A stretch of 64,000 bases of DNA, from contig NZ_QNRR01000009.1 in the NCBI RefSeq assembly GCF_003315205.1, positions 124,001-188,000 of the forward strand, in the 5' to 3' direction. Source of the stretch: Roseimicrobium gellanilyticum (GTDB lineage Bacteria; Verrucomicrobiota; Verrucomicrobiia; Verrucomicrobiales; Verrucomicrobiaceae). Every line of letters begins with the position of its first letter. Position 1 is the first letter of the stretch. This document shows, piece after piece, positions 1-64,000 of the stretch. A program made the position numbers and the translations under genes. Below the pieces are notes generated by a model. The model had not been told where the DNA came from, made no database searches, and worked only from the letters and a program-made list of their open reading frames with translations.

Positions 1-1419
1 GTAGACGACTCCATCCTGGCCGCCCGCGAAGATGGGCTCTCCTGTTTCCACATCATAGAAGCGTGCCCAGAGCACTTCGGTGGATGCGGGATCCTTCACG
101 TAGTCTGTCTTGCCAGCCGCATTGGTCGTCTTGCGCAAGTTCGTGATGCGGTGGGCATCCAGCCACACGATGGCGTCTTCCACCGATGACAAAACTGCAT
201 CTGTGGTCGGGCCATCGCGCATGAGGAACTTGAGCAGGTTGGCACTCTCCGCGCCGCTGAGGGACACAGGCTCCTTCAGTCGCGCGGCCACCGGTGTCAG
301 GGTGATGGGATGATGCTGCGCACACCACACGGTGCGCTTGCCCTGCACCTGCACCTGACACGCTAGCACGCACTGGATGCCACGCTCGTATGCCGCACCG
401 GCGCGTTTCCGCAATGCCTCATCACAGAATCCGAACGGCTCCTCACCTGCACGCACTGCAAGCAACAAATCCAGCGCATGCAGCATGGCGTCATCATTGA
501 GCGTGATAGCCTCATGATAGCCTGACTCCAGCGGATACACCTGCGGCCAGCCACCATTGGGAAACTGCGCGGCAAGCAACCACTCCAGACCACGCAGCGC
601 ACCGGCACGGCAATCCTCGCGTTTTGTTGCCTGATCCACCAACGCGAGGAACTTGATCTGCTCCGTGGTGCTGTAGTTGTCCAGCGTGCCGCAGTAATGC
701 CAGCCCGCTTCACTTTGGGTGGTCCAATGTGTGCCGCGAGGGCGCGCGCCCTTGCTGTAGTCTACGGCTTTGGACCACGCGCCGGCTGGTGTTTGGTAGC
801 TGAGGATGACACTGGCCAGCGTCGCCGCTTCCGGGCTCGCGAAATAGGAGGCCGCCACCTTGGTCGGGCACACGAATCGCTCGCTGTCCGTGGGTGCAGG
901 CTTGGAAGCAGCAGCGCGAATCTCCCGGCATTCAGTCGCGAGCGTCTCGTGATCGGCATGCTCATTCTCCCGGGAACGGGCCAAGTATGCCTTCCACGCG
1001 ACTCGTTCCGATTCAGGAAGCGACTCGATGCGATCCGGCGTCACATGCACGAACGCCGCCGGCTCCGGTCGCGTGACACCTGCTTCCTTAATGACCTTCT
1101 CTCCGTCCAGCGCGCGGACTTCCACGCAGTACCAGCCACCAGCGGGCATGGGCGTGGCGAGCTTGAAGGCGCCGTCTGCTACTGGCAGGTCGAAATGGCT
1201 CCACGCCACCATGTCCTCCGGACCACCCGGCAGCACCCGCCATTGCCATGCATTGGCGGTGATGTTGGTGGTGCCGGTGATGCGCAGCGCGAGGTAGTCT
1301 GCCTTTACAGTGAGCTTGAGCGTGGGCGAGGCCGGTGCTGCATCTTGGGCACGGGCGATGGTCCCGAGGCTCCAAGATAGGAGGGACAGGAAACCGGCAA
1401 GCAGGGCCTTCACACGCAT
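1..1419 (-). CDS. Pectate lyase, polysaccharide lyase family 10 (3' end cut by window edge)
   Basis: The reading frame is open from the ATG at 1417-1419 to the first base of the window, giving 473 codons with the C-terminus missing. Residues 1-25 are a signal peptide ending in ARAQ. About 215 residues of linker and probable beta domain follow, then the PL10 catalytic domain from about residue 240: DNYSTTEQIKFLALV, PNGGWPQVYPLESGYHEAIT followed by LNDDAM, and near the edge VLWARFYDVETGEPIF. These are hallmark blocks of the (alpha/alpha)3 pectate lyases, which cleave polygalacturonate by Ca-dependent beta-elimination in the periplasm or outside the cell. It suggests growth on plant or algal pectin. 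Small overlapping frames in this stretch are shadows. Confidence 0.9.
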   Translation of the reverse strand, partial: MRVKALLAGFLSLLSWSLGTIARAQDAAPASPTLKLTVKADYLALRITGTTNITANAWQWRVLPGGPEDMVAWSHFDLPVADGAFKLATPMPAGGWYCVEVRALDGEKVIKEAGVTRPEPAAFVHVTPDRIESLPESERVAWKAYLARSRENEHADHETLATECREIRAAASKPAPTDSERFVCPTKVAASYFASPEAATLASVILSYQTPAGAWSKAVDYSKGARPRGTHWTTQSEAGWHYCGTLDNYSTTEQIKFLALVDQATKREDCRAGALRGLEWLLAAQFPNGGWPQVYPLESGYHEAITLNDDAMLHALDLLLAVRAGEEPFGFCDEALRKRAGAAYERGIQCVLACQVQVQGKRTVWCAQHHPITLTPVAARLKEPVSLSGAESANLLKFLMRDGPTTDAVLSSVEDAIVWLDAHRITNLRKTTNAAGKTDYVKDPASTEVLWARFYDVETGEPIFAGGQDGVVY

Positions 1420-1771
1420 GCCATGACGCTGCCACGCCGGGGGCGATGTGTCCACATCACGCTGGCTGTGGCTTTCATGTCAGGAGTCCGACCGAGGGGA
1501 CAAGAGTGTCCCCGATCCTTGGGGAGCTGATGCTCCCTCTGGTCTATCATTTCGCAGATCGGTAAAACTGGTAGGGCGCTGCTGCGTCGGCGCCCTGATC
1601 AGAGCGGGCGGAGGCGGGGCGGAGCATGCGGGTGAAAGCGATTTGTCACGTGTCAGTTCCCCACCACCTCCGCCCACCTGATTAGGAAGCCGGCGCTGCG
1701 GCTCCCCACCAGTGTATGAGTCACGCAAGGCCATGGACCAGTGGAGTGCCCCAAGTCCATTGCCCTTCCCT
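1420..1771. other. Intergenic region with three tandem hairpins
   Basis: No convincing gene lies between the pectate lyase start and the terminator of the amine oxidase. The stretch holds three short perfect hairpins within 100 bases: 1496-1513 (7-bp stem GGGGACA, loop AGAG), 1522-1537 (6-bp stem GGGAGC, loop TGAT) and 1573-1596 (7-bp stem AGGGCGC). None is followed by a T tract. They resemble the small hairpins of the palindromic repeat elements found elsewhere in the window, but no paired inverted arm is visible here. The pectate lyase promoter should also lie in this region; I cannot place it. Confidence 0.5.
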
Positions 1772-1809
1772 CAAAACAAAAACCGCCATGTCCGCGGAGG
1801 ACATGGCGG
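1772..1809 (-). terminator. Rho-independent terminator of the amine oxidase gene
   Basis: A perfect 11-bp stem (1783-1793 with 1799-1809, arm CCGCCATGTCC) and a 5-base loop are followed on the minus strand by TTTTTGTTTTGA. It lies 27 bases past the stop of the leftward amine oxidase. Confidence 0.88.
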
Positions 1810-1835
1810 CCAAAACTATCGTGAATGAACGGTTA

Positions 1836-3392
1836 CTATTCCGCCCTGTCCTCAATCCCCAGCAGCTCCCTCGAAGCACGGTTACCCGTCTCGACGCCAC
1901 CATTCATGAAGCCAGGGGACTCGCCGCTGGTGTGCTCACCGGCGAAGAGCAGATGTCCATCCAATTCCGGTGAGGCCGCCGCGCCATAGACCCAGGTGTA
2001 CTGGCCCACCTTCGGGCAGGAGTAGCTGCCCTTCATGGTTTTGATGCTCGGCCAGTTCATCATGGTGCGATTGCCATCGATCTTCGCCTTCACACCGGGG
2101 AAGATCTCATCGAATTCAGACACGAACTTGTCGAGCCGCTCCGGACTGAACTGCGCACCGAGCGAGCCACCCATGAAGTTCGTAATGATGGCGCTGTCAC
2201 CCGACTGGCCACGGCTGGTTTCCCAGGCAGTCTGGAAGGGTTTGTCCGAATACACCGCGCCATTGCAGAAGAAGTCGCGGCCACCCGAGGGCTTGCGCCA
2301 CACCTTCTCAGAGAATCCATACATGACCTTCAAGTTGGTGCCGTAACCCATTTCCTTGATGGCCTTCTGCTTGTCCTCACTCAGTTTCAGCGTGGACACG
2401 CCTTCGATGCCACGGAGGATGGTGAAGGGCAGCGCCATGATCACATTCGCATAAGATGGCGTGATCACTTTCGCGTCCGTGGCGAAGGTCAGTTTGATCT
2501 TGCTGCCGTCCTCCGCGATCTTCACGAGGCGGTGACCCCCGTTGCACTTCACCGTGCGCTGGATTTCCCGATGCACTGCCGTGGGCAGGGTGTCATTGCC
2601 ACCGCGCACGCGGAAGGCTTCATCGCTTTCGCCAAACACCTGGAAGCCATTGCTCGTGTCCGGATTGATGAAATCGATCAGGTTCAGCGCGGACTGCTCC
2701 TCCGCATCGATACCGTACTCGGGCACGTAGGCCACCTCCAGCATTTGCAGAATCCAGCGATCCACACCCCCACCAATCTGCTTGAGGTAATCCTTGAGGC
2801 TGACGTTGTCGAACTGGCGCGCCTTCGCGGTGAACTCCTCCTTGTCATCGTAGATGCCCTCGGCATCCGCGGCAATCCGCTTGGAAAGCGGACCGAAGGC
2901 GGCAATGACATCGTGGTCGGTATAGATCTTACCGCCGAAGTGGTAGAAGTCGAGACCGGCATCTCCCTCCTTCAGGTTCTGCAGCTCCACACCGAGTTCC
3001 TTCGCCAGCGCGATCAGGTCTTCATGGTTGGAATCCACCAGCTCGCCCCCGAGCTCGACGAACATGCCTTCCTTGTTGAAGTCGCGCTTCGTCCACATGC
3101 GGCCGCCGAAGCGATCCAGCGCTTCATACAGATGCACCTCCACGCCCGCCTTCATCAGGCGGTAGGCAGCCGTAAGACCGGCGATGCCACCACCGACAAT
3201 GGCGACGGGGCCTTCGATTTTCTTCGTGGGCTTCGCCTCGTCCTGCGCGCGGAGACCCACAGCGCCCAACGCCACGGAGGCACCGGCAGCGCTGCTCAGG
3301 CGGAAGAAGTCACGCCGTGTCTGCGTGGGCACAGCAGAGTGGCGCATGGCGCGCATGAGCGCGCGGAAGAGGGGAGTGCGACCGGATTTCAT
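1836..3392 (-). CDS. Tat-exported flavin amine oxidase (FAD-dependent oxidoreductase)
   Basis: This 518-residue protein has a twin-arginine signal (TRRDFFRL, RR at residues 26-27, then an Ala-rich hydrophobic stretch). Residues 63-80 form the FAD-binding Rossmann motif VAIVGGGIAGLTAAYRL, followed by the GGRM block that is typical of the monoamine oxidase/phytoene desaturase family. Near the C-terminus LFAGEHTS plus GFMNGGVETGNRAS matches the second FAD-contact block of amine oxidases. It probably oxidises an amine or polyamine outside the cytoplasm, giving aldehyde, ammonia and peroxide; the substrate cannot be read from sequence. It is monocistronic, between two terminators. Confidence 0.88.
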   Translation of the reverse strand: MKSGRTPLFRALMRAMRHSAVPTQTRRDFFRLSSAAGASVALGAVGLRAQDEAKPTKKIEGPVAIVGGGIAGLTAAYRLMKAGVEVHLYEALDRFGGRMWTKRDFNKEGMFVELGGELVDSNHEDLIALAKELGVELQNLKEGDAGLDFYHFGGKIYTDHDVIAAFGPLSKRIAADAEGIYDDKEEFTAKARQFDNVSLKDYLKQIGGGVDRWILQMLEVAYVPEYGIDAEEQSALNLIDFINPDTSNGFQVFGESDEAFRVRGGNDTLPTAVHREIQRTVKCNGGHRLVKIAEDGSKIKLTFATDAKVITPSYANVIMALPFTILRGIEGVSTLKLSEDKQKAIKEMGYGTNLKVMYGFSEKVWRKPSGGRDFFCNGAVYSDKPFQTAWETSRGQSGDSAIITNFMGGSLGAQFSPERLDKFVSEFDEIFPGVKAKIDGNRTMMNWPSIKTMKGSYSCPKVGQYTWVYGAAASPELDGHLLFAGEHTSGESPGFMNGGVETGNRASRELLGIEDRAE

Positions 3393-3441
3393 GGATGTGA
3401 AAAGCTATTGTGAAAGGGATGCGAATTGTGACGGAGGCAAA

Positions 3442-3474
3442 AGAGGGGCGTGGTCCCACTGTGGAGACCACGCC
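3442..3474 (-). terminator. Rho-independent terminator of the secreted 361-residue protein gene
   Basis: A 9-bp perfect stem (3447-3455 with 3466-3474, GGCGTGGTC) is followed on the minus strand by CCTCTTTTG. It sits 33 bases past the stop at 3507 and before the amine oxidase start, so it separates two leftward transcription units. The T tract is short. Confidence 0.6.
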
Positions 3475-3506
3475 TGCGGATACAAGTCTTTGCTGCGACG
3501 GGAGCG

Positions 3507-4592
3507 TTATTCGTCGTTCGTGGGCCCAATGCCCAGGAGCCACACCTTCAGGAAGTTCATGACCTGCTGCTTGGTGAGCTGGTTGGCGTCGAGCTGGTAG
3601 GTGATCTTGCTCGCGGTCACGGAGTCCTCGCCGTTCACCTTGGCCATGGTGTCCACATAGGCCACCACGCCCGTGAGGGACGGCACGCTGTTGTCCACGG
3701 AGAAGAAAGCCTCTTCGTCATTGGCGCTCTTGAAGGCATCAGCCTCAGTGCTGGCGGGCTTGTTCTTGTCTTCGTTCCAGCGGAGGTTGAACTCATACTG
3801 CCCCTTGCCGTTCGTGGCGCGGTTGGGATCTTCCACCCACTTGATGGAGCCGGTCACCACGTCATCATACTCCTTGCCATTCAGCGAGTAGTGGAAGCGG
3901 ATGCCGTTGGTGAGCCAGTTCCCGGTTTCGTAGTCGAAGTCGAGATTGCCATTCACCGTGCACTTCGGGTAGCTCTGGGCGGGACCCGAGGCGATCACCA
4001 CGTTTTCGAAGCGCATGGGGTCCACGTTCTTCACCTCGATCTTCACTTCCTTGCCCTGGAGACGACGCACGTAGGACATGGCGCCACCGGTCTTCTTGCC
4101 CTTGCCGTAGAGACGGCCACCGAAGTTGTCGGTGAAGGCCGGAGACCTGCCTATGGCATCCACGCTGACGCGATGTTTGCTCTCATTCGAGCCAGTGAGT
4201 TCATAGGTGCCGTCTGCGGCGATGGGCACGGTGCCCACCCACTTCCCGACGGTCTTCTTCTGCGTCATGTTCGTGGGATTGATGACGCCGAGATCCAGCG
4301 AGTAGAAGTACTGGCCAGGTTGCTCCACGCTGCCGAGAATCTTGCTCGTAAGCAGCGGCTGGCGCTCGACCTTGCCCTTGAACTCCGTGGTTTTTCCAAC
4401 CGTGAGAGCGACTTCATACACATCCTTCGCGCCCTTTTGCGGCTTCCCATCATCGGTCAGACGCGTCCGGGTGTTGAAGGTGATATTCACTGTACCGTTG
4501 ATGGCACCGGGCTGGGTGATCTTTTCCAGCTCCTGCGCCTGAACGGTTGCCAGGGACAACACCAACAGTGGGAGTAGACGGAGTGTTTTCAT
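3507..4592 (-). CDS. Secreted beta-rich protein of unknown function
   Basis: The protein has 361 residues when started at the ATG at 4590-4592 (MKTLRLLPLLVLSLATVQAQ, a clean signal peptide). A longer frame extends 52 residues upstream but adds no signal-like sequence, so I reject it. The mature protein is rich in alternating beta-strand patterns and has two regions of similar layout, each starting with a (N)GxVNxxF-type strand followed by a domain-length stretch. This suggests two beta-sandwich domains. It has no enzymatic motif that I recognise and no transmembrane segment. The C-terminus DANQLTKQQVMNFLKVWLLG is helical. It faces the DUF1549 gene divergently across 179 bases and may be exported to the periplasm or surface. 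Confidence 0.7.
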   Translation of the reverse strand: MKTLRLLPLLVLSLATVQAQELEKITQPGAINGTVNITFNTRTRLTDDGKPQKGAKDVYEVALTVGKTTEFKGKVERQPLLTSKILGSVEQPGQYFYSLDLGVINPTNMTQKKTVGKWVGTVPIAADGTYELTGSNESKHRVSVDAIGRSPAFTDNFGGRLYGKGKKTGGAMSYVRRLQGKEVKIEVKNVDPMRFENVVIASGPAQSYPKCTVNGNLDFDYETGNWLTNGIRFHYSLNGKEYDDVVTGSIKWVEDPNRATNGKGQYEFNLRWNEDKNKPASTEADAFKSANDEEAFFSVDNSVPSLTGVVAYVDTMAKVNGEDSVTASKITYQLDANQLTKQQVMNFLKVWLLGIGPTNDE

Positions 4593-4771
4593 GGTTCGGT
4601 TACTTGATGACATGACTTTAGCGCGAACAGGGACAACGGATTGCCACGTATCGTTCAAATCGCAAGAGGCGCATTTTCCATACAGCGCCCCCCAGACGGA
4701 CTGAGAAGGAAGAAAGCTGCACCTCGCCGGGGCGTATTTCCCTCTCACCTCAGATCCCCTTTTGCAGAACC

Positions 4772-7126
4772 GTGAAGAAGACCGTTTTCATCCTCTCCAG
4801 CCTGATGCCGCTGCCCATGGCCACCGCCGCGGTGGACTACGCGCGGGAGGTGAAGCCGTTGCTGGCCAGCGCCTGCGTGCAATGCCATGGAGCCGCCAAC
4901 CCGAAGGGCAGCCTGCGGCTCGACACGGCAGCAGCCATCTTCAAAGGAGGAAGTGATGGCCCTGCTGTGACTCCGGGAAAGGCAGACCAGAGTCTGCTGC
5001 TCACCGTGCTGCGCGGCGCCCACGACGAGATTCCGCAGATGCCCTACAAGCGGAACCCGCTGGCGCCGGAGCAGATCGCGATCCTCCAGCAGTGGATCGC
5101 GGAAGGCGCCCAAGCCCCGGCCCAGGAGACGCCAAGCGAATGGAGCCACTGGTCCTTTGGAGTGCCGAAGCGCGACAAGACAACGGGGCCTGAAAGAGAG
5201 CATCCCATCGATCACTTTATCAATGCCGCGCTCACGAAGCAGGGCATCGAACCTTCACCACGCGCCGATGCCACGACCCTGGCACGGCGGCTCTCGCTGG
5301 ATCTCACCGGCCTGCCTCCCAGTCTCGCGGTGGTGGAAGCTTTCACCAACGAGTTCGCCAAAAATCCAGCTTGGGGCGTTTACGCCTATACGACCTTTCT
5401 CCTCGACTCACCGCACCACGGCGAGCGCTGGGGCCGTTGGTGGCTGGATCAGGCGCGCTATGCAGACAGCAATGGCTACAGCATCGATGCGCCCCGCAGC
5501 ATCTGGCCCTATCGTGACTGGGTGGTGAAGGCGCTGAATAGGAACATGCCCTTTGATCAATTCACCATCGAGCAACTCGCAGGTGACCTCCTGCCCAAGC
5601 CCACCGTGGATCAGCTTGTGGCCACCGGCTTCCATCGCAATACCCAGGTGAATGGCGAAGGTGGCATCGACCCCGAGCAGTTCCGCATCGAGTCGGTGTT
5701 TGATCGCGTGGGCACCACGGGCACGGTGTGGCTTGGGCTCACCATCGCGTGCGCGCAGTGCCATGATCACAAGTTTGATCCGGTGACCCAGCGCGAGTTC
5801 TACGCGCTCTTTGCCTTCTTCAACAACCAGGAACAGGACGGCCACGGAGGGACCAAGACCTCCTCGGTGGAGATTCCCGATGCAAAGAAGGACATCCCCG
5901 GCCTGAAACGTGAAGAGGCAGACCTGAAAAAGAAAATCGAAGTGATGATGCCAGAGCGCCTCCCGGCCATCGCGCAGTGGGAATCAAAACTCACGGATGG
6001 AGAGAAGAAGAAGCTGAAGCCCGACCTGCGCAAGGTGCTCGTGGTACCCACAGAGAAGCGGAATGCCGCGCATCATCGCCTGCTCTATGCGCAATTCGCC
6101 TTCAACGATGCGGAGTTCAAGGGACTGAACGATCGCCTCATCGACGTGGAGAAGGAACTCTCCACGAAGACCACCTCCCTCACCATGCGTGACCTGCCAC
6201 AGCCGCGGGAAACACGTCTCTTCATCAAGGGGGACTTCACACGGCCGGATGCCGTCGTGACGCCCGGCACGCCCCATGTTCTGAATCCCTTGAACTACAC
6301 CGGCAGCAGTCAGCCCACCCGCCTCGATCTTGCCCGCTGGTTGGTCAGTCGTGACAATCCGCTCACCGCACGCGTGATCATGAACCGCGTATGGCAGGTG
6401 TATTTTGGCAAAGGACTGGTGGAAACGGAGAATGACTTCGGCACGCAAAGCAGTGCGCCCACGCACCCTGAGTTGCTCGACTGGCTCGCGTGTGAGTTCA
6501 TGGACAGCGGCTGGGACCTGAAGCACATGCACCTGCTCATCGTCACAAGCGAGACCTACCAACGCAGCTCAAAAGCGCGGAAGGACCTGGCCATCAAGGA
6601 TCCCACCAACCGCCTGCTCTCCCACCAGAACCGCCTGCGCATGGATGCGGAGATGGTGCGCGACACCTGCCTCAAGGCCACCGGTCTTCTTAACCCAAAA
6701 CTCGGTGGCGCTCCGGTCTATCCACCGCAGCCGGAAGGCGCGATGAACGTGGGCCAGATCAAGCGCCCGTGGCCCACCAGCACCGGGCCGGATCGCTACC
6801 GCCGTGGCCTGTACACCTTCTTCTTCCGTGCGAGCCCGCATCCGGCGCTGACGGTGTTTGACGCGCCGGATTCCTTCACCACGTGCACGCGCCGCATTCG
6901 CAGCAACACACCGCTGCAGGCACTCACCATGCTGAATGACCCGGCTTACTTCGAGCACGCGCAGGCGATGGCGAAGGTGGTGGACAGCCAGGGTGTGAAA
7001 ACTGCCTTCCGCCTGTGCGTGGCGCGCGAGCCCACTCCGAAAGAACTCGCCACCCTTTCCGCTCTTGATCCCCTCACCGCCGCGCGCGTGCTACTGAACC
7101 TGGATGAAACCATCACCCGCGAATGA
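4772..7126 (+). CDS. Planctomycete-type cytochrome c / DUF1549 / DUF1553 protein
   Basis: This 784-residue protein starts with GTG (4772) at MKKTVFILSS, a signal peptide. Domains in order: PSCyt1 (haem-type ACVQCHG near residue 33, then GSLRLDTAAAIFKGG), PSCyt2/DUF1549 (LARRLSLDLTGLPPS about residue 170 to CAQCHDHKFDPVTQREFYAL about 330), and PSD1/DUF1553 (TARVIMNRVWQVYFGKGLV about 540 through TPLQALTMLNDP about 710). Two CxxCH motifs imply covalent haem, but the biochemical role of the family is not established. Proteins like this are abundant only in Planctomycetes, Verrucomicrobia and relatives, and are almost always paired with DUF1501. The DUF1501 gene follows with a 4-base overlap, so the two are translationally coupled. 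Confidence 0.93.
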   Translation: MKKTVFILSSLMPLPMATAAVDYAREVKPLLASACVQCHGAANPKGSLRLDTAAAIFKGGSDGPAVTPGKADQSLLLTVLRGAHDEIPQMPYKRNPLAPEQIAILQQWIAEGAQAPAQETPSEWSHWSFGVPKRDKTTGPEREHPIDHFINAALTKQGIEPSPRADATTLARRLSLDLTGLPPSLAVVEAFTNEFAKNPAWGVYAYTTFLLDSPHHGERWGRWWLDQARYADSNGYSIDAPRSIWPYRDWVVKALNRNMPFDQFTIEQLAGDLLPKPTVDQLVATGFHRNTQVNGEGGIDPEQFRIESVFDRVGTTGTVWLGLTIACAQCHDHKFDPVTQREFYALFAFFNNQEQDGHGGTKTSSVEIPDAKKDIPGLKREEADLKKKIEVMMPERLPAIAQWESKLTDGEKKKLKPDLRKVLVVPTEKRNAAHHRLLYAQFAFNDAEFKGLNDRLIDVEKELSTKTTSLTMRDLPQPRETRLFIKGDFTRPDAVVTPGTPHVLNPLNYTGSSQPTRLDLARWLVSRDNPLTARVIMNRVWQVYFGKGLVETENDFGTQSSAPTHPELLDWLACEFMDSGWDLKHMHLLIVTSETYQRSSKARKDLAIKDPTNRLLSHQNRLRMDAEMVRDTCLKATGLLNPKLGGAPVYPPQPEGAMNVGQIKRPWPTSTGPDRYRRGLYTFFFRASPHPALTVFDAPDSFTTCTRRIRSNTPLQALTMLNDPAYFEHAQAMAKVVDSQGVKTAFRLCVAREPTPKELATLSALDPLTAARVLLNLDETITRE

Positions 7127-8607
7127 TGACGACGATGATGCCTTCTTCGAATGACATCTCCCAGCTTCACGCGGCGCAGGCAAGACTGCAGGCCGGCACA
7201 CGTCGTCATTTCTTCAGTCGCTGCTCGATGGGCTTGGGCTCCATCGCGCTTGCTTCAATGATGGCCGAGCAACAAGCCAAGGCCGCACCGTCACCGCAGG
7301 ATCCCCTGGCGCCGCAGAGGCCGCATGGAGCGCCGCGCGCGAAGAACGTCATCTACCTCTTCATGGCGGGCGGGCCCTCGCAGCTGGAGCTCTTCGACTA
7401 CAAGCCGCGGCTACAGGAGCTGAATGGCCAGCCCATTCCGCAGAGCTTCATCGAAGGGAAACGCTTCGCCTTCATGAACAGCAGCCATGGCGTGAAGCTG
7501 CTCGGCGCGCGTCGTGAGTTCAAGCAACACGGCCAGAGTGGCGCGTGGGTGAGCGATCTGCTGCCTCACACGGCGAGCGTGGCGGATGACCTCTGCTTTG
7601 TGAAATCCTGCGCCACGGAGCTCTTCAACCACGCACCGGCGAAGCTCTTCATGAACACGGGCAGCGGCCAGTTCGGTCGCCCCAGCATGGGCGCATGGGT
7701 GACGTATGGCCTCGGGAGTGAATCGCGCGATTTGCCCGGTTTCGTCGTGCTCCAGAGCGGCCCGCGTGGCCCGCGCGGTGGCGCGGTGAACTGGGCCAGT
7801 GGCTTCCTCCCCACGACCTATCAGGGCGTGCCGCTGCGCGGAACCGGAGAGCCCATCTTGAATCTCACCACACCCGGCGGTGTGAGCAGCGCGAGCCAGC
7901 GCAAGACCATCGATGCCATCCGCGATCTCAATCTCTCCCGCCTCGTGGAGACGGGCGATGCGGAAATCCAGACACGCATCAACTCCTACGAGATGGCGTA
8001 CCGCATGCAGACGAGTGCGCCGGACCTGATCGACATCAGCGGTGAGAGCAAGGCCACGCTGGATATGTATGGCGTGGATCCCTCGCAACCCTCCTTCGCA
8101 CGGAACTGCCTGCTGGCCCGCCGCCTTGTGGAGCGCGGGACCCGTTTCGTGCAGTTATACCATACAAACTGGGACAGCCATGGCGGCCCCGGCGAGACGC
8201 TGGAGGATGATTTCCCCCCTCGCTGCCGCGAAATTGACCAAGGCTGCGCTGCCCTCATCCGGGACCTGAAGTCCCGCGGCCTGCTGGAGGATACTCTCGT
8301 GATCTGGGGTGGCGAGTTCGGTCGCACGCCCATGGGTGAGAACCGGGACAAGACCGGGCGGAATCACCACATCGACGCCTTCACCATGTGGTTCGCAGGG
8401 GGTGGTGTGAAGGCGGGCCACACCTTCGGCAAGTCTGATGAGCTGGGCTTCAACGCTGTAGAGGACCGGGCGCATGTGCATGACCTGCACGCGACCATCC
8501 TCCACTTGCTGGGCATCGACCACAAGAAGCTGACCTTCCGCTTCCAGGGACGCGACTTCCGGCTCACGGATGTGCATGGAAAATTGCTACGTGGAATGCT
8601 CGCGTAA
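7123..8607 (+). CDS. DUF1501 protein, Tat-exported, sulfatase-like fold
   Basis: This 494-residue protein overlaps the stop of the cytochrome/DUF1549 gene by ATGA. A Tat signal lies at about residues 26-50 (TRRHFFSRCSMGLGSIALAS). The DUF1501 core resembles the alkaline phosphatase/sulfatase superfamily: IYLFMAGGPSQLELFDYKP near the N-terminus, YHTNWDSHGG in the middle, WGGEFGRTPMGENRDKTGRN and DLHATILHLLGID near the C-terminus. The metal-site-like Asp/His positions are retained, but I cannot say whether it is an active hydrolase. It is the standard genomic partner of DUF1549/DUF1553 proteins and probably works with that protein in the periplasm. Any of the ATG codons at 7123, 7126 or 7135 could be the start. 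Confidence 0.92.
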   Translation: MMTTMMPSSNDISQLHAAQARLQAGTRRHFFSRCSMGLGSIALASMMAEQQAKAAPSPQDPLAPQRPHGAPRAKNVIYLFMAGGPSQLELFDYKPRLQELNGQPIPQSFIEGKRFAFMNSSHGVKLLGARREFKQHGQSGAWVSDLLPHTASVADDLCFVKSCATELFNHAPAKLFMNTGSGQFGRPSMGAWVTYGLGSESRDLPGFVVLQSGPRGPRGGAVNWASGFLPTTYQGVPLRGTGEPILNLTTPGGVSSASQRKTIDAIRDLNLSRLVETGDAEIQTRINSYEMAYRMQTSAPDLIDISGESKATLDMYGVDPSQPSFARNCLLARRLVERGTRFVQLYHTNWDSHGGPGETLEDDFPPRCREIDQGCAALIRDLKSRGLLEDTLVIWGGEFGRTPMGENRDKTGRNHHIDAFTMWFAGGGVKAGHTFGKSDELGFNAVEDRAHVHDLHATILHLLGIDHKKLTFRFQGRDFRLTDVHGKLLRGMLA

Positions 8608-8763
8608 GTGGCAGATTTTAAGCGGAATTGAAATAACACAGGTCAAAAAAGGCCACTGGACGTTTCGCGACGATTCTGGAAGAACTTTGCTGTACCCATT
8701 GCCTCACCGCCCACCTGCGGTAGGGAGAGGGGTACCCGCCAGCTTCCCCCTTCAGACCCCTGC
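8608..8763. other. Intergenic, no feature seen
   Basis: About 155 bases between the DUF1501 gene and a glycosyltransferase. I see neither a T-tailed hairpin nor a clear promoter, and no RNA gene. Confidence 0.4.
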
Positions 8764-10137
8764 ATGTCGAGATACCACCTCGCTTACATCTTCGAGAGAT
8801 TCCCCACGTTTACCCAGACGTTTTGCGTGAGGGAGATTTTGGAGTTGGAGCGCATGGGGGTGCGGCCGCTGATCTTTTCCATCCATGACACACGGGATGA
8901 AAAGGTGCGTCACTACCCGGAGGAGCTGTTGCAGCGGGTGCACTTCCTTCCTCCTGAGGAAGAACTGATCGCGAAGGTGCTCAAGTGGAAGGAGGCCAAC
9001 GAGCTGCCGCAGAGCGTGGTGCTCACGCTGCGGCACTGGGGCGACCGGCCCGACAAGAATCGCGTGTATGAGGCCGCGTACATCAGCCACGTGCTCACCC
9101 AGCTGGGGAGCGCTGCGCCGAGCCACACCCATTCCCACTTCGCCGGCATGGGCGCCCGCACCTGCTGGTGGCTGCGCAAATTTCACGGCACAAGCTTCAG
9201 CTTCACCGCGCATGCGAATGACATCTTCTGCTGTGGCGAGACCCAGATCCCACCCCTCTCCTCGCTCTTCCGTGAAGCCAGTCTCGTGGTCACGGTAAGC
9301 GACTACACGGCGCGCAAGCTGAAGGAGGAATTCCCCATCGACGCCCCACGCGTCCAACGCGTGTACAATGGGCTGGACCTGCAGCCTTTCGTGGATGCCC
9401 GGGCCGGGGCTGACCGCACGAAGGCAGCCGGTGGCATCTTGAGCGTCGGGCGCCTCATCGAGAAGAAGGGATATGACGATCTGATCACCGCGTGCGGCCT
9501 ATTGCGTGATCGTGACATCCCCTTCCACTGCCGCATCGTTGGCGAAGGTCCTCTTGAAGACGAACTCAAATCCCAAATCTCAAATCTCAAATTGACCGAC
9601 AGGGTCACGCTCACCGGTCCCCTGGGCATGACAGAGATCATCCGTCTGCTCGCAGAGGAGACCCAGGTCTTCGCGCTCGCCTGCAAGACCGAGAAGGATG
9701 GTGGCAAAGACAACCTGCCCACCGTGCTCATGGAGGCGATGGCAGCCAGCCTGCCCTGCGTGTCCACGCGTCTCGCCGGCGTGCCGGAGATGGTGGTGGA
9801 TGGTGTGACCGGATTGCTTTGCGACGAGAAACAGCCTGCAGCCTTTGCAGATCATCTCGTGACGCTGTTGCAGGATCCCTTGAGGTGCGAACAGATGGGC
9901 AAGGCCGGTCTGACCCATGCGCGAAAGCACTTCGCGAAGGAAGAGACGTCCGTGAACCTGCTGGATGCCTTTGCCGAGCGCGCCAGCCTGCGCTTCGATC
10001 TCACCCTCGCGCAGAAGTACGGCCTGCTGACCAGCTTCGCCTCACGCACCATGCGTGGCGATGCCCAGCTGCGGCACCATGCGGCGAAGGCACGCGACAA
10101 GAGCTTCGATCTGGCCCGCTTCATGGATTGCACTTAG
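8764..10137 (+). CDS. Glycosyltransferase family 4, exopolysaccharide type
   Basis: This 457-residue cytosolic GT-B enzyme has no signal or membrane segment. The N-terminal half has YIFERFPTFTQTFCVREI, a block seen in colanic-acid/EPS glycosyltransferases, and SHTHSHFAGMGA. The C-terminal half carries the GT4 nucleotide-sugar site: ILSVGRLIEKKGYDDLI, RIVGEGPLEDEL and the EX7E-type stretch from MEAMAASLPCVSTRLAGVPE to VVDGVTGLL. It should transfer a sugar from an activated donor with retention of configuration during polysaccharide or glycolipid synthesis. An in-frame AT-rich repeat at 9565-9594 encodes KSQISNLKL in a surface loop. Its last 96 bases overlap the convergent bioF gene. Confidence 0.9.
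   Translation: MSRYHLAYIFERFPTFTQTFCVREILELERMGVRPLIFSIHDTRDEKVRHYPEELLQRVHFLPPEEELIAKVLKWKEANELPQSVVLTLRHWGDRPDKNRVYEAAYISHVLTQLGSAAPSHTHSHFAGMGARTCWWLRKFHGTSFSFTAHANDIFCCGETQIPPLSSLFREASLVVTVSDYTARKLKEEFPIDAPRVQRVYNGLDLQPFVDARAGADRTKAAGGILSVGRLIEKKGYDDLITACGLLRDRDIPFHCRIVGEGPLEDELKSQISNLKLTDRVTLTGPLGMTEIIRLLAEETQVFALACKTEKDGGKDNLPTVLMEAMAASLPCVSTRLAGVPEMVVDGVTGLLCDEKQPAAFADHLVTLLQDPLRCEQMGKAGLTHARKHFAKEETSVNLLDAFAERASLRFDLTLAQKYGLLTSFASRTMRGDAQLRHHAAKARDKSFDLARFMDCT
9565..9594 (+). repeat. In-frame low-complexity repeat inside the glycosyltransferase gene
   Basis: Thirty bases built of the unit CAAATCt/c, repeated three to four times, are strikingly AT-rich against the gene. They encode KSQISNLKL between two conserved GT4 blocks. 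Similar CAAATCTCAAATC tracts occur as dispersed repeats in many bacteria; here the tract is tolerated because it keeps frame. Confidence 0.6.
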
Positions 10138-11271
10138 CGTGAGCCGCAGTCGCGCGGCACCACGTGACACGGTGGGATAACGAATGGCGGGTATGAGATG
10201 GCCCGCCTCCAACAGCGCCGCACTGGTCTGCACGGCAGCCTCCTCATCGCCGATGATGATGGGCAGGATGGCAGCGGGAAGTGCATTGGTTTGCGCCGTG
10301 AACGTCCCACCAAGAAGAGAGAGCAGCAGGCGTTTGTTCGCCCACAGCTTTTCGCGCCTCGCCTCGCCTTCCGCACTTTGCAGGAGTGAGATGGCGTGCT
10401 TCGCGGTCCATGCCACGGCAGGTGGTGGAGCGGTGGAATAGATGAGGCTGCGTGCGCGATTGATGAGCAGATCACGCACCGCGCTGGAGGTGGCCACATA
10501 ACCACCACTCACACCGATGGCCTTGCTGAGCGTGCCCATCTGCAGCTCCACCTGCTTCTCAAGACCCAGTGATGCCACCAGACCCCGACCCTGCGGGCCC
10601 AGCACACCCACGGCATGCGCTTCATCGACGAGCAACCACGCGCCGTGCTTTTCTTTGAGCGCGATGATCTCCGCGAGCGGCGCCGCGTCACCATCCATGC
10701 TGAAAATGGACTCGGTGACCACGAGCACACGAGTGGACGCGCCGCCTTTCTCACGCGCACCCGCGAGCAATCGCTCCAGCTTTCCGAGATGATTGTGCGG
10801 AAAGATGCGGATGGTCGCGCCGCTCAACTTCGCCGCATCAATGAGCGACGCATGGCTGAGCTTGTCCAGGATCACCACATCACCCGGACCGACCAGCGCG
10901 GGAATGGTACCCACTGCAGTGGCATATCCGCTGGTGAAAGCCAGTGCCGCCTCGGCGCCTTTGTAGGACGCGAGCGCAGCTTCCAGATCTTCATGTGGCG
11001 CATAATTGCCGCAGACCAATCGTGAAGCGCCGGAACCCACACCGAAACGATCGACGCCTTCGCGCATCGCTTCTTTGAGTGCCTCACTGGTGGCAAGACC
11101 GAGGTAGTCGTTGGAGGAGAAATTGATGACGCTGTCACGTTGGGGCAACGCAATCTCCGCACCACTGGTGGAGAGCACGCGGCGCAATGACCGCCGCAGC
11201 CCCTGCTGCTGCAAATGCTCCAGCGCTTCCTGCGAAGCGTGGGTGAGATTGTGGGAAGTGTCGTTGTCCAT
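10042..11271 (-). CDS. bioF: 8-amino-7-oxononanoate synthase (biotin synthesis) or close 2-oxoamine synthase
   Basis: This is a PLP-dependent alpha-oxoamine synthase that joins pimeloyl-ACP/CoA and alanine in biotin synthesis. With the ATG at 11269-11271 (MDNDTSHNLTH) it has 409 residues, close to the family size; the frame opens 30 residues further up. Conserved blocks: FSSNDYLGLA, FGVGSGASRLVCGN, TESIFSMDGDAAPL, LVDEAHAVGVLG (PLP aspartate) and MGTLSKAIGVSGGYVA with the Schiff-base lysine in TLSKA, then RSLIYSTAPPP. No other biotin gene is nearby, so KBL or another AOS member cannot be excluded, but the spacing fits BioF best. Its 3' end overlaps the convergent glycosyltransferase by 96 bases. 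Confidence 0.85.
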   Translation of the reverse strand: MDNDTSHNLTHASQEALEHLQQQGLRRSLRRVLSTSGAEIALPQRDSVINFSSNDYLGLATSEALKEAMREGVDRFGVGSGASRLVCGNYAPHEDLEAALASYKGAEAALAFTSGYATAVGTIPALVGPGDVVILDKLSHASLIDAAKLSGATIRIFPHNHLGKLERLLAGAREKGGASTRVLVVTESIFSMDGDAAPLAEIIALKEKHGAWLLVDEAHAVGVLGPQGRGLVASLGLEKQVELQMGTLSKAIGVSGGYVATSSAVRDLLINRARSLIYSTAPPPAVAWTAKHAISLLQSAEGEARREKLWANKRLLLSLLGGTFTAQTNALPAAILPIIIGDEEAAVQTSAALLEAGHLIPAIRYPTVSRGAARLRLTLSAIHEAGQIEALVACLRRMVPQLGIATHGA

Positions 11272-11349
11272 GCTGGCGTCCGTACGCATGGAACGCATCG
11301 CCTGCGGTGGGGAATTTTCAAACAGAGAGAGGGGGCCGGAGCGCCTCAA

Positions 11350-11586
11350 GGTGGTCTGCACACTCCGTGTGCGGTCACCTCACGTGACGCAACCTTCAGT
11401 CAAGGAGTGGGGACATTCCTGTCCCCACTTGCTACGGCAATCCGGTAGATTGCTGCATTACCAACAGGTTGGATCCACAGAAGCAGCAGAGCTGCGAAGC
11501 AAACTGAAGGTGCCGACCTTGGAATGAGCTTCTGGATCCGGGATCCTATCACGCTCCAATGGGGGCAGGAATGCCCCACTCCTTGA
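11350..11586. repeat. Palindromic repeat element A (MITE/REP-like)
   Basis: The left end carries a 28-base module (11350-11377) with the hairpin CGCACACTCCGTGTGCG-type core. A second module at 11400-11427 contains the hairpin GGGGACATTCCTGTCCCC and is inverted at 11560-11586 as a 27-base arm whose complement holds GGGGCATTCCTGCCCC. Both modules also occur in element C at 18839-19088, in the same order, so A and C are copies of one family. The outer right arm present in C is missing here. It fills the gap between bioF and the esterase gene; a frame crossing it (11400-11747, minus) is spurious. Confidence 0.7.
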
Positions 11587-11623
11587 TACGAGGCTTTCAT
11601 CTCCAGGGCTGCGCGTTTGCTAT

Positions 11624-12553
11624 TCACTCCTTCGCCAACAACCCCTGCTCTCTCAGAAAGCTGATGCTCTTCTCCAGTGTCTTTGTATATGCAGGCTCCC
11701 GGTTGAAGTAACCGTGGGAATCCCCAGGAGAAACTTCCATCACACACGTTCCACCAAGCTCTTTCACCTTCGCCGCATATGCCTGGACTGTGTCGATGGG
11801 CACTGTGTTGTCTGCATCACCATGGAAGATGATGGTCGGCGGATGACCTGCCTTGAGATGATGATACGGACTCACCTTCAAGAGCTCCTCCTGCTTCGTG
11901 GCCGTCACTTCCGTGGCGCGGCGGAAGTCGAGCTTCACCGCGGGATTGAACAGCAACAAGGCCGCTGGCTTCGTGCTCACGCTCAGATCGTCCTTGGCAT
12001 CGTTCACTTCGTCCAACGTTGCGAGCGTGGCCGCGAGATGGCCACCAGCCGAACCACCACCGGCGGCGATCTTCGTGGGATCAATGCCCAGCTCCGTTGC
12101 ATGGCTGCGCACCCAGCGGAAGGCAGAGCGCGCGTCCTTCACGCAGTCTGGGATAGTCACACCGGATTGCGAGGTCAGGCGGTACTGCACGGAGATGGCC
12201 ACCATGCCGAGCTTCGCCAGCTCCGCACTCTGGCGTGAAAACGCCATCGGGCTGCCATTGCGCCAGCCACCGCCATGGTAGAAGACGACTGCACCACGTT
12301 TGTCCTCCGCCTTCCAACCCTCGGGTTTCCAGATCCAGAGTTCCAGCTTCGTGTCACCGGCTTCCTTGTAGACCTTCTTCTCCGTAGGCTGCGGTCCTTG
12401 GATCTTTGCTTGTTGCTGCGCCTGCGATTTGGCGTTGTTGGACTTGGGCTTTGGCTTGGCGGAGTCTTGCGCAGACACCATCAACGGCAGTGCAAGCGCG
12501 ACGGCAGAGACAACTCCAAAGGAGAAAGAAAAAAGGCGGGATGGAAGAACCAT
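11624..12553 (-). CDS. Secreted alpha/beta hydrolase (esterase/lipase, BD-FAE-like)
   Basis: With the start at 12551-12553 the protein has 309 residues and a signal peptide (MVLPSRLFSFSFGVV...MVSAQ). A 16-residue longer frame exists. Residues after a Lys/Pro/Gln-rich linker form an alpha/beta hydrolase: oxyanion block VVFYHGGGWRNGSP, nucleophile motif GGGSAGGHLA (Ser in GxSxG), acid HGDADNTVP and His in GDSHGY. The HGGG motif places it in the hormone-sensitive lipase/feruloyl or acetyl-xylan esterase-like group. A role in removing acyl groups from polysaccharides is plausible; substrate unknown. It is followed downstream only by repeat element A, and is 35 bases from the PagL-like gene upstream, so they may be co-transcribed. 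Confidence 0.88.
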   Translation of the reverse strand: MVLPSRLFSFSFGVVSAVALALPLMVSAQDSAKPKPKSNNAKSQAQQQAKIQGPQPTEKKVYKEAGDTKLELWIWKPEGWKAEDKRGAVVFYHGGGWRNGSPMAFSRQSAELAKLGMVAISVQYRLTSQSGVTIPDCVKDARSAFRWVRSHATELGIDPTKIAAGGGSAGGHLAATLATLDEVNDAKDDLSVSTKPAALLLFNPAVKLDFRRATEVTATKQEELLKVSPYHHLKAGHPPTIIFHGDADNTVPIDTVQAYAAKVKELGGTCVMEVSPGDSHGYFNREPAYTKTLEKSISFLREQGLLAKE

Positions 12554-12588
12554 GCCGCCTTTAACGCCGGGGTAACCCTGGTGTTTCG

Positions 12589-13224
12589 TTAGAAATGCCA
12601 TCCAAAGCTCAGCATCGGGCCGAGAGCGTCGATGCCGGGATTCACGTCGTCTTGATCCAAGTTGGAGACGTGCTGGTAATAGAGGCCGAGGGCCACGCTG
12701 CAGCGTTCCGCCACCATGAACCGGGCGCCGGAGTAAAGGAACCAGTTGAAGTTCAAGTCCTGGCCCTGGGCGCCTTCCACTTCATAGCCCTTGCTGTCCA
12801 TCCAGCCCACACCACCGCCGGCGGCGAAGAACAGGGAGAAATCGCGCGGGGCATTCCACCATTCCAGGGTGCCGGAACCGGCGATGCCGAAGTAGTAGTC
12901 CTCCGGACCTTCCACAATAGGCTCCAGCAGCAGCGAAATGCGGTGGCGGAAACCTAGGCGACCGCTGCCCACATTCCAGCCAAAAGCCTCCGGTGACTTC
13001 CACGTGATGATTTGCGGCAGGATGGTGTAGTCCAGCGGGGTGCCGTTGTGCCCCACGCGCCAGAGCGCCCCCGTTTCGAAATCGATTTCGTGATGCAGGA
13101 GCGGGTCGTAGGGTACCGGGGTGACGGTCGGCAGCGACTTATCCACCGGTCCGGCGACTGCAGCCGAGACCGCGAGACACAACGAAAGGAGCGGGGTCAG
13201 CACCAGCGGCTTGAGCTTCAGCAT
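12589..13224 (-). CDS. PagL-like lipid A 3-O-deacylase / outer-membrane beta-barrel (acyloxyacyl hydrolase family)
   Basis: The protein has 211 residues from the ATG at 13222-13224, with a signal peptide cleaved after AVAG. Alternating hydrophobic strands rich in Tyr/Trp/Phe and a C-terminal LSFGWHF ending in phenylalanine are typical of outer-membrane barrels. Near the C-terminus YYQHVSN followed by NPGIDALG matches the PagL active-site region (His and Ser in HxSN). PagL removes the 3-position acyl chain of lipid A in the outer membrane. Family membership is fairly clear, activity is inferred. It implies LPS-type lipid A in this organism. Confidence 0.75.
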   Translation of the reverse strand: MLKLKPLVLTPLLSLCLAVSAAVAGPVDKSLPTVTPVPYDPLLHHEIDFETGALWRVGHNGTPLDYTILPQIITWKSPEAFGWNVGSGRLGFRHRISLLLEPIVEGPEDYYFGIAGSGTLEWWNAPRDFSLFFAAGGGVGWMDSKGYEVEGAQGQDLNFNWFLYSGARFMVAERCSVALGLYYQHVSNLDQDDVNPGIDALGPMLSFGWHF

Positions 13225-13284
13225 GCGGCGATGGTAAACCGTTTTTCTCAAGTGGGAAGCGGAAACAAACAGGCGCTATACAGC

Positions 13285-13607
13285 GGGATGGTAGCCGAGT
13301 TTCTCCGAAACTCGTGGCACGTTGAGTCATCCGGGAGATGTTTTCCCTCTCCGGGACCTAGAGCGGTTTAAGTTACCGCGTGGCCATTTTCGCAACCCCA
13401 ACCGCGACCGGCGGTCGCAGCCACAGCCTGAGCCATCCGCCGCACCGCAGTAGCAGCCTTGGCTCTACTGTGGCTGCGACCGCTGGTCGCGGTGCGGCGA
13501 GTCACCTCTGATCCAAGGCCACGTCTTTGTTTAGAACGCCCTAGAGGAACGTTCCGTTCCGTATTCTCAGGGTACTTCGAGTTTCGGAGAAACCCGGCTA
13601 CCATCCC
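13285..13607. repeat. Palindromic repeat element B with nested inverted repeats
   Basis: Outer arms 13285-13320 and 13572-13607 are inverted copies (32 of 36 bases). Each contains the hairpin CGAGTTTCTCCGAAACTCG or its one-base variant with loop TCC. Inside lies a second inverted pair, 13401-13426 with 13468-13493 (25 of 26 bases, core GCGGTCGCAGCCACAG). No reading frame in it looks real. The element separates the PagL-like gene from trmL, both leftward, and its structure suggests a non-autonomous mobile element. Confidence 0.75.
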
Positions 13608-13610
13608 TTC

Positions 13611-14060
13611 TCACCCACGATTCTGCCGCAGCGCCTCATAGAGCACGATGCCCACAGAGGTGGCCAGATTCAGGCTGCGCGTGCCCTCCATGGGAATGCG
13701 CAGGCACGTGTCCTTGTTCGCCTCCAACAGGGACTCGGGCAACCCGCGCGTCTCCGGCCCAAACACCAGATAACACTCCGCCGGAAACGTCGCGTCCCAA
13801 TAGCTCTGCTGCGTCTTCGTGGTGAAATAAAACCACGGCACTCCAGTTGCGGCGCTCGCACGCAGATCCTCCAGCGTGTCCCACACGTGCACATCCACTT
13901 CCTTCCAATAGTCCAGCCCGGCGCGCTTCAACTGCCGATCATCAATGCTGAAGCCCAGCGGCTTGATGAGATGCAGCCTCGCGCCCGTCGCCAGACACAG
14001 CCGCCCCACCGCTCCGGTGTTGTGCGGGATCTCAGGCTGGTAGAGGACGATGTGGAGCAT
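13611..14060 (-). CDS. trmL: tRNA (cytidine/uridine-34-2'-O)-methyltransferase TrmL
   Basis: This 149-residue SPOUT-class enzyme methylates the wobble ribose of tRNA-Leu isoacceptors using S-adenosylmethionine. It starts MLHIVLYQPEIPHNTGAVGR, the exact family N-terminus; the reading frame extends 14 residues upstream through a terminator hairpin, which I reject. Conserved SPOUT motifs follow: VPWFYFTTKT, YLVFGPETRGLPESLL and RSLNLATSVGIVLYEALRQ, which form the trefoil-knot SAM site. The start codon touches the T tract of the upstream terminator at 14061-14095, leaving no room for a ribosome-binding site that is separate from it. Confidence 0.93.
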   Translation of the reverse strand: MLHIVLYQPEIPHNTGAVGRLCLATGARLHLIKPLGFSIDDRQLKRAGLDYWKEVDVHVWDTLEDLRASAATGVPWFYFTTKTQQSYWDATFPAECYLVFGPETRGLPESLLEANKDTCLRIPMEGTRSLNLATSVGIVLYEALRQNRG

Positions 14061-14095
14061 AAAAAAAATGCGAGAGTCGTGGTCGACTCTCGCAT
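14061..14095 (-). terminator. Rho-independent terminator of the GDSL hydrolase gene, abutting the trmL start
   Basis: A perfect 12-bp stem (14068-14079 with 14084-14095, ATGCGAGAGTCG) with a 4-base loop is followed on the minus strand by seven or eight T. The next base is the A of the trmL start codon. Confidence 0.9.
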
Positions 14096-14128
14096 GGATC
14101 AATTCAAGCCCGGATATGAGCCAAAAGG

Positions 14129-15568
14129 CTAGGCTGCCTTCTTCGCCTCCGCGGGCTTCGCGGCCGGTTGCTGCGCCGCCTTGGCAGGAGCCGCAGGACG
14201 CGGCGTGGGCATGATCTCCACCTTGAGTTCCTTCACCTTGTTGATCTGGTAGATCTCCGCCTCGTACTTCGCGGCGAGGTCATCCAGCTCCTTGCGCTTC
14301 GTCTGGAACTCGGTCTGCCACGCATCATACGCCACCTTGTCCGATTCACGCTTGTTGAACATGCCCTTCTGCTTGCCCCACAGGTTGCGCATCGGGCGCA
14401 CGGCTTCGTCATTCCGCTTCTTGTTGAGCGCCACGACCTTCAGGGACTGCTGATACGTGGGGGAATCGGGATCCTCCTCCACCTCGGCATGCACGGAGAG
14501 CGCACGCTCATCCCAGGTGCCCACCAGCTTGCCATTGATGTGCAGATCATAGCGGCCGCTGATGAGACCAGAAGCCACATAGGACTCCTGCGAGGCAGTG
14601 TGTCCCGCTTTGGTGAGCTTCATGCCGAGTGGTGCCTCAGCCTGCTGCACCCACGGGAGCGCCTTCGGCTTCACGGTGTAGCTCACGGAGCGGGTGGGAT
14701 TGCCCTTCACCTCCGAGACCACGGCGGGATTGATGGGCTGCCACTGGCCATTCACCACACGCACACCGGCACTCAAGATGGGCCCGGCTTCACCGGTCTG
14801 CTTCAGAAGCGTATACGCCATGATGAAATTGCCATCCGGTCCGGGATGGATGGCATCCTGGATGAGCGTGAAGTTCGGGTCGAAGCGACGCTGCTGCGCG
14901 GTGAACAGGTTCAGCGGTCCAAAGAGATCCACGAACTGCAGGTTGCGCTGCCAGGCCGTTTCCTGCAGCCACTTGCCATAGTAAGCGAGCACGGCGTTGT
15001 AGCCAGTAACCACCCGGCCTTTCGCATACTCCGGTTTCTCCTTGATGCGGACGTCCCACGCCTGGTGGTCGAACATGGTGGGGCTCATCACAATCACACG
15101 GCAGTTGATGGCCTTGAGGCGATCCAGCAGCTCGCTCATGTCCTTCGCGTAGGTGTCGAAGGTGGGCTTGTCGAAATCCTTGTAGCTGCCGTCGTTCATG
15201 CCCAGCAGCACCGTGGCCACGGTCGGCTTGAAGGCGGCGATGTCTTCGTCGAAGCGGTTCAGCACATCCCTGGCGCGGTCGCCACTCACACCCGCGTTAC
15301 GGAACGCGAGGCGCATGTTCGGGTAGCGGGTGTAAAAATAGTTTTCCACGTACTGCGTGTAGAGACACGCATGGGTGATGGAGTCGCCCACGAAGATGAA
15401 ACGATCGCCATCCTTCAATCCAAGACCCGCAGGGGTGGCAGGTACGGCGGGCTTTTTCGCTGGAGCGGCGGAAGGTGAGGGGGCAGCGAGTGACCGGCCC
15501 TCCTGGGCAGTGACCGGATGCGCGAGCAGCGCCGCCGTGGCCAGGGTGAGAAGGAATGAGCGTTTCAT
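14129..15568 (-). CDS. Secreted SGNH/GDSL-family hydrolase
   Basis: This 479-residue protein has a signal peptide (MKRSFLLTLATAALLAHPVTAQ) and a Pro/Ala linker. The SGNH domain lies at about residues 50-270: block I IFVGDSITHACLY (catalytic Ser in GDSIT), block II RNAGVSGDRARD, block III LLGMNDGSY and block V DAIHPGPDGNF (catalytic Asp and His). It is probably a carbohydrate esterase or lipase acting outside the cytoplasm. Residues 270-400 look like a beta-sandwich accessory domain, and the C-terminus is Lys/Ala/Pro-rich. A strong terminator follows 34 bases after the stop. Confidence 0.9.
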   Translation of the reverse strand: MKRSFLLTLATAALLAHPVTAQEGRSLAAPSPSAAPAKKPAVPATPAGLGLKDGDRFIFVGDSITHACLYTQYVENYFYTRYPNMRLAFRNAGVSGDRARDVLNRFDEDIAAFKPTVATVLLGMNDGSYKDFDKPTFDTYAKDMSELLDRLKAINCRVIVMSPTMFDHQAWDVRIKEKPEYAKGRVVTGYNAVLAYYGKWLQETAWQRNLQFVDLFGPLNLFTAQQRRFDPNFTLIQDAIHPGPDGNFIMAYTLLKQTGEAGPILSAGVRVVNGQWQPINPAVVSEVKGNPTRSVSYTVKPKALPWVQQAEAPLGMKLTKAGHTASQESYVASGLISGRYDLHINGKLVGTWDERALSVHAEVEEDPDSPTYQQSLKVVALNKKRNDEAVRPMRNLWGKQKGMFNKRESDKVAYDAWQTEFQTKRKELDDLAAKYEAEIYQINKVKELKVEIMPTPRPAAPAKAAQQPAAKPAEAKKAA

Positions 15569-15611
15569 GGCAAGGATGGTATCGGGTGGAAAAACGGTGG
15601 TGGCTGGGTGC

Positions 15612-15704
15612 CTATTTGCGCCTCGACACCACCACTACCAGCACGAGGCCGAGGACGGTCGCGCCGATGATGACGAGTTCAGTGAAGCCGATGGAAGAGA
15701 TCAT
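15612..15704 (-). CDS. Membrane microprotein (30 residues)
   Basis: ATG at 15702-15704 gives MISSIGFTELVIIGATVLGL and a short basic tail ending VSRRK. It is a single transmembrane helix with an inside-positive end. It lies 22 bases downstream of a similar 45-residue microprotein. Both have an IGxF-TE(L/M)xVI entry, a VLV-rich helix and a Lys/Arg tail, which suggests a tandem duplication. The TE-(L)-V-I entry recalls the start of TatA/TatE proteins but the amphipathic helix is absent. Too short for confident gene calling; the conserved pairing supports it. Confidence 0.5.
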   Translation of the reverse strand: MISSIGFTELVIIGATVLGLVLVVVVSRRK

Positions 15705-15726
15705 ATCGTTGAAGGGCAGAGCTGTG

Positions 15727-15864
15727 TCATTTCTGCTTTTTTGACAGATACACCACCAGGAAGATGATTCCACCCAGCACCAGCACAGGACCCCCCACCA
15801 GCGCCGCGATGACGAGCATCTCGGTCGTGCCAAAGGGCCCGATGCCGGCGAGGGGCGGAGTCAT
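15727..15864 (-). CDS. Membrane microprotein (45 residues)
   Basis: ATG at 15862-15864. The sequence runs MTPPLAGIGPFGTTEMLVIA, then a Val/Leu/Gly/Ile transmembrane helix and the basic tail YLSKKQK. It lies just downstream (15 bases) of the DUF1080 gene and 22 bases upstream of the 30-residue paralogue, all leftward, so the three could be one operon. Function unknown. The start GTTEMLVI is TatA-like, but no amphipathic helix follows. Confidence 0.55.
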   Translation of the reverse strand: MTPPLAGIGPFGTTEMLVIAALVGGPVLVLGGIIFLVVYLSKKQK

Positions 15865-15879
15865 GACAGACAGGACAAA

Positions 15880-16539
15880 CTACAGGTTCTTGATCGCGAG
15901 ATTGCGGAATTCCACGTGATCGTTGTGGCCGCAGATGATGAGATGGCCGCTGGCATTCAGCATGCCAGGATGCTCGTGGCCATCAATGGGCTTCAGCTTG
16001 CTGAGGTCGGCATCCACAATTGTCACGCCATTGAGGATGACTTTGATCTTGGTGCCTTGGGCGACGATTTCCTGCGTGTTCCACTCGCCGATGGGCTTCA
16101 TGCCTTCGTGCTTGGCGGGCAGCACGCCGTAAATGCTGCCGTGGTGTTGCCATTCCTTGATCTTCTCATGCTTGGGCACGTTGGCATCGATGAGCTGGAT
16201 CTCCATGCCATTGAGGTGCGGCGCGGGAGCCTTGCCATCCTTGGGCAGATCACAGCGGATGCCCATGCCGTTGTTCGCACCCTGGCTGAGCTTGAAGTCG
16301 AACTTCAGGTGGAAGTCGCCATAGGCCTTCTCGCTGATGAGATGCTTGCCCTGCGGCGTACAGATGAGGACGCCATCCTTCACCTCGTAGCCCTTGGTGG
16401 TGTCCGCCTTCCAGCCCGCGAAGGACTTGCCGTCGAAGAGCGGAGTGAAGCCCTCATCTGCGGCACGGGAGACCGTGGTGGAAAGGGCGAGGGTGCAAAG
16501 ACCGAGGGCGGCGGAGAGGAAGAGGCGGCGCGAGTACAT
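15880..16539 (-). CDS. Secreted DUF1080 protein (3-keto-disaccharide hydrolase family)
   Basis: The protein has 219 residues from the ATG at 16537-16539, with signal peptide MYSRRLFLSAALGLCTLALS... ending SRA. A long frame upstream runs through the AEC gene on the same strand and is not coding there. The domain opens GFTPLFDGKSFAGWK and contains DFHLKFDFKLSQGANNGMGI, WQHHGSIYGV, GEWNTQEIVAQGTKIKVILN and ends EFRNLAIKNL, the complete concanavalin-like DUF1080 pattern. Some family members hydrolyse 3-keto-glucosides. It is exceptionally expanded in Planctomycetes and Verrucomicrobia. Probably periplasmic; substrate unknown. Confidence 0.9.
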   Translation of the reverse strand: MYSRRLFLSAALGLCTLALSTTVSRAADEGFTPLFDGKSFAGWKADTTKGYEVKDGVLICTPQGKHLISEKAYGDFHLKFDFKLSQGANNGMGIRCDLPKDGKAPAPHLNGMEIQLIDANVPKHEKIKEWQHHGSIYGVLPAKHEGMKPIGEWNTQEIVAQGTKIKVILNGVTIVDADLSKLKPIDGHEHPGMLNASGHLIICGHNDHVEFRNLAIKNL

Positions 16540-16637
16540 GATAGGGAAGGACAACACCAACGCGGCTCGACACCAGGGTGTTGCGAGGAGATGTGCAGCG
16601 GCCCGTTTCATGGGCATTCCCCGACTCGTTTCGGGCA

Positions 16638-17579
16638 CTATTGTCTCACAGCCAGCCACTTCATGGCAAGCCCGATGGCGAAGGGGGCGGTGAAGATGCT
16701 CACCACGGTGGTGGCCACAATCACCAGCACCGCCGTGGCCGGGTGCCCGCCGTAGTGCCGCGCCAGTACCACGGTGAAGACCGCCGCCGGCATGGCCGCC
16801 TGCACGCAGAGTACCTGCTTCATCTCCGCGCTCAGGGGCATCCAGAGCCCCACCGCAATGAACAGGAAGGGCAGCAAAAACATGCGCAGCACCGAGGTGG
16901 CCACGGCCACATTCAGCTTGAAACGCTCTTCGCCGATGAGGTCCATGATGGTGCCGCCAATGAGGATGACGCACAACGGAATGGCACATGCCCCGAGCTG
17001 GCCGAGCAGCACGTGAATCATTTCCGGCACGTGCGGCCCCACCCCGGCGTAGTGCAGGACCAGTGAGGCCAGGATGCTGATGACGGGCGGATTGATGGCG
17101 TGCCTCCACGGCGCCTTGCTGAAGCCCGTGAGCAGACCCACGCCCACGGTCCACATGGCAAGTTCCACGCCCAGCGTGTAGGTGAAGAGCACCCCGATAA
17201 GCGGCTTCCCAAAGAGCGCCTCCGTCACGGGGATGGCCACAAAGCCGTAATTCTGCAGGCCGGTGCAGAGGGCGAAGGTGCGCGCTCCCTCCCCTTTCTT
17301 GATGCCAATCAGTGGCGTGACCAGGTAGCAGAGCCCCATGGACGCGGCCACCATCACGAAGCCCAGAGTGGCATTCAGCAGGACCTGCCCACCGTTGTTC
17401 AGCGCCGGATTCCCCACGATGCGCTCAAAGGCGAGGCATGGAAAAAGCACCCGCACCGCGAGGTTCATGATGCCGAAGTCCGCCTCGCGTGGCATCCACC
17501 CAATCCGCCGGGCACCCGCGCCCACCATCATGGTGAGGTAGACAGGAAGCGTGGCGAGGAGGATGGTAGAATAGTTCAT
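16638..17579 (-). CDS. AEC-family (auxin efflux carrier) transporter
   Basis: The protein has 313 residues from the ATG at 17577-17579 (MNYSTILLATLPVYLTMMVG); the longer frame adds 34 residues without membrane character. Ten hydrophobic segments are spread over the whole length, with the AEC pattern MNLAVRVLFPCLAFERI in the first half, the gap between TM5 and TM6, and ACAIPLCVILIGGTIMD followed by QAAMPAAVFTVVLARHYGG in the second. AEC proteins export or import organic anions such as malate. It is located in the inner membrane; substrate unknown. It lies 98 bases upstream of the DUF1080 gene on the same strand. Confidence 0.88.
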   Translation of the reverse strand: MNYSTILLATLPVYLTMMVGAGARRIGWMPREADFGIMNLAVRVLFPCLAFERIVGNPALNNGGQVLLNATLGFVMVAASMGLCYLVTPLIGIKKGEGARTFALCTGLQNYGFVAIPVTEALFGKPLIGVLFTYTLGVELAMWTVGVGLLTGFSKAPWRHAINPPVISILASLVLHYAGVGPHVPEMIHVLLGQLGACAIPLCVILIGGTIMDLIGEERFKLNVAVATSVLRMFLLPFLFIAVGLWMPLSAEMKQVLCVQAAMPAAVFTVVLARHYGGHPATAVLVIVATTVVSIFTAPFAIGLAMKWLAVRQ

Positions 17580-17733
17580 GAACGATAGCGCCCCCTCTTG
17601 GTCAACGGGACCGGCCTTCCGGTCAATGAATTCGCTGCAGTTGCTGCGGCGGCACGTCCTTTGCGAACGTGTCATGCACATCCATTTGACGGACCGCTCC
17701 GCCGCCCTTTAACGCAGGGAAGAGAATCACACC

Positions 17734-18837
17734 ATGCTCGTAGACGGAAAGCCCTACCGCACCGTCTGGCTCAAGCCGGACGAACCCCACATCGTGCAAA
17801 TCATCGACCAGCGGAAGCTGCCGTGGAAGTTCGAGGTCGTGGACCTGCGCACGGTGGATGAGGTAGCACGGGCCATCAAGGATATGTGGGTGCGTGGCGC
17901 GGGCTGCATCGCCGCCACTGCGGCCTATGGCATGTGGCTCGCCTCGCTGGAGGCCATGCGTGACCCCGACTACAAGCTGGCCACCAAGCTCGGTGCCCGC
18001 AAGCTCCTGCAGACTCGCCCCACGGCGGTGAACCTCATGTGGGCCATCGAACGCCAGCTCGCCGCCCTCTCGAAGGCGCGCACGGACATCCAGGCCCTGG
18101 AGATGACGCGCGAAACCGCCGAATCCATTGCCGATGAAGATGTGTCTGCCTGTCGGGCGATTGGCGAGCATGGACTCACGCTGATTCAGAGCATCTACCG
18201 TGGCAAAAAGCCCGGCGAGCCGGTGAACATCCTCACGCACTGCAATGCCGGCTGGCTGGCCTTTGTGGACATCGGCAGCGCCACCGCGCCCATCTACGCC
18301 GCGAAGAAGGCTGGCATTCCCATCCACGTATGGGTGGATGAAACCCGCCCGCGTAACCAGGGCTCACGCCTCACCGCCTGGGAACTCTCGCAGGAGGGCA
18401 TCCCCCACACCATCATCCCCGACAACACGGGCGGCCACCTCATGCAGCATGAGAAGGTGGACATGGTCATCACCGGCGCGGACCGCATCACGCGCAAGGG
18501 CGATGTGGCGAACAAGATCGGCACCTACCTGAAAGCACTGGCCGCCAAGGACAATGGCGTGCCCTTCTACGTGGCCGCCCCCGGCAGCACCATTGACTGG
18601 GAGATGAACGATGGCCTGCTGGAGGTCCCGATTGAGCAGCGTGGTGAAGAAGAGGTCGCCTTGATCGAAGGCATGACCAGCGCCGGCAAGCTGGAGACCG
18701 TACGTCTCTTTCCGCAGGCGAGTCCGGCTGCGAACTACGGCTTCGACGTCACCCCTGCTCGCCACATCACCGGCATCATCACCGAACGTGGGGTGGTGCG
18801 TGCGGATGAAGCAGCGCTGGATCGGGCGTTTTCGTGA
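17734..18837 (+). CDS. mtnA: S-methyl-5-thioribose-1-phosphate isomerase
   Basis: This 367-residue enzyme of the methionine salvage pathway converts methylthioribose-1-phosphate to methylthioribulose-1-phosphate. The family motifs are complete: MWVRGAGCIAATAAYGM near residue 50, LTHCNAGWLAFVDIG with the catalytic cysteine, VDETRPRNQGSRLTAWEL, ITGADRITRKGDVANKIGTY with the catalytic aspartate, and VPFYVAAPGSTID. It belongs to the eIF-2B alpha-like fold. No other salvage gene is nearby. Repeat element C begins two bases past its stop and may act as a terminator. Confidence 0.95.
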   Translation: MLVDGKPYRTVWLKPDEPHIVQIIDQRKLPWKFEVVDLRTVDEVARAIKDMWVRGAGCIAATAAYGMWLASLEAMRDPDYKLATKLGARKLLQTRPTAVNLMWAIERQLAALSKARTDIQALEMTRETAESIADEDVSACRAIGEHGLTLIQSIYRGKKPGEPVNILTHCNAGWLAFVDIGSATAPIYAAKKAGIPIHVWVDETRPRNQGSRLTAWELSQEGIPHTIIPDNTGGHLMQHEKVDMVITGADRITRKGDVANKIGTYLKALAAKDNGVPFYVAAPGSTIDWEMNDGLLEVPIEQRGEEEVALIEGMTSAGKLETVRLFPQASPAANYGFDVTPARHITGIITERGVVRADEAALDRAFS

Positions 18838-18838
18838 G

Positions 18839-19088
18839 TGGTGGTCCGCACACTCCGTGTGCGGTCAGAGGTCTGGAGCAAAGCACACCCCTGCGGGTGA
18901 AAGCCTCACACTCAAGGAAGGAGGATATTCTTCCGAATTGGGTATAGCTAGCCGGTGGAGTGGTTCCGAATCGAGGAAGCCCTCGACGCAAAGAAATGGG
19001 GGCAAGAATGCCCCCACTCCTTGAAGATTCTGTCCCCGTCACGGGAGGTAGCAAATCGATGACCGTACACGGAATGGGCGGACCACCA
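18839..19088. repeat. Palindromic repeat element C (same family as element A)
   Basis: Outer inverted arms 18839-18867 and 19060-19088 match at 26 of 29 bases (core GGTCCGCACACTCCGTGTGC). Inner inverted arms lie at 18912-18934 and 18997-19024; the right one holds the hairpin of GGGGGCA with loop TTCT. It exactly fills the space between the convergent mtnA and msrB genes, leaving only 1 and 7 bases. No gene lies in it. Confidence 0.75.
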
Positions 19089-19095
19089 TGGGCCG

Positions 19096-19704
19096 CTACT
19101 CCCCGGCCTCTTTCTTCACCTCAGCCTTCTTCTTCTCCACCTCGGGTGAGCTCAGCTCCTCGAGCTTCGGTGGGGTACCACCCTTCGGCACGAAGACCAG
19201 GGCAGCGCCATTGATGCAGAAGCGGCGGTCTGTAGGGGTGTTGTAGCCTTCCTTTTCAAAGACGTGGCCCAGGTGGGCTTCGCAACGCTTGCACACGGTT
19301 TCCACGCGGCGCATGCCGTGTGAGTTGTCCACGCGCTCGAGCACGTTGTTCGCCTTCGAGGAATCATAGAAGGAGGGCCAGCCGCAGCCGGAGTGGAACT
19401 TCTCCTTGCTGGTGAAGAGCTCGCCACCGCAGCAGACGCAGTAGTAGGTGCCTTCGCCTTCCTTTTCGAATTTCTCATACGCAGCACCATGGGCGCGCTC
19501 CGTGCCCGCGCGGCGGGTGATGGCGAACTGCTCGGGCGTCAGCTTCTTGCGCCATTCCTCATCGGTCTTGGTGACTTTTCCGGTTTCCATCTTCGTGGTA
19601 GAGGCTTCAGGGGTTTTGGGTGTCGCGGGCTTGTCCTCGGCAAGGGCCAGGACCACGGGCAGCGCAGAGGCCAGCGGCAGGAGAAAGATCAGCGGCGTTT
19701 TCAT
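19096..19704 (-). CDS. msrB: Exported peptide-methionine (R)-S-oxide reductase
   Basis: This 202-residue protein reduces the R-epimer of methionine sulfoxide in oxidised proteins. Residues 1-22 are a signal peptide (MKTPLIFLLPLASALPVVLALA), so it is a periplasmic repair enzyme, unlike the cytosolic MsrB of many bacteria. The MsrB core includes zinc cysteines in YYCVCCG and CKRCEAHLGHVF, the block FHSGCGWPSFY, and the catalytic cysteine in RRFCINGAALVFVP. The C-terminal 25 residues are Glu/Lys-rich and helical. No MsrA is adjacent. Confidence 0.95.
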   Translation of the reverse strand: MKTPLIFLLPLASALPVVLALAEDKPATPKTPEASTTKMETGKVTKTDEEWRKKLTPEQFAITRRAGTERAHGAAYEKFEKEGEGTYYCVCCGGELFTSKEKFHSGCGWPSFYDSSKANNVLERVDNSHGMRRVETVCKRCEAHLGHVFEKEGYNTPTDRRFCINGAALVFVPKGGTPPKLEELSSPEVEKKKAEVKKEAGE

Positions 19705-19761
19705 GGATGGGTGATCGAACTACGGACAGTCTGGCACAATATTAGGCACGACAGGTATCTG

Positions 19762-19790
19762 AGTGTCGATCCATCATCAGGTTCGACACT
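19762..19790. promoter_or_regulatory. Inverted repeat upstream of msrB, possible operator
   Basis: An 8-base perfect inverted repeat AGTGTCGA / TCGACACT with a 13-base spacer lies 58 bases upstream of the msrB start and between it and the convergent end of the propeller gene. No T tract follows on either strand. Function is a guess. Confidence 0.25.
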
Positions 19791-19866
19791 AGGATACGCA
19801 AGCTCAGGGACCTTAGATTCAAGAGGCCCCACCCAAATTCGCCATCGTCATCACCCTCCTAAATCC

Positions 19867-21168
19867 TCACTTGCCAATGCAGTAGAGCGCCTTGTTCGAC
19901 CGCAGGAAGAGGCAGCCGTCGCTGACTGCCGGGGTGGCGTTGAAATCCGTGGTGTCGCCCACCAGGACATTGGTGCCCAGTACCTGAAACTGGGGTTTCG
20001 CCGCCAGGATGTAGGTGCCCTGCTTGCGGCTCACGGCGTAGATCTTGTCCCCGATGAGCAACGGGGAGGCATAGAAGGGTTTGCCACCTCCCCGACGTCC
20101 GCCCCCTCCAGCCGAGGGATCCGCCGCTCCGCCAAGACGTTCGCGGTAGATCATCTCACCCGTCTTTGCATCCGCGCACCAGGCGAAGCCCTGGTCACTC
20201 ACCACGTAGAGTTTCCCATCATGGTAGAGGGGCGTGGGCACATAGGTGGACTGGCTGTCCTGCCAGAGCATGGAGGAGGCGCTCACCTCGCCTTTGTCAC
20301 CCGCCTTCAGGGCCACGCGCATGGTGGAGGGGAATCCGCCAAAGACGTAGATGTCCTCCCCCTGCACCACTGGGTCCGGCGCCACATTTCCCTCGATGCC
20401 CGTGGGCGCATACCAGCGCAGTTTGCCAGTCTCGGGATTCATGCCCCACAGCTCACTCGGCGCGGCAAAGAGGAGATCCTCGCGCCCATCCGCGCGCTTG
20501 AGGATCTGCGGTGAGCTGAACGCGCCCTCCAGCAATCCGGCGGTCTGCTTCCACACCTGCCTGCCCGTCGCCTTGTCGAAGGCGATCACAGACTGCGCTT
20601 CATCCGCCGCATTGACGATAAGGAGGTTTTTCCACAGCACGGGAGACCCTGAGGAGCCCCAGCGCTGACGCCCTGACTCGCTGCCGGTGGGGGCCTTCCA
20701 CACTTCCTTGCCGTCCATGTCCAGCGCAACGACACCGCCCTTGCCCCAGTGCACGTACACATGCGCGCCATCGGTCACCGGGGTGTTGCTGGTGTAGCCG
20801 TGCTCGCGGATCATGCCGCGCCACTCGTCATCCTGCTGCGTGGTGGGGTAGTCCTTCTGCCAGAGTTTCTGCCCGGTGACCTTGTCGATACAAAGGACGT
20901 GGCGCACCAGTGCGCTCACATCGCCATCCTCCTTCTGGCCGGAGAAGCACGTCACGAACACCTTGCCACCCCACACGATGGGACTGGACGCGCCTGCACC
21001 GGGAAGACCGAGTTTCCACTTCAGATTCTCCTGTTCACTCCAGGCTGTGGGAACGGTGGCATCCGTGCTGACGGAGTCACGGTTCGGTCCGCGTGTTTGA
21101 GGCCAGTTGCTCGCAAGCGCAGGCAACGAAAAACACAACACTGCGGGGAAAAGAAGGAGCGGCTTCAT
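19867..21168 (-). CDS. Periplasmic PQQ-binding-like beta-propeller protein
   Basis: The protein has 433 residues from the ATG at 21166-21168, starting with the signal peptide MKPLLLFPAVLCFSLPALAS; the longer frame upstream overlaps the opposite GT9-like gene and is rejected. Six or more WD/PQQ-like blades are visible, for example ASSPIVWGGKVFVTC, CIDKVTGQKLWQKDYP, VALDMDGKEVWKAP, AFDKATGRQVWKQTAG and CADAKTGEMIYRERLGG. The opening WPQTRGPNRDSVS is the usual N-terminus of the planctomycete/verrucomicrobial outer-membrane-assembly (BamB-like) propellers. No quinoprotein dehydrogenase catalytic residues are evident, so it is likely a binding or scaffold protein. Confidence 0.88.
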   Translation of the reverse strand: MKPLLLFPAVLCFSLPALASNWPQTRGPNRDSVSTDATVPTAWSEQENLKWKLGLPGAGASSPIVWGGKVFVTCFSGQKEDGDVSALVRHVLCIDKVTGQKLWQKDYPTTQQDDEWRGMIREHGYTSNTPVTDGAHVYVHWGKGGVVALDMDGKEVWKAPTGSESGRQRWGSSGSPVLWKNLLIVNAADEAQSVIAFDKATGRQVWKQTAGLLEGAFSSPQILKRADGREDLLFAAPSELWGMNPETGKLRWYAPTGIEGNVAPDPVVQGEDIYVFGGFPSTMRVALKAGDKGEVSASSMLWQDSQSTYVPTPLYHDGKLYVVSDQGFAWCADAKTGEMIYRERLGGAADPSAGGGGRRGGGKPFYASPLLIGDKIYAVSRKQGTYILAAKPQFQVLGTNVLVGDTTDFNATPAVSDGCLFLRSNKALYCIGK

Positions 21169-21282
21169 GGCTGAAGGAATGAAACAGCCCGGAATTGCCC
21201 CGGTTGCGCATGAGTGAGTGATCACGACAATCTCTGCTTCGTGACTTGCAGCACCGCCCTCCCGATGCTTCGTCATTCCCAC

Positions 21283-22131
21283 ATGCAAGCGGTCTTCTTT
21301 CGCGCCGGACTCGGCGACGTGATACGCACCATCTACCTCACCCAGGCGTACAAATTCATCAGCGAGACCACGGAACCGGTGAAGGTCATTTCCGCCTCGC
21401 ACAATCCCTTCACGACCGAGATCTTCCGCTACCATCGGAACTCGAAGAATTTTCTCATCCTTGAACTGGGCCATAAGTATGAGCAACTCCTCAATGCCGG
21501 CCTGAGGGCCGGAGATCTCGATCGAGCCATTTGTGAGTTTGCCGAAGTACGTCAGGAAGACCTCTTCACCGGGAAAAAGCTGCCGGACTTTGTCCCCCAG
21601 TTCAATGCTCCAGACGATGTCGAATCCTCCGGTCATCTCATCTTCCAGCCGTTTGCCGGGAGTGTGGCGGATCGCACGTTCTCAGATGCACTGATGTCGG
21701 ATCTGGTGCGCATCCTGGAGAAGCTGCCGTGCCACGTCTATTTGATCACCCGCAGCTTCACACGCAAGAGCAACACCGGACGTTTGATCCACGCGAGTGA
21801 AGACGCCCGCCGCTTCACCCGTGAAAACATCACCGTGATGGAACATCTCAGCGTGCCTGCCACGCTCAACCTGGTGAAGTCCAGCAGCGCCTACCTGGGC
21901 TGCTGGTCCAGCCTGCAGCAGGCCGCGTGGTTCGAAAACAAACCCGTGGCCGTGCTGTACCCACCGAACTGGTGTGATGTGGTGAAGCGCACCGGGTATG
22001 CCTTCGGACTGGATCGCCCGGATTGCTTCCACACCGACTTCAAGGCACTGGATCTGGACAGGCTGCAGGCATGGCTCGCCCAGTGGATTTCGCACCGCCC
22101 AGCTTCGCCAGCGCCTCCCGGATCACTGTGA
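21283..22131 (+). CDS. GT9-like glycosyltransferase (ADP-heptose/LPS heptosyltransferase fold)
   Basis: The protein has 282 residues from the ATG at 21283 (MQAVFFRAGLGDVIRTIYLT); an in-frame ATG at 21265 adds six. The opening strand-loop GLGDVIR is the N-terminal signature of GT-B heptosyltransferase-like enzymes. The C-terminal half has LIFQPFAGSVADRTFS, VYLITRSFTRKS and KSSSAYLGCWSSLQQAAWFENKPV, which corresponds to the donor-site region (a conserved 'right to be there' serine/glycine loop). It is cytosolic, probably acting on a lipid-linked sugar. Its last 92 bases overlap the convergent pyruvyl transferase gene, placing it in the polysaccharide block. Confidence 0.7.
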   Translation: MQAVFFRAGLGDVIRTIYLTQAYKFISETTEPVKVISASHNPFTTEIFRYHRNSKNFLILELGHKYEQLLNAGLRAGDLDRAICEFAEVRQEDLFTGKKLPDFVPQFNAPDDVESSGHLIFQPFAGSVADRTFSDALMSDLVRILEKLPCHVYLITRSFTRKSNTGRLIHASEDARRFTRENITVMEHLSVPATLNLVKSSSAYLGCWSSLQQAAWFENKPVAVLYPPNWCDVVKRTGYAFGLDRPDCFHTDFKALDLDRLQAWLAQWISHRPASPAPPGSL

Positions 22132-22996
22132 TGTGTCCCATCGCATGCGAGGGAGGCACGCTGAGGTCTTCTGCCTGCAACTTGTAGGGAACCACCTCCG
22201 GATAGTAGAAGGGCACCCCGCTCACCCGCGCGAATACCATGCCGTGGAAACGGCCTGTGAGCACCAGCTTTGAACGCGCGATCTGAAGGTAGGCCTCATG
22301 CGGAGTCAACGACTCCATCACCTTGGTACCCGGATAGCGTCGCCGCGCGAAGGAGAGTTGGGCCTCATCATCCACGCGCGCGCCCATGCTCAGCCAGGTC
22401 GTTTCATACTTCATGGAACTGAAGAACTCGACGAAGCGTTTGCTCATCGGGTCCGAAGGAGACACCCGCCCTGCCACCACGATGGTGAGCCCACCGCTGC
22501 CTTGGGCGGGCGTTTCATCCACGAGTCCCGGCATGAGGTAGCCTGTGTCCGGATACCACCGGGCAATGTCACGTCCCACGAGATCACGCATGAGACTCAC
22601 GCATTTCGGTGAACGCAGCGTGATGAAGTCTGCCTGTTCGAAGTAAGGCACCCACGGCTTGAGCGAGTCCCGGAATCCTGCCTCATGATCCGGCCGGAAC
22701 TGAAACCCGCACGAGGAGAATCCATAGGGCACTCCAGCCCCGATGGCCCACTTCATGTAGTGCTCCATCTTCGCAAAGTGCGGCGATGGAGCAGACGGGT
22801 CTTCTCCCTTGGGATTATTGTACAGGATACCACCACCACCCATGACCACCAGATCCAGATCCGCCGGCATTTCCTCCGGCAGATCCGAATTGTAGATCAG
22901 CAGTTCATGTTCCGACAGGTGTCGGGAATAGATCAGGGGATAGGTGTTGTCGCCGACATTACCGTAGCCACTCGCGCCCACGAACGCGATCTTCAT
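22040..22996 (-). CDS. Polysaccharide pyruvyl transferase family protein
   Basis: The protein has 318 residues from the ATG at 22994-22996, which overlaps the stop of the upstream GT4 gene by ATGA. It opens MKIAFVGASGYGNVGDNTYP, the nucleotide-binding-like glycine loop of the WcaK/CsaB family, and continues DLDLVVMGGGGILYNNP. The C-terminal part has RSKLVLTGRFHGMVFARVSG, the conserved SRFHG-type motif of PF04230. These enzymes transfer pyruvate from phosphoenolpyruvate to a sugar hydroxyl, forming a ketal that gives negative charge or a binding site for S-layer proteins. It is the third gene of a kinase - GT4 - pyruvyl transferase operon. Confidence 0.85.
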   Translation of the reverse strand: MKIAFVGASGYGNVGDNTYPLIYSRHLSEHELLIYNSDLPEEMPADLDLVVMGGGGILYNNPKGEDPSAPSPHFAKMEHYMKWAIGAGVPYGFSSCGFQFRPDHEAGFRDSLKPWVPYFEQADFITLRSPKCVSLMRDLVGRDIARWYPDTGYLMPGLVDETPAQGSGGLTIVVAGRVSPSDPMSKRFVEFFSSMKYETTWLSMGARVDDEAQLSFARRRYPGTKVMESLTPHEAYLQIARSKLVLTGRFHGMVFARVSGVPFYYPEVVPYKLQAEDLSVPPSHAMGHITVIREALAKLGGAKSTGRAMPAACPDPVP

Positions 22997-24393
22997 AGAG
23001 CGGCGGGAACGAACGCCGGGGACTGGGTCTTGATCCGGGTGGACCCTTGGGCTTGCGGGAAGAGGGTCTCGAACTGGGCAGCCACCTGGCTCCAGGCGTA
23101 CTGCGGCTGCCGGACATGGGCCATGCCTTCGCGCGAGAGGCGCTGACGCAGGCTGGCATCCGTGTAGATCTGCTGGAGGCTCTGCACGAAGCATTCGTCA
23201 TCAGGAAGCGCTCCTACCGTGTTGATCTCGGGGTGGACCAATTCCGTGGTGCAAGGCACCTTGATGGCGGGCTCTGCCCATTCACCCAGCGCGGCCCAGT
23301 CCGGCACGATCTGCGGCACGCCGCAGGCCATGCCTTCCATGGTGGTGAGCCCCCAGCCTTCGCCCAAGGTGGTGGACACCTGCACATCGAGTGCATTGTA
23401 GGTGTCCTGCAGGTGCGAGGCGTCGCACGCCTCATGGAGCTCTTCCGGTCCAGTGAGGATCAAGCGACCCGCGACTCCGTAGAAGCGGGCCACGCGTTCC
23501 AGATTCCACCCCGTGTCCTTCTTTGCGCAATGCAGCAGAAGCCAGGCATCCTTCACATCATGCGCCTTGGTCCACTGGGCAAAAAGGCGGATGGTTACAT
23601 CCAGGCGCTTGCGGGGCTGGTTGCGGTTCACATTACCCACCACGAAAGCGTTCTCAGGAAGCTGAAGGCCCAGCCGTGCGCGTGCGGCCTTCTTCTCCAC
23701 GGGCTGCCACTGCGAGCCATCCAGCCCGTGAGGGATCACGTGCCGTGAGCCGGTGAATCCGGCCTGCACCGCCTGCTGGTAGCCGTAGTCCGTGTACCAC
23801 ACGGCGGCGGAGAGTGATTCCAGGCGACGGATATCCGCGGGATCAAGATGCGCACCATCAACCGGCATGTAGCCAATGATCGGCAGAGTCTTGGGCGCAT
23901 GATCAAGGAAGGCGGCCACATTCCACCAATCATTGTTGATGATGGCTACGTCCGGCGCGATCTCCTCGCAGAGCGCGGCGAAGCGATTCATGCCCCACAT
24001 GTCACCGCCCTGCCAGGCGGGCAGAATGGTGTAGGGATATTCGTGGCGGGCGCCGCTGTAGTTGATGCCGGAAACAAAGACCTCCCAGTCGCGATGCAGA
24101 TGCGCGAGCACGGAGTGCGTGACCGTGGCGAAACCCGTGGGAACCGTGGCGTCTCCCACCCACAGGAGGCGGCCCTTTGCCGGAGTGCTGCGCACGGCGG
24201 CCTGCGCCATGATCGTCGTGGCCTCGCGGGCCTTCTTCCGCGAAGTACGCGGAGAGACCTCCAGGGCATTCACGGGAACGCCGGAGCCGCTGGCAAGGAT
24301 GGTGGTAGAGGTCTTGGAAGTGAGTTGTGCCTGGAAGCTGGGAGCTGCTTGGGCGGGAGAGTGGTTGCTGGGTGTGTTCATGATGACTTTCAA
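22993..24393 (-). CDS. Glycosyltransferase family 4
   Basis: This 466-residue protein overlaps both neighbours by 4 bases. Residues 1-70 are a Ser/Thr/Ala/Pro-rich low-complexity region with no signal peptide. The GT-B core starts at about 75 with RLLWVGDATVPTGFATVTHS. In the C-terminal Rossmann domain lie FVVGNVNRNQPRKRLDVTIR, WLLLHCAKKDTGW, DVQVSTTLGEGWGLTTMEGM (the GEGWG and glutamate donor motif of GT4 mannosyl/glucosyltransferases) and ACGVPQIVPDWAALGEW. It transfers a sugar from a nucleotide donor, probably in capsule or envelope glycan synthesis. The start may be at 24393 or at the ATG 12 bases later (24381). Confidence 0.87.
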   Translation of the reverse strand: MKVIMNTPSNHSPAQAAPSFQAQLTSKTSTTILASGSGVPVNALEVSPRTSRKKAREATTIMAQAAVRSTPAKGRLLWVGDATVPTGFATVTHSVLAHLHRDWEVFVSGINYSGARHEYPYTILPAWQGGDMWGMNRFAALCEEIAPDVAIINNDWWNVAAFLDHAPKTLPIIGYMPVDGAHLDPADIRRLESLSAAVWYTDYGYQQAVQAGFTGSRHVIPHGLDGSQWQPVEKKAARARLGLQLPENAFVVGNVNRNQPRKRLDVTIRLFAQWTKAHDVKDAWLLLHCAKKDTGWNLERVARFYGVAGRLILTGPEELHEACDASHLQDTYNALDVQVSTTLGEGWGLTTMEGMACGVPQIVPDWAALGEWAEPAIKVPCTTELVHPEINTVGALPDDECFVQSLQQIYTDASLRQRLSREGMAHVRQPQYAWSQVAAQFETLFPQAQGSTRIKTQSPAFVPAAL

Positions 24394-26102
24394 TACTCGC
24401 TGATCTTGAGGTCCGGCAGTGCGTTCTGAAGCTGGTTGATCAGGCGGAGTTCGGGACCGACATCGATGATGTTGGGGTCGGACACGACAGCATTGATTCT
24501 GAGCAGGCGAAGATTCCGAAGGGCGGCCAGTGACTCAACCGCTCCCTCATTGAATCCCTGGGTATCTTTCAGATTGAGACTGGTGAGCGACTCCGCCAGG
24601 CGCGAGAGATATCCCAGACCGGTGGAGGTAATCTTGGTACTGGCGAGATTGAGGTTTTGCACAGACCCGGCGATGGCAGCGGCATCCACCACGACCGCGA
24701 GATCCTGATCCCGGAAAGCAGGCGCCTGATGAAACGAGATGCGCCAGATTTCGAAATCTTCCTTGGGCAGGTCCACTTCCGAACGAATTTCGTATTCGCC
24801 GCCCATCATCTGCAGCGGCGCACCCTCTGTGACGTAGTTGATCGTTCCACCCCTCGCAAAGACCGTGCGGGCCAGCGCGGCCTGTGCCTCCCGGCGTTCG
24901 GACGGCGCGGTCGCCGTCTGAGGCGGCGGATGGGTGGCAGAAGGCGACGGCGCCATCTCCTTGGACGGGGTCATGCCAAAGAAGTAGGTTCGTGCCCTCT
25001 CCATCACGCCGCTGGAATCCCCGAAGATGAAATATCCCAAGGCAAGCAACGAAAGGGTGGAGAATCCCCAGCTCAGGTTTCTCCACCAGGGCCCCCTTGG
25101 CTTCTTTCGCAAGTGCACCGTGGTGGCAGACGGGCTGGCCGGTGGATCTGGATCGCCGGGCACCGGGGTGCGCTCAAGAGGCGAGGGATTGGGGGCAGCT
25201 CCCGTAATCGGATCTATCAACTGACGCACCACCGTGCTGAGATCCCCCACGCTCTGGTAGCGCCGCTTGGGATCCACCTGAAGCGCGCGGCTCACCACTT
25301 CATCAAACCTCTCGTCCACACCCACGGCACGTGAAGGCGGCTCCCAGGCGCCCTTCGGCACATGATTCGTGAGCATTTCATAGAGCATCACGCCCAGGGA
25401 ATAGATGTCAGCACGATGATCGACCTCGTAGTCGCGGGTCACGGCCTCGGGCGCCATGTAGTCCGGCGTGCCCAGCGCATCGCTGGCGCCGGTGAGCAGG
25501 TGCTGGGGTGGCGCGCCGATGACCTTGGCCAGGCCGAAGTCCGCCACCTTGGCGCGTCCATTTTCATCAATGAGGATGTTCGCCGGCTTTACATCACGGT
25601 GTACTACACCACGGGAGTGGGCGAACTGCAGCGCCTCGCACACCTGCATGGCGATATTGAGGAGTTGCTTCGCGGTCGCGCGTCCCTCCTTCATGAAGCG
25701 GCGGAGGTTCGTGCCCTTCACATACTCCATGGCGTAGTAAAGGCAGCCGCCGCTGGCCTCACCCGAGTCATACACGGAAACAATATTCGGATGGTTCAGC
25801 AGCGCCAGCGCCCGGGCTTCGCGGCCAAAACGCTCGGCAAACACCCGGCGATTCCGCAGCGATACCGGGAGCAGCTTGATGGCAACAACGCGATTCAGGC
25901 TGCGCTGTCGGGCCCGATACACCGCGCCCATCCCTCCGCGATCGATGAACTCGAGAAATTCATACGCAGGGATCTGCTGATCAAGTTCCTCGATGGAAGG
26001 TGGGTTGAATGCGCCCAGATCAAACGGATCCGCTATCGGCGACTGATGCTCCCCTGGCGGGGTTAGAGCGGCCAGACTGTGAGGATCCTTCTCTGATTTC
26101 AT
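24390..26102 (-). CDS. Membrane Ser/Thr protein kinase with C-terminal leucine-rich region
   Basis: This 570-residue Hanks-type kinase has G-loop IDRGGMGAVYRA (residues 53-64), lysine in VAIK (76), HRDVKPANIL (168-177), DFGLAK (188-193) and APE (218-220); all catalytic residues are present. A Pro-rich juxtamembrane linker leads to one transmembrane helix at about 345-361 (SWGFSTLSLLALGYFIF). The external part, from about 380, contains a helical Ala/Glu stretch and a final 100 residues with leucine-rich pattern (VQNLNLASTKITSTGLGYL, LTSLNLKD, LRNLRLLRINAV). The kinase faces the cytoplasm and the leucine-rich part the periplasm, like PASTA kinases with a different sensor. The GT4 gene follows with an ATGA overlap, so signalling may control glycan assembly. 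Confidence 0.92.
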   Translation of the reverse strand: MKSEKDPHSLAALTPPGEHQSPIADPFDLGAFNPPSIEELDQQIPAYEFLEFIDRGGMGAVYRARQRSLNRVVAIKLLPVSLRNRRVFAERFGREARALALLNHPNIVSVYDSGEASGGCLYYAMEYVKGTNLRRFMKEGRATAKQLLNIAMQVCEALQFAHSRGVVHRDVKPANILIDENGRAKVADFGLAKVIGAPPQHLLTGASDALGTPDYMAPEAVTRDYEVDHRADIYSLGVMLYEMLTNHVPKGAWEPPSRAVGVDERFDEVVSRALQVDPKRRYQSVGDLSTVVRQLIDPITGAAPNPSPLERTPVPGDPDPPASPSATTVHLRKKPRGPWWRNLSWGFSTLSLLALGYFIFGDSSGVMERARTYFFGMTPSKEMAPSPSATHPPPQTATAPSERREAQAALARTVFARGGTINYVTEGAPLQMMGGEYEIRSEVDLPKEDFEIWRISFHQAPAFRDQDLAVVVDAAAIAGSVQNLNLASTKITSTGLGYLSRLAESLTSLNLKDTQGFNEGAVESLAALRNLRLLRINAVVSDPNIIDVGPELRLINQLQNALPDLKISEY

Positions 26103-26244
26103 CTCTCCACGAAAAAGGAAGATAGTTGGCGGAGAAAAAAATAAGGGGCTTTCCTACAAACACAAGGTGATTTGCGGACGAGCACTTCACCCCCGATTCA
26201 GCGCGCAGCCACCAAATAAAGCTGTATTTGTCACACTTGTCACC
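26103..26244. other. Intergenic upstream of the kinase operon
   Basis: The 140 bases are AT-richer than the surroundings, with poly-A/T runs near 26130, and must hold the promoter of the leftward kinase operon. I cannot fix -35 and -10 boxes. A purine-rich sequence close to the ATG (GTGGAGAG on the minus strand) is a reasonable ribosome-binding site. Confidence 0.4.
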
Positions 26245-26264
26245 CAAAAGTCGCAGAAGCGACT
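26245..26264 (-). terminator. Short terminator of the ROK kinase operon
   Basis: A 6-bp stem AGTCGC/GCGACT with a 4-base loop (26249-26264) touches the ROK stop codon and is followed on the minus strand by TTTT. Stem and T tract are both short. Confidence 0.5.
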
Positions 26265-27217
26265 CAGCGCGAGAGGGTGGCGCTCATGTCCGCCGCCAGG
26301 GCAGCGTTGCCAATGATGCCGGATTCATTGCTAAATTTAGCCGGAACCAGTTTCAAACCTTCCCAAACCACGGTGGAGAGCATGGATTTCATCTTTGCTT
26401 CCAAAGGCTCAAACAGGAGCGGTCCTGCCTGCGCCACACCGCCACCGATCACAAACGCATCGGGATTCAGCAGCCAGGCAATGCTCGCCAGTGCCGTTCC
26501 GAGCCAGTCTGCTACTTCACCCCAGACCTGGCGTGCAATGTCATCACCCGCATGCGCTGCTTCCGCGATCGCTTTGGGAGTGCACTCTGAGGCTTCGCGA
26601 TGTACTCCGGCCTGCGCATACCGGTGCACGGCGTGCTCAGCGATCTGATTGTTGCCCACGTACTTCTCCAGGGCGCCGAGATTGCCGTAGTGCCCGCTGG
26701 TGCCTTCGAAGTGGATGCTCATCTGCCCGATTTCCCCGGCGGAGAAATGTCCGCCGCGATACATCTGGCCATTGAGAATCAAACCTCCACCCACACCAGT
26801 ACCAAGGGTGAGTGCCACGACATTCTTCATCCCCTTGGCCGCACCATAGCGCCACTCCGCGTAGGCCATGGCATTGGCGTCATTCTCCACAGTGATGGGA
26901 AGGCCGGTGAGATCGCCCAGGATTTTGCGCAGGGGAATGTGATGCCATCCCGGGACATTGGTCAGCACGTGGACAAACCCCTTGTCGAAGTCCACGAGTC
27001 CCGGAACACCCACACCAATCGCAGCAATGTCCGGATACTTCACGCACAACTTCTCCACGCGCTCTGCCATGGCACGAATCAGGGCATCGGGTTCCTTGTA
27101 GTCACCGGTGATGATAGGTGCATCCGTTTCCAGCAGGGTCTCACCACGGCAAACACCCAGCTTGATGGAGGTGCCGCCAAAATCGACGCCGACTGCTGTG
27201 ACTGCCTGGGAAGTCAT
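26264..27217 (-). CDS. ROK-family sugar kinase (glucokinase-like)
   Basis: This 317-residue cytosolic kinase phosphorylates a hexose with ATP. ROK motifs: VGVDFGGTSIKLGV (phosphate 1), ENDANAMAYAEWRYG with the catalytic aspartate in ENDAN, TLGTGVGGGLILNGQ (phosphate 2), and GHFSAGEIGQMSI with the glutamate and histidine-region residues of the sugar site. The usual zinc motif CxCGxxGCxE is replaced by SGHYGNLGALEKYV, which lacks all three cysteines, so zinc binding at that place is lost. It is the last gene of a leftward run with coaX, 37 bases apart. Confidence 0.9.
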   Translation of the reverse strand: MTSQAVTAVGVDFGGTSIKLGVCRGETLLETDAPIITGDYKEPDALIRAMAERVEKLCVKYPDIAAIGVGVPGLVDFDKGFVHVLTNVPGWHHIPLRKILGDLTGLPITVENDANAMAYAEWRYGAAKGMKNVVALTLGTGVGGGLILNGQMYRGGHFSAGEIGQMSIHFEGTSGHYGNLGALEKYVGNNQIAEHAVHRYAQAGVHREASECTPKAIAEAAHAGDDIARQVWGEVADWLGTALASIAWLLNPDAFVIGGGVAQAGPLLFEPLEAKMKSMLSTVVWEGLKLVPAKFSNESGIIGNAALAADMSATLSR

Positions 27218-27254
27218 GATGTGATGTGCGAAAAAAGAAAGGGGTGCGTGAGGG

Positions 27255-27995
27255 TTAAGAAAGGGGGTGGAGATTTCCCACGAGTCGCAAGCCGTGCAAG
27301 GTCAAATCCTCATCCACCCGCTCGATCTCCGGCAAGGCGGAGGCGATCCATGCCGCGTCTCCTCCAGTGGCCACCACCCTGAGGCCAGTCGGATTTCCCA
27401 TTTCGCGACGCAATGCTTCCAGGATCCCGCGTACCATGCCGCGATATCCGTGCGCCGCACCGGAGAGAATGGCCTCCACGGTGGACTTGCCGATGGCGTG
27501 CGTGGGTTCGTGCAGATCCACCTGCGGCAGAAGAGCCGTACGCTCGTGCAGATAGTCCGTCATCAGTCGCAATCCCGGGGCAATCACGCCACCCACATAG
27601 GAGGCGCTGGCATCCACAATGTCGAAGGTCACCGCCGTGCCGAAGTCAATCACAATGCCCGGCGCACTATATAAGTGAGCGAGCGCCACGGCATTCGCGA
27701 GGCGGTCCGCGCCGATGGTCTCGGGCCTTGGATACGTGATGCCGATGCCCAGCGGGATGTCATGCCGCAGCACCAGCATGTTCTCGAAATAGCTCTTCAG
27801 CTTCTCCGTAGCTGCGGGCACTACGGAAGAGGTGACCACCCGGTCGTACTTCCAGCCATCCAGGGCTTCGGCAAGTTCCGCAGGAGCCAATCCTGCCGTG
27901 GGGAGGTCCCGCTGTTCCTGAATCTCCGTGCGACTGGCAAGTCCGAACTTGGTGCGGCCGTTGCCGACGTCGATGAGGAGGTAGTCCTGAGGCAT
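27255..27995 (-). CDS. coaX: Type III pantothenate kinase
   Basis: This 246-residue enzyme carries out the first step of coenzyme A synthesis, phosphorylating pantothenate with ATP. Motifs: LIDVGNGRTKFGL (P-loop-like strand; the family usually has DVGNT), TSSVVP, PETIGADRLANAVALAHLY with GADRLAN diagnostic of CoaX, VIDFGTAVTFDIVD, GGVIAPGL and VVATGGDAAWIAS. It belongs to the ASKHA superfamily and is insensitive to CoA feedback in studied members. It is the likely only pantothenate kinase of the organism, and sits between an unknown membrane-anchored protein and the ROK kinase. Confidence 0.93.
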   Translation of the reverse strand: MPQDYLLIDVGNGRTKFGLASRTEIQEQRDLPTAGLAPAELAEALDGWKYDRVVTSSVVPAATEKLKSYFENMLVLRHDIPLGIGITYPRPETIGADRLANAVALAHLYSAPGIVIDFGTAVTFDIVDASASYVGGVIAPGLRLMTDYLHERTALLPQVDLHEPTHAIGKSTVEAILSGAAHGYRGMVRGILEALRREMGNPTGLRVVATGGDAAWIASALPEIERVDEDLTLHGLRLVGNLHPLS

Positions 27996-28067
27996 GGAGT
28001 GGGCTGCTTTGATAGCGAGGGACCGGGGACAGGCAAGCGCAGCGACCTCCGGACATCGCCACCGCCG

Positions 28068-28586
28068 TCACCAACCGTCCGGCTGGAAGGTTTTGGGTTC
28101 CTTATTCTTGAGGGTTTCCAAATCAAAGGGGGTGGCACCTTTCACCGCAGCCTTGTTGCCACTCACTTCCAAGCTGAGGCCGTCCTGCAAATCCTTCTTC
28201 TCCAGCCAGTAACGGAGCTGCACATCCTGGGTGGTACCGGGGGCGATCTCCGGCTGGGGCTCGAAGGGAAGGAAGTAGCCCGGAATCTCCCGTCCACTGG
28301 CGGTCAGCAGACGCACTTGGGGTGGCTGGAGCACCAGCTTTTCCGAGCCGGAGTTCTGGATGCGGGCCTCAATGTCGAGCCGGGCATTGCCAAAGTCCCG
28401 CTCAACTACGGCACGGTGCACTTGGAGTGGCTTGCCGGGGTCTCCTTTGACAACAGTACCGGTTTTGCGGGGTGGAGGCGTATCCCCCTCTTCCTCCTCG
28501 GACGGTCCGCTGGTAAACACCCACACCAGGCCACCGACCACGATGGCCAGCAACACCCACAGCTCGACGCGCTTGAAGAGATTCAT
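28068..28586 (-). CDS. Membrane-anchored protein of unknown function
   Basis: The protein has 172 residues from the ATG at 28584-28586; a GTG two codons earlier is possible. An N-terminal helix (LWVLLAIVVGGLVWVF) anchors it in the inner membrane, followed by an acidic Pro-rich linker (SGPSEEEEGDTPPPRK). Residues 60-150 form an all-beta domain with the pattern RLDIEARIQNSGSEKLVLQP ... GYFLPFEPQPEIAPGTTQDV, like FxLYD/DUF4352 Ig-type domains that are usually outside the membrane. No catalytic motif. It precedes coaX by 72 bases. Confidence 0.7.
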   Translation of the reverse strand: MNLFKRVELWVLLAIVVGGLVWVFTSGPSEEEEGDTPPPRKTGTVVKGDPGKPLQVHRAVVERDFGNARLDIEARIQNSGSEKLVLQPPQVRLLTASGREIPGYFLPFEPQPEIAPGTTQDVQLRYWLEKKDLQDGLSLEVSGNKAAVKGATPFDLETLKNKEPKTFQPDGW

Positions 28587-28670
28587 CGCCACATCATGGC
28601 ACGGGAGGGCGGGCGGGGAAAGCAGGAGGTGTCAGCCAGGGCCCTGAGGCCCTGCCTTGTCGCGTCCCGG

Positions 28671-28943
28671 TTATTGACCCGCTGAGGCGGCTACGCCAGC
28701 CACACCGATGAACATGACCACCACCAGGATGATGAGGAGTGATACCGCCAGCAGAATGGCAGAAATCATGCCGCAGATGCGCCCGGCGGAGGTGTTTGAC
28801 CTGCCCTCGGGGTCCATGATGCCGGCATCCATCTCGCGTAAGTCGTTGTTCCCCATGATCCAGGCGACGATCCCGAAGATCTGGCAGGTGACGAGGCCGA
28901 GGATGCCGAAGACAAGGATGAGAGTGCCGCGGTGAGGTTTCAT
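28671..28943 (-). CDS. DUF4190-type small membrane protein
   Basis: This 90-residue protein has two transmembrane helices around a short polar loop. It opens MKPHRGTLILVFGILGLVTC, then IFGIVAWIMGNNDLREMDAG, then GRSNTSAGRICGMISAILL, the pattern of DUF4190 proteins that are common in Planctomycetes and Verrucomicrobia. Function unknown. It is divergent from rpsB and heads the leftward run to the ROK gene. Confidence 0.75.
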   Translation of the reverse strand: MKPHRGTLILVFGILGLVTCQIFGIVAWIMGNNDLREMDAGIMDPEGRSNTSAGRICGMISAILLAVSLLIILVVVMFIGVAGVAASAGQ

Positions 28944-29033
28944 AGCAGGATGGAGAGGCTGCAGAATTCATAAGCAAAGCAGGCGGAATGTTTCTCCGCA
29001 AGTGTCCAGTCGGGCGGCAGACCGCATTCTTGC

Positions 29034-29061
29034 TTGCCAATTTGGCTTTCCCCCCTACACT
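29034..29061 (+). promoter_or_regulatory. Probable sigma-70-type promoter of rpsB-tsf
   Basis: TTGCCA (29034-29039) and TACACT (29056-29061) are 16 bases apart, upstream of rpsB and consistent with a transcript carrying a leader of about 120 bases. Read by eye, no support beyond position and consensus. Confidence 0.4.
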
Positions 29062-29129
29062 GCCCGCCCCCTTCCCGCCTTTGTGGGTTGGGGACCGTCA
29101 GAAACAATTCAAACCGCCGCGTGATCGAA

Positions 29130-29145
29130 TCAGTCAAGTGACTGA
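29130..29145 (+). promoter_or_regulatory. Perfect hairpin in the rpsB leader
   Basis: TCAGTCA-AG-TGACTGA is a 7-bp perfect stem 44 bases upstream of the rpsB start codon. rpsB leaders in several bacteria bind ribosomal protein S2 for feedback control, but I cannot match this hairpin to a known S2 leader consensus. Confidence 0.4.
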
Positions 29146-29188
29146 GCTCCAGCCCCGCTGAAGTGCGATTGCAGGCCCCCATCGCTAC

Positions 29189-29878
29189 ATGTCCCAACAA
29201 CTCGCAGAACTCGTCGAAGCCGGAGTCCATTTCGGCCACCAAACCCGCCGCTGGAACCCGAAGATGAAGAATTTCATCTTCGACTCGCGCAACGGCATCC
29301 ACATCATCAACGTCGAGAAGACCATCGACCAGATCGGCGAAGCCTCGCTGTTCTTGAGCGATCTCGCTCGCAAGGGCAAGCGCCTCCTTTTCGTGGGCTG
29401 CAAGCGCCAGGCGCAGGAAGCCGTGCAGGAAGCTGCCGAAGCCTGCGGCCAGTACTATGTGAACCATCGCTGGCTGGGCGGCACGCTCACCAACATGAGC
29501 ACCATCCGCAAGAGCGTGGCCCGCTGGCAGTACCTTGATGACCTGCCCAAGCTCCCCGAGTTCAAGGCCATGTCCAAGAAGGAAATCGCCGCGCTGAACC
29601 GTGAAAAGGCCAAGCTCGAGCGCAACCTCAAGGGCATCCGCTACATGGACGGCCAGCCGGACGCCATGATCATCGTGGACAGCGCTCGTGAGCACATCGC
29701 CGTGCACGAAGCCCGCCGCCTTCGCATCCCGATCGTGGCCCTGGTGGACAGCAATGCGGACCCCGACCTCGTGGACTATCCGATCGCCGCGAACGACGAC
29801 GCCATCCGCTCCATCCGCATCATCCTGCAGAAGCTGATCGACCCGATCATCGTGGCGCAGGCCGAAGCAAAGAAGTAA
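29189..29878 (+). CDS. rpsB: 30S ribosomal protein S2
   Basis: This 229-residue protein starts [20 protein letters not shown], the canonical S2 N-terminus, and continues [20 protein letters not shown] and [16 protein letters not shown]. Conserved C-terminal blocks include [20 protein letters not shown] and [19 protein letters not shown]. It is a component of the small ribosomal subunit next to S1 and is encoded as usual directly before tsf. A terminator-like hairpin lies between the two genes. Length is normal. Confidence 0.98.
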
Positions 29879-29909
29879 GGCGGCATCGCCACTTGCCTCG
29901 AACGTTTCC

Positions 29910-29943
29910 GGCGCGCAGCTTCACCGCTGCGCGCCTTGTTTTC
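29910..29943 (+). terminator. Terminator/attenuator between rpsB and tsf
   Basis: A perfect 10-bp GC-rich stem (29910-29919 with 29926-29935, GGCGCGCAGC), 6-base loop, then TTGTTTTCC. It is a good intrinsic terminator and would lower tsf transcription relative to rpsB, unless tsf has its own promoter in the 30 bases left. Confidence 0.8.
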
Positions 29944-29975
29944 CAGAAATCCCATTTTTCCACTCATTCATTCCC

Positions 29976-30569
29976 ATGGCAGAAATCACCGCTGAAATCG
30001 TCAACAAGCTCCGTCAGAAGACCAACGCTGGCATGATGGACTGCAAAAAGGCTCTCACCGAAGCCCAGGGCGATCTTGAGGCCGCTGAGACCATCCTTCG
30101 CAAGAAGGGCATCACCAAGGCCGCTGGCAAGCAGGACCGCGCCACCAAGGAAGGCATCATCGCCAGCTACATCCACCTCGCCGGCCGCGTGGGCGTGCTC
30201 ATCGAGGTGAACTGCGAGACCGACTTCGTCGCGAAGAACGAGAACTTCCAGTCTTTCGTGAAGGACCTCACCCTCCACATCGCCGCCGCGAACCCCACCT
30301 ACCTCCAGAAGGACGATGTGCCCGCGGACATCATCGCCAAGGAGAAGGAAATCGCCGCCGAGCAGGTGAAGGGCAAGCCCGCCAACGTGGTCGAGAAGAT
30401 CGTGGAAGGAAAGATCAGCAAGATCTTCTCCGAGCAGTGCCTCCTCGATCAGGCCTACATCAAGGACGACAAGCTCACGATCTCCGACCTCATCAAGAGC
30501 AAGATTGCTGAGCTCGGCGAGAACATCGTCGTGCGCCGCTTCACCCGCTATGCGGTGGGTGGGGAGTAA
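29976..30569 (+). CDS. tsf: Elongation factor Ts
   Basis: This 197-residue guanine-nucleotide exchange factor for EF-Tu has the N-terminal UBA-like domain AEITAEIVNKLRQKTNAGMM, DCKKALTEAQGDLEAAETIL and RKKGITKAAGK, and the core with ETDFVAKNENFQSFVKDLTL, containing the TDFVA motif that contacts EF-Tu. It is the short type with a single exchange-domain module, like Thermus EF-Ts (196 residues), rather than the approx. 280-residue E. coli type. Terminator follows. Confidence 0.97.
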   Translation: MAEITAEIVNKLRQKTNAGMMDCKKALTEAQGDLEAAETILRKKGITKAAGKQDRATKEGIIASYIHLAGRVGVLIEVNCETDFVAKNENFQSFVKDLTLHIAAANPTYLQKDDVPADIIAKEKEIAAEQVKGKPANVVEKIVEGKISKIFSEQCLLDQAYIKDDKLTISDLIKSKIAELGENIVVRRFTRYAVGGE

Positions 30570-30598
30570 GCGTCACACAGCTCACGCTGCATAATTCC

Positions 30599-30640
30599 AA
30601 CGCGGATGGTGCCTTGCGCATCATCCGCGTTTTTTGTTTT
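30599..30640 (+). terminator. Rho-independent terminator of tsf
   Basis: A 10-bp stem AACGCGGATG/CATCCGCGTT (30599-30608 with 30622-30631) with a 13-base loop is followed by TTTTTTGTTTT. It lies 29 bases past the tsf stop. Confidence 0.9.
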
Positions 30641-30765
30641 AGCTCAAGCCGTGGAGGGAGGTTGGCACAGGAGTGATGGGTGTGGCGGGCTGCATTGGAT
30701 CCAACACAGCGCCGAGCGGAGCGAGACGACTGCGAAACAGCCCGAAGGGTGAGGACGGAAGGACG

Positions 30766-30943
30766 AATCAAACGCGGAGACGCAGAGGAACTTCGGAGAC
30801 TGAGATGACTGTGCATAGCGCATCGTGGGACTCGAAACCAACGGGAAAGGGTCTGTGGACACCGCCCAGAGAGCTGCTCTTCACAAGTAGCTGTATTTGC
30901 ATTTCTCCGAAGTTCCTCTGCGTCTCTGTGTCTCTGTGTTGAA
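30766..30943. repeat. Inverted-repeat element E (ACACAGAG type)
   Basis: Arms 30773-30797 and 30904-30928 match inversely at 24 of 25 bases (core CGCAGAGGAACTTCGGAGA). The right arm continues with CTCTGTGTCTCTGTGTTGAA, a motif shared with the ends of element F. The 106 bases between the arms show no gene. It lies between the tsf terminator and the WYL regulator, upstream of the latter's promoter region. Confidence 0.65.
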
Positions 30944-31044
30944 CACCCTGCACCCAAACTCACCCACCTTGGGCAAACGGGGCAAACTCTCTTCCCTCTC
31001 TTTCACTTTCCACGTCATGCATTCTGCGCCACGCTGGCGTCTGC

Positions 31045-32022
31045 ATGAATCGCATCGACCGCCTCACGGGCATGATCCTGCTGCTGCAAGGCCAGCGTGT
31101 GATCACGGCGGAAACCATTGCAGAACATTTCGAGATCAGTGTGCGCACCGTGTACCGCGATCTCGCGGCACTGGGTGAAGCGGGCGTGCCCATCGTCGCA
31201 GAGGCTGGCATCGGCTACAGCCTCATGCGTGGCTACCACATGCCACCCATCATGTTCACCGAGGATGAAGCTGCTGCGCTCTTCCTCAGTGGTGAAGTCG
31301 CAGAACAGGTCGCGGATGACTCGCTGCGCCAGGCATTGCGTGCCGCGATGCTCAAGATCAAATCCGTGCTGCCACAGGAAAAGCGCGACTACCTACAGCG
31401 ACTCGGCAACGCCGTGAGCGTGCGCCTACGCCGCGAACACGCGGGTGCAAAACACGAGGGGCTGCTGCCCATCCAGGACGCCGTGGTAAGGCGTCGCTGC
31501 CTGGCCCTCTGTTACAACACGGCCAACCGCGGCGCCATCACCGAGCGCATCGTGGAGCCGCTGGGCGTGGTGTTCTATGCCCGCGAGTGGCACTTGATCG
31601 GATGGTGCCGCCTGCGCCTCGACGTGCGTGACTTCCGGCTCGACCGCATCCAGTCCTGGCAGGTGCTGGATGAGATCTTCACTGGGCACGAAGATTTCTC
31701 GATCAAAAGCTTCCTGAGAAGGGACGTCTCTTGTGAAGAGATGATTCCCGCCGTGGTGATCGTGCAGGGTATGATCCTCGAGGGTTTCCTCCACGAGCTC
31801 CCAGGGACTCCGCTGGCTCGTGAGCCGCTTCCAGACGGAAGGGTGCGGCTGGAGCTGCTCACTTTCTCCCTGGAGTGGCTGCGGCATTTCCTGCTGGGTT
31901 ATGGCACCATGGTGGAGGCCGTGGAGCCCGCAGATCTCCGCGATGGCGTGCGCGCCGCCGCACTCGCGGTGGCTAACCGCTACGCCAAAGAAGAGAAAGT
32001 GCGGGAATTCGCAGAATCCTGA
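31045..32022 (+). CDS. WYL-domain transcriptional regulator (YafY family)
   Basis: This 325-residue protein has an N-terminal winged HTH (HTH_11/DeoR type): RLTGMILLLQGQRVITAETI, then ISVRTVYRDLAALGEAGVPI for the recognition helix. The middle and C-terminal parts fit WYL: the characteristic strand GVVFYAREWHLIGWCRLRLD (the W-x-L variant of the WYL motif) followed by RDFRLDRI, and a C-terminal extension ending in helices. WYL domains bind nucleic acid or nucleotide ligands and often sense DNA damage. The VOC-domain gene follows after 99 bases, and is the probable target or partner. Confidence 0.9.
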   Translation: MNRIDRLTGMILLLQGQRVITAETIAEHFEISVRTVYRDLAALGEAGVPIVAEAGIGYSLMRGYHMPPIMFTEDEAAALFLSGEVAEQVADDSLRQALRAAMLKIKSVLPQEKRDYLQRLGNAVSVRLRREHAGAKHEGLLPIQDAVVRRRCLALCYNTANRGAITERIVEPLGVVFYAREWHLIGWCRLRLDVRDFRLDRIQSWQVLDEIFTGHEDFSIKSFLRRDVSCEEMIPAVVIVQGMILEGFLHELPGTPLAREPLPDGRVRLELLTFSLEWLRHFLLGYGTMVEAVEPADLRDGVRAAALAVANRYAKEEKVREFAES

Positions 32023-32121
32023 AACCCTCCTGACATAGGGCTGTCAGTGCCGTGTGGTTGACTACCCACGTTGCCACCCATGTGGGCTGCGCAACGTCCA
32101 CTAGCCAACCCAAGTACCACG

Positions 32122-32493
32122 ATGAAACAGAACGCGATCAACTGGTTTGAAATCTACACCAACGACATCAACAAGGCCGCCGACTTCTACGAGAAGATCC
32201 TGAAGAAGGAATTGTCCAAGATCACCAACGAAAAGTACAACATGGCCATGTTCCCCTGTGACCTCGACAACGGGGTGGGTGGCGCGCTGACGCAGATGGA
32301 CAAGTGCCAGCCGGGCGGCGGCGGCACGGTGGTCTACCTCAATGTCGAAGGCGACCTCGACGGTGTGCTGGAGCGCATCCCGAAGCACGGTGGCACCGTG
32401 GTGCAACCGCGCTTGGACATCGCTCCGCACGGCTTCATCGGCATCTTCAAGGATCTCGAAGGCAATGTTGTCGGTCTCCACAGCATGGTGTGA
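32122..32493 (+). CDS. VOC-family (glyoxalase/bleomycin-resistance-like) protein
   Basis: The protein has 123 residues from the ATG at 32122 (MKQNAINWFEIYTNDINKAA); the longer frame adds 17 unlikely residues. A beta-alpha-beta-beta-beta fold of two similar halves is visible: INKAADFYEKILKKEL in the first, and GTVVYLNVEGDLDGVLERIP with GFIGIFKDLEGNVVGLHSM in the second. The glutamate/His metal ligands of true glyoxalase I are only partly present. The same arrangement, YafY-type regulator then VOC protein, is common, but no reaction can be assigned. Terminator 25 bases after the stop. Confidence 0.85.
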   Translation: MKQNAINWFEIYTNDINKAADFYEKILKKELSKITNEKYNMAMFPCDLDNGVGGALTQMDKCQPGGGGTVVYLNVEGDLDGVLERIPKHGGTVVQPRLDIAPHGFIGIFKDLEGNVVGLHSMV

Positions 32494-32517
32494 GTAAGAC
32501 GGCAGCGAAGAACCCTC

Positions 32518-32561
32518 ACGCGGATGATGCGCACAGGTGCGTCATCCGCGTTCATTTGTTT
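32518..32561 (+). terminator. Terminator-like hairpin after the VOC gene
   Basis: A 10-bp stem ACGCGGATGA/TCATCCGCGT (32518-32527 with 32542-32551), extended inside by CGCAC/GTGCG, is followed by TCATTTGTTT. The outer stem is the same sequence as in the tsf terminator at 30599-30631, so the two hairpins are related. Confidence 0.65.
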
Positions 32562-33244
32562 ACATCACTGCCGGAACGAACGGGCCCCCTGGCTCCTGAG
32601 CCCTGTGCACTGCCGGTGGTGGCCTTCACCTCCGCCGGCTTTTGGCGTTTGTAGTAAACGTTGTAGTCGATGTGATTGTGGATCAGTGTGTCTCCGGGCG
32701 AGAGATAGCAAAGATAGTCGCTGTACACCGTCTGCTCCGCGCCTTTGTCGTCCTTCATCACGTGTGCAAACCCCATCCAAATGGGACCGCGCTCGTGTTC
32801 GAGCCAGATGCCTTTGCCTTTGGAGTGGCCGTAGTCGTAGGTGAATGTGCCATCGGGAGAAAGCACCAGCCGCGGTTGGTTTGAATCCTCGTCACACCAT
32901 GTCCCTATGTATCTGCTGTCCTTGGCCGGCTTCTTGGACTCGCTCTTGAGGGCGTCCATCATCTCCACAAACCCCTTGGGAATTCCGTGGCCCACATGCT
33001 CCTCGAACCATTTTTTCTGTGCCTCTATATGCTCATTGAGAGGAGACTTTCCATGGTCTGGCATGGCCGGCTTGGCCTCTTCGGCCGCGGTCTCAGTCTG
33101 TTTCGGCACGGATCCTTTCTTCGGCGCCGCCTCCTGCGCCATCAAGCATGCAGGGGCTGCCACTAGGACGATGGCGACGAGGACACACATTCCGTTGCCA
33201 GTCTCAGGCAGAGCGGCCTGGTTGGCAATACGGTTACTTCGCAT
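32552..33244 (-). CDS. Secreted protein of unknown function
   Basis: This 230-residue protein overlaps the end of the upstream gene by 11 bases; a GGAGG on the minus strand directly touches the ATG, so the in-frame ATG at 33188-33190 is a fair alternative. A hydrophobic stretch (CVLVAIVLVAAPACLMAQ) is a signal peptide. A Lys/Pro/Glu linker, a helical region with HIEAQKKWFEEHVGHGIPKG, and a beta domain with YIGTWCDEDSNQPRLVLSPD and GTFTYDYGH follow. The GTW...L...DGTF pattern resembles lipocalin-like or DUF-type folds. No enzyme motif seen. Confidence 0.6.
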   Translation of the reverse strand: MRSNRIANQAALPETGNGMCVLVAIVLVAAPACLMAQEAAPKKGSVPKQTETAAEEAKPAMPDHGKSPLNEHIEAQKKWFEEHVGHGIPKGFVEMMDALKSESKKPAKDSRYIGTWCDEDSNQPRLVLSPDGTFTYDYGHSKGKGIWLEHERGPIWMGFAHVMKDDKGAEQTVYSDYLCYLSPGDTLIHNHIDYNVYYKRQKPAEVKATTGSAQGSGARGPVRSGSDVNK

Positions 33245-34091
33245 CCTCCAGCGACAGCAGCTTCATCGTCACGATCTGCTTCATGGGGACGGTTTGGCCT
33301 TGCATCTGCAAATGCATCTCCGTGCGCGTTTCATTGCGCACAATCACCCGCTGCTGCTGGTCGAAAAGTGTTTCAGCGGTGAACTTGGAACCATCTGCCC
33401 AGCCTGTGATGGAGGAAGCACCGGGGGACGTACTCAAGGAACCGTCCACGAGAAGCTTCGCATGCTTGCGTCCTTCGACTTCCACCACGGAATCAAACCT
33501 GCCCGCACCTTTGATCACCACCGCCACGGGCGGCATTTCCATCTTTTCCTCAATGTTCCATGTGTCGCCCACGCTGGCAGGATTCTTGGGCAGGAACGTT
33601 TCAAAAGATTTGCGCCACGCGTCCGCGATCTGTTTTCCATCCATGCTGACGGTGTTGCCCAAGGGCGTGGGCTGCAGCTTCTCCGAGCCGCGTGTTTCCA
33701 CATACTTGTCGTCCTTGTCGAACACCAGTGTGACACTCTTGTTCAACAGTGCGCCAAACGTCTGCTGCAGGAAGGGTGGGGACTTGGCAGGGTCTGCGGA
33801 GTCGTAGGTGTGCGATTGGCCCATGATGTCCATGGTCGCCTTCACACCTGTCAGGCTGAATTCGGCGAGCTTGTTTCCGGTGGCGGGCTCTGCTGTGACC
33901 CGGAATTGAAATGTCTGTGCCACATCTGACTTTTCGGGTTTTGGGGCGCCTGGTACGGAGGTCGTCGAGGACGTGACTTGCTCATATTTGTAGAGCTTGC
34001 CCGGCTCCCAATGACTCCGCAGGACCTCCTTCTGCGCGAGGAGGGGGTGGGCGGCAATCAGGACAGCGAGGGAAAGGAGGAGGCGCTTCAT
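33234..34091 (-). CDS. Secreted DUF6263-like protein
   Basis: The protein has 285 residues from the ATG at 34089-34091 with signal peptide MKRLLLSLAVLIAAHPLLAQ; a 70-residue longer frame lacks support. The mature part is predominantly beta, with HWEPGKLYKYEQVTSSTTSV, VAQTFQFRVTAEPATGNKLA, GDTWNIEEKMEMPP and GWADGSKFTAETLF DQQQRV patterns. This layout is typical of the DUF6263-type proteins (YxY entry, VGDTW, and a C-terminal G-strand) found in Bacteroidetes and PVC bacteria. Function unknown. The next gene overlaps its stop, so the pair is coupled. Confidence 0.7.
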   Translation of the reverse strand: MKRLLLSLAVLIAAHPLLAQKEVLRSHWEPGKLYKYEQVTSSTTSVPGAPKPEKSDVAQTFQFRVTAEPATGNKLAEFSLTGVKATMDIMGQSHTYDSADPAKSPPFLQQTFGALLNKSVTLVFDKDDKYVETRGSEKLQPTPLGNTVSMDGKQIADAWRKSFETFLPKNPASVGDTWNIEEKMEMPPVAVVIKGAGRFDSVVEVEGRKHAKLLVDGSLSTSPGASSITGWADGSKFTAETLFDQQQRVIVRNETRTEMHLQMQGQTVPMKQIVTMKLLSLEDAK

Positions 34092-34191
34092 GAAAAAGGC
34101 AACGTTGGGAGCTGGCGCGGAAGAAACCACCATCCCCGGACCGTGCCAAGCGCCTCCGGCTGAGAACGGTGCCAAATTTTCGCTTAATTGA

Positions 34192-34671
<480 letters not shown>

Positions 34672-34726
34672 ACCGCGTATAAAAATTTCCGACTAACCAT
34701 CGGAGTGAGGAAGCGTGCGAAAAAAG

Positions 34727-34766
34727 GGCAGGCCGGGCCGGGTGGTCCGGCCTGTCTTTTTTTTGT
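34727..34766 (+). terminator. Rho-independent terminator of glnB
   Basis: A stem CAGGCCGG/CCGGCCTG (34729-34736 with 34747-34754) with a 10-base loop is followed by TCTTTTTTTT. It lies 58 bases past the stop. Confidence 0.88.
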
Positions 34767-34796
34767 GGTCAATGGCTGCGCGCCATATTCTTGGAT

Positions 34797-34966
34797 TTCA
34801 ACACAGAGGCACAGAGACACAAAGGCACGAAGGGGAATGGAAAATGAGAGCCCCTGGGGGACTGAGCCCAAAGGGGAGCGATCCAGGCGCACGAGGGAGA
34901 CGGGCAACTTTAGCCCACTCCCTTCTTCAGCTCTGTGTTTTCGTGTCTCTGTGTCTTCGTGTTGAA
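34797..34966. repeat. Inverted-repeat element F (ACACAGAG type)
   Basis: Arms 34797-34832 and 34931-34966 are inverted copies at 28 of 36 bases, starting with TTCAACAC and rich in ACACAGAG/GACAC. The ends match the right end of element E. The 98 bases between carry no gene. It fills the space between the convergent glnB and bifunctional nuclease genes. Confidence 0.65.
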
Positions 34967-34989
34967 TCCGAAGCACAAGGCCACCCCCT

Positions 34990-35457
34990 TTACTGCTCCT
35001 CCTCGCGCTTCCGGCGGCCCTGCTTCTGGAGCTGCTCCAGCGTGTCGCTCACGTCATCGACATTGTCCCAGACGTCCTTGGCCACCAGGATGGGGGCATT
35101 GTTCGCCACGGCCATGGCGATGCTGTCACTCGGGCGGGCGTCGATTTCCACCACCTTGCGTGCCTGCACCTCGTTTTCCGCGGTGAGGATCAGGCGGGCA
35201 TAGAAGACGCCGCCGTCCAGGGCATTGATGATGACACGCTCCACCTTGGCGCCGAAGGCCCTCAGCATGTGTCCGATAAGATCGTGCGTCAGGGGGCGGT
35301 CCTTCACAATGCCGCGCATGGACATGCTGATGGCCAGGCCGACCGGCTCATCGACGAAAATGACAAAAGTCTTCTCCTCGTTGCCAAGGAACACGGCATG
35401 CCCGCTGTCCATTGCAACCACGTTGCGCAATTCCACTGGCACGACGTTGTTGATCAT
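34990..35457 (-). CDS. DUF151 bifunctional nuclease family protein
   Basis: This 155-residue protein contains the DUF151 domain: VAMDSGHAVFLGNEEKTFVI, IGHMLRAFGAKVERVIINAL, GVFYARLIL and the diagnostic EIDARPSDSIAMAVANNAPI. Members have reported DNase/RNase activity, but in bacteria the role is not clear. It is cytosolic, with an Arg/Lys/Glu-rich C-terminus. It is monocistronic or follows the gamma-carbonic anhydrase gene by 64 bases. Confidence 0.92.
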   Translation of the reverse strand: MINNVVPVELRNVVAMDSGHAVFLGNEEKTFVIFVDEPVGLAISMSMRGIVKDRPLTHDLIGHMLRAFGAKVERVIINALDGGVFYARLILTAENEVQARKVVEIDARPSDSIAMAVANNAPILVAKDVWDNVDDVSDTLEQLQKQGRRKREEEQ

Positions 35458-35521
35458 GAGGGAACGTAAACCCCTGCCTGTCCGGGGGCAAGGGGATGCC
35501 GCAGGATTCCTGCATCAGAAT

Positions 35522-36070
35522 TCAACTGCCGCCCGGCGCCGGATACATCTCCCGGAATCGGCGGGAAACCTCCACATACTTGGCAGCCAGGCGTGCATTG
35601 TCCTGCTGCTCGGCATGGGTGAGCGTCCGCACGACCCGCCCCGGAGATCCGAGGACGAGCGAACCTTCCGGCACCTGGGTCCCCTTGGTGACGATCGCTC
35701 CGGCTCCGATGATGGATCGCGGCCCGATCACCGCGCCATCCATGATGATGGCTCCCATGCCCACGAGTACTTCATCGCCAACATCACACGCATGAATGAC
35801 GGCACGATGACCCACGCTGACGCGCTCGCCGATGATCGCTGCATAAGCATCAGACACATGCACAATGCATCCATCCTGAAGGTTGCTGGATGGTCCCAGC
35901 GCGATGCGATTGATATCACCGCGCATCACACATCCATACCAGACACTCGCATTCTCTCCCACGGTGACAGCACCGAGAACCACTGCTCCTGGTGCTATAA
36001 AAGCCGTGTCATGAATGCTTGGAATACATTCAGGCATCAAGAAGTTTTTCAGTGAGGATTTTTCAGACAT
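35522..36070 (-). CDS. Gamma-carbonic anhydrase family protein
   Basis: The protein has 182 residues from the ATG at 36068-36070; the frame extends to 36148 and an alternative start is at MPECIPS. It is a left-handed beta-helix with hexapeptide repeats: FIAPGAVVLGAVTVGENASV, RGDINRIALGPSSNLQDGCI, VSVGHRAVIHACDVGDEVLV and GMGAIIMDGAVI. The zinc histidine pattern of the YrdA/PaaY type is visible (HVSD, GHRAVIHAC). Activity as a hydratase is uncertain in this subgroup. It is divergent from HU. Confidence 0.9.
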   Translation of the reverse strand: MSEKSSLKNFLMPECIPSIHDTAFIAPGAVVLGAVTVGENASVWYGCVMRGDINRIALGPSSNLQDGCIVHVSDAYAAIIGERVSVGHRAVIHACDVGDEVLVGMGAIIMDGAVIGPRSIIGAGAIVTKGTQVPEGSLVLGSPGRVVRTLTHAEQQDNARLAAKYVEVSRRFREMYPAPGGS

Positions 36071-36087
36071 CTGGGGAGCATTAGCTG

Positions 36088-36116
36088 TTGACGCTTTCCA
36101 TGGGCGTGGGCATAAC
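36088..36116 (+). promoter_or_regulatory. Probable sigma-70-type promoter of the HU gene
   Basis: TTGACG (36088-36093), 17-base spacer, CATAAC (36111-36116). The spacing and -35 match consensus well; the -10 is 4 of 6. It gives a leader of about 62 bases. Confidence 0.5.
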
Positions 36117-36185
36117 GAACGCGTCTTCTCTGTTTCCGATCCAGTCACAGAGGAACCTCAACAAATCAAGCAACACACACCAATC

Positions 36186-36461
36186 ATGAACAAAGCTGAA
36201 CTCATCGAAGCAGTCCAAAAGACCCTTGGTGGTGAGACCTCCAAGCGCGCTGCGGGCGATGCCGTGGAAGCCGTGCTGACTGCCATCGCCAAGGGCGTGG
36301 CGAAGTCAGGAACGGTGCAGCTCATTGGCTTCGGAACCTTCAAGGTGGCCAAGCGCGCCGCCCGCACTGGCCGCAACCCGAAGACGGGTGAAGCCATGAA
36401 GATCAAGGCCTCCAAGACGGTTCGCTTCGTGCCTTCCTCGGCGCTGAAGGGATCGCTGTAA
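36186..36461 (+). CDS. HU/IHF-family DNA-binding protein
   Basis: This 91-residue protein starts at the ATG 36186 (MNKAELIEAVQKTLGG), as in HU; the frame extends upstream without similarity. The core matches HU: VQLIGFGTFKVAKRAARTGR, NPKTGEAMKIKASKTVRFVP, with the proline (GRNPKTGE) at the tip of the DNA-bending arm. It is a nucleoid protein binding as a dimer. The N-terminal arm lacks a long basic extension, unlike chlamydial histone-like proteins. Terminator-like hairpin downstream. Confidence 0.95.
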   Translation: MNKAELIEAVQKTLGGETSKRAAGDAVEAVLTAIAKGVAKSGTVQLIGFGTFKVAKRAARTGRNPKTGEAMKIKASKTVRFVPSSALKGSL

Positions 36462-36495
36462 AGCTCATCTGGCATCACCAGCATCTACTCCCACA

Positions 36496-36537
36496 CAAGT
36501 GCCCGCCGCCTGATGGCCGCGGGCATTTGTATTTTAT
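36496..36537 (+). terminator. Terminator-like hairpin after the HU gene
   Basis: A stem CAAGTGCCCG / CGGGCATTTG (36496-36505 with 36520-36529, one G-T pair) with a 14-base loop is followed by TATTTTATG. The T tract is interrupted. Confidence 0.6.
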
Positions 36538-36559
36538 GCATATTATTGCATAATTATTT

Positions 36560-37801
36560 CTATACTCCTTGGGCTGCTGCAAGCAGTCCCGCTGCTTTGT
36601 GCCGCGTCTCCTCCCACTCATGCGCGGGATCGGAATCCGCCACGATGCCGGCGCCGGTATGGAAATGCATGCGCCCATGCTCCCTCCATGCAGTGCGGAT
36701 GGCGATGCTGAACTGGCTCTCGCCATTGAAACCAAAGCATCCGATCGCACCTGTATAGAGTCCGCGCTCGTGAGGCTCCAGTTCATGGATGATCTCCAGC
36801 GCCCGCTTCTTCGGTGCACCACTGATGGAGCCTCCGGGGAAGCATGCGAGAAAGGCCTCCACCTGGTCCACATCCGCGCGCAGCGTGCCCTCCACCGTGG
36901 AGACAAGATGATGCACCTGCGCATGCCTTTCCAGATGGAGGAGCTGCGTCACCTGCACGCTGCCATACTCACACACGCGGCCGATGTCGTTGCGCTCCAG
37001 ATCCGTGATCATCACGAGCTCCGCACGCTCCTTTGGCGAATGCATGAGTTCATTCGCAAGCTGATGATCTGCATCACGGCTCTGCCCGCGTGGTCGCGTG
37101 CCTTTGATGGGACGCGTGACAATGTGGCTGCCGCTCATCTTCAGGAAACACTCGGGTGAGGCACTGCACACCTGCATGCCCGCGAGATCCAGGTAGGCTG
37201 CAAAGGGGGCAGGGGAGACATCCCGCAACCGCAGGTAGAAGGCGAGGGGATCCAGATCCGCCGGCCACTCGCCCGTCCAGGGGTAGGAGAGATTCACCTG
37301 ATAAATGTCCCCGGCAGCGATGTACTGCTGTGCGCGCTCCACAAGGCCACAAAAGGTCGCCTTGTTCATCAGCGGCTCCATATCCAGCGAGGCACCAGCC
37401 ATGCTGCGCACGACGGTAGAAGACGACGCTGCCACGCGGGCCGCAGAAGCATCCAGCCACGTGCCGCCGCCATGCTGGAACACATGACACTCCGGATACA
37501 CGCCAAAGATGAATTGCCCATCGAAGCCCACCCAGCCGAAGAGGCCGCCTGAAGGCGCGCCAAGGTCCGGCACATGAGGCTGCTGGTACTGCTGGAGCAC
37601 ACGACGCAGCACCGGCGCGTCCCGGAAGATGTTTCCAGTCAGCACCTCCACCGGTTGAGAGGCCAGGATCGAGAGACTCGCGGCATCCGGCACCGCCGTG
37701 TCCAGCCAGACGAGGCCCCCGGCTGCATGCAGCCGCGTGGCCAGCTCCGTGGGCGGGAGCAGGCTGGAGGCTTGAAGCGGAAGGGTGGTGCCGGCGGGCA
37801 T
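36560..37801 (-). CDS. pabB: Aminodeoxychorismate synthase component I
   Basis: This 413-residue enzyme makes 4-amino-4-deoxychorismate from chorismate for folate synthesis, with ammonia from a PabA subunit. The chorismate-binding domain fills the C-terminal two thirds: GDIYQVNLSYPWTG, SASPECFLKMSG, TRPIKGTRPRGQSRD (PIKGT is the PabB/ADC-synthase signature, with the lysine that forms the covalent intermediate), ERAELVMITDLERNDIGRVC, CFPGGSISGAPKKRALEII and THTGAG-like HFHTGAGIVADSDP. The tryptophan-binding site of TrpE is not evident. No pabA or pabC is adjacent. Confidence 0.93.
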   Translation of the reverse strand: MPAGTTLPLQASSLLPPTELATRLHAAGGLVWLDTAVPDAASLSILASQPVEVLTGNIFRDAPVLRRVLQQYQQPHVPDLGAPSGGLFGWVGFDGQFIFGVYPECHVFQHGGGTWLDASAARVAASSSTVVRSMAGASLDMEPLMNKATFCGLVERAQQYIAAGDIYQVNLSYPWTGEWPADLDPLAFYLRLRDVSPAPFAAYLDLAGMQVCSASPECFLKMSGSHIVTRPIKGTRPRGQSRDADHQLANELMHSPKERAELVMITDLERNDIGRVCEYGSVQVTQLLHLERHAQVHHLVSTVEGTLRADVDQVEAFLACFPGGSISGAPKKRALEIIHELEPHERGLYTGAIGCFGFNGESQFSIAIRTAWREHGRMHFHTGAGIVADSDPAHEWEETRHKAAGLLAAAQGV

Positions 37802-37915
37802 GAGGGGAAAGACCTAGAATGCGATCGTACGCCTCACACGCAAGGAGGGAATGTACGAACCTGCTTGACCTTGAGCAGGCTGGGATGGCAGCATGCTGGG
37901 GAAAAGAGGGCAAGC

Positions 37916-38644
37916 ATGCACATGGCGGAATCATCCAAGAAGGGCACGCGCAAGGCTGCGGCGAACGCTCCCCACCGTACCATCATCCTCTGGCTCTCTG
38001 CCCTTTTCGTGGTGTCCATCACCCTCTCCGGATGGTATCCGCTCTTTCCAGAAGACTGGATCGTGGAGCACATCCTTGTCCTGGCGACTGCTCCCGTGTT
38101 GTGGCTGCTCTACCGCAAGATCCCGCTCTCGGTGGTGTCCTGGGTGGGTATCTATCTGTTCCTCTACATTCATGAGCTGGGCGCGCACTACACCTACTCG
38201 AAGGTGCCGTATGACCAGTGGACCCAATCATGGTTCGGCTTTTCGTTGAACGGCTTCTTCGGCTGGGAACGCAATCATTTCGACCGCTTCGTGCACTTCA
38301 CGTATGGATTGCTGCTCGCGTATCCGCTGAAAGAGATCATCACCGCGTGGTGTGGGGCGAGAGGTTTCTGGCCCTGGTTCTTCGCGCTGGATGTGGTGAT
38401 GTCCACCTCGTGCTTTTATGAACTGCTCGAGTGGGCGGCGGCGCTGGTCTTTAGCGAGGAAGTCGGCACGGCCTATCTTGGCACGCAGGGGGATGTGTGG
38501 GATGCGCACAAGGACATCCTTCTCGCGGTGATCGGGGGATTCATCACACTGACGGTGGCCACTGTTCTCGAAGCGCGCAAACGCGGCGCCGTGTTCTGGA
38601 AGGAGTGGCGGGAGAGCTTCCGGGTGGCGCGTGACGTCAACTAA
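37916..38644 (+). CDS. YjdF-like (DUF2238) inner-membrane protein
   Basis: The protein has 242 residues from the ATG at 37916, chosen because AGAGGG lies 5 bases upstream; the ATG at 37922 is also possible. Six hydrophobic helices are visible (IILWLSALFVVSITLSG, HILVLATAPVLWLLY, SWVGIYLFLYIHELG, TYGLLLAYPLKEII, WPWFFALDVVMSTS, ILLAVIGGFITLTVA). Conserved His/Asp/Glu residues lie in IHELGAHYTYSKVP, RFVHFTYG, YELLEWAAALVF and GDVWDAHKDIL, the DUF2238 pattern. The family has no known function. Its stop overlaps the stop region of the convergent next gene. Confidence 0.88.
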   Translation: MHMAESSKKGTRKAAANAPHRTIILWLSALFVVSITLSGWYPLFPEDWIVEHILVLATAPVLWLLYRKIPLSVVSWVGIYLFLYIHELGAHYTYSKVPYDQWTQSWFGFSLNGFFGWERNHFDRFVHFTYGLLLAYPLKEIITAWCGARGFWPWFFALDVVMSTSCFYELLEWAAALVFSEEVGTAYLGTQGDVWDAHKDILLAVIGGFITLTVATVLEARKRGAVFWKEWRESFRVARDVN

Positions 38645-39153
38645 CGGGACGCTGGACAGAATTCGTTGCCCACCGAGCGTGACGCAAGGAAGTCCCTGAC
38701 CTCCTCATAGTATTTTGCATCTTCGAACATGGAGCGGGTCATGTGATACCTCTGCCCGTTCGACAACACCACGGTGAGAATGGTCTGGAAGTTGAACCGG
38801 GTCTCCCAGAGACCCTCGACATCGGAGTAGCGGATGTTGGAAGATTTCAAATGCAGATATCCCGCAGGAAGGGTGAGCACCTCATCTCCCAGCTCCAGAA
38901 ATCTTGGAAACACGGCGGTGCGCACCAGAAGGATGAGACCCATGAGCGAAAACAACCCACTCACAACCGTGAGCACCCAATAGAACATGGTCGCGCCCCC
39001 GGGACCAAATTCGATGAGATGCCAGAGGATGAGACCTCTGTCGTTATGCTGCGCTTTGGACGAAAATAGCAAGATGCCCAGACCAAAGAATACCAAGCCG
39101 AGAATCGCCATGGGAGGCGAAGGATTGTAGTGATAGCGCTTCGGAAGCTCCAT
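38641..39153 (-). CDS. Membrane protein of unknown function (PH-like)
   Basis: This 170-residue protein has two transmembrane helices at about residues 14-32 and 57-82 (MAILGLVFFGLGILLF; FYWVLTVVSGLFSLMGLILL). The C-terminal cytosolic part has a PH-like beta pattern (FLELGDEVLTLPAGYLHLKS, NIRYSDVEGLWETRF, VVLSNGQRYHMTRSMF) as in bacterial DUF304/PH-domain proteins. Function unknown. It converges with the YjdF-like gene with only four bases shared. Confidence 0.65.
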   Translation of the reverse strand: MELPKRYHYNPSPPMAILGLVFFGLGILLFSSKAQHNDRGLILWHLIEFGPGGATMFYWVLTVVSGLFSLMGLILLVRTAVFPRFLELGDEVLTLPAGYLHLKSSNIRYSDVEGLWETRFNFQTILTVVLSNGQRYHMTRSMFEDAKYYEEVRDFLASRSVGNEFCPASR

Positions 39154-39180
39154 ACAGACAATGCCCGCACTATAGACATC

Positions 39181-39255
39181 AGCACTTCACCGTCTTCTTC
39201 TTTTTCCCAATGGTTCCACGCTGCTCAATCTTGCGCGAATAAGGACCGCACTGCT
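39181..39255 (-). pseudogene. Duplicated 3' tail of the DNA alkylation repair gene (fragment)
   Basis: The 55 bases 39181-39235 match 40183-40237 at 52 positions. On the minus strand both encode RKIEQRGTIGKKKKTVKC and a stop. Upstream of the match (39236 on) similarity continues with about 12 bases deleted (PYSRKIEQ against PYSPDYIRKIEQ) and fades. There is no rest of the gene, so it is a relic of a tandem duplication or of an insertion event. The secreted-protein gene 39328-40167 lies between the two copies. Confidence 0.75.
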
Positions 39256-39327
39256 GTTTCTGCAAGTAGTGGAGGAAGGTGGGGCAGCGCTTTCGGGTGC
39301 AGCTGGATAGAACCAGGGTCCGCCCAT

Positions 39328-40167
39328 TCAATCGTTCGTGTTCAGGAACGATTGGGCGGGAACCAACAAATGCGCGCGATGTTCGTTGTCACCCAGGGGA
39401 TAGCGGACCACGAATTGACGCATGCCGATGTAGACGTTTCGGCACTCAGCATCGGTAGTGATGGAGTTCGGGTACCACCTGATCCAGTGTCCGTTGGGCA
39501 CCAGGACCTCCGTGCGCTTCTCGAGTGATACCGCCAGCAACATTTCCGAGGTAACGATGCAGAATCGATCATCTGGAAGCACAGTCACGGCCAGGCCAGC
39601 ACCCGGCAACTCTACAATCTGTGTGGCCGTCCACTTTCCCGAGAGCTTCGCCAGTTCTATGAGCGACCCTTCGGAGGAGGTGGGGCTATCACGTCCTTCT
39701 ACCGCAAAGATTCTGTTCTTGTGCTGGATGAACCCGTTCACCCAATGCTCTGAGATCTGATATTTTATCTTACCATCAAGGCTATACCACCAAAGGGAAG
39801 AGCCAAACTCTCCGCGATTGTATACCGCCAGCCAGCCGTCCTCGGTGGAGAACAAATGGGGCTTCTGAAGATCATTGTCGCCGGCCACGGGCGCTCCCGT
39901 GGAGAACTTCGGCCACTCGCCCAGCGGTTCGTTGGAAATGTCCGTGTACAGCTTTGCATGCACATTGCCACCCTCCTGGGAAACGAACCAATCGTCCCGT
40001 GAGGCATCAGCACGGGACACAAAGCTTATGTGCTCATCGGACCGGGTTGGAGGCGGGGTCACTTCGATCCATTTCGTGACATCACGATCGTATGAACGCG
40101 GTTCATCCGCGGCACCGCCGCATGTGCCAAGGGTGACAAGAAGTAAAGCCGTCAGCAAAGATTTCAT
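39328..40167 (-). CDS. Secreted protein of unknown function
   Basis: This 279-residue protein has a signal peptide (MKSLLTALLLVTLGTCGGAA); LGTC is a poor lipobox, so it may be a lipoprotein or simply secreted. The rest shows repeated beta-strand blocks with a Trp/Tyr pattern (EDGWLAVYNRGEFG, LWWYSLDGKIKYQISEHWVN, VTVLPDDRFCIVTSEMLLAV), perhaps a beta-propeller. No catalytic motif. It lies between the two copies of the alkylation-repair 3' tail and 13 bases downstream of that gene, which suggests it was inserted or that the tail was copied. Confidence 0.6.
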   Translation of the reverse strand: MKSLLTALLLVTLGTCGGAADEPRSYDRDVTKWIEVTPPPTRSDEHISFVSRADASRDDWFVSQEGGNVHAKLYTDISNEPLGEWPKFSTGAPVAGDNDLQKPHLFSTEDGWLAVYNRGEFGSSLWWYSLDGKIKYQISEHWVNGFIQHKNRIFAVEGRDSPTSSEGSLIELAKLSGKWTATQIVELPGAGLAVTVLPDDRFCIVTSEMLLAVSLEKRTEVLVPNGHWIRWYPNSITTDAECRNVYIGMRQFVVRYPLGDNEHRAHLLVPAQSFLNTND

Positions 40168-40180
40168 CGCTTCGTCCAGT

Positions 40181-40900
40181 CTAGCACTTCACCGTCTTCT
40201 TCTTTTTCCCGATGGTGCCGCGCTGCTCAATCTTGCGGATGTAATCGGGTGAATAAGGCACGGCACAACTGTTATTGCCGAGGTCCGCGGTCACTTCACC
40301 AATTTTCTCACCCGTCTCAATTGCCAGCCCGGTGAGTGGTGCCACATAAGCCCCCACGGAAATCACATAAGCATTCATCTGATAACGCACCAGATCCGCC
40401 GCGTCATGGATGGTGTTCTTCACGCGTTTCAGCAACGATTTGATTTCCGCAAGATCCAATTCCTCATCGGGCTTCACCGAGACAAGTCCACTCAGTGTGG
40501 CCCATCCCGTGGCTGCGATGAGGGGCTTCGGAGAATCGATCCACTTCACGGCCATGGTATGGCCGTGTGGACTGCCAGCGGCGACCCATGCCACCGTCGC
40601 TCCCGTGAGCGCTCCCGCGTAGGCTTTCTCCACCCAGCGCTGCAGATCCTTCTGCGTCATGCGCGCGTCATCCGCAATCAGACCGGCGAGATACATGGCG
40701 TCGTAGTTGCCGGTGTCATAGAGACCCAGCGCAAGCTGGTAATCCTTCCTGATGCGCTTCTGGATCTTCTTCAGCTCGCTGATGGCCACTCCGTAGCACG
40801 GCTCCTTCACGCCGTGACCGTTCATCAAGACTCTCTTGTAGCTCTCTTTCCCGAGTAGTTTCAGCTCGGCGAGGATGGACTGGACAGTGTCTGTGCTCAT
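40181..40900 (-). CDS. DNA alkylation repair protein (AlkD-like HEAT-repeat family)
   Basis: The protein has 239 residues from the ATG at 40898-40900 (MSTDTVQSILAELKLLGKES); the longer frame overlaps the divergent gene. Conserved features are VKEPCYGVAISELKKIQKRI near the N-terminus and the helical HEAT repeats IADDARMTQKDLQRWVEKAY, AVKWIDSPKPLIAATGWATL and SLLKRVKNTIHDAADLVRYQ. The pattern WxxSxxxWxR of the AlkD site is not obvious; the middle W is in GWATLSGL. Glycosylase activity on 3-methyladenine is possible. The C-terminus GTIGKKKKTVKC is very basic, likely DNA-binding, and is duplicated 1 kb downstream. Confidence 0.75.
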   Translation of the reverse strand: MSTDTVQSILAELKLLGKESYKRVLMNGHGVKEPCYGVAISELKKIQKRIRKDYQLALGLYDTGNYDAMYLAGLIADDARMTQKDLQRWVEKAYAGALTGATVAWVAAGSPHGHTMAVKWIDSPKPLIAATGWATLSGLVSVKPDEELDLAEIKSLLKRVKNTIHDAADLVRYQMNAYVISVGAYVAPLTGLAIETGEKIGEVTADLGNNSCAVPYSPDYIRKIEQRGTIGKKKKTVKC

Positions 40901-41060
40901 GGCCGGTGAACGAATCCCCAAGGCTGACAGGAAACGACAAGTCACACCAGTCCAAACCGTGTGGTTCCCGGTGGCAATGTCGAGCAATCGCGCAGACTCG
41001 AGAGCTCATCGAATAAGCCTTGCCCATCATTCGTCCGTAGTCCTACCTAGCGGCAACACC

Positions 41061-43073
41061 ATGAAAGCACGTCTCTCCCTTGGATGCCTCGTCGCCTCAG
41101 TCACTGCGAGCGTGGGATTTCTGGGTGCCCCCTTCGCACACAGCGCGGATCCGCTTCCTCAGCTTCAGCTGCGCCAAACGATCATCCGGGTTCCCGAGAG
41201 CGCGTTGTTCAAGGCCCTGGAGAAAAAGCCCGATGACGACACCCTGGCAACAGAACTTCGGGATTGGGCGAGCACTGGAGCCGCACAGGTGGTGTCTGAT
41301 CTCTCAGCCAAAGTCGAGTGGGGCGGGAGTTTCGACGTGAAGAACGGCCTGGTATACAAGTGGGTTGTGGAGAACGATCAGGATTCCGACAAACCGGTAC
41401 TGACTCCGACCTCCTGGCAGGACGTCTTTCTGGGCACTTCCCTGCGTGGGGAATATCGCCTGGAACAGAACCGCCTTCCGGCACACGCAGAGGTGGCACA
41501 GCCCGCGGAAGCTCCACTGGATCCCTTCAGTCCCGTTCGGGTGAGACTCGCGGACATTCCTGGAGGACTGGAGACGCAGGCCTTTGGCTGGGCCACCGAG
41601 ACGCGTGCCCAGATGAATCAGAAAGTCCGGTGGCCTCTGGTGTGGCCGGAGAACCGGAAACCGGAGGTGGGCTGGTATGAGCAGGACGACTTCTTGACGC
41701 AAACCCTCATCACCGATGCGCGAATCCGTCCCGGCCATACGGCCGTCCTGGCATTCCTGCGTCCGGCTTCCGATCTCGAAAGCGAACCCACCGTTCGCGA
41801 GCTTGATGTGGTGCTGGCCCATGCCGCCTCGCAGAAGACGCCGGCCTCCAAAGCGCCCAGCACCACCCATCCCGCCGTGCCACGCGTGCACCTGCTTGGC
41901 TTTGGCCTGAACGATCGCGATGCCACTGAGTTTCTCACCCATCGCCAGCCCGGCGATGATGCGGCGCTGCTGGGCAAGCTACAGGCCCTGGTGCAGGAAG
42001 GCAAGGCCGCACGCCGCCTGGTATGCGGTGCCCAGGCGTCGAGCTTTCGCGGCACACTCGCCACGGTACGTGAGCATTCCTATCCCACGGAAATGCCCAC
42101 CATTCCTTCGGCTTGGAACATGTGCCCGGTGGGGACGCGGGTGGAAATGGAACTCATGGGTCGCAGTCTCAATCTGGTGCTGACTCACCATCCGGCGCGC
42201 TTTCGGTGGGCCGAGTGGAAATGCGCGCTGGATGCACCGGAACTCATCATGAACCAGCCACAGTTCTTTGTGCAGCGCGTGCAAACGAATGTGGAGATTC
42301 CCGAGGGGAATGTGGCGCTGGTGGCCGCGATGCGCACGCCGGAGTGCCTGAAAGGATCGGACAAGGGACCTGTGATGGGGGAGACCATGCTGATCTTTGC
42401 CGAGCTGAACCAGCCCGCTGGCACACCTCCGCTCAAACGCTATCCGTCAGAGGAACATCAGCGTTTTCTCGACTTGGAGGCCGTAATCTTTGAACTGCCG
42501 GTTTCCGAGATCGCCGAGTGGCAGGGCCATGGCAGCCTGCCCGTCGATGCCGCAGACGATGAACAGCGCTTTCAGAAAGCCCTGGCAAAGGTCAAGGAAG
42601 GCAAGGCCAGCGTGGTCTGCCATCTGGCCATGGCCGCACAGGCAGGACAGCGCTCCAGGGTGGAATACGTCGAGGAGTTTCGCTACGTGACGGAATACAA
42701 TCCCGTGGATCACAATCCCACTGGTCGCTACCGACCCACTGCCATTGAAGAGCGTCCCGTCGGCTCCATCTGGGAAGTGGATGCAAGTCCTGTCGATCCC
42801 AACGGAGCCGGCGGCAAGCCGATGTTCTCCCTCAACTCCAGCCTGCGTCATGATGCGCTTCCCGCAGTGCAGCCCACGCTCAAGGAAGCGATGAAGTACA
42901 CACAGGACCATACCCACGACCTTCCGGTGCCGGTGTTCACGACAGATGAGTGGGTCGCAGGCTTCCCCCTCGTGTCCGGCAAGGCTCTCTGCCTGGGCCC
43001 CGTGCGGCCCAAGGGCGCACGGTTCCAGGACCGCATTCACGTGGCCTTCGTGAGAGGCGTGGTGAGGAAATGA
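41061..43073 (+). CDS. Large secreted protein with three internal repeats
   Basis: The protein has 670 residues from the ATG at 41061, with a signal peptide (MKARLSLGCLVASVTASVGF ... AHSA). Three regions of similar layout lie at about residues 63-140, 300-370 and 502-575. Each starts with a helix, then a strand (LQALVQEGKAARRLVCGAQA; LAKVKEGKASVVCHLAMAAQ; LRDWASTGAAQVVSDLSAKV), then a TE or PxxW stretch and PVGT/PVGSxxE. The pattern recalls repeats in secretin-associated verrucomicrobial proteins. There is no membrane segment and no catalytic motif. It is divergent from the AlkD-like gene. Confidence 0.65.
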   Translation: MKARLSLGCLVASVTASVGFLGAPFAHSADPLPQLQLRQTIIRVPESALFKALEKKPDDDTLATELRDWASTGAAQVVSDLSAKVEWGGSFDVKNGLVYKWVVENDQDSDKPVLTPTSWQDVFLGTSLRGEYRLEQNRLPAHAEVAQPAEAPLDPFSPVRVRLADIPGGLETQAFGWATETRAQMNQKVRWPLVWPENRKPEVGWYEQDDFLTQTLITDARIRPGHTAVLAFLRPASDLESEPTVRELDVVLAHAASQKTPASKAPSTTHPAVPRVHLLGFGLNDRDATEFLTHRQPGDDAALLGKLQALVQEGKAARRLVCGAQASSFRGTLATVREHSYPTEMPTIPSAWNMCPVGTRVEMELMGRSLNLVLTHHPARFRWAEWKCALDAPELIMNQPQFFVQRVQTNVEIPEGNVALVAAMRTPECLKGSDKGPVMGETMLIFAELNQPAGTPPLKRYPSEEHQRFLDLEAVIFELPVSEIAEWQGHGSLPVDAADDEQRFQKALAKVKEGKASVVCHLAMAAQAGQRSRVEYVEEFRYVTEYNPVDHNPTGRYRPTAIEERPVGSIWEVDASPVDPNGAGGKPMFSLNSSLRHDALPAVQPTLKEAMKYTQDHTHDLPVPVFTTDEWVAGFPLVSGKALCLGPVRPKGARFQDRIHVAFVRGVVRK

Positions 43074-43082
43074 GAGGGTGTC

Positions 43083-44063
43083 CTACACCATGGCGCGCAG
43101 CTCTTCGAGCGCCTGTCGGGTGCGGATGATGCCCTCCTCCTCGGTGTGCTTCTGGCCTTCGTACTCCACACCGATGTAGCCATTGTATCCAGTGGCCACG
43201 ACGATCTTGATCAGGCGCTCGAAGTCGAGCGTGATCTCGCGGGGTTCACGGCGGTCTTCCGTGTAGAACTTGCCCGCGCCCGTGTCCCAATCGAACGATT
43301 TCGCACTGACGGCCTGCTTCACCCAGGGCATGAACTCACGCATACCCTGGTAGGGATTGTACAGCTCCGCTTTCTCGCGGTTCGTGTAGAAGTTGCCGAA
43401 GTCCGGCAGGATGCCCACGCGCACGTGGTCGGCCTGCTTCATCACCTGGGTGAGCCACTTGCCGTTGGAGGAGAGGCCACCGTGATTCTCCACGACGACA
43501 AAGAGGCCACGCTTGTCGCCCTCCACGCAGAGGGCATGCAGGCCCTCCGCGGCGAGCTTCGCCTGTTCATCCCAGCTCAGCTTGGCATCGCTGGCGGCAT
43601 TCACACGGATGCTGTGGCAGCCCAGGAACTTCGCCGCATCAAGCCACTTGAGATGGTTCTGCACGGTCTGCTTGCGCTTCGCGTCATCGGGATCTCCGAG
43701 GTTCCCTTCGCGGTCGCACATGATGAGCAGGCTGTTCACTCCTTCACCTTCGGCGCGCGTCTTCATCTCCCCGAGGTAGGATTTGTCCTCGCCCTTGTCC
43801 ATGAACATCTGGTTCACGTACTCGATGCCATCGATGCCGAGCTTCTTCGCGGTCTTGGCGAAGTCGAGGTTGTCGAGCGGTTCCGCGCCCGCCTTCTTGA
43901 AGAAGCGCTTGTTCAGCGACCACTGCGCGAGCGAGATCTTGAAGGGCTCTTTCTTCTCCGCGGCGAAGACGTTCGCGACCGGTTGCGTCAGCGCAGCAGC
44001 ACCGATGGCAGCGGCGTGTTTCAGGAACGAGCGACGGGACGAGGAAGGAGATGGGGCGTGCAT
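43083..44063 (-). CDS. Tat-exported sugar phosphate isomerase/epimerase-type TIM barrel
   Basis: This 326-residue protein has a Tat signal (SSSRRSFLKHAAAIGAAALT). The TIM-barrel domain, of the AP-endonuclease-2/xylose isomerase-like family, shows KLGIDGIEYVNQMF, RAEGEGVNSLLIMCDREGN, FLGCHSIRVNAASD, LFVVVENHGGLSSNGKWL with the metal glutamate in VVENHGG, VGILPDFGNFY with the aspartate, and YNGYIGVEYEGQ. Metal ligands appear intact. The family is much expanded and exported in PVC bacteria and may isomerise or epimerise sugars in the periplasm. Confidence 0.88.
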   Translation of the reverse strand: MHAPSPSSSRRSFLKHAAAIGAAALTQPVANVFAAEKKEPFKISLAQWSLNKRFFKKAGAEPLDNLDFAKTAKKLGIDGIEYVNQMFMDKGEDKSYLGEMKTRAEGEGVNSLLIMCDREGNLGDPDDAKRKQTVQNHLKWLDAAKFLGCHSIRVNAASDAKLSWDEQAKLAAEGLHALCVEGDKRGLFVVVENHGGLSSNGKWLTQVMKQADHVRVGILPDFGNFYTNREKAELYNPYQGMREFMPWVKQAVSAKSFDWDTGAGKFYTEDRREPREITLDFERLIKIVVATGYNGYIGVEYEGQKHTEEEGIIRTRQALEELRAMV

Positions 44064-44133
44064 GGCGGATCAAAAAGTGAAATCGGAAGGCGATGCTGAG
44101 CGATGCGCCTGCGATGCACAACCCAAATCCGCG

Positions 44134-44997
44134 CTACCGCACCTTCGCGGCCTGCCACGCGCCTTCTGGAGATCTCCTCAGGGAAAGGAATCCACGCGCG
44201 TCCACGCGGTTGGCCTTCTTCTCATAGACGGCGATGATCCAGGAATCTGGCGCAGCGGGCAATGCCATGAGTGTTTGAGGTGCTGTGGCGCTGTTTGTCA
44301 GGGCGGTCTGCAGCGTGCCATGGCTGCCAAGTTCTTGGGCGCCATCCCAGCTCTCGGGACTAGCAATGGCAAAGCGACGACCCTCGCGCTGAACGTAGGG
44401 AAGATTTTCCCAGCTCGCGAGTTCCAGCCGCGGGATCACCGCACCGGGAGGAAGCGGCGTGGGGTCGAGCAGCCAGGCATCGGGCAGGACCTGGAGCAGA
44501 GTTTCAAAGTGATCGCGCCGCAGCATGGATTCCCAAACGCTTCGCAATGGGCGGAGTCTCAGCAGGGCAAGCCAGAGGGGTGCGGCAGCATCTTGGGGCG
44601 GATCCAAAAGAGCCGGAAGAACCTTGGGCGCCTCAGGGTCTGTCTGCCTCCAGAGTGCGAGGGCCTTGGTCGCGAGGTCCGGGGGAAGCATCAGGGCCGC
44701 CAGTCGGATGTCTGTGCCGCTCAGGCTGTAGGCCGAGAGGAAAGTACCGTCCTCCTTCAAACTGGCAGGGATTCCACCGTCTTTCCCAAGCCACGGTTTC
44801 AGCGGTGCAAACGTCTCATCCTGAAGGATACGTTGGTGGACCAATGCACGTGCCGCGAGAAAGCGCTCGAGCTTGTGGCCGAGGGAACGAAAGACGTTCG
44901 TCTGCGCCTTGCTCATCTCGGTGGGGGCTGCAGATGCGGAGCGCAAGAGTGGCTCGAGATCCGGGGGAAAATGGGAGTCTGCCAAGAAGAGGGCCAT
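44134..44997 (-). CDS. Protein of unknown function
   Basis: The protein has 287 residues from the ATG at 44995-44997 (MALFLADSHFPPDLEPLLRS); the frame opens ten residues further up. It is rich in Leu, Ala and Pro, without signal or membrane segments. Possible blocks are RFLAARALVHQRILQDETF, FLSAYSLSGTDIRLAALML and SWIIAVYEKKANRVDARGFL. It does not resemble a family I know. It lies upstream of an isomerase/epimerase gene and divergent from a prepilin-like gene. Confidence 0.55.
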   Translation of the reverse strand: MALFLADSHFPPDLEPLLRSASAAPTEMSKAQTNVFRSLGHKLERFLAARALVHQRILQDETFAPLKPWLGKDGGIPASLKEDGTFLSAYSLSGTDIRLAALMLPPDLATKALALWRQTDPEAPKVLPALLDPPQDAAAPLWLALLRLRPLRSVWESMLRRDHFETLLQVLPDAWLLDPTPLPPGAVIPRLELASWENLPYVQREGRRFAIASPESWDGAQELGSHGTLQTALTNSATAPQTLMALPAAPDSWIIAVYEKKANRVDARGFLSLRRSPEGAWQAAKVR

Positions 44998-45091
44998 GGT
45001 TCGTTTCTCCGAACTATTTCTAAACACTAGATAAATCTTTATGAATTATTGTTGCTATAATTAAACAGATTTACGATAATCTTTTCTTTAT
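44998..45091. promoter_or_regulatory. AT-rich divergent promoter region
   Basis: This 94-base stretch is far more AT-rich than anything around it. It contains a consensus -10 TATAAT at 45056-45061 (plus strand), 31 bases before the prepilin-like start; the matching -35 region is weak. The minus strand has similar AT motifs for the opposite gene. A sharp AT island in a GC-rich genome suggests a promoter or nucleoid-protein binding site. Confidence 0.4.
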
Positions 45092-45520
45092 ATGAGAACT
45101 GGCTCTCCCTTGCTCTCCCCGCTCCGTCGTCGCAGCGGTGCTGGGATGACCTTGATAGAGGTGCTCACGGTCATGTGCATCATTGGCCTGCTGACAGCGA
45201 TTGCCGTGCCGCAGATTTCGGCGCTGGCCAGCGGAAATGCCCAGGAAATTCGGCACCGCCGCAATGCGCAGGAGCTCGCCGCCGTGTGCGCCACGGCAGA
45301 AGCCGCTGGCCTGAAGTTCGTGGCGGCCAATGATCTGGAGCAGTCGATTCGCAACATCATCAAGGGCGGCACCCCAGCAGCGGGACCCTTCCAAGGGAAG
45401 GGTTTTGGGGTTCAGGGATTGCTGGAAGAAGATGTGCAAGGGGTGCAGAGGTATCTTTCACTGAGGGACGGTCGCTTGATCTACGATTCCTCTGGCGAAA
45501 TGGCGGCAGCCAAACAATAG
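45092..45520 (+). CDS. Prepilin-type N-methylation protein (type IV pilin/pseudopilin-like)
   Basis: This 142-residue protein has a short basic leader (MRTGSPLLSPLRRRSGAG) and the type III signal GMTLIEVLTVMCIIGLLTAI with processing after the Gly and Glu at mature position 5 (TLIEV, normally FTLIE). The hydrophobic helix is followed by VPQISALASGNAQEI. The C-terminal domain is small and helical, so a minor pilin or pseudopilin is more likely than the major subunit. Such proteins are abundant in Planctomycetes/Verrucomicrobia. No assembly ATPase or PilD is nearby. Confidence 0.85.
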   Translation: MRTGSPLLSPLRRRSGAGMTLIEVLTVMCIIGLLTAIAVPQISALASGNAQEIRHRRNAQELAAVCATAEAAGLKFVAANDLEQSIRNIIKGGTPAAGPFQGKGFGVQGLLEEDVQGVQRYLSLRDGRLIYDSSGEMAAAKQ

Positions 45521-45545
45521 GCCTTCGGTGCCGACGAGACTCGGG

Positions 45546-46346
45546 CTAGCGCGGACGCTGGCATACCGGACACCAGCAGGCAGTGCGACCTCGCACGGAT
45601 TCGCGGACCAGCTCGGCCTCACATCTCGGGCAGCAGTGACCGTCCTCCCAGCGGTAGCGGAAGAGCCAGTTCAGCGGCGGGTCATCCCAATCCACGCCAA
45701 CGGTTTCCAGCGCGACGCGGCATACCTTTTTGATGGTGCGATGCAGTGCGCGCACAGCTTTCTCATCGAGAGCCCCTCCCAGAATGTGCGGCGGTAATTT
45801 CATCTGCCAGAGAATTTCGTCCGCCATCCAGTTCCCGATACCGGGAAACCACCGCTGGTCGAGCAGGAGTGCCTTCAACGGGGTGCGCGCGTGCCTTTGA
45901 AGGATCTCCCGCAGGCGCGGCACGGTGAACCCTTCGTCCATCGGCTGGGGAGGCAGGGTAAGCCAGGCCGGGGGAGGGGTCTTGCCCTGGTGGTACAACA
46001 CGGAGCCGAACTGCCGCGGATCGGTAAACACCAATGCATGCGTGCGCGTGTGCAGCACCAGGTGATCGTGCTTCGCTGGTTCGTAGGGCTGCGGCTTGGC
46101 TGCGAGCTCGCCCGTCATGCCGAGGTGAATGGTGAGCCACTGCCCCTTGCTGAACTCAAAGAGCATCTGCTTCCCATGCGTGCGTGTGCTTCGCAGTTGC
46201 GCCCCCGGCAATCCCTCGGTGAGTGCGGTCGTGTCACAAGCACGGAAGACCCGCGTCTTGGATCGGATATCCAGCGCGGTGATGCGTTTGTCCTTTCCCG
46301 CATCCCACTGCTTCGCGTAGTAGAAGACTTCCGCGAGCTCAGGCAT
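45546..46346 (-). CDS. Fpg/Nei-family DNA glycosylase
   Basis: This 266-residue base-excision enzyme removes oxidised bases and nicks the abasic site. It starts MPELAEVFYYAKQWD: P2 is the catalytic nucleophile and E3 the general acid (PELAEV where Fpg has PELPEV). The HGKQMLFEF strand holds the lysine region, LDQRWFPGIGNWMADEILWQ is the helix-two-turn-helix, and the C-terminus has the zinc finger with CPRC and CWCPVCQ. The DNA-binding residues are in place. Substrate choice between 8-oxoG (Fpg) and pyrimidines (Nei) cannot be told. Confidence 0.93.
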   Translation of the reverse strand: MPELAEVFYYAKQWDAGKDKRITALDIRSKTRVFRACDTTALTEGLPGAQLRSTRTHGKQMLFEFSKGQWLTIHLGMTGELAAKPQPYEPAKHDHLVLHTRTHALVFTDPRQFGSVLYHQGKTPPPAWLTLPPQPMDEGFTVPRLREILQRHARTPLKALLLDQRWFPGIGNWMADEILWQMKLPPHILGGALDEKAVRALHRTIKKVCRVALETVGVDWDDPPLNWLFRYRWEDGHCCPRCEAELVRESVRGRTACWCPVCQRPR

Positions 46347-46399
46347 GCGGCATCATATCCCCACGAAGCCGATTGGGTCAACCCTGAGGCTGGGGTCAA

Positions 46400-47371
46400 T
46401 CAAGTCAGCTTGAAGACGCGTCGGGCGTTTCCCGCGAGAATCTTTTGCCTCGCGATTTCATCCGGCACCAGCTTGCGGATGAGGGCGATCATCTTGCTGC
46501 CACAGCAATTCTTCTCCTCGGGCACGCCGAGCACGTCCTGACAGTCGCTGCCGTACAGGAGCTTGTCCTGATGCCGGGCAAAGAAGGCGGCGCCCTGTTC
46601 CTCATCGCGGGTGAAGGCATTGAGCCCGGAGCCGGCGGAGAGATCCGCGAAGAAATTCGGATACTGCGTGAGCCACTTGTCCGTGAGTCCTCCGGGGGTG
46701 ACCTTGCCCTTGGGATAGAGATCCTCCTGCTTGTGCGCGGCATCCACATTGCCCCAGGTGGTCTGCGCATGCGCGATGAAGTTCACTGTGGGATATTTTT
46801 CCAGGATCTGGTAGAACCGCTCGTAGCCGAGGTTGTAGGTCTTGTGCTGGAAGTGGAGCAGCACCGGCACGCCATACGCCTTGGCGAGGTCATACATCTT
46901 CAGGCTCACGGCAGAGTCGCACTCCACGCTGAACTTCTGCTCGCCAATGCCGCACGCGCCGAGTTTAAGATACTTCTCCATCACCGGGATGGCGTTCTCC
47001 AGATCCGTGACCTCATTGGCACAGAAGACGAACTTGTCCGGGTGTTCCTTTGTCAATCGATATGCCGCTTCATTCCCCAGCACGCGCGCGGCGAGGCCGA
47101 AGGATTTGCCGTTGTGCGTGGAGGGACGCAACGCATCCGAACCCGCCGGCAGCAGGATGGTCTTCGTCACGCCCATCGCATCCTGATGCTTGATGAGGTC
47201 CGCGTCGGTACGCCCGTGGTAGTTCGTGTGCTGGTGGATGTCCACGATCTCAGCGCGGGGGGAGGAGGTCTGCGCGAGGAGGGAATGTTGTTTCCCAAAG
47301 GCACTGCCAAGCAGCGCGGCAGAAGAGGCGGCCATCCAGCGACGACGGGTGAGGGGAGCACGAGCGGGCAT
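46400..47371 (-). CDS. Exported amidohydrolase-family protein
   Basis: This 323-residue protein has a Tat-like signal (LTRRRWMAASSAALLGSAFG). The amidohydrolase (TIM-barrel, COG2159-type) features are DIHQHTNYHGRTDADLIKHQ with the HxH-like metal ligands (HQH), VPVLLHFQHKT, NFIAHAQTTWGN (metal His) and LLYGSDCQD with the metal Asp. The C-terminal IARQKILAGNARRVFKL is typical of the family. It would hydrolyse or decarboxylate an unknown substrate in the periplasm. Confidence 0.85.
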   Translation of the reverse strand: MPARAPLTRRRWMAASSAALLGSAFGKQHSLLAQTSSPRAEIVDIHQHTNYHGRTDADLIKHQDAMGVTKTILLPAGSDALRPSTHNGKSFGLAARVLGNEAAYRLTKEHPDKFVFCANEVTDLENAIPVMEKYLKLGACGIGEQKFSVECDSAVSLKMYDLAKAYGVPVLLHFQHKTYNLGYERFYQILEKYPTVNFIAHAQTTWGNVDAAHKQEDLYPKGKVTPGGLTDKWLTQYPNFFADLSAGSGLNAFTRDEEQGAAFFARHQDKLLYGSDCQDVLGVPEEKNCCGSKMIALIRKLVPDEIARQKILAGNARRVFKLT

Positions 47372-47489
47372 GGGAAGGGAACGCCGTGTGGCGGGAACTT
47401 TTTCTCATCGGAGCGGTGCCTGCTACAGGATTACCAGTTCCGGTCACAGGAGCATTGCCTTGCTGTGCGGAAGTTGGCACGATGCGGCC

Positions 47490-48932
47490 ATGGAAGAATT
47501 ACCGGCTGATACCGGGGCTGGATCACAATCCAGGGAAAGGCGCCATCGCTGGACGGTCATCCTGATCACCCTCCTCTGCATCACAGGATGGGCGGCCTTC
47601 ATGATCTTCGCTCACAAGCCTGCCGCATTGATTCTACCTGGCGGTACCAAAGTGACCTATGTGGAGGTCGCCGACGGCGAAAGGAAAGGCGTATTGCACT
47701 CGAACAGATCGGGTCAACCCGCTTACATTCACGCCCTGGAAATCAAAGAGAGCACCTTCGATAAAATTCGGGCCCAGCTTCCCCGCTTTATCGATCGGAT
47801 GCTGCCCGGCAAACGCATCCCCGCAGGGAGAACTTCAGGCTACGAATCCGCTGCCGCCCAGGCGTTCTGGTTTGCGATTGACGGGCCCTTCGAACCCGAA
47901 GATTGGAGGTTCTTCTGGGTGGATGATCAGGGATATGAGTCCGAGGTACGGCACTGGCATCTGAGCAATCCCGGAGAATGGTTGGGTGTGGAGGGCAATG
48001 TCCCCCGAATTCAGGAACTACTGCATCTGAAGGTCCGGTCACGAACGGGAGAAAAGGACGGAGACTATGGGACTCCCAGCCGGGGATCGCTTCCCGGCAT
48101 CGCCAAGGACGGTATCTTGGGCGAGGTGGTGGCCGAGATGAAATTCCAGAACCCTTTACGGAGAACAGACCTGGTCAATCCGCTGACCGCCCAGCCTTTG
48201 CCAGCAAAGGTGTCTGTGGATGGGCATGAGCTCGTTCTAAAAGGAGCTACCCGGGCACGCATTGCAAGCGATCGCACCTTTGGTTTGCATCTGGATCTGG
48301 CGCTGGAGGGCGAGCACTCCCTCACAAGCCTCTTCTCTCTGCATGACTGGACGATCGAGGACGGGAACGGCAACGTCATGGTTCCAGGGCATGGAATGCT
48401 TTCTGAAACGGGCCAGTTGTGGGACTGTGCGCCGTGGAGCGATGCCCCGGTGTGGAAGATCCGCTTTGTTCCGGTGTTGAGCGATCCGAAGAACTACACA
48501 GATGAGGAAATCATCACGCTGGATCCCATGCCAGTGCCCGTATACCCGCGCAAGAAAGACATCAATACCTGGCGTTCTGAACGCTTGGTGGGCAAGTCCA
48601 CCACCATCACCGCCCGATCACCCGAGCCGATGGGCCCCAATGAGATTGTTTTCGACATCACCATCACTCCCGCGGTCAACGGCCACAGTCTGCAACTGCT
48701 GCACGCCACCGATGAGTCCGGTAGCCAGACCGTGCAAACTCGCTACGGTCAGGAAAAATATGCCATGTCGTTGGCATCGGTCGCACCCGCAGGTAGCACT
48801 GCCATGCCTGTCTCGACCGAGTTGGTCGGGCGATGCCGCCGGCCCACTACCGGCAAAACCCTGACAGTGACTCTGGCCTTCAAGAAGGTGACGCCGGTGG
48901 AGTTCACGTTCCGCCCCGAATTCGAGCCGTGA
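47490..48932 (+). CDS. Membrane-anchored protein of unknown function
   Basis: The protein has 480 residues from the ATG at 47490; the longer frame is unlikely. A transmembrane helix at about residues 22-43 (WTVILITLLCITGWAAFMIF) with a basic start makes an N-in/C-out topology. The external part is mainly beta, with YVEVADGERKGVLHSNRSGQ, WFAIDGPFEPEDWRFFWVDD, LFSLHDWTIEDGNGNVMVPG and IVFDITITPAVNGHSL. No catalytic motif recognised. It precedes the cytochrome/DUF1549 gene by 102 bases. Confidence 0.65.
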   Translation: MEELPADTGAGSQSRERRHRWTVILITLLCITGWAAFMIFAHKPAALILPGGTKVTYVEVADGERKGVLHSNRSGQPAYIHALEIKESTFDKIRAQLPRFIDRMLPGKRIPAGRTSGYESAAAQAFWFAIDGPFEPEDWRFFWVDDQGYESEVRHWHLSNPGEWLGVEGNVPRIQELLHLKVRSRTGEKDGDYGTPSRGSLPGIAKDGILGEVVAEMKFQNPLRRTDLVNPLTAQPLPAKVSVDGHELVLKGATRARIASDRTFGLHLDLALEGEHSLTSLFSLHDWTIEDGNGNVMVPGHGMLSETGQLWDCAPWSDAPVWKIRFVPVLSDPKNYTDEEIITLDPMPVPVYPRKKDINTWRSERLVGKSTTITARSPEPMGPNEIVFDITITPAVNGHSLQLLHATDESGSQTVQTRYGQEKYAMSLASVAPAGSTAMPVSTELVGRCRRPTTGKTLTVTLAFKKVTPVEFTFRPEFEP

Positions 48933-49034
48933 CCGAGGGTAGCCTGTACAAGGCAGCCTCCGCCAATCCCCGGAAGATTGGCCCGCAGAGGGCGTTTCCT
49001 CTTTCCGGTGTCCTTGCCTCGCCAGCCCCATATC

Positions 49035-51269
49035 ATGCCCTTGCGGTCCACGGTCTTTTTGGCCCTGGTTGGAGCGGTGTCTCTGGGTGGCGGGATGCCG
49101 GCTCAAGCGGCGGACGTTTCCTTCAAGAACGACGTGCAGGCCGCCATCGCCAAGGCGGGGTGCAATCTGGGCACATGCCACGGCAATGCCACAGGCAAGG
49201 GTGGCTTCAAGATGTCGCTCCGTGGGGATGACGCAGACTATGACTACGCCGCGCTCGTGCAGGATGTCAGCGGGCGCCGGGTAAACCTCATGGAGCCGGA
49301 ACGCAGCCTGCTGCTGCAGAAGGGCACGCAGGCCCTGGCCCACGAGGGTGGCAAGCGCTTCGACAAGAACTCGTGGGAATATGCCGTGCTGCGCGACTGG
49401 ATTGCCCAGGGCGCCCGCAGGCACACACCGGGGGAACCGGAGCTACAGAAGCTCGAAGTCACGCCGCGCGAGCAGATCCTCGTGGAGCCGCAGAAGGCGA
49501 TGCAGCTCAAGGCGACCGCGACTTTTTCCGATGGCACGCAGAAGGATGTGACCAAGCTGGCCGTGTATGAGCCCGCGCAGGTGGGCCTCATCAAAGTGAG
49601 CAAGGAAGGCCGTGTGGAGAAGCTGCAGGAAGGTGAGCCCACCATCGTGGTGCGTTACCTGAACAAGCAGCAGCCCGTGCGCCTGGCCTTCATCGCGGCA
49701 CGACCGGAGTTTGTGTGGACGCCCACGCCGCAGAACAACTTCGTGGATCGCCAGGTCTTCGCCAAGCTGAAGTCCCTGCGCATGACCCCGAGCGACCTCT
49801 GCACAGATGAGGTGTACGCAAGGCGCGCCTACCTCGACCTGTGCGGCGCGCTGCCCACGGTGGAGCAGGCGAAGGCCTTCGTGGCGGACAAGTCGCCCGA
49901 CAAGCGTGCCCGTCTTGTGGACGCGCTGATGACCACCGGCGCCTTCGCGGACTTCTGGGCGGTGAAATGGGCGGATGCGTTGCGCGTGGAGTCCCGCACC
50001 ATGGATGTGAAGGGGATGACGGCCTTCCACGCTTGGATCCGCGACGCGGTGGCGCGGAACACGCCTGTAGACAAGTTCTCCCACGCGGTGCTCTCCGCAC
50101 AAGGAAGCACCTACACGGTTCCACAGACAAACTTTTACCGCGCCATGCGCGAGCCCAATGCGCGCGCGGAGGGCATCGCCCGCGTGTTCCTCGGCACTCG
50201 TTTGCAGTGCGCGCAGTGCCACAACCACCCCTTTGATCGCTGGACGCAGGATGATTACTTCCAGTGGAGTGCGGTGTTCTCCCGCGTGGACTACAAGATC
50301 ATCAACAACGAGGTCGAGGACAAGAGCGACAAGCATCGCTTCAAGGGCGAGCAGGTGGTGCAGATTGCCAAGTCCACCAAGCTCATCAATCCCCGCACGG
50401 GTGAGCAGGCGAAGGCCAAGCTCCTGGGAGCCTCCGAACTCGATGCCCAGGTGCTGGAGCAGCAGGGTGATCTGAATGCCGCTGCCGATTGGGTGACCAG
50501 CCCCACGAATGCGCTCTTTGCCCAGGCGCAGGTGAATCGCATCTGGTTCCACCTCATGGGCCGCGGCCTCGTGGATCCGGTGGATGACTTCCGCGCCACA
50601 AATCCTGCCTCGCATCCCGAGCTGCTGAAGAAGCTCGCGGAGGAATTTGTACAGAGCGGCTATGACATGCGGCACATCATCCGCATCATCACGCAGTCGC
50701 GCACGTACCAGCTCAGCAGCGAGCCGAATGCGACGAACGCCGCGGACACGACCAACTTCGCCTACGCCTATGTGCGCCGGCTTACGGCCGAGCAGCTCTT
50801 CGATGCGCTGTACCAGGGGCTGGGTCTGCAGGCCAAGTTCGATGAGTTCCCCAAGGCCACGAAAGCCGTGCAACTTCCGGGACCCCTGAACCGTCGCAGA
50901 AAAGAAGCGGGCAATGACACTGGCGTGGCGTTTCTTGCCCAGTTCGGCCAGCCACCGCGCCTGCTCGCCTGCGAATGCGAGCGCAGCGACGAGACCACGA
51001 TGGGGCAGTCCTTCTCGCTCATCAGCGGACCGCAGGTGAACAACCTTCTGAAGAGCAACCGGAACATCCTCTCCCGCCTGTTGAATGAGAAGAGCGATGA
51101 CGCTGCCAGGGTGGAAGCGCTCTACTGGAGCGTGCTGACACGCGCGCCTTCTGCCCAGGAAAGGCAGACCATGGCAGCGATGCTCACCGAAGCCAAGGAC
51201 AAGCGCGCCGCGTTGGAGGACCTCGCGTGGAGCTTGGTGAATGCGAAGGAATTTGTGCTGCGCAAGTAG
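49035..51269 (+). CDS. Planctomycete-type cytochrome c / Ig-like / DUF1549 / DUF1553 protein
   Basis: The protein has 744 residues from the ATG at 49035, with signal peptide MPLRSTVFLALVGAVSLGGG ... AQA. Domains in order: N-terminal CNLGTCHG (a CxxxCH, not CxxCH, variant haem site) at about residue 43, an Ig-like BIG2 domain at about 160-240 (VEPQKAMQLKATATFSDGTQ), PSCyt2/DUF1549 from about 240 (RRAYLDLCGALPTVEQAK to QCAQCHNHPFDRWTQDDYFQ, CxxCH), and DUF1553 from about 490 (AQVNRIWFHLMGRGLVDP). It differs from the 4772-7126 paralogue by the Ig-like insertion. The usual DUF1501 partner is 3 kb away at 54326. Confidence 0.92.
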   Translation: MPLRSTVFLALVGAVSLGGGMPAQAADVSFKNDVQAAIAKAGCNLGTCHGNATGKGGFKMSLRGDDADYDYAALVQDVSGRRVNLMEPERSLLLQKGTQALAHEGGKRFDKNSWEYAVLRDWIAQGARRHTPGEPELQKLEVTPREQILVEPQKAMQLKATATFSDGTQKDVTKLAVYEPAQVGLIKVSKEGRVEKLQEGEPTIVVRYLNKQQPVRLAFIAARPEFVWTPTPQNNFVDRQVFAKLKSLRMTPSDLCTDEVYARRAYLDLCGALPTVEQAKAFVADKSPDKRARLVDALMTTGAFADFWAVKWADALRVESRTMDVKGMTAFHAWIRDAVARNTPVDKFSHAVLSAQGSTYTVPQTNFYRAMREPNARAEGIARVFLGTRLQCAQCHNHPFDRWTQDDYFQWSAVFSRVDYKIINNEVEDKSDKHRFKGEQVVQIAKSTKLINPRTGEQAKAKLLGASELDAQVLEQQGDLNAAADWVTSPTNALFAQAQVNRIWFHLMGRGLVDPVDDFRATNPASHPELLKKLAEEFVQSGYDMRHIIRIITQSRTYQLSSEPNATNAADTTNFAYAYVRRLTAEQLFDALYQGLGLQAKFDEFPKATKAVQLPGPLNRRRKEAGNDTGVAFLAQFGQPPRLLACECERSDETTMGQSFSLISGPQVNNLLKSNRNILSRLLNEKSDDAARVEALYWSVLTRAPSAQERQTMAAMLTEAKDKRAALEDLAWSLVNAKEFVLRK

Positions 51270-51483
51270 CCCGGATGGATCATCCAGCGAGCTCTTGTGC
51301 CATGAGAAGCACAACGATTCCTTAACCGTGGCCATGTGGCAGCATCCCTTATGAAGTGGCGTCACCGAGCGCTCCGGCACGGCCTATTTCCCATGCGATT
51401 TGAGAAATTTTTAGCATGCAACCGATTGCGGACAACCGAACCCCGATAGAAGGCAGATATCTCCAGAGAACTGCAAACGCCCC
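51270..51483. other. Intergenic upstream of the sulfotransferase cassette
   Basis: The stretch holds no gene. A run TTTGAGAAATTTTTAGCATG near 51395-51415 makes it locally AT-rich. No reliable promoter or terminator is seen. Confidence 0.35.
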
Positions 51484-52821
51484 ATGCCCAGCGCCTCGAG
51501 AAACCCTGCTGCCGTATTCCACCTCACCCACGCCAAGGCGGGCTCGCAGTGGGTGTATCAGGTGCTTGATGCACTTTTCCCACACCGGATCGTCCATCCG
51601 CAAGCGATGACCGGGCAGTATCTCGATGGCTCTTTAAGGGAGGACGGTATCTATCCCACAGTCTATGCGACGAGGGAGGAATTTGAGGCAGGGCAGGTCC
51701 CTGCTCATCACCGGAAGTTTTTCGTCATCCGGGATCTCCGCGATACGCTGGTCTCTCTCTATTTCAGCCTCAAGCACAGTCATCCGAGCCGGAGCTATGA
51801 CATCGTGTCCCTGGTGCGCACGGACATGGGTGGCATGACCGACGAGCAGGGCATGGAGTTTCTTCTCTCCACCTACCTGGAGCGCATTGCCCAGACCCAG
51901 CTTTCGTGGCTGGATGGTGATGCTCCCATCTATCGGTATGAAGATGGCCTGCGGGATCCCATTGGGTTTTTTGGCAGGATGCTGGATCACAGCGAACTCC
52001 GCGTGTCGAACGCGATGCTGCGGAATGTGATCGATTCCATGTCGTTCGAAAAGCGGAGCGGCCGTCTCCGCGGCGAGGAGGATCGCAACTCGCACTACCG
52101 TCTGGGAGTGTCTGGCGACTGGCAAAATCATCTCCAGGGCACCTTGCTGGAAAAGTTCCTCGCACGGTATGGCCACGTGCTGGTGAAAACGGGATACGAA
52201 AAAGCAGAGGCCCTCCCCAGCACATGCCATGTCCAAGGCGGCAAGGAGCTCCAAGGTCGCACCGAACATGTCATGCCGGAGCTGCCAGAGGAAACCGTGG
52301 CAATCCTCAGAGCCTATCGCTGCAAAGACCACGACTGGTTTCAGCGTCAGTGGCAGCAAGCCGGTCCGGCCCGACCGGAGAACTCGCTGCAGCAGGACAC
52401 GCTAATCACCGGCACAGGGTGGTATCCCGTTGAGGAACAGGAGGGCCGCCCATTTTGCTGGGTAGCTGATGAAGCGGAGTTGACGGTACGGCGGCCCAGC
52501 GGCGGCATGACACGACTGCACCTCGAGGTGGAACCTGGTCCTTCGATTGGGTCCTTGCCTGCAAAACTCTCCGTGCTCGACCAGAATGGCCAGTCCATCA
52601 CCGCGGAAGAGATGGTGCCCGCCCGGCAATGGATCACGCTGGACCTCTCCGCATGCGTGGGAGACACGGGCGAGGATTGGAATCTGGTCCTCAAGGTCGA
52701 GGGTGCTGGAGCAGCCGTGACAGGGGATGCCAGAACCATGTCATACCGGGTCTTCCGTTTTGGCTGGGCTCCCACCCTGGGGGCAAGACAGGACGCCTGG
52801 GGGATGGAGGGGCCGGTATGA
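51484..52821 (+). CDS. Sulfotransferase with C-terminal beta-module
   Basis: This 445-residue protein has an N-terminal sulfotransferase domain with PAPS 5'-phosphosulfate loop HLTHAKAGSQWVYQVL (residues 13-28) and 3'-phosphate loop FVIRDLRDTLVSLYFSLKHS (about 80-99). Sulfotransferases of this type transfer sulfate from PAPS to a hydroxyl or amine of a glycan, lipid or protein. Residues 300-440 form a beta-module opening TGTGWYPVEEQEGRPFCWVA and ending in FRFGW; a similar C-terminal module occurs in the GT2 protein at 55841. The APS kinase gene overlaps its stop by ATGA, so the enzyme's cofactor supply is coupled to it. Confidence 0.85.
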   Translation: MPSASRNPAAVFHLTHAKAGSQWVYQVLDALFPHRIVHPQAMTGQYLDGSLREDGIYPTVYATREEFEAGQVPAHHRKFFVIRDLRDTLVSLYFSLKHSHPSRSYDIVSLVRTDMGGMTDEQGMEFLLSTYLERIAQTQLSWLDGDAPIYRYEDGLRDPIGFFGRMLDHSELRVSNAMLRNVIDSMSFEKRSGRLRGEEDRNSHYRLGVSGDWQNHLQGTLLEKFLARYGHVLVKTGYEKAEALPSTCHVQGGKELQGRTEHVMPELPEETVAILRAYRCKDHDWFQRQWQQAGPARPENSLQQDTLITGTGWYPVEEQEGRPFCWVADEAELTVRRPSGGMTRLHLEVEPGPSIGSLPAKLSVLDQNGQSITAEEMVPARQWITLDLSACVGDTGEDWNLVLKVEGAGAAVTGDARTMSYRVFRFGWAPTLGARQDAWGMEGPV

Positions 52822-53336
52822 GCGGCATCATCTGCTGGTTTTTTGGGCGTTCCGGGGCTGGCAAGAGCAGCCTCTCCTCCCATGTGGTGGCGCAGTTGCG
52901 TCAAGAAGGGCGGGCCACCTATCTGGTGGATGGCGATGCCCTGCGATCCGGCGTGTGCGCCGACCTGGGCTACGACGATGCCAGCCGCACAGAGAACCAC
53001 CGCCGCGCCGCAGAGATGGCCAGGCTGGCCAGTGAGCAGGGGTTGATCGTCATTGGGGCGACCATGTGTCCCGCGAGACACCACCGTGACCTGCTGAGAG
53101 ACATTCTGGGAGACCGGCTGCGGCTCATTCATGTAAGGGCCAGTCACGAAGTCTGTGCCATGCGCGATCCCAAAGGGCTCTACTGCCGTGCGCAGAAAGG
53201 TTTGGTGGATCATTTCGCAGCACAGACATTTCAAGATCCCACCGAGCATGAGGCTGATGGTGTCATTGATACCGGCCTCCACAATTTGGAGGCATGTCGC
53301 GAAACTGCCTGGACCATGGTGAAACGTCTGCTGTAA
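52818..53336 (+). CDS. cysC: Adenylylsulfate (APS) kinase
   Basis: The protein has 172 residues from the ATG at 52818, within the stop codon overlap with the sulfotransferase. It converts APS and ATP to PAPS. P-loop FGRSGAGKSSLSS; the APS-kinase blocks YLVDGDALRSGVCADLGYDD and ASRTENHRRAAEMARLASEQ (DGDxxR and R/N-H-R-R) match the family, and DPKGLYCRAQKGLVDHF is the C-terminal signature. In place of the ISPYRxxR phospho-acceptor serine region it has TMCPARHHRD, so the serine is a cysteine. The sulfotransferase gene on each side suggests dedicated PAPS supply. The next gene overlaps by TAATG. Confidence 0.9.
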   Translation: MSGIICWFFGRSGAGKSSLSSHVVAQLRQEGRATYLVDGDALRSGVCADLGYDDASRTENHRRAAEMARLASEQGLIVIGATMCPARHHRDLLRDILGDRLRLIHVRASHEVCAMRDPKGLYCRAQKGLVDHFAAQTFQDPTEHEADGVIDTGLHNLEACRETAWTMVKRLL

Positions 53337-54235
53337 TGAGATGGGTAGGCTGGCCCCGCAGTTTCATCGAGTGGTGCGGAGAATGCCGGTATGCATTGAT
53401 ATCGAACATGGATTTCATCTCCTATCCGCAGCGAACCTTCATGCCGTTGCCGGAAGCATTCGTCGAAGGCATCGGCCGTGATGATCGCTTTCTTCTGGCA
53501 TTCCCCAGGTCCGGATCCCGCTGGATGCTTGTCATGCTCACCGGTCTGATTGAAGAGGCTCACGACCTTCCGCGCAGCAACTTCTTCTCCCGCCCTGCCG
53601 ATGACCTTGGCCAGGGAGAAAGGAAATCTACACTTTTGGATTCTCACGGAAGATGCGTTCTGCCGAATGCCCACGGGAATCCACGCGAGAGTTCTGCTCT
53701 CCTTGCCATTGGCGAGACGCCGATCTTCCGGTCGCACCATCTCGCGGAAATCATCACACGGGCAAACGGACCCATCGTCTATATCGTGAGGCCACCAGCA
53801 CCGGCGCTCTACTCGTACTACCACTTCGCGCGGGGAGAAGGGCATGTGCCGGCGAGCCTCGGCATCGAGGAGTTTTGCACGATACATTTACCACTGTGGA
53901 AAGACCATGTGGCCACCATGCTGCAGCTGCACCGCATGACGCCGGGCCGGGTGCTCTTTCTCACCTACCGGGATCCGGGACCCTTTGAGCGGTTTCAGCT
54001 CGAGGCTGCCACGGCGCATTTCGGAATTCCAGCCTCCCCGGAGGCGGTGGAGCGCGCGCTCGCCGGCCTGGCGGGATTCCTGCCTCGGCTCAGCGCCCGC
54101 CCGGCCATGGCCCACCCGCGCGGGGTGAATGACGAACTCGTTCGCGAGCTCCCACGGGACCTGCTGCACTGGATCCACTCGGAAGCGGGTGAACTTTACC
54201 AGGAAGCGATGATGGCCGAGCGGTCCCGCGCCTGA
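53336..54235 (+). CDS. Sulfotransferase-like protein
   Basis: The protein has 299 residues from the ATG at 53336, which overlaps the cysC stop in TAATG; MDFISYPQ at 53408 is another start. PAPS 5'-loop LLAFPRSGSRWMLVMLTGLI (about residues 52-71) and 3'-loop IVYIVRPPAPALYSYYHFAR (about 145-164) fit the sulfotransferase superfamily. The rest has FLTYRDPGPFERFQLEAATA and GVNDELVRELP. It is a second sulfotransferase of the cassette and lacks the C-terminal module of the first. Substrate unknown. Confidence 0.78.
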   Translation: MRWVGWPRSFIEWCGECRYALISNMDFISYPQRTFMPLPEAFVEGIGRDDRFLLAFPRSGSRWMLVMLTGLIEEAHDLPRSNFFSRPADDLGQGERKSTLLDSHGRCVLPNAHGNPRESSALLAIGETPIFRSHHLAEIITRANGPIVYIVRPPAPALYSYYHFARGEGHVPASLGIEEFCTIHLPLWKDHVATMLQLHRMTPGRVLFLTYRDPGPFERFQLEAATAHFGIPASPEAVERALAGLAGFLPRLSARPAMAHPRGVNDELVRELPRDLLHWIHSEAGELYQEAMMAERSRA

Positions 54236-54325
54236 GCCAGAGGTTCCCCCACCGAAAGAGGGCTCGCCTCCGGGCCGTTGTTTCCCTGGCCATCCAATGG
54301 TACCATGGCTGCCCGTCTGTTGCTC

Positions 54326-55732
54326 ATGTCCCAGCCTTCCCCAGCCTGCCGCGACTTTCACAACACCTGCCTTTTGAGCCGGCGCTCGATCCTGCGTGTG
54401 GGTGGCATGGGCTTGTTTGGCATGACGCTGCCGCGCCTGCTGGGCGCGACGGAGGCTGCCAAGGTGGAGAAGCGTGTGGCCAGGGCCAAATCGGTGATCT
54501 TCCTCTTTCAGTGGGGCGGACCGAGCCATCTGGAGACCTTTGACATGAAGCCGGATGCACCGAGTGGCATCCGCGGCTTCCACAAGCCGATGTCCAGCAA
54601 CGCGGACGGCATCCAGGTGAACTCCCTGCTGCCCAAGACCGCGCAGATCATGGACAAGGTGACGCTCATCCGCAGCGTGCATCACAACATGAAAAATCAC
54701 AACAGCGCGGGCTACTACGCGCTGTCCGGCCATGCGCCACCCAGTGATGACCAGCGCCTGAAGGACACGCCGGATCTCTTCCCTGCCTACACCAGCGTGG
54801 CGGATGCCATGCTGCCCTCCCGGCTGGAGATTCCCACTTCAGTGCATCTGCCCTTCGTGGTGAGCGATGGCACGCAGACGCCGGGACAGTTCGCCAGCTT
54901 CCTCGGGAAGGCACGCGATCCCTTTCTGGTGACCAAGGATCCGAATGAAGCGAACTTCGCCCTCCCTGAGCTGAGCCTGCCAGATGGTATCACCTATGAG
55001 CGCCTTGCCGCACGTCGCGAAATGCAGAAGCTGGTGGACAGCCAGAGCCGTCTTCTGGAGTACTCTGCAGCGGCCAGGGGACTGGATGGATACTACGAAA
55101 AGGCCCTCGCCATGCTGCACAGCTCGCAAGTGCGCGAGGCCTTCGATCTCGGCAAGGAATCAGACAAGGTGCGCGACTCCTACGGACGCAGCTCCTATGG
55201 CCAGAGCTGTCTGCTGGCCCGCCGCCTTGTGGAGGCGGGGGTGAAGTTTGTCACGGTCACCTTCGATCCGGGCATCGGTGGACGACTCACCACGAGTGGG
55301 GGCTGGGATACGCACGGCTTCGACAACACCAGGATGTTTCCCATCATTGAGCAGCGTCACCTGCCGATGACGGAGCAGACCCTGCCTACGCTGTTAATGG
55401 ATCTGGATCAGCGCGGCCTGCTGGATGAGACGCTCGTGGTATGGGTGGGTGAATTCGGTCGCACGCCGCGCGTGAACAAATCCCTGAGCCGTGACCACTG
55501 GCCCTTCTGCTACACGGCGCTCATGGCTGGTGGCGGCACGAAGCGCGGCTTCGTCTATGGCGCCTCCGACAAGAACGGCGAGCATCCCTCCGACAAGCCC
55601 GTGAAGCCGGATGACCTGGCTGCGACGATGTACCACCTCATGGGCATCGACCCGCACCATGAGCTGCATGACCTTGCGAATCGTCCCGTGCCGCTGAGCT
55701 ATGGGAACGTGATCGAGGGTGTGATTGCCTGA
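54326..55732 (+). CDS. DUF1501 protein
   Basis: The protein has 468 residues from the ATG at 54326 (MSQPSPACRDFHNTCLLSRR); frames starting at 54278 or 54305 are possible. A Tat-like signal has SRRSILRVGGMGLFGMTLPR. Family motifs: VIFLFQWGGPSHLETFDMKP, RSVHHNMKNHNSAGYYALSG, TSGGWDTHGFDN, LVVWVGEFGRTPRVNKSLSR and DDLAATMYHLMGID, matching the paralogue at 7123 but with a longer middle part. It is the expected partner of the cytochrome/DUF1549 gene at 49035, from which the sulfotransferase cassette separates it. Confidence 0.92.
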   Translation: MSQPSPACRDFHNTCLLSRRSILRVGGMGLFGMTLPRLLGATEAAKVEKRVARAKSVIFLFQWGGPSHLETFDMKPDAPSGIRGFHKPMSSNADGIQVNSLLPKTAQIMDKVTLIRSVHHNMKNHNSAGYYALSGHAPPSDDQRLKDTPDLFPAYTSVADAMLPSRLEIPTSVHLPFVVSDGTQTPGQFASFLGKARDPFLVTKDPNEANFALPELSLPDGITYERLAARREMQKLVDSQSRLLEYSAAARGLDGYYEKALAMLHSSQVREAFDLGKESDKVRDSYGRSSYGQSCLLARRLVEAGVKFVTVTFDPGIGGRLTTSGGWDTHGFDNTRMFPIIEQRHLPMTEQTLPTLLMDLDQRGLLDETLVVWVGEFGRTPRVNKSLSRDHWPFCYTALMAGGGTKRGFVYGASDKNGEHPSDKPVKPDDLAATMYHLMGIDPHHELHDLANRPVPLSYGNVIEGVIA

Positions 55733-55840
55733 TACAAGCCTGGGGATACCCCGGCCAGGCTGGCCTAGCGTTGCTGCGGAATTGAGTTTCCGTTTCCTCC
55801 AGCAGTGCGATGCTGGAGAAACCGCCTGTGCACTGCCCGC

Positions 55841-57385
55841 ATGGAGACAGCCTCCGCCGTCCCCCCGGATCCCACCTTGATTTCATCCGCTGTTCCTGCC
55901 CCCAGGTTCAGCGTCATCATCCCGCTGGAATTTCACCGTGGGCAGGGACACGATTGTCTGCAGGGCTGGACACAAGGTCAGGATTTTCCTCGCGACCAAT
56001 TTGAGATTGTGCTCGCGATTCCGCCCAGCTTCCCTGAGGACGAAGCCGCCGTCTTGCGGACCATGCTGGCGCCACACGACCAGGCCATTGATCTGCCACA
56101 TGAGCATGACATCGCCCTCTGCGCGGCGGCGGCGCGGCACGCGCGGGGCGAGATTCTCTTCTTCACTGAATCCCACTGTCTGCCGGAGCAAGACGTGCTC
56201 ACCCAGGCAGAGCGGGGTCTGCGGGCACATCCGGAGTGGGCGGGCTTCAGTTGCGAGTCCGTGCCCATCACGCACAACCTGCTTTCCAAAATCGAAGCAG
56301 GATTCTACGAGCGCGACATCCGGGAAGCCATGGAGCACCCATGGAGAAATATCCTGGACCAGTGCTTCGTCACCACCCGCAAGGCGTACCTGACTTCAGG
56401 CGGCTTTGATGGCAGCCTCGGCCACTTCGCGGAATGGGTGCTCTCTGCACGCTACCGCCAGCATGGACTGAAGCTCGGCTACTGGCCGGCCGCTCGTATC
56501 CACCACTATTACATCGGAGAGATCGATGAGTGGTGGGAGTTCACCGAAGACTTCACTGCCGGGGAGAGTGCCATGCTCACCCGCCCGGTCCGGGACCCGG
56601 TGCTCAGCTGGTTCGATGAAAACGACGAGTGGGCGGCACGACATGAGAACTCGCGAGGGCTCGCATGGAAGATGGCCCTGATGGTGCTGCGATCGATGTT
56701 CTCGTCGAAACAAGCAGCCTCGGAAGCAGGGCCAGAATCATCGCCTTCCCATACGGATGGTAACGGGCGTGATCTCTTCCGTTGGCTCGCGCGTGGGCTC
56801 TTGGGGAGCTGGGCGCCGCTTCTCTCGGCACACGGGCGGGTGTTGCGAGCGTACGCGTTGCTGAATTTCGCGCTCTGGCGGGAGGACCGCGAAGGAGCGG
56901 AGCGAGCGTTGCCCAAGCTGTGCAAGGCCCTGACGAGTCGGCGCCGTCGGCAGTTGCTGCGTCAGCACCAGCCATCACACCCACGTTCGGCCGATCCCAT
57001 CCCGCCCAGTGGCGATTGGATTCCCGAGAATAATACCCCAATGGTCTGTGCCGGGTTCCACGCCACGGAGACCTGGCGTGACGCGCCACTGCGCTGGTCC
57101 AAGCCCGCTGCCATGGTGGAATTGCACCTGCAAAAAGGTAAGCATGAGGTGACCCTCGAGTGGATGCCCCGGGCCACGCCACTTCATATCCAGTTCTTCA
57201 TCAATGAGAAACCGCTGAAGCCAGCTGCGGTAAAGATAGGCAAACGGAAAGCTCGCCTGCGTTTCCGGCTCAACCGCGAAGGACAGGTACGACTCGGCTG
57301 GGTCTGCAATCCCCACCACTCACCGGACGATCCCCGTCGGGCTGGCGTAGCCGTGAGGCGGTTGATTTGGGCCGCCCGTTCCTGA
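55841..57385 (+). CDS. GT2-like glycosyltransferase with C-terminal beta-module
   Basis: The protein has 514 residues from the ATG at 55841 (METASAVPPDPTLISSAVPA); the frame opens 12 residues earlier. The GT-A domain starts RFSVIIPLEFHRGQGHDCLQ and has RGEILFFTESHCLPEQDVLT as the DxD-like region (with ES instead of DD), then TTRKAYLTSGGFDGSLGHFA and AEWVLSARYRQHGLKLGYWP, which fit GT2. Residues 280-390 are a helical linker, with a Ser-rich part. Residues 400-510 are a beta-module (GDWIPENNTPMVCAGFHATE ... GVAVRRLIWAA) related in layout to that of the sulfotransferase at 51484. A cytosolic or membrane-associated enzyme of surface glycan synthesis is likely. Confidence 0.75.
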   Translation: METASAVPPDPTLISSAVPAPRFSVIIPLEFHRGQGHDCLQGWTQGQDFPRDQFEIVLAIPPSFPEDEAAVLRTMLAPHDQAIDLPHEHDIALCAAAARHARGEILFFTESHCLPEQDVLTQAERGLRAHPEWAGFSCESVPITHNLLSKIEAGFYERDIREAMEHPWRNILDQCFVTTRKAYLTSGGFDGSLGHFAEWVLSARYRQHGLKLGYWPAARIHHYYIGEIDEWWEFTEDFTAGESAMLTRPVRDPVLSWFDENDEWAARHENSRGLAWKMALMVLRSMFSSKQAASEAGPESSPSHTDGNGRDLFRWLARGLLGSWAPLLSAHGRVLRAYALLNFALWREDREGAERALPKLCKALTSRRRRQLLRQHQPSHPRSADPIPPSGDWIPENNTPMVCAGFHATETWRDAPLRWSKPAAMVELHLQKGKHEVTLEWMPRATPLHIQFFINEKPLKPAAVKIGKRKARLRFRLNREGQVRLGWVCNPHHSPDDPRRAGVAVRRLIWAARS

Positions 57386-57390
57386 GGCAA

Positions 57391-57418
57391 AACGCACTGT
57401 TCAAAAGTTCAGTGCGTA
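57391..57418. promoter_or_regulatory. Palindrome just upstream of uvrA, possible operator
   Basis: ACGCACTG (57392-57399) and CAGTGCGT (57410-57417) form an 8-bp perfect inverted repeat around TTCAAAAGTT, 60 bases upstream of the uvrA start. No T tract follows, so it is not a good terminator. Its left half includes CTGTTC. It may be an operator for DNA-damage control. Confidence 0.4.
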
Positions 57419-57476
57419 CGGTTGCCAGCGCGCGGCGAACTGGTAAGATTCGCCCACGACTTTCCCATTTTCCCCG

Positions 57477-60400
57477 ATGTCTGCCCGCCCCCCGAAGTCC
57501 GCTGCCCCTGTCACTGACAACCACATCCACATCTGCGGGGTACGGCAGAACAACCTCAAGGGGTTCGACCTCGATCTGCCCCTCGGGAAACTGAATGTCA
57601 TCACGGGACCGAGCGGTTCGGGGAAGTCCTCCCTGGCCTTCGACACCATCTACGCGGAAGGCCAGCGGCGGTATGTGGAAACATTCTCCCCGTACACGCG
57701 GCAGTTCTTCGAGCGGATGGACAAGCCGGAGGTCGATGCCATTCACGGCATTCCCCCGGCCATCGCCATTGAGCAGGTGAACAACATCCGCTCCACGCGC
57801 TCCACGGTGGGGACCATCACGGAGATCAATGACTACCTGAAGATGCTTTTCCCCCGCCTGGCGGAAGGCTCGTGCCCGGAGTGCGGCAGGCCCGTGCGAC
57901 CGGAGTCACCGGAAAGCATTCAGCAGACTTTGCTCAAGGAGCATGCGGGCAAGACGGCGCTGATACTCTTCGGCGTGGCGGTACCGGCGAAGTCGAGCGT
58001 GGAGGACTTCTTCGCCTTCCTGCAGAGTCAGGGCTATGTGCGCGTGCTGCTCTATGGCGACGTGGTTCGCACGGACGAGCCCGCATCGTTTGGCAAACGC
58101 AAGCTGCCTGCCGTGGTGCCGGTGGTGCAGGATCGTGTGACGCTGGAACCCGCGAGCCGGATGCGTCTGACCGAAGCCATCGAAGCTGCGCTGCGCTACG
58201 GCAAGGGCACGATGAGCGTGGCCATCCTCGGCAAAGGCGGGAATGGATCTCCTTCCCAACAACAGCACCTGAATTTTTCCACAGACTGGAGGTGCGCCGA
58301 TTGCGATCTCAAGCTGCCCGAACCCACGCCGGGGCTTTTCAGCTTCAACAATCCCATCGGCGCCTGCCCTGCGTGCCGTGGTTTTGGAAAGACTCTGGGC
58401 ATCGACTGGCGCAAGGCGATTCCGGATGAGTCGCTCAGCATCCGTGATGGCCTGGTGCGTCCCTTCGCCGGTGAAACCTACAGCGAGTGCCAGACGGATC
58501 TGGAACGCTGCGCGCGAGCACGGAAGGTGGATTTGAATCTGCCCTTTGATCAATTCAGCGAGGAAGATCGCAACTGGCTCATCGAAGGCGACAATGCAGA
58601 TCCCGAAGAAGCGTACAAGACCGGCGAGTGGTATGGCATTCGCGGCTTCTTCAAGTGGCAGGAATCCCGCGCGTACAAGATGCACGTGCGTGTGTTCCTC
58701 AGCCGCTACCGCGCATACACGGAATGCAGCGAGTGCAATGGCGGCCGCCTGAAGAAGGAGGCGTATTATTATCGCGTCGCCGGCAGGACGATCGCGGACT
58801 TCTGGAAGATGCCCGTAAATGTGCTGCTGCCCACGGTGAGAAATCTCGATGTCGTGGAAGGCGACCGGGCAGCCAGGATGCTGCGCGATGAGATCGCCTC
58901 ACGCCTGAGCTACATGGAGCGCGCCGGCCTTGGCTATCTGGATCTGGATCGCCAGACGCGCACGCTGAGCGGGGGTGAACTGCAACGCGTTAATCTCACC
59001 ACGTGTCTCGGCGCCTCGCTGGTGAACACACTCTTCGTACTGGATGAACCGAGCATCGGTCTGCATCCACGCGACATCGGCAAGCTCATCGGCGTGATGG
59101 AAGGCCTGCGCGATAAGGGCAACACCTTGCTCGTCGTGGAGCACGAAGAGGCCGTGATGCGTGCGGCGGACAACCTCGTGGAAATCGGACCCGGCCGCGG
59201 TGAGAAGGGTGGAGAACTCGTCTTCCACGGTCCACTCTCCTCACTCAAGAAAACCCATGGCACGCTCACGGGCGACTATCTGTTCGGCAGGAAGAGCATT
59301 CCCGTTCCGAAGAAGCGTCGTACACCGGCGCGTGGGCAGGCCATCAAGATCGTCAACGCCCAGCAGCACAATCTCAAAAGGCTCAGCGTGGAGATCCCAC
59401 TCGGCGTCCTGTGCTGTGTGACTGGTGTGAGCGGCAGCGGCAAGAGCACGCTGGTCCATGACGTGCTGTATCGCAACCTGATGCGCCAGCGTGGCGAAAG
59501 CATCGAAGAAGAACCGGGCCGCGTGAAGTCCGTCGACGGAGGCGACAAGGTCGGCACGGTGGTGATGGTGGACCAGAGCCCGCTCGCACGCACGCCTCGC
59601 AGCACACCAGCCGTGTACGTGGGCGCGTTTGACGCGATTCGCCAGCTCTTCGCGGAAACCGAGGATGCGAAATCGGAGGGCATCACGCCGGGCTTTTTCA
59701 GCTTCAACAGCGGTGATGGCCGATGCGAACGATGCTGGGGGAATGGGTATGAGAAGATCGAGATGCAGTTCCTCAGCGATCTGTATGTGACCTGTCCGGA
59801 GTGCGAGGGCAAACGCTACCAGCCGCACGCCCTGCGCATCCTGCTGCAGGGAAAGAACATCAACGAGGTGCTGGGCATGACCATCGATGAGGCCGCGGAA
59901 TTCTTCGCCGGCATCGGGTCGAAGAAGGCAGCGAACGTGCTGGTCTCCCTGCGACTCCTGCAGGAAGCCGGGCTTGGATATCTGAGGCTCGGCCAGCCGC
60001 TCAACACGCTGAGTGGTGGCGAGGCCCAGCGCCTGAAGCTCATCGGCCATCTGCTGGAACCGTCATCGACGGACAAGAAGACACTCTTCCTCCTGGATGA
60101 ACCGACCACAGGGTTGCATTTCGATGACATCGCGCTGCTCATCAAGCTTCTGCAACGACTCACCGACGAAGGTCACAGCATCCTGGTGATCGAGCACAAC
60201 ACCGAGGTCATCAAATGCGCGGACTGGATCATCGATCTCGGACCTGAAGCAGGCTCGGCTGGTGGGGATCTGGTGATTGCCGGTACTCCAGAGCAGGTGG
60301 CAGCATCTGAGAAGTCGTGGACCGGCAAGTACTTGCGTGACGCCTTGAATGGCGATGCCAGATCCACCTATGAAATCGCGGATGCCAACAGCGGTGGTGT

Positions 60401-63083
60401 GGTGCGTGATGATGAAGCCGCCTACGGCAAGGGACTCGCCCTCTCGAAGAACGGGATCTCCATTCGTGGCGCACGTGAGCACAACCTCAAAAACTTCAAT
60501 CTCGACATCCCACGCGATCAGCTCGTGGTGGTAACAGGACTGAGCGGCAGCGGCAAATCGTCACTCGCCTTCGATCTGATCTTTGCGGAAGGTCAGCGCC
60601 GTTTCCTGGACAGCATGTCTGTCTTTGCGCGCACCTTTGTGGAGCAGATGGAGAAGCCGGATGTGGACCTCATCGCCGGTGTCCCCCCGACCGTTGCCAT
60701 CGAGCAACGCGTCTCCCGCGGCAGCGGCAAGAGCACCGTGGCCACGGTCACGGAGGTGTATCATTTCCTGAGACTCCTCTTCGCCAAGTGCGGCACGCAG
60801 TATTGTCCGAACTGCAGCATCCCCGTGGAGAAGCAAAGCATCAGTTCGGTGGTAAAGGCCGTGGAGGATCTCGCGAAGAAATCCCCGCTGCACATCATGG
60901 CCCCGCTGATCAAGGCGCGAAAGGGCTTCCACACCGAGGTGGCTGAGTTCGCTCGCAAGCAAGGCATCCAGACGCTGCTCGTGGACGGCGACTTCCGCGA
61001 TACGGCGAACTTCAAGCGCCTGGAACGCTTCAAGGAGCACACCATCGACGCAGTGTTGGGCAAGTTTGAAAGGGGTGCTCGCGCTCTTGCGTTGCGGCCC
61101 TTGATTGAAAAGGCGCTGAAGCTCGGCAAGGGCATGATCAAGGTGCGCCTGCAGGACAAGTCCATCCGCGTGCTCAACACCGAGATGAGCTGCCCGCACT
61201 GCGGCATGAGCTTCGAAGAACTCGACCCGCGCCTCTTCTCCTTCAACAGCCCTCATGGCTGGTGCAAGTCCTGCCGCGGCTTCGGCGTCGTGACCGAAGG
61301 CGCTTCATCGAATGAAGAGCGGCGTGACGATGTCTCCCAGCTCGAAGTGGAGATGGAAGAAGAACGCCGCTTCGACAGCGCGGAGCACGGCGTCGCGCAA
61401 TGTCCCTCCTGCCATGGTTCTCGCATGAATCCCGTCGCGCGCGCGGTGCAAGTGCAGGGCATCCATCTCGAACAGATCGCCGAGCTGTCCGCGGAACGTG
61501 CGTCCGATGTGGTGACGAAGCTGAAGTTCACCGGACTGCAGGCAGAGATTTCGCGCGACATCATGAAGGAGATCACCCAGCGCCTGCTCTTCATGCAGGA
61601 GGTTGGCCTGGGATATCTCCAACTTAACCGCAGCGCTGACACTTTGAGCGGTGGTGAGGCGCAGCGCATCCGTCTTGCCTCCCAGCTTGGCTCGAATCTG
61701 CGCGGCGTGCTCTATGTCTTGGATGAGCCCACCATCGGTCTGCATCCGCGCGACAACGAGCGCCTGCTCAACACCCTCTCCGCACTGCGTGACAAGGGCA
61801 ACTCGCTGCTCGTAGTGGAACACGACGAGGACACGATGCGCCGCGCGGATACCATCATCGACCTCGGCCCCGGCGCCGGACGCTTTGGAGGTCAGGTCGT
61901 GGCTGTGGGAAATCTCGATGAGATCTCCAAGCACGAGGATTCAGTCACCGGCAGAGCATTGCGCGAAGTCATGCAGCATCCTCTGCACGGCAGACGCCGT
62001 CCACTGCCGAAGAAGAACGACGCCAGTGGTTGGCTCACCCTGAAAGGCGCTACGGCGAACAACCTGCGCAAAGTCGACGTGAGCATTCCCTTCGGCGGAC
62101 TCACCGTCATCACCGGCGTGAGCGGCAGTGGCAAGAGCTCGCTCATGCGCGCCGTGCTGCATCCCGCCGTGAAGGAGGAGCTGGCCAATGCGAAGAAGAA
62201 AGGCCGCAAGACAAAGAACGGCGAGAAGAAGATGTGGACCTCCGTGCACGGCGTGGATCAGATCGCGGCGGTGTATGAGGTGGATCAGTCACCCATTGGA
62301 AAAACTTCACGCTCCTGTCCCGCGACCTACGTCGGTGTGCTGGATGACATCCGCAAGCTCTTCGCCCAGGTCCCGGCGGCGCGTGCGCGGGGTTATGAAG
62401 CGGGACGTTTCTCCTTCAACACCGAAGGCGGCCGCTGTGAGAACTGCGGCGGCAATGGTGAGGTGAAGGTGGAGATGAACTTCCTGCCAACCACACGCGT
62501 GCATTGCGAAGTGTGCCACGGTCTTCGTTTCAACAGCGCCACGCTCGAAATCGAGTACAATGGCAAACACATCGGCGATGTGTTGCGCATGAACATCGCG
62601 GAGGCGGCGGACTTCTTCGCGAGCATCCCGCGCATCGCCCGTCCGCTCGCGTTGCTGGCGGAGACGGGGTTGGGATATTTGCAGCTTGGCCAGCCAAGTC
62701 CCACGCTAAGTGGTGGCGAGGCTCAGCGACTCAAGTTGGTCACGGAACTCAACGCCGGCCAGGGCCGCACGGTCACGGAGAAGATGCGTGGTCTGAAAAC
62801 CACCAAGCGGAATCTTTACCTGATCGAGGAACCGACCATCGGCCTGCATCACCATGATGTCGTCCGATTGATCGAGATTCTCCACCGACTGGTGAACGAA
62901 GGTCACACCGTGATCGTCATCGAGCACCATCTCGATGTCATGGCGGAAGCAGATTACCTGATCGACATCGGCCCCGAAGCCGGCGAACACGGCGGCAAGG
63001 TCGTGGCCACAGGGACACCGGAGCAGGTGGCGAAGGTGAAGGGGAGCAGGACGGGGGTGTTCTTGAAGGCGTTGCTCAAATAG
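57477..63083 (+). CDS. uvrA: Excinuclease ABC subunit UvrA, double-length tandem fusion
   Basis: This 1868-residue protein is two UvrA-like halves in one chain. First half (1-980) and second half (985-1868) each have two ABC nucleotide sites. Walker A near residues 43 (GPSGSGKSS), 651 (GVSGSGKST), 1020 (GLSGSGKSS) and 1546 (GVSGSGKSS); signatures LSGGE near 497, 844, 1389 and 1743; Walker B near 519 (LFVLDEPSIGLH), 870, 1411 and 1779. The last Walker B reads LYLIEEPTIGLH, with Glu for the Asp. Zinc cysteines occur in CADCDLKLPEPTPGLFSFNN, CERCWGNGYEKIEM, CPHCGMSFEELDPRLFSFNS and CENCGGNGEVKVEM. UvrA finds bulky DNA damage for nucleotide excision repair; double-length UvrA is known from chlamydiae. 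Normal UvrA is approx. 940 residues. Confidence 0.96.
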   Translation: MSARPPKSAAPVTDNHIHICGVRQNNLKGFDLDLPLGKLNVITGPSGSGKSSLAFDTIYAEGQRRYVETFSPYTRQFFERMDKPEVDAIHGIPPAIAIEQVNNIRSTRSTVGTITEINDYLKMLFPRLAEGSCPECGRPVRPESPESIQQTLLKEHAGKTALILFGVAVPAKSSVEDFFAFLQSQGYVRVLLYGDVVRTDEPASFGKRKLPAVVPVVQDRVTLEPASRMRLTEAIEAALRYGKGTMSVAILGKGGNGSPSQQQHLNFSTDWRCADCDLKLPEPTPGLFSFNNPIGACPACRGFGKTLGIDWRKAIPDESLSIRDGLVRPFAGETYSECQTDLERCARARKVDLNLPFDQFSEEDRNWLIEGDNADPEEAYKTGEWYGIRGFFKWQESRAYKMHVRVFLSRYRAYTECSECNGGRLKKEAYYYRVAGRTIADFWKMPVNVLLPTVRNLDVVEGDRAARMLRDEIASRLSYMERAGLGYLDLDRQTRTLSGGELQRVNLTTCLGASLVNTLFVLDEPSIGLHPRDIGKLIGVMEGLRDKGNTLLVVEHEEAVMRAADNLVEIGPGRGEKGGELVFHGPLSSLKKTHGTLTGDYLFGRKSIPVPKKRRTPARGQAIKIVNAQQHNLKRLSVEIPLGVLCCVTGVSGSGKSTLVHDVLYRNLMRQRGESIEEEPGRVKSVDGGDKVGTVVMVDQSPLARTPRSTPAVYVGAFDAIRQLFAETEDAKSEGITPGFFSFNSGDGRCERCWGNGYEKIEMQFLSDLYVTCPECEGKRYQPHALRILLQGKNINEVLGMTIDEAAEFFAGIGSKKAANVLVSLRLLQEAGLGYLRLGQPLNTLSGGEAQRLKLIGHLLEPSSTDKKTLFLLDEPTTGLHFDDIALLIKLLQRLTDEGHSILVIEHNTEVIKCADWIIDLGPEAGSAGGDLVIAGTPEQVAASEKSWTGKYLRDALNGDARSTYEIADANSGGVVRDDEAAYGKGLALSKNGISIRGAREHNLKNFNLDIPRDQLVVVTGLSGSGKSSLAFDLIFAEGQRRFLDSMSVFARTFVEQMEKPDVDLIAGVPPTVAIEQRVSRGSGKSTVATVTEVYHFLRLLFAKCGTQYCPNCSIPVEKQSISSVVKAVEDLAKKSPLHIMAPLIKARKGFHTEVAEFARKQGIQTLLVDGDFRDTANFKRLERFKEHTIDAVLGKFERGARALALRPLIEKALKLGKGMIKVRLQDKSIRVLNTEMSCPHCGMSFEELDPRLFSFNSPHGWCKSCRGFGVVTEGASSNEERRDDVSQLEVEMEEERRFDSAEHGVAQCPSCHGSRMNPVARAVQVQGIHLEQIAELSAERASDVVTKLKFTGLQAEISRDIMKEITQRLLFMQEVGLGYLQLNRSADTLSGGEAQRIRLASQLGSNLRGVLYVLDEPTIGLHPRDNERLLNTLSALRDKGNSLLVVEHDEDTMRRADTIIDLGPGAGRFGGQVVAVGNLDEISKHEDSVTGRALREVMQHPLHGRRRPLPKKNDASGWLTLKGATANNLRKVDVSIPFGGLTVITGVSGSGKSSLMRAVLHPAVKEELANAKKKGRKTKNGEKKMWTSVHGVDQIAAVYEVDQSPIGKTSRSCPATYVGVLDDIRKLFAQVPAARARGYEAGRFSFNTEGGRCENCGGNGEVKVEMNFLPTTRVHCEVCHGLRFNSATLEIEYNGKHIGDVLRMNIAEAADFFASIPRIARPLALLAETGLGYLQLGQPSPTLSGGEAQRLKLVTELNAGQGRTVTEKMRGLKTTKRNLYLIEEPTIGLHHHDVVRLIEILHRLVNEGHTVIVIEHHLDVMAEADYLIDIGPEAGEHGGKVVATGTPEQVAKVKGSRTGVFLKALLK

Positions 63084-63274
63084 GAGGTTAGGGCTTCCGC
63101 CCTGACAGCGGACGTTGGACCTTCCGGTCCGACGTTGATGGCGTGCCTTGCCCACATGATCACCCGATCAATGCAGTGGCAAGAACGGTCCCAGGGAGCG
63201 TGCGCGGTGGGTGGCCTGCAGCTGTCGGGTCGGAAGACCCAACGCCCACAGTCAGGGCAGAAGCCCTAACCTCC
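63083..63274. repeat. Palindromic repeat element D with paired hairpin arms
   Basis: Arms 63083-63133 and 63224-63274 are inverted copies at 43 of 51 bases. Each arm holds two small hairpins with loop TTCC (or TTCT): GGGC-TTCC-GCCC and GGACC-TTCC-GGTCC on the left; the right arm read inversely has GGGC-TTCT-GCCC and GGGTC-TTCC-GACCC. The two stem changes in the last hairpin compensate. The element starts in the uvrA stop codon and lies between convergent genes. Confidence 0.78.
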
Positions 63275-63363
63275 AGGAATACGGCAGCCTGCCACCTCCC
63301 ATAAGACGATTACGCCGCGATTCCCTGGCAATGCAATCGCGCCAACTGAACAAGCTGGCATGA

Positions 63364-63389
63364 TACACCATGCTATACCCTGATATACC
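63364..63389. repeat. Three short repeats spaced by exactly 10 bases
   Basis: TACACC (63364-63369), TATACC (63374-63379) and TATACC (63384-63389) recur every 10 bases just before the stop of the leftward last gene. One helical turn spacing suggests a protein-binding array, but chance is possible. Confidence 0.3.
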
Positions 63390-63391
63390 AC

Positions 63392-64000
63392 TCAAAACAC
63401 CGTGATCGGCCCCGGCACGATCTTCACGCCACCGGTTCCGAGGGGATTGCCCATGGTCTCGTTGATTTCACTCACGGCGCCATTCTGGAAACCGATGGTC
63501 AGGCGGCCGACTTCGACCTTCACATAGATGGTGGTCTGCACGAGGTTGCCCGCGGCATCGCGACCAGTGGTGATTTGCGGAACCTTGTCGAAGATGCTGT
63601 ATTCCAGCACTTCTTCACGACCAGCAGCGGAGATCTTGGAGGACTTGCGTGTGGGCCGGCCCAGGGACTGTTCCACTTCGACATTGGTCATACCCAACGC
63701 CACCTGGCGGTTCGCGATGAGTTCATCGACCTTCTTCTGGCGATCATAGAAGGCCTTCAGCTTGTCATAGAGCTGGGGGTCTGCAGACTTCAGGTCTTCT
63801 TTCCGCATCCAACCGGCCACATCGCCATGGCGGGCGCGCCCACGGACCTTATAGCTGGTATCCGTCATCGCCACGAGCTGCACCGAGGTGCCGAGCGCCA
63901 TTTGGCCCAGCGGACGCTGCATATCGATCTGGTAATAAATGACCGAGTCGCCCGCCACATTCAGCCGGACAGGCTTGGGGAGAATGTCCTCAATATAGAG
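63392..64000 (-). CDS. Protein of unknown function with SH3-like region (5' end beyond window)
   Basis: The frame is open from the stop at 63392 to the last base of the window, 203 codons, so the N-terminus is missing. A GTG at 63956-63958 could serve as a start, but the sequence upstream (LYIEDILPKPVRLNVAGDSV) continues in a domain-like way, so I regard the gene as cut. The start part has IDMQRPLGQMALGTSVQLVA and YKVRGRARHGDVAGWMRKED, an SH3b-like beta domain. A helical middle (KLKAFYDRQKKVDELIANRQ) and a beta C-terminus follow (GMTNVEVEQSLGRPTRKSSK, SmpA/BamE-like pattern). Function unknown. Confidence 0.7.
   Translation of the reverse strand, partial: LYIEDILPKPVRLNVAGDSVIYYQIDMQRPLGQMALGTSVQLVAMTDTSYKVRGRARHGDVAGWMRKEDLKSADPQLYDKLKAFYDRQKKVDELIANRQVALGMTNVEVEQSLGRPTRKSSKISAAGREEVLEYSIFDKVPQITTGRDAAGNLVQTTIYVKVEVGRLTIGFQNGAVSEINETMGNPLGTGGVKIVPGPITVF

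Follow-up and report, generated by a model that had tools for sequence, protein, structure and literature searches.

The hairpins A, B, C and D of the 64-kb window (the whole stretch of DNA that was analysed) are short hairpins present in many copies, with counts far above those expected by chance. They very probably represent several REP/REPIN families, passengers of RAYTs that read a tag, a stem and bases of the loop. The preliminary description had named recognition by a REP-associated Y1 transposase as one of two possibilities, and was right in that the elements are of the REP/REPIN type and mostly arranged as inverted pairs. In their 5'-tagged short hairpins, inverted pairs and many copies they resemble the REP/REPIN and RAYT systems of the GTAG super-family (PMC3733652, PMC3116915, PMC2817692), and for B and D the resemblance extends to their position on both sides of a Y1 gene in their own genome (PMC3733652).

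Hairpins in the window and their copies in the genome

All four kinds of hairpins were found at or close to the places first described for them, and inverted pairs of A, B, C and D are present in the window, where one B and one A copy stand single. The A pair consists of a left arm at 11401..11429 on the + strand (hairpin 11409-11426, CAAGGAG tag, loop TTCC) and a right inverted arm at 11561..11586 (hairpin 11561-11578), with CAAGGAG on the - strand. The C element has its left arm at 13291..13314 (+ strand, GTAG tag, loop TCC) and its right arm at 13578..13601 (- strand), and the arms of the B pair lie at 18841..18866 (+ strand) and 19061..19086 (- strand, with a degenerate stem), enclosing an A-family hairpin at 18998..19015 (- strand, tagged-strand loop TTCT). 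The D element is built of two doublets: on the + strand hairpin 1 (63087..63106, GGAG tag, loop TTCC) is followed 27 bp further by hairpin 2 (63114..63133, loop TTCC), and on the - strand hairpin 2 (63224..63243, loop TTCC) is accompanied by hairpin 1 (63251..63270, GGAG tag, loop TTCT). The single A-family hairpin (1496..1513, - strand) has the tag CAAGGATC and the tagged-strand loop CTCT. The single B copy (11351..11376, + strand, GTGG tag, 3-base loop TCC) is without an inverted partner nearby among the listed B matches, and the view that each element is an inverted pair of hairpins therefore holds for most elements but not for this one. The loop had been said to read always (T/C)TCC, which fails even in the window, at the outer right D hairpin and the A hairpin at 18998-19015 (both TTCT), and also at the A copy at 1496-1513, which lies beyond the range first described.

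Copies were counted as pattern matches over the whole 7.93-Mb genome and compared with reversed-pattern controls, which gave 59 matches against 3 for A, 69 against 0 for B, 10 against 0 for C and 115 against 3 for D. The D pattern was loop-blind; the patterns of A, B and C allowed up to 3 mismatches, so some of their weak matches are due to chance. In the same-genus genome G002, D was missing at both of the two additional syntenic sites tested (with junctions located approximately), and the site of the window D element was too rearranged there to score presence or absence.

Transposase genes, tags and the D loop

Thirteen Y1-transposase genes (PF01797), all above the curated cut-off, were found in the genome, and hairpins stand on both sides of ten of them, with an eleventh added by further inspection; the Y1/RAYT gene flanked by such hairpins that the preliminary description had proposed to look for thus exists in the same genome. 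D doublets lie in inverted orientation on both sides of the RAYT gene at C8:354249-354968 and B pairs on both sides of the RAYT gene at C16:76293, and these RAYTs would serve D and B, respectively. At the transposase gene C9:47982 two A copies, mutually opposite, are located upstream and one downstream with its tag toward the gene. This arrangement is unlike that of B and D at their genes, which leaves A unassigned; the small TnpA at C9:47982 was not accepted as its partner because the A layout is unusual and another inverted hairpin, GCTCCC[TCC]GGGAGC, lies close to the gene. C copies flanked none of the 13 Y1 genes, tblastn gave no significant match to RAYT relics in two other D-bounded stretches with gene-sized gaps, and a sequence search of the L008-type protein against solved structures gave no relevant match.

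The GT[AG]G foot is present in B and C, as GTGG or GTAG, which therefore fit the GTAG super-family (PMC3733652), whereas the first hairpins of D carry GGAG and A mostly CAAGGA. Among the 30 best A matches, CAAGGA was found in 20 and GGAG preceding the hairpin in 11. Of 20 sampled D hairpins, 11 had GGAG directly 5', solely at the first hairpins of doublets, and the remaining nine had GTGGGC-like bases at this place. GGAG tags on REPs are possibly new. A further difference from the REP/REPIN and RAYT systems (PMC3733652) is that D units are tandem doublets, spaced by 26-27 bp in 84 of 100 listed matches (of 108, from a separate D search).

The stems had been called unrelated, but those of D covary, differing by compensatory changes within a fixed frame. 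Of the 115 matches 100 were listed, and 98 of these pair at each of the three free positions of the stem; the loop is T-Y-C-N in every one of these paired copies, most often TTCT (40/98) and then TTCC (38/98). Of 24 distinct sequences, 18 have Watson-Crick pairs at all three of these positions (shuffled mean 3.4, maximum 9), and about 115 copies comprise at least seven stem sequences, with AGGCC, GGGTC, AGGGC and AGGCG among the natural variants. A near-constant loop with a changing stem suggests an enzyme that relies more on the loop than on the stem. Inverted hairpins also occur at 16 of 30 D-type RAYT loci across genomes, the own locus included (0, 2, 0 and 3 in shuffles), and were not found by the same method at the other 14. 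In 13 of the 16 hairpin-bearing loci both copies carry a tag on one strand, no more than 12 bases 5' of the hairpin (GGAG in 10, GTRG in three), and in 12 of these 13 the loop on the tagged strand is TYC or TCT, with many different stems. The proposed combination of constant loop and variable stem is thus found in D and in related loci of other genomes, but not in all families.

According to the mechanism that we favour, A to D would be non-autonomous passengers of RAYT-type Y1 (HUH) transposases coded elsewhere in the same genome, which would bind, cleave and mobilise them. Recognition of the folded single strand by the enzyme would depend on the 5' tag, which is GGAG in D, GTGG or GTAG in B and C and CAAGGA in the majority of A copies, on the presence of a stem and on certain loop bases (T-Y-C in D and its relatives). 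The sequence of the stem would be read only loosely, leaving stems free to accumulate compensatory changes under a conserved tag and loop. For two group-3 TnpAREPs, SELEX has identified loop bases that are essential, together with a fair tolerance of stem sequence (PMC8266576), and REP sub-families whose stems differ by alternative complementary residues are also on record (PMC3733652). The statement that no named family has this property accordingly stands in its details, but not for essential loop bases with fairly tolerant stems, which are known in vitro (PMC8266576). A perfect stem and a loop of 3-4 bases are common to our hairpins and the Stenotrophomonas and Marinomonas group-3 REPtrons (PMC8266576); the loops are GCT and TTTA there and TYC here, where loop reading is presumed and the transposases may belong to another group. 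D bears on the question of how RAYTs and REPs stay matched as REPs diverge, since it offers a natural series for testing loop against stem, made up of some 115 copies with seven or more stem sequences, a single loop rule and one transposase gene flanked by D hairpins.

Small TnpA genes of the subclass 1.2 type

Five small TnpAs of the genome match IS200 models and solved IS200/IS605 transposases, one of them just below the NCBIfam cut-off. They are divergent (the four others share 36-40% identity with the first), about 150 aa long and contain the motif Y--NQ--HH, in all of which they resemble TnpAY1 subclass 1.2 (PMC6006769). No REPs are listed for this subclass in Table 1 of that paper, whose automatic REP scan relied on a GTAG or GTGG foot and was supplemented by manual inspection in some subclasses (PMC6006769). 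In contrast, we found inverted flanking hairpins at 45 of 77 subclass-1.2-like loci (the best 80 of 570 relatives, less three dropped for short flanks); 27 of the 77 also match in direct orientation, as near-palindromes can. The five TnpAs belong to the same transposase family as IS200/IS605, but an IS200/IS605 insertion sequence was rejected for them since the copies are not near-identical and the hairpins are inverted around the gene rather than direct.

The inverted hairpins at these loci are possibly a novelty as well, and they would widen the search range for REP-bearing enzymes. It is quite conceivable, if short of probable, that a GGAG-tagged REP branch exists in Verrucomicrobiaceae with a RAYT reading tag and TYC loop alone, and that subclass 1.2 TnpAs form a second, widespread REP-bearing group close to IS200. 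If this were true, the number of stems that one RAYT could serve would have no fixed limit, and the diversification of REP stems would thereby be explained.

Other readings of the shared loops

The elements may be REPs and the likeness of the A to D loops may nevertheless reflect coincidence and common ancestry, with a real loop constraint solely in D. This reading, which is compatible with REP identity and contests loop reading alone, is possible, although we regard it as rather doubtful. It agrees with the differing loops of other hairpin families of the genome and with the subclass-1.2 tree, in which loop classes follow protein clades, requiring 18 changes where shuffles averaged 29.4 (85 rows, with 35 lacking a loop left uncounted; for the genome's own five proteins the loop was chosen by eye). 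Against it, TYC loops recur in several RAYT clades, where their stems differ and their tags are of two kinds. Loops common to relatives may be inherited instead of selected.

A single superfamily defined by the loop (T/C)TCC and served by a single recogniser is very improbable. The loops of A to D in the window are mostly TCC-like, and TCC-containing loops are about 2.8 times enriched among inverted-pair hairpin cores (13/54, compared with 8.7% of genomic k-mers). Such loops are nevertheless a minority, with 41 of the 54 cores in the sampled 1.2 Mb lacking TCC; three of the 13 are variants of D, so that the 13 do not count as independent cases, and the 54 cores do not equal 54 families because overlapping hairpins from a single element appear as separate entries. 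We rejected the loop-defined superfamily since other hairpin-pair families of the genome have other loops (GCC, CCT, TTTA, TTCA, CTTG, GAA, CTGCGC); moreover, the tags differ between families, and B and D adjoin different transposase genes.

It is most unlikely that the elements are kept as transcription terminators acting in both directions or as stabilisers of mRNA 3' ends, as hypothesised for REPs (PMC3733652), although the hairpins of the window lie mostly outside long open frames and D apparently between convergent ones (both judged from open frames). The A-D hairpins do not combine a G+C hairpin with a T-run. Terminator-like sites numbered 6 in 11300-19120, compared with 5.5 in shuffles; none of the 6 is an A-C hairpin, and a single one overlaps the right A arm, at its tag. 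In 62900-63500 their number was 0. Such a role would also leave the constant loops and the matching hairpins around transposase genes unexplained. The window gave no matches to Rfam families at the gathering threshold. Nested in the C element, the hairpin-pair listing contains a distinct inverted pair, GCGACC..GGTCGC (13404..13490), of a type that recurs elsewhere in the sampled genome.

Hairpin families A to D and their genomic distribution

The genome of Roseimicrobium gellanilyticum comprises 7.93 Mb in 32 contigs, and inspection of the window (C9:124001-188000) located the hairpin elements A to D at the positions given in the preliminary description. Written for the strand with the pyrimidine-rich loop, the hairpins have the forms GGGGRCA[YTCY]TGYCCCC (A), GTGGTCCGCMCAC[TCC]GTGTGCGG (B), GTAGCCGAGTTTC[TCC]GAAACTCG (C) and GTTRGGNN[TYCN]NNCCYGAC (D). 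Whole-genome pattern matching against a reversed-pattern control yielded 59 matches for A (3 in the control), 69 for B (0) and 10 for C (0), each with up to three mismatches allowed. For D, 108 matches were found with the loop bases TTC fixed (12 in the control) and 115 with a pattern that fixes neither the loop nor two of the stem pairs (3 in the control). Of the 30 best A matches, 20 carry the tag CAAGGA on the 5' side of the hairpin (10 CAAGGAG, 8 CAAGGATC and 2 CAAGGAA), and 11 have GGAG there. GGAG stands immediately 5' of 11 of the 20 sampled D hairpins; the remaining nine are the second member of a doublet (tandem hairpins on the same strand) and carry GTGGGC-like bases 5'.

Comparison with a genome of the same genus (G002) identified two syntenic intergenic sites at which D is present in R. 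gellanilyticum and absent in G002; the flanks there are too diverged to place the junctions exactly or to read the target sequence. The position that corresponds to the D element of the window is taken up in G002 by some 1.9 kb of different sequence (G002:C1:7577006-7578873) and is not scorable. The B site is occupied by A-type hairpins in G002, with no B match. The two inverted hairpin arms of the C element are kept in G002, but the stretch enclosed by them shows no detectable similarity between the two genomes; in the window, the C element (13291-13601) encloses another, nested hairpin pair. The D element of the window is immediately preceded by a 1868-aa open frame (57477-63083) that contains internal repeats and resembles a double-length UvrA, and short repeats of the type CTCTGTGTCTCTGTGT occur at two places 4 kb apart (30916-30943 and 34931-34966).

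Loop conservation and stem variation

In the D family, the loop is near-constant and the stems change. Among the 100 listed matches (of 115) of the loop-blind pattern, 98 keep pairing at each of the three free positions of the stem, and their loops are TTCT (40), TTCC (38), TCCT (10), TCCC (7), TTCA (2) and TTCG (1), with T at position 1 and C at position 3 in all 98. Seven five-base left arms are represented in this set (AGGCC, GGGTC, AGGCG, AGGGC, AGGCT, GGGCC and GGGCT), and two further ones (GGACT and GGACC) among matches of the TTC-fixed pattern. The three free pairs are fully Watson-Crick in 18 of 24 distinct sequences, compared to 3.4 on average and at most 9 in 2000 trials with the 3' halves re-dealt (the search pattern itself imposes a T.G mismatch on the third pair, whose constancy is thus no independent result). 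Same-strand doublets with a spacing of 26 or 27 bp account for 84 of the 100 listed hairpins (of 108) of the TTC-fixed pattern.

A universal TCC loop is not supported: among 54 distinct hairpin cores in inverted pairs in 1.2 Mb of the genome, 41 lack TCC in the loop (e.g., GCC, TTCA, CCT, TTTA, CTTG, GAA and CTGCGC). TCC stands in the loop of 13 of the 54 cores compared to 8.7% of random genomic k-mers; these 13 are not independent because three are D variants. Additional hairpin-pair families with GTAG tags and the loops GCC, GTCCCT and TCCA were observed at the sampled sites L088, L091-L093, L075 and L078.

Transposase genes and relatives of the D RAYT

A PF01797 search identified 13 Y1 transposase genes, 10 of which have inverted hairpins on both sides according to the flank hairpin scan. 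The scan found none at C22:2634, C1:698791 and C1:88241, although at the last a hairpin pair was seen on separate inspection. The RAYT at C8:354249-354968 is bordered on both sides by D doublets with outward tags, and the gene at C16:76293 by B pairs. At C5:320685 and C1:88241 the hairpins are preceded by CAAGGAG (CAGGGAG in one upstream copy at C5:320685), with stems and loops that differ from those of A. Copies of A also lie near the small TnpA gene C9:47982, at 47723 (-), 47777 (+) and 48581 (+); this gene was not accepted as the partner of A because the tags of the inverted A pair face it. No partner of C was found among the 13 PF01797 genes.

Among 59 same-family genomes searched with the D RAYT (its own included), 56 gave matches. 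Inverted hairpins surround the gene at 16 of 30 fetched loci, compared to 0, 2, 0 and 3 loci when upstream and downstream flanks were mismatched. In 13 of the 16, both hairpin copies have GGAG (10) or GT[AG]G (3) within 12 bases on their 5' side on one strand (background per 12-mer in the R. gellanilyticum genome 5% and 8%, respectively), and the loop on the tagged strand is TTCC, TCC, TTC or TCT in 12 and GCC in one (L207). The loci off this rule are L186 (main hairpin tagged in one copy), L191 and L213.

The D family, in which tag and loop stay the same while the stem drifts and keeps pairing, is the trace that would be expected of a loop-reading enzyme. For two group-3 TnpAREPs, PMC8266576 describes certain loop bases as indispensable in vitro, with pairing-preserving stem changes costing less and stem mismatches being harmful; the GTAG motif mattered for cleavage by the Sm enzyme and was largely dispensable for the Mb enzyme. 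The D RAYT is predicted to behave likewise. In its protein tree (built quickly, its deep forks weak), TYC-loop loci appear in several clades, interspersed with loci without detectable hairpins. The common loop may therefore reflect inheritance from an ancestor instead of selection. REPs, REPINs, RAYT flanking and stem sub-families have been described before, and O. terrae (Verrucomicrobia) is named as highly enriched in GTAG repeats (PMC3733652). In the open-licence literature searched we found no account of GGAG-tagged REPs; the string "GGAG" is absent from the main texts of both PMC6006769 and PMC3733652.

Hairpins at subclass-1.2-like small TnpA genes

Five of the 13 Y1 genes (L001-L005) encode small TnpAs with the Y--NQ--HH motif, which marks TnpAY1 subclass 1.2 (PMC6006769), and their closest relatives in titled records are mostly Verrucomicrobiota. 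All five lie between inverted hairpins. Among the best 80 of 570 relatives (L104-L183), 69 have the complete motif and 77 have usable flanks; Table 1 of PMC6006769 gives "no" for REPs in this subclass, whereas inverted hairpins were found here at 45 of the 77 loci, in several phyla (swapped-flank control: 0, 2, 0, 0, 0), with direct-orientation matches also at 27 of the 77, which near-palindromes permit. The open-licence literature searched yielded no account of REPs at subclass 1.2 genes.

Dispersed copies of these hairpins in R. gellanilyticum are modest in number: in 1.2 Mb, gene-flanking copies counted, the inner hairpin of C9:47982 has 7 exact copies and that of C2:51317 has 9, and the other three, whose genes lie outside this sample, have none or one (up to two mismatches). 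Across the subclass-1.2-like loci, the loop class tracks the protein tree, with 18 changes compared to a shuffled mean of 29.4 and none of 200 shuffles as low.

What the first reader, a model, noticed from the sequence alone, without database searches (positions are those of the whole stretch)
51484..54235. Translationally coupled sulfotransferase - APS kinase - sulfotransferase cassette
The three genes overlap by ATGA and TAATG, so the PAPS-making enzyme sits between two PAPS users. No ATP sulfurylase or sulfate-assimilation gene is near, which argues for a dedicated role in glycan or lipid sulfation rather than cysteine synthesis. Together with the GT2 enzyme at 55841 this may be a previously undescribed sulfated surface-glycan system of Verrucomicrobia.
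Basis: partly seen in the sequence, partly recalled or inferred. Interest (0 to 1): 0.7.

Follow-up and report, generated by a model that had tools for sequence, protein, structure and literature searches.

The report
Sulfation cassette with its own PAPS-maker
Two predicted sulfate-attaching enzymes flank the only gene in this soil-type bacterium's genome that makes their activated sulfate donor, and comparison with relatives suggests that this gene serves sulfation rather than amino-acid synthesis; what gets sulfated is not known.

Summary
The cassette is real. Two PF00685 sulfotransferases (ST1, ST2) flank an APS kinase; ST1/APSK overlap by ATGA, and APSK/ST2 by TAATG if ST2 starts at 53336. 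The APSK is the genome's only one; ATP sulfurylase (CysDN) lies on another contig beside a CysH. First reading partly supported. For: in 47 good-quality genomes of the family, APSK tracks sulfotransferases (23 both, 8 APSK only, 1 ST only, 15 neither); 14 of 49 family APSK genes lie within 2 kb of a sulfotransferase (about 0.06 expected); 16 of the 47 have no APSK, 15 of them still with CysD and CysH. Their CysH is a compact type without [4Fe-4S] cysteines that probably reduces APS directly, so the kinase looks dispensable for cysteine. Against: the exact ST-APSK-ST order was found only here (the sister species has ST1, an unrelated ST, then APSK); the GT2 is unlinked to the cassette in the sister; no export or assembly genes are present; clusters with their own PAPS genes, and sulfated exopolymer in Verrucomicrobiota, are already published. 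The cassette looks like cargo inserted between two genes that are adjacent in a sister genus. Acceptor: probably a glycan, not shown.

The parts
51484..52821 (+). ST1: PAPS-type sulfotransferase (PF00685) with a C-terminal beta-sandwich that resembles carbohydrate-binding modules
   Evidence: Pfam; motifs THAKAGSQW, VIRDLRDTLVSLYF and YRLGVSGDWQNH in sequence, the last aligned to SULT enzymes; C-terminal domain (low-confidence model)
52818..53336 (+). APS kinase (CysC-type), the only one in the genome
   Evidence: PF01583 E=2.9e-37, sole genome match, PDB relatives CysC of M. tuberculosis; P-loop GRSGAGKSS, DGDALR, ENHRRAAE, RDPKGLY kept
53336..54235 (+). ST2: second sulfotransferase (PF00685, N-terminal two thirds of the profile matched); start uncertain
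   Evidence: Pfam; SULT1C3 match E=8e-7; FPRSGSRWM and IVYIVRPPAPALYSYYHF motifs; C-terminal GDW motif degenerate
48978..51269 (+). Flank: DUF1549/DUF1553 (PSCyt2/PSD1) gene, resident; marks the insertion site
   Evidence: Pfam; next to DUF1501 without cassette in G002, G012, G018
54278..55732 (+). Flank: DUF1501 gene, resident partner of PSD1
   Evidence: Pfam
55805..57385 (+). GT2-like glycosyltransferase with C-terminal extension; possible, unproven partner (start 55805 or 55841)
   Evidence: No Pfam match; weak MftF-type GT match; sister-species orthologue fused to ST-like domain but unlinked to the cassette; codon usage like the cassette

Best explanation
A small sulfation operon. CysDN, encoded elsewhere, makes APS from sulfate and ATP. 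The cassette's APS kinase phosphorylates APS to PAPS, and ST1 and ST2, translated from the same message, pass the sulfuryl group to an acceptor. As the only APS kinase of the genome it must also feed the third sulfotransferase (contig 10). Cysteine synthesis most likely does not need it, because the compact [4Fe-4S]-free CysH of this family probably reduces APS directly. The acceptor is more likely a glycan than a small molecule. Shown: gene identities at family level, sole-copy status, recurrent ST-APSK linkage, APSK-free relatives with CysD and CysH, location between PSD1 and DUF1501 genes that are adjacent in a sister genus. Inferred: all enzyme activities, co-transcription, APS use by CysH, the acceptor.
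For: Sole APSK; family-level co-occurrence APSK/ST in 47 good genomes 23/8/1/15, Fisher p=8.5e-6; 14 of 49 APSK within 2 kb of an ST against about 0.06 expected, spread over at least five places in the kinase tree; ATGA coupling recurs between ST and APSK in six loci of the larger genus g8. 16 of 47 good family genomes lack APSK, 15 of these with two PF01507 genes. Compact CysH: 12 of 33 genomes without APSK against 0 of 40 with long-type CysH in the same class, Fisher p=1.9e-5. Fe-S-free enzymes that reduce APS exist (PMC2275785). Glycan acceptor: CBM-like domain of ST1; nearest named ST1 relatives lie in polysaccharide clusters of Roseobacter plasmids; GT2-ST fusion in the sister species.
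Against: Own CysH looks like a PAPS reductase by cysteine motif and by best PDB and NCBIfam matches, though under every curated cut-off. APSK is under NCBIfam's apsK equivalog cut-off (127.1 against 138.7). ST2 lacks a clear GDW motif. No glycan assembly or export genes next to the cassette. The sister species has an NRPS-like A-T-TE gene and a methyltransferase beside its version, which hints at a small-molecule acceptor. The p-values ignore the shared ancestry of the genomes.
Confidence: 0.66

Rival explanations
1. House-keeping cysC in an odd place: the sole APS kinase also makes the PAPS needed by CysH for cysteine, and its position between two sulfotransferases only reflects co-regulation of PAPS users.
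For: Only APSK of the genome; CysH lacks the Fe-S cysteines, the usual mark of PAPS reductases, and matches E. coli-type PAPS reductase best.
Against: Same compact CysH in 12 good genomes without any APSK, over at least three families; APSK co-occurs with STs in the family; Fe-S-free APS reductases are known (PMC2275785).
Confidence: 0.2
2. Same chemistry, but the acceptor is a small molecule or lipid (natural-product tailoring) rather than a surface glycan. (Not exclusive of the best explanation's enzymology.)
For: Sister species carries an AMP-binding/PP-binding/thioesterase protein and a methyltransferase next to ST-ST-APSK; natural-product clusters with APSK and ST are known (PMC12135136, PMC2679770); no glycan export genes here.
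Against: No biosynthetic genes beside the cassette in the window; CBM-like domain on ST1; ST1 relatives in polysaccharide clusters.
Confidence: 0.3
3. Recently inserted, little-used or decaying cargo without a working sulfation pathway.
For: Atypical codon usage (0.57-0.58 against 0.72-0.74 for the flanks); content differs from the sister species; ST2 C-terminal motif degenerate.
Against: All three frames intact; ST1 (63% identity) and APSK (74%) kept in both species; key motifs kept.
Confidence: 0.08

Closest known systems
adp 'sulfation cassette' of Streptomyces davaonensis (AdpST with adpP1-P3; PMC12135136)
   Same: Sulfotransferase encoded with a dedicated APS kinase so that donor supply matches demand
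   Different: adp carries ATP sulfurylase too, the genome has further PAPS genes, and it sits in a type III PKS cluster; here the kinase is alone and the only one
Sulfated capsule clusters of Vibrio sp. KMM 8419 and Cobetia marina KMM 1449 (PMC11641403, PMC11766843)
   Same: PAPS genes and sulfotransferases in one locus
   Different: Those loci hold 70-80 genes with glycosyltransferases and ABC export; here three genes plus one uncertain GT2
sxtN/sxtO of saxitoxin clusters (PMC2679770)
   Same: A sulfotransferase and a stand-alone APS kinase in one biosynthetic cluster
   Different: Alkaloid pathway in cyanobacteria; the authors consider sxtO replaceable by other genomic copies
Sulfated glycosaminoglycan-like exopolymers of Pontiella (Kiritimatiellae, Verrucomicrobiota; PMC7356697)
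   Same: Sulfotransferases and glycosyltransferases in the same phylum, with product detected
   Different: The paper does not mention PAPS genes in the cluster; different class; PF13469 sulfotransferases

Membership tests
APS kinase (PF01583, CysC) | Pfam gathering score and core motifs (P-loop, DGD, ENxRR, RDPKGLY) | tested here: met
   128.5 bits against 21.1; motifs in alignment
APS kinase (PF01583, CysC) | NCBIfam equivalog-domain cut-off for apsK (TIGR00455) | tested here: not met
   127.1 bits against 138.7; among the best models but under cut-off, so membership is claimed at Pfam family level and activity is inferred only
APS kinase (PF01583, CysC) | ATP-dependent phosphorylation of APS | not testable with these tools
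   needs an assay
PAPS-dependent sulfotransferase (PF00685) | Pfam gathering score | tested here: met
   ST1 33.6 and ST2 38.9 bits against 22
PAPS-dependent sulfotransferase (PF00685) | 5'-phosphosulfate loop, 3'-phosphate motif and C-terminal GDW motif | tested here: inconclusive
   ST1 has all three by inspection; ST2 has the first two, the third is degenerate
PAPS-dependent sulfotransferase (PF00685) | P-loop-like sulfotransferase fold | tested here: inconclusive
   single-sequence models failed in the ST domains (pLDDT under 50)
Dedicated PAPS + ST 'sulfation cassette' (adp type) | APS kinase next to the sulfotransferase | tested here: met
   overlapping frames
Dedicated PAPS + ST 'sulfation cassette' (adp type) | ATP sulfurylase in the same cluster | tested here: not met
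   CysDN on contig 11, cassette on contig 9
Sulfated capsule or exopolysaccharide cluster | Glycan assembly and export genes in the locus | tested here: not met
   only one GT2, beyond a DUF1501 gene

The most novel reading that the evidence does not exclude
In this bacterial family and some other Verrucomicrobiota, sulfate assimilation runs APS to sulfite through a compact CysH with neither the [4Fe-4S] cysteines nor the GDxHTT loop. That frees APS kinase from cysteine synthesis, so it has become a mobile accessory gene of sulfotransferase cassettes, of which this ST-APSK-ST operon is one.
Probability: 0.5. Interest if true: 0.6.

Novelty: new member of a known kind. Interest (0 to 1): 0.38.

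Why it matters
If right, the presence of cysC in these genomes predicts sulfation and not sulfate assimilation, so routine annotation of it as a cysteine-pathway gene misleads. The cassette gives a compact, testable route to a sulfated product in a soil-type member of Verrucomicrobiota. The compact CysH would be a bacterial counterpart of the Fe-S-free APS reductase known from moss and algae.

Tried and rejected
Direct linkage of the GT2 to the cassette: rejected as a conserved feature. ST2 as orthologue of the sister's second ST: no meaningful similarity. Shared C-terminal domain of ST1 and GT2: not detectable by BLASTP. Relatives of ST1 in named bacterial genomes: the scan chose C-terminal peptides and confirmed none. 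APSK scan of named genomes: one distant Conexibacter kinase, no sulfotransferase noticed beside it (neighbours not scanned with Pfam). Structures: single-sequence models poor, only the ST1 C-terminal domain usable; the matched CBM fold is a common jelly roll and Z is 8-9, so it is weak evidence. Alignments with relatives were not given to the structure tool because loci from whole genomes are not on its stated list. ST2 against phages: none. Promoter and terminator scan uninformative: counts near those of shuffles. Absence of APSK in relatives might be assembly gaps: restricted to genomes at least 90% complete, but a draft can still miss a gene.

Full report
What is there. Three same-strand frames, ST1 (51484-52821), APS kinase (52818-53336) and ST2 (53336-54235), are intact and overlap by ATGA and, if ST2 begins at 53336, by TAATG. 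All three pass Pfam's gathering scores: Sulfotransfer_1 for ST1 and ST2, APS_kinase for the middle gene. The kinase keeps the P-loop, DGD, ENxRR and RDPKGLY motifs but scores under NCBIfam's apsK cut-off and is one of a set of divergent kinases in the family. ST2's start is not proven; an in-frame ATG at 53408 would remove the overlap. In the sister species the corresponding genes do not overlap (gaps of about 73 and 22 bases, from the coordinates).

Whole genome. The window lies in a 7.93-Mb, 32-contig genome. It has one APS kinase, the one here, three PF00685 sulfotransferases, two here and one on contig 10 beside a large GT2-type glycosyltransferase and a TylF-type methyltransferase, no Sat, and a CysH-CysD-CysN cluster on contig 11. 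CysN is not fused to a kinase. The genus may be Roseimicrobium (the sister record is a single 7.96-Mb contig, as reported for strain ORNL1, PMC7330248); this is inference.

Does CysH need this kinase? The own CysH is a compact form of 218 residues. It lacks the paired cysteines of [4Fe-4S] APS reductases, has TTNFRPYE where the long-type CysH of the same order has SSFGAQ, and lacks the GDxHTT stretch, but keeps the ECGLH tail. By the cysteine rule alone it would be called a PAPS reductase. But the same compact CysH occurs in good-quality genomes with no APS kinase at all: 12 of 33 genomes with it lack a kinase, against 0 of 40 genomes of the same class with long-type CysH (compact and long types told apart by profile score, above 200 against about 92-136 bits). 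In the family itself 16 of 47 good genomes have no kinase and 15 of those carry two PF01507 genes, the CysD plus CysH pair. The literature holds that lack of the cluster does not prove PAPS use (moss APR-B; PMC2275785), and for Corynebacterium lack of cysC was itself used as evidence that CysH takes APS (PMC1266029). The most likely reading is that compact CysH reduces APS. This is inference; shared ancestry of the genomes makes the p-values too small, though the kinase-free cases fall in at least three families.

What does the kinase follow? In the same 47 genomes it follows sulfotransferases: 23 with both, 8 with kinase only, 1 with sulfotransferase only, 15 with neither. Of 49 kinase genes in the family 14 lie within 2 kb of a sulfotransferase against about 0.06 expected, at at least five places of the kinase tree. 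In the larger genus g8 six loci pair a kinase by ATGA with a sulfotransferase protein of about 900 residues; the one tested is a fusion of a type I phosphodiesterase domain, TPRs and a sulfotransferase domain. So the association is general in the family, while the exact ST-APSK-ST order was found only here.

How it got here. In three genomes of a sister genus the DUF1549/DUF1553 gene and the DUF1501 gene are neighbours with about 140-170 bases between; here 3.0 kb and in the sister species 6.7 kb of other genes lie between them. Cassette genes use codons unlike their flanks (relative index 0.57-0.58 against 0.72-0.74). The sister species has ST1 (63% identity), an unrelated sulfotransferase, the kinase (74%), then a methyltransferase and an A-T-TE protein. 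This looks like cargo inserted in the genus ancestor and reshuffled since.

Acceptor. For a glycan: ST1's C-terminal domain, the only part modelled with moderate confidence, matches carbohydrate-binding modules and the CBM-like domain of a cellulose synthase subunit (Z 8-9, a common fold, so weak); its nearest named relatives, 26-28% identical, sit in polysaccharide clusters of Roseobacter plasmids; the sister's GT2 orthologue is fused to a domain with sub-threshold matches to galactose-3-O-sulfotransferase and Sulfotransfer_2. For a small molecule: the A-T-TE gene in the sister species. Neither is shown.

Comparison with what is known. Genes for PAPS supply placed with sulfotransferases are published for capsules (PMC11641403, PMC11766843), for adipostatin, where the term sulfation cassette is used (PMC12135136), and for saxitoxin (PMC2679770). 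Sulfated exopolymers are known in Verrucomicrobiota (PMC7356697). The present case is a small new member of that kind, without its own ATP sulfurylase and with the genome's only APS kinase. The more surprising part is the compact CysH, which was not in the finding.

Noticed in passing
L055:7519-8175 (-), own genome contig 11, 63521-64174 (-): Compact CysH (216-220 aa) without [4Fe-4S] cysteines or GDxHTT loop, present in family f1 and in f9, f26, f38 and f64 of the phylum; 12 of 33 carriers lack APS kinase. Probably an Fe-S-free APS reductase.
   Followed up: partly
L052:3757-6971 and similar pairs in L053, L054, L060, L061, L064: Protein of about 900 aa joining a type I phosphodiesterase domain, TPRs and a C-terminal sulfotransferase domain (Pfam run on L052 only), ATGA-coupled to an APS kinase.
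   Followed up: partly
L124:8183-11155 (+), same gene as L118:1420-4392: In the sister species the window's GT2 orthologue (48%) is fused to a Gal-3-O-sulfotransferase/Sulfotransfer_2-like domain (sub-threshold) and a further C-terminal domain.
   Followed up: partly
L037:3110-5884 (-): A-T-TE (AMP-binding, PP-binding, thioesterase) protein beside the sister species' ST-ST-APSK set.
   Followed up: no
window 4772-8607: A second DUF1549/DUF1553-like and DUF1501-like gene pair, overlapping by ATGA, without cassette, followed by a GT4-like gene.
   Followed up: no
L063:4267-6639 and L070: Asp/Asn beta-hydroxylase-like gene next to a PF13469 sulfotransferase and an APS kinase (two close genomes).
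   Followed up: no
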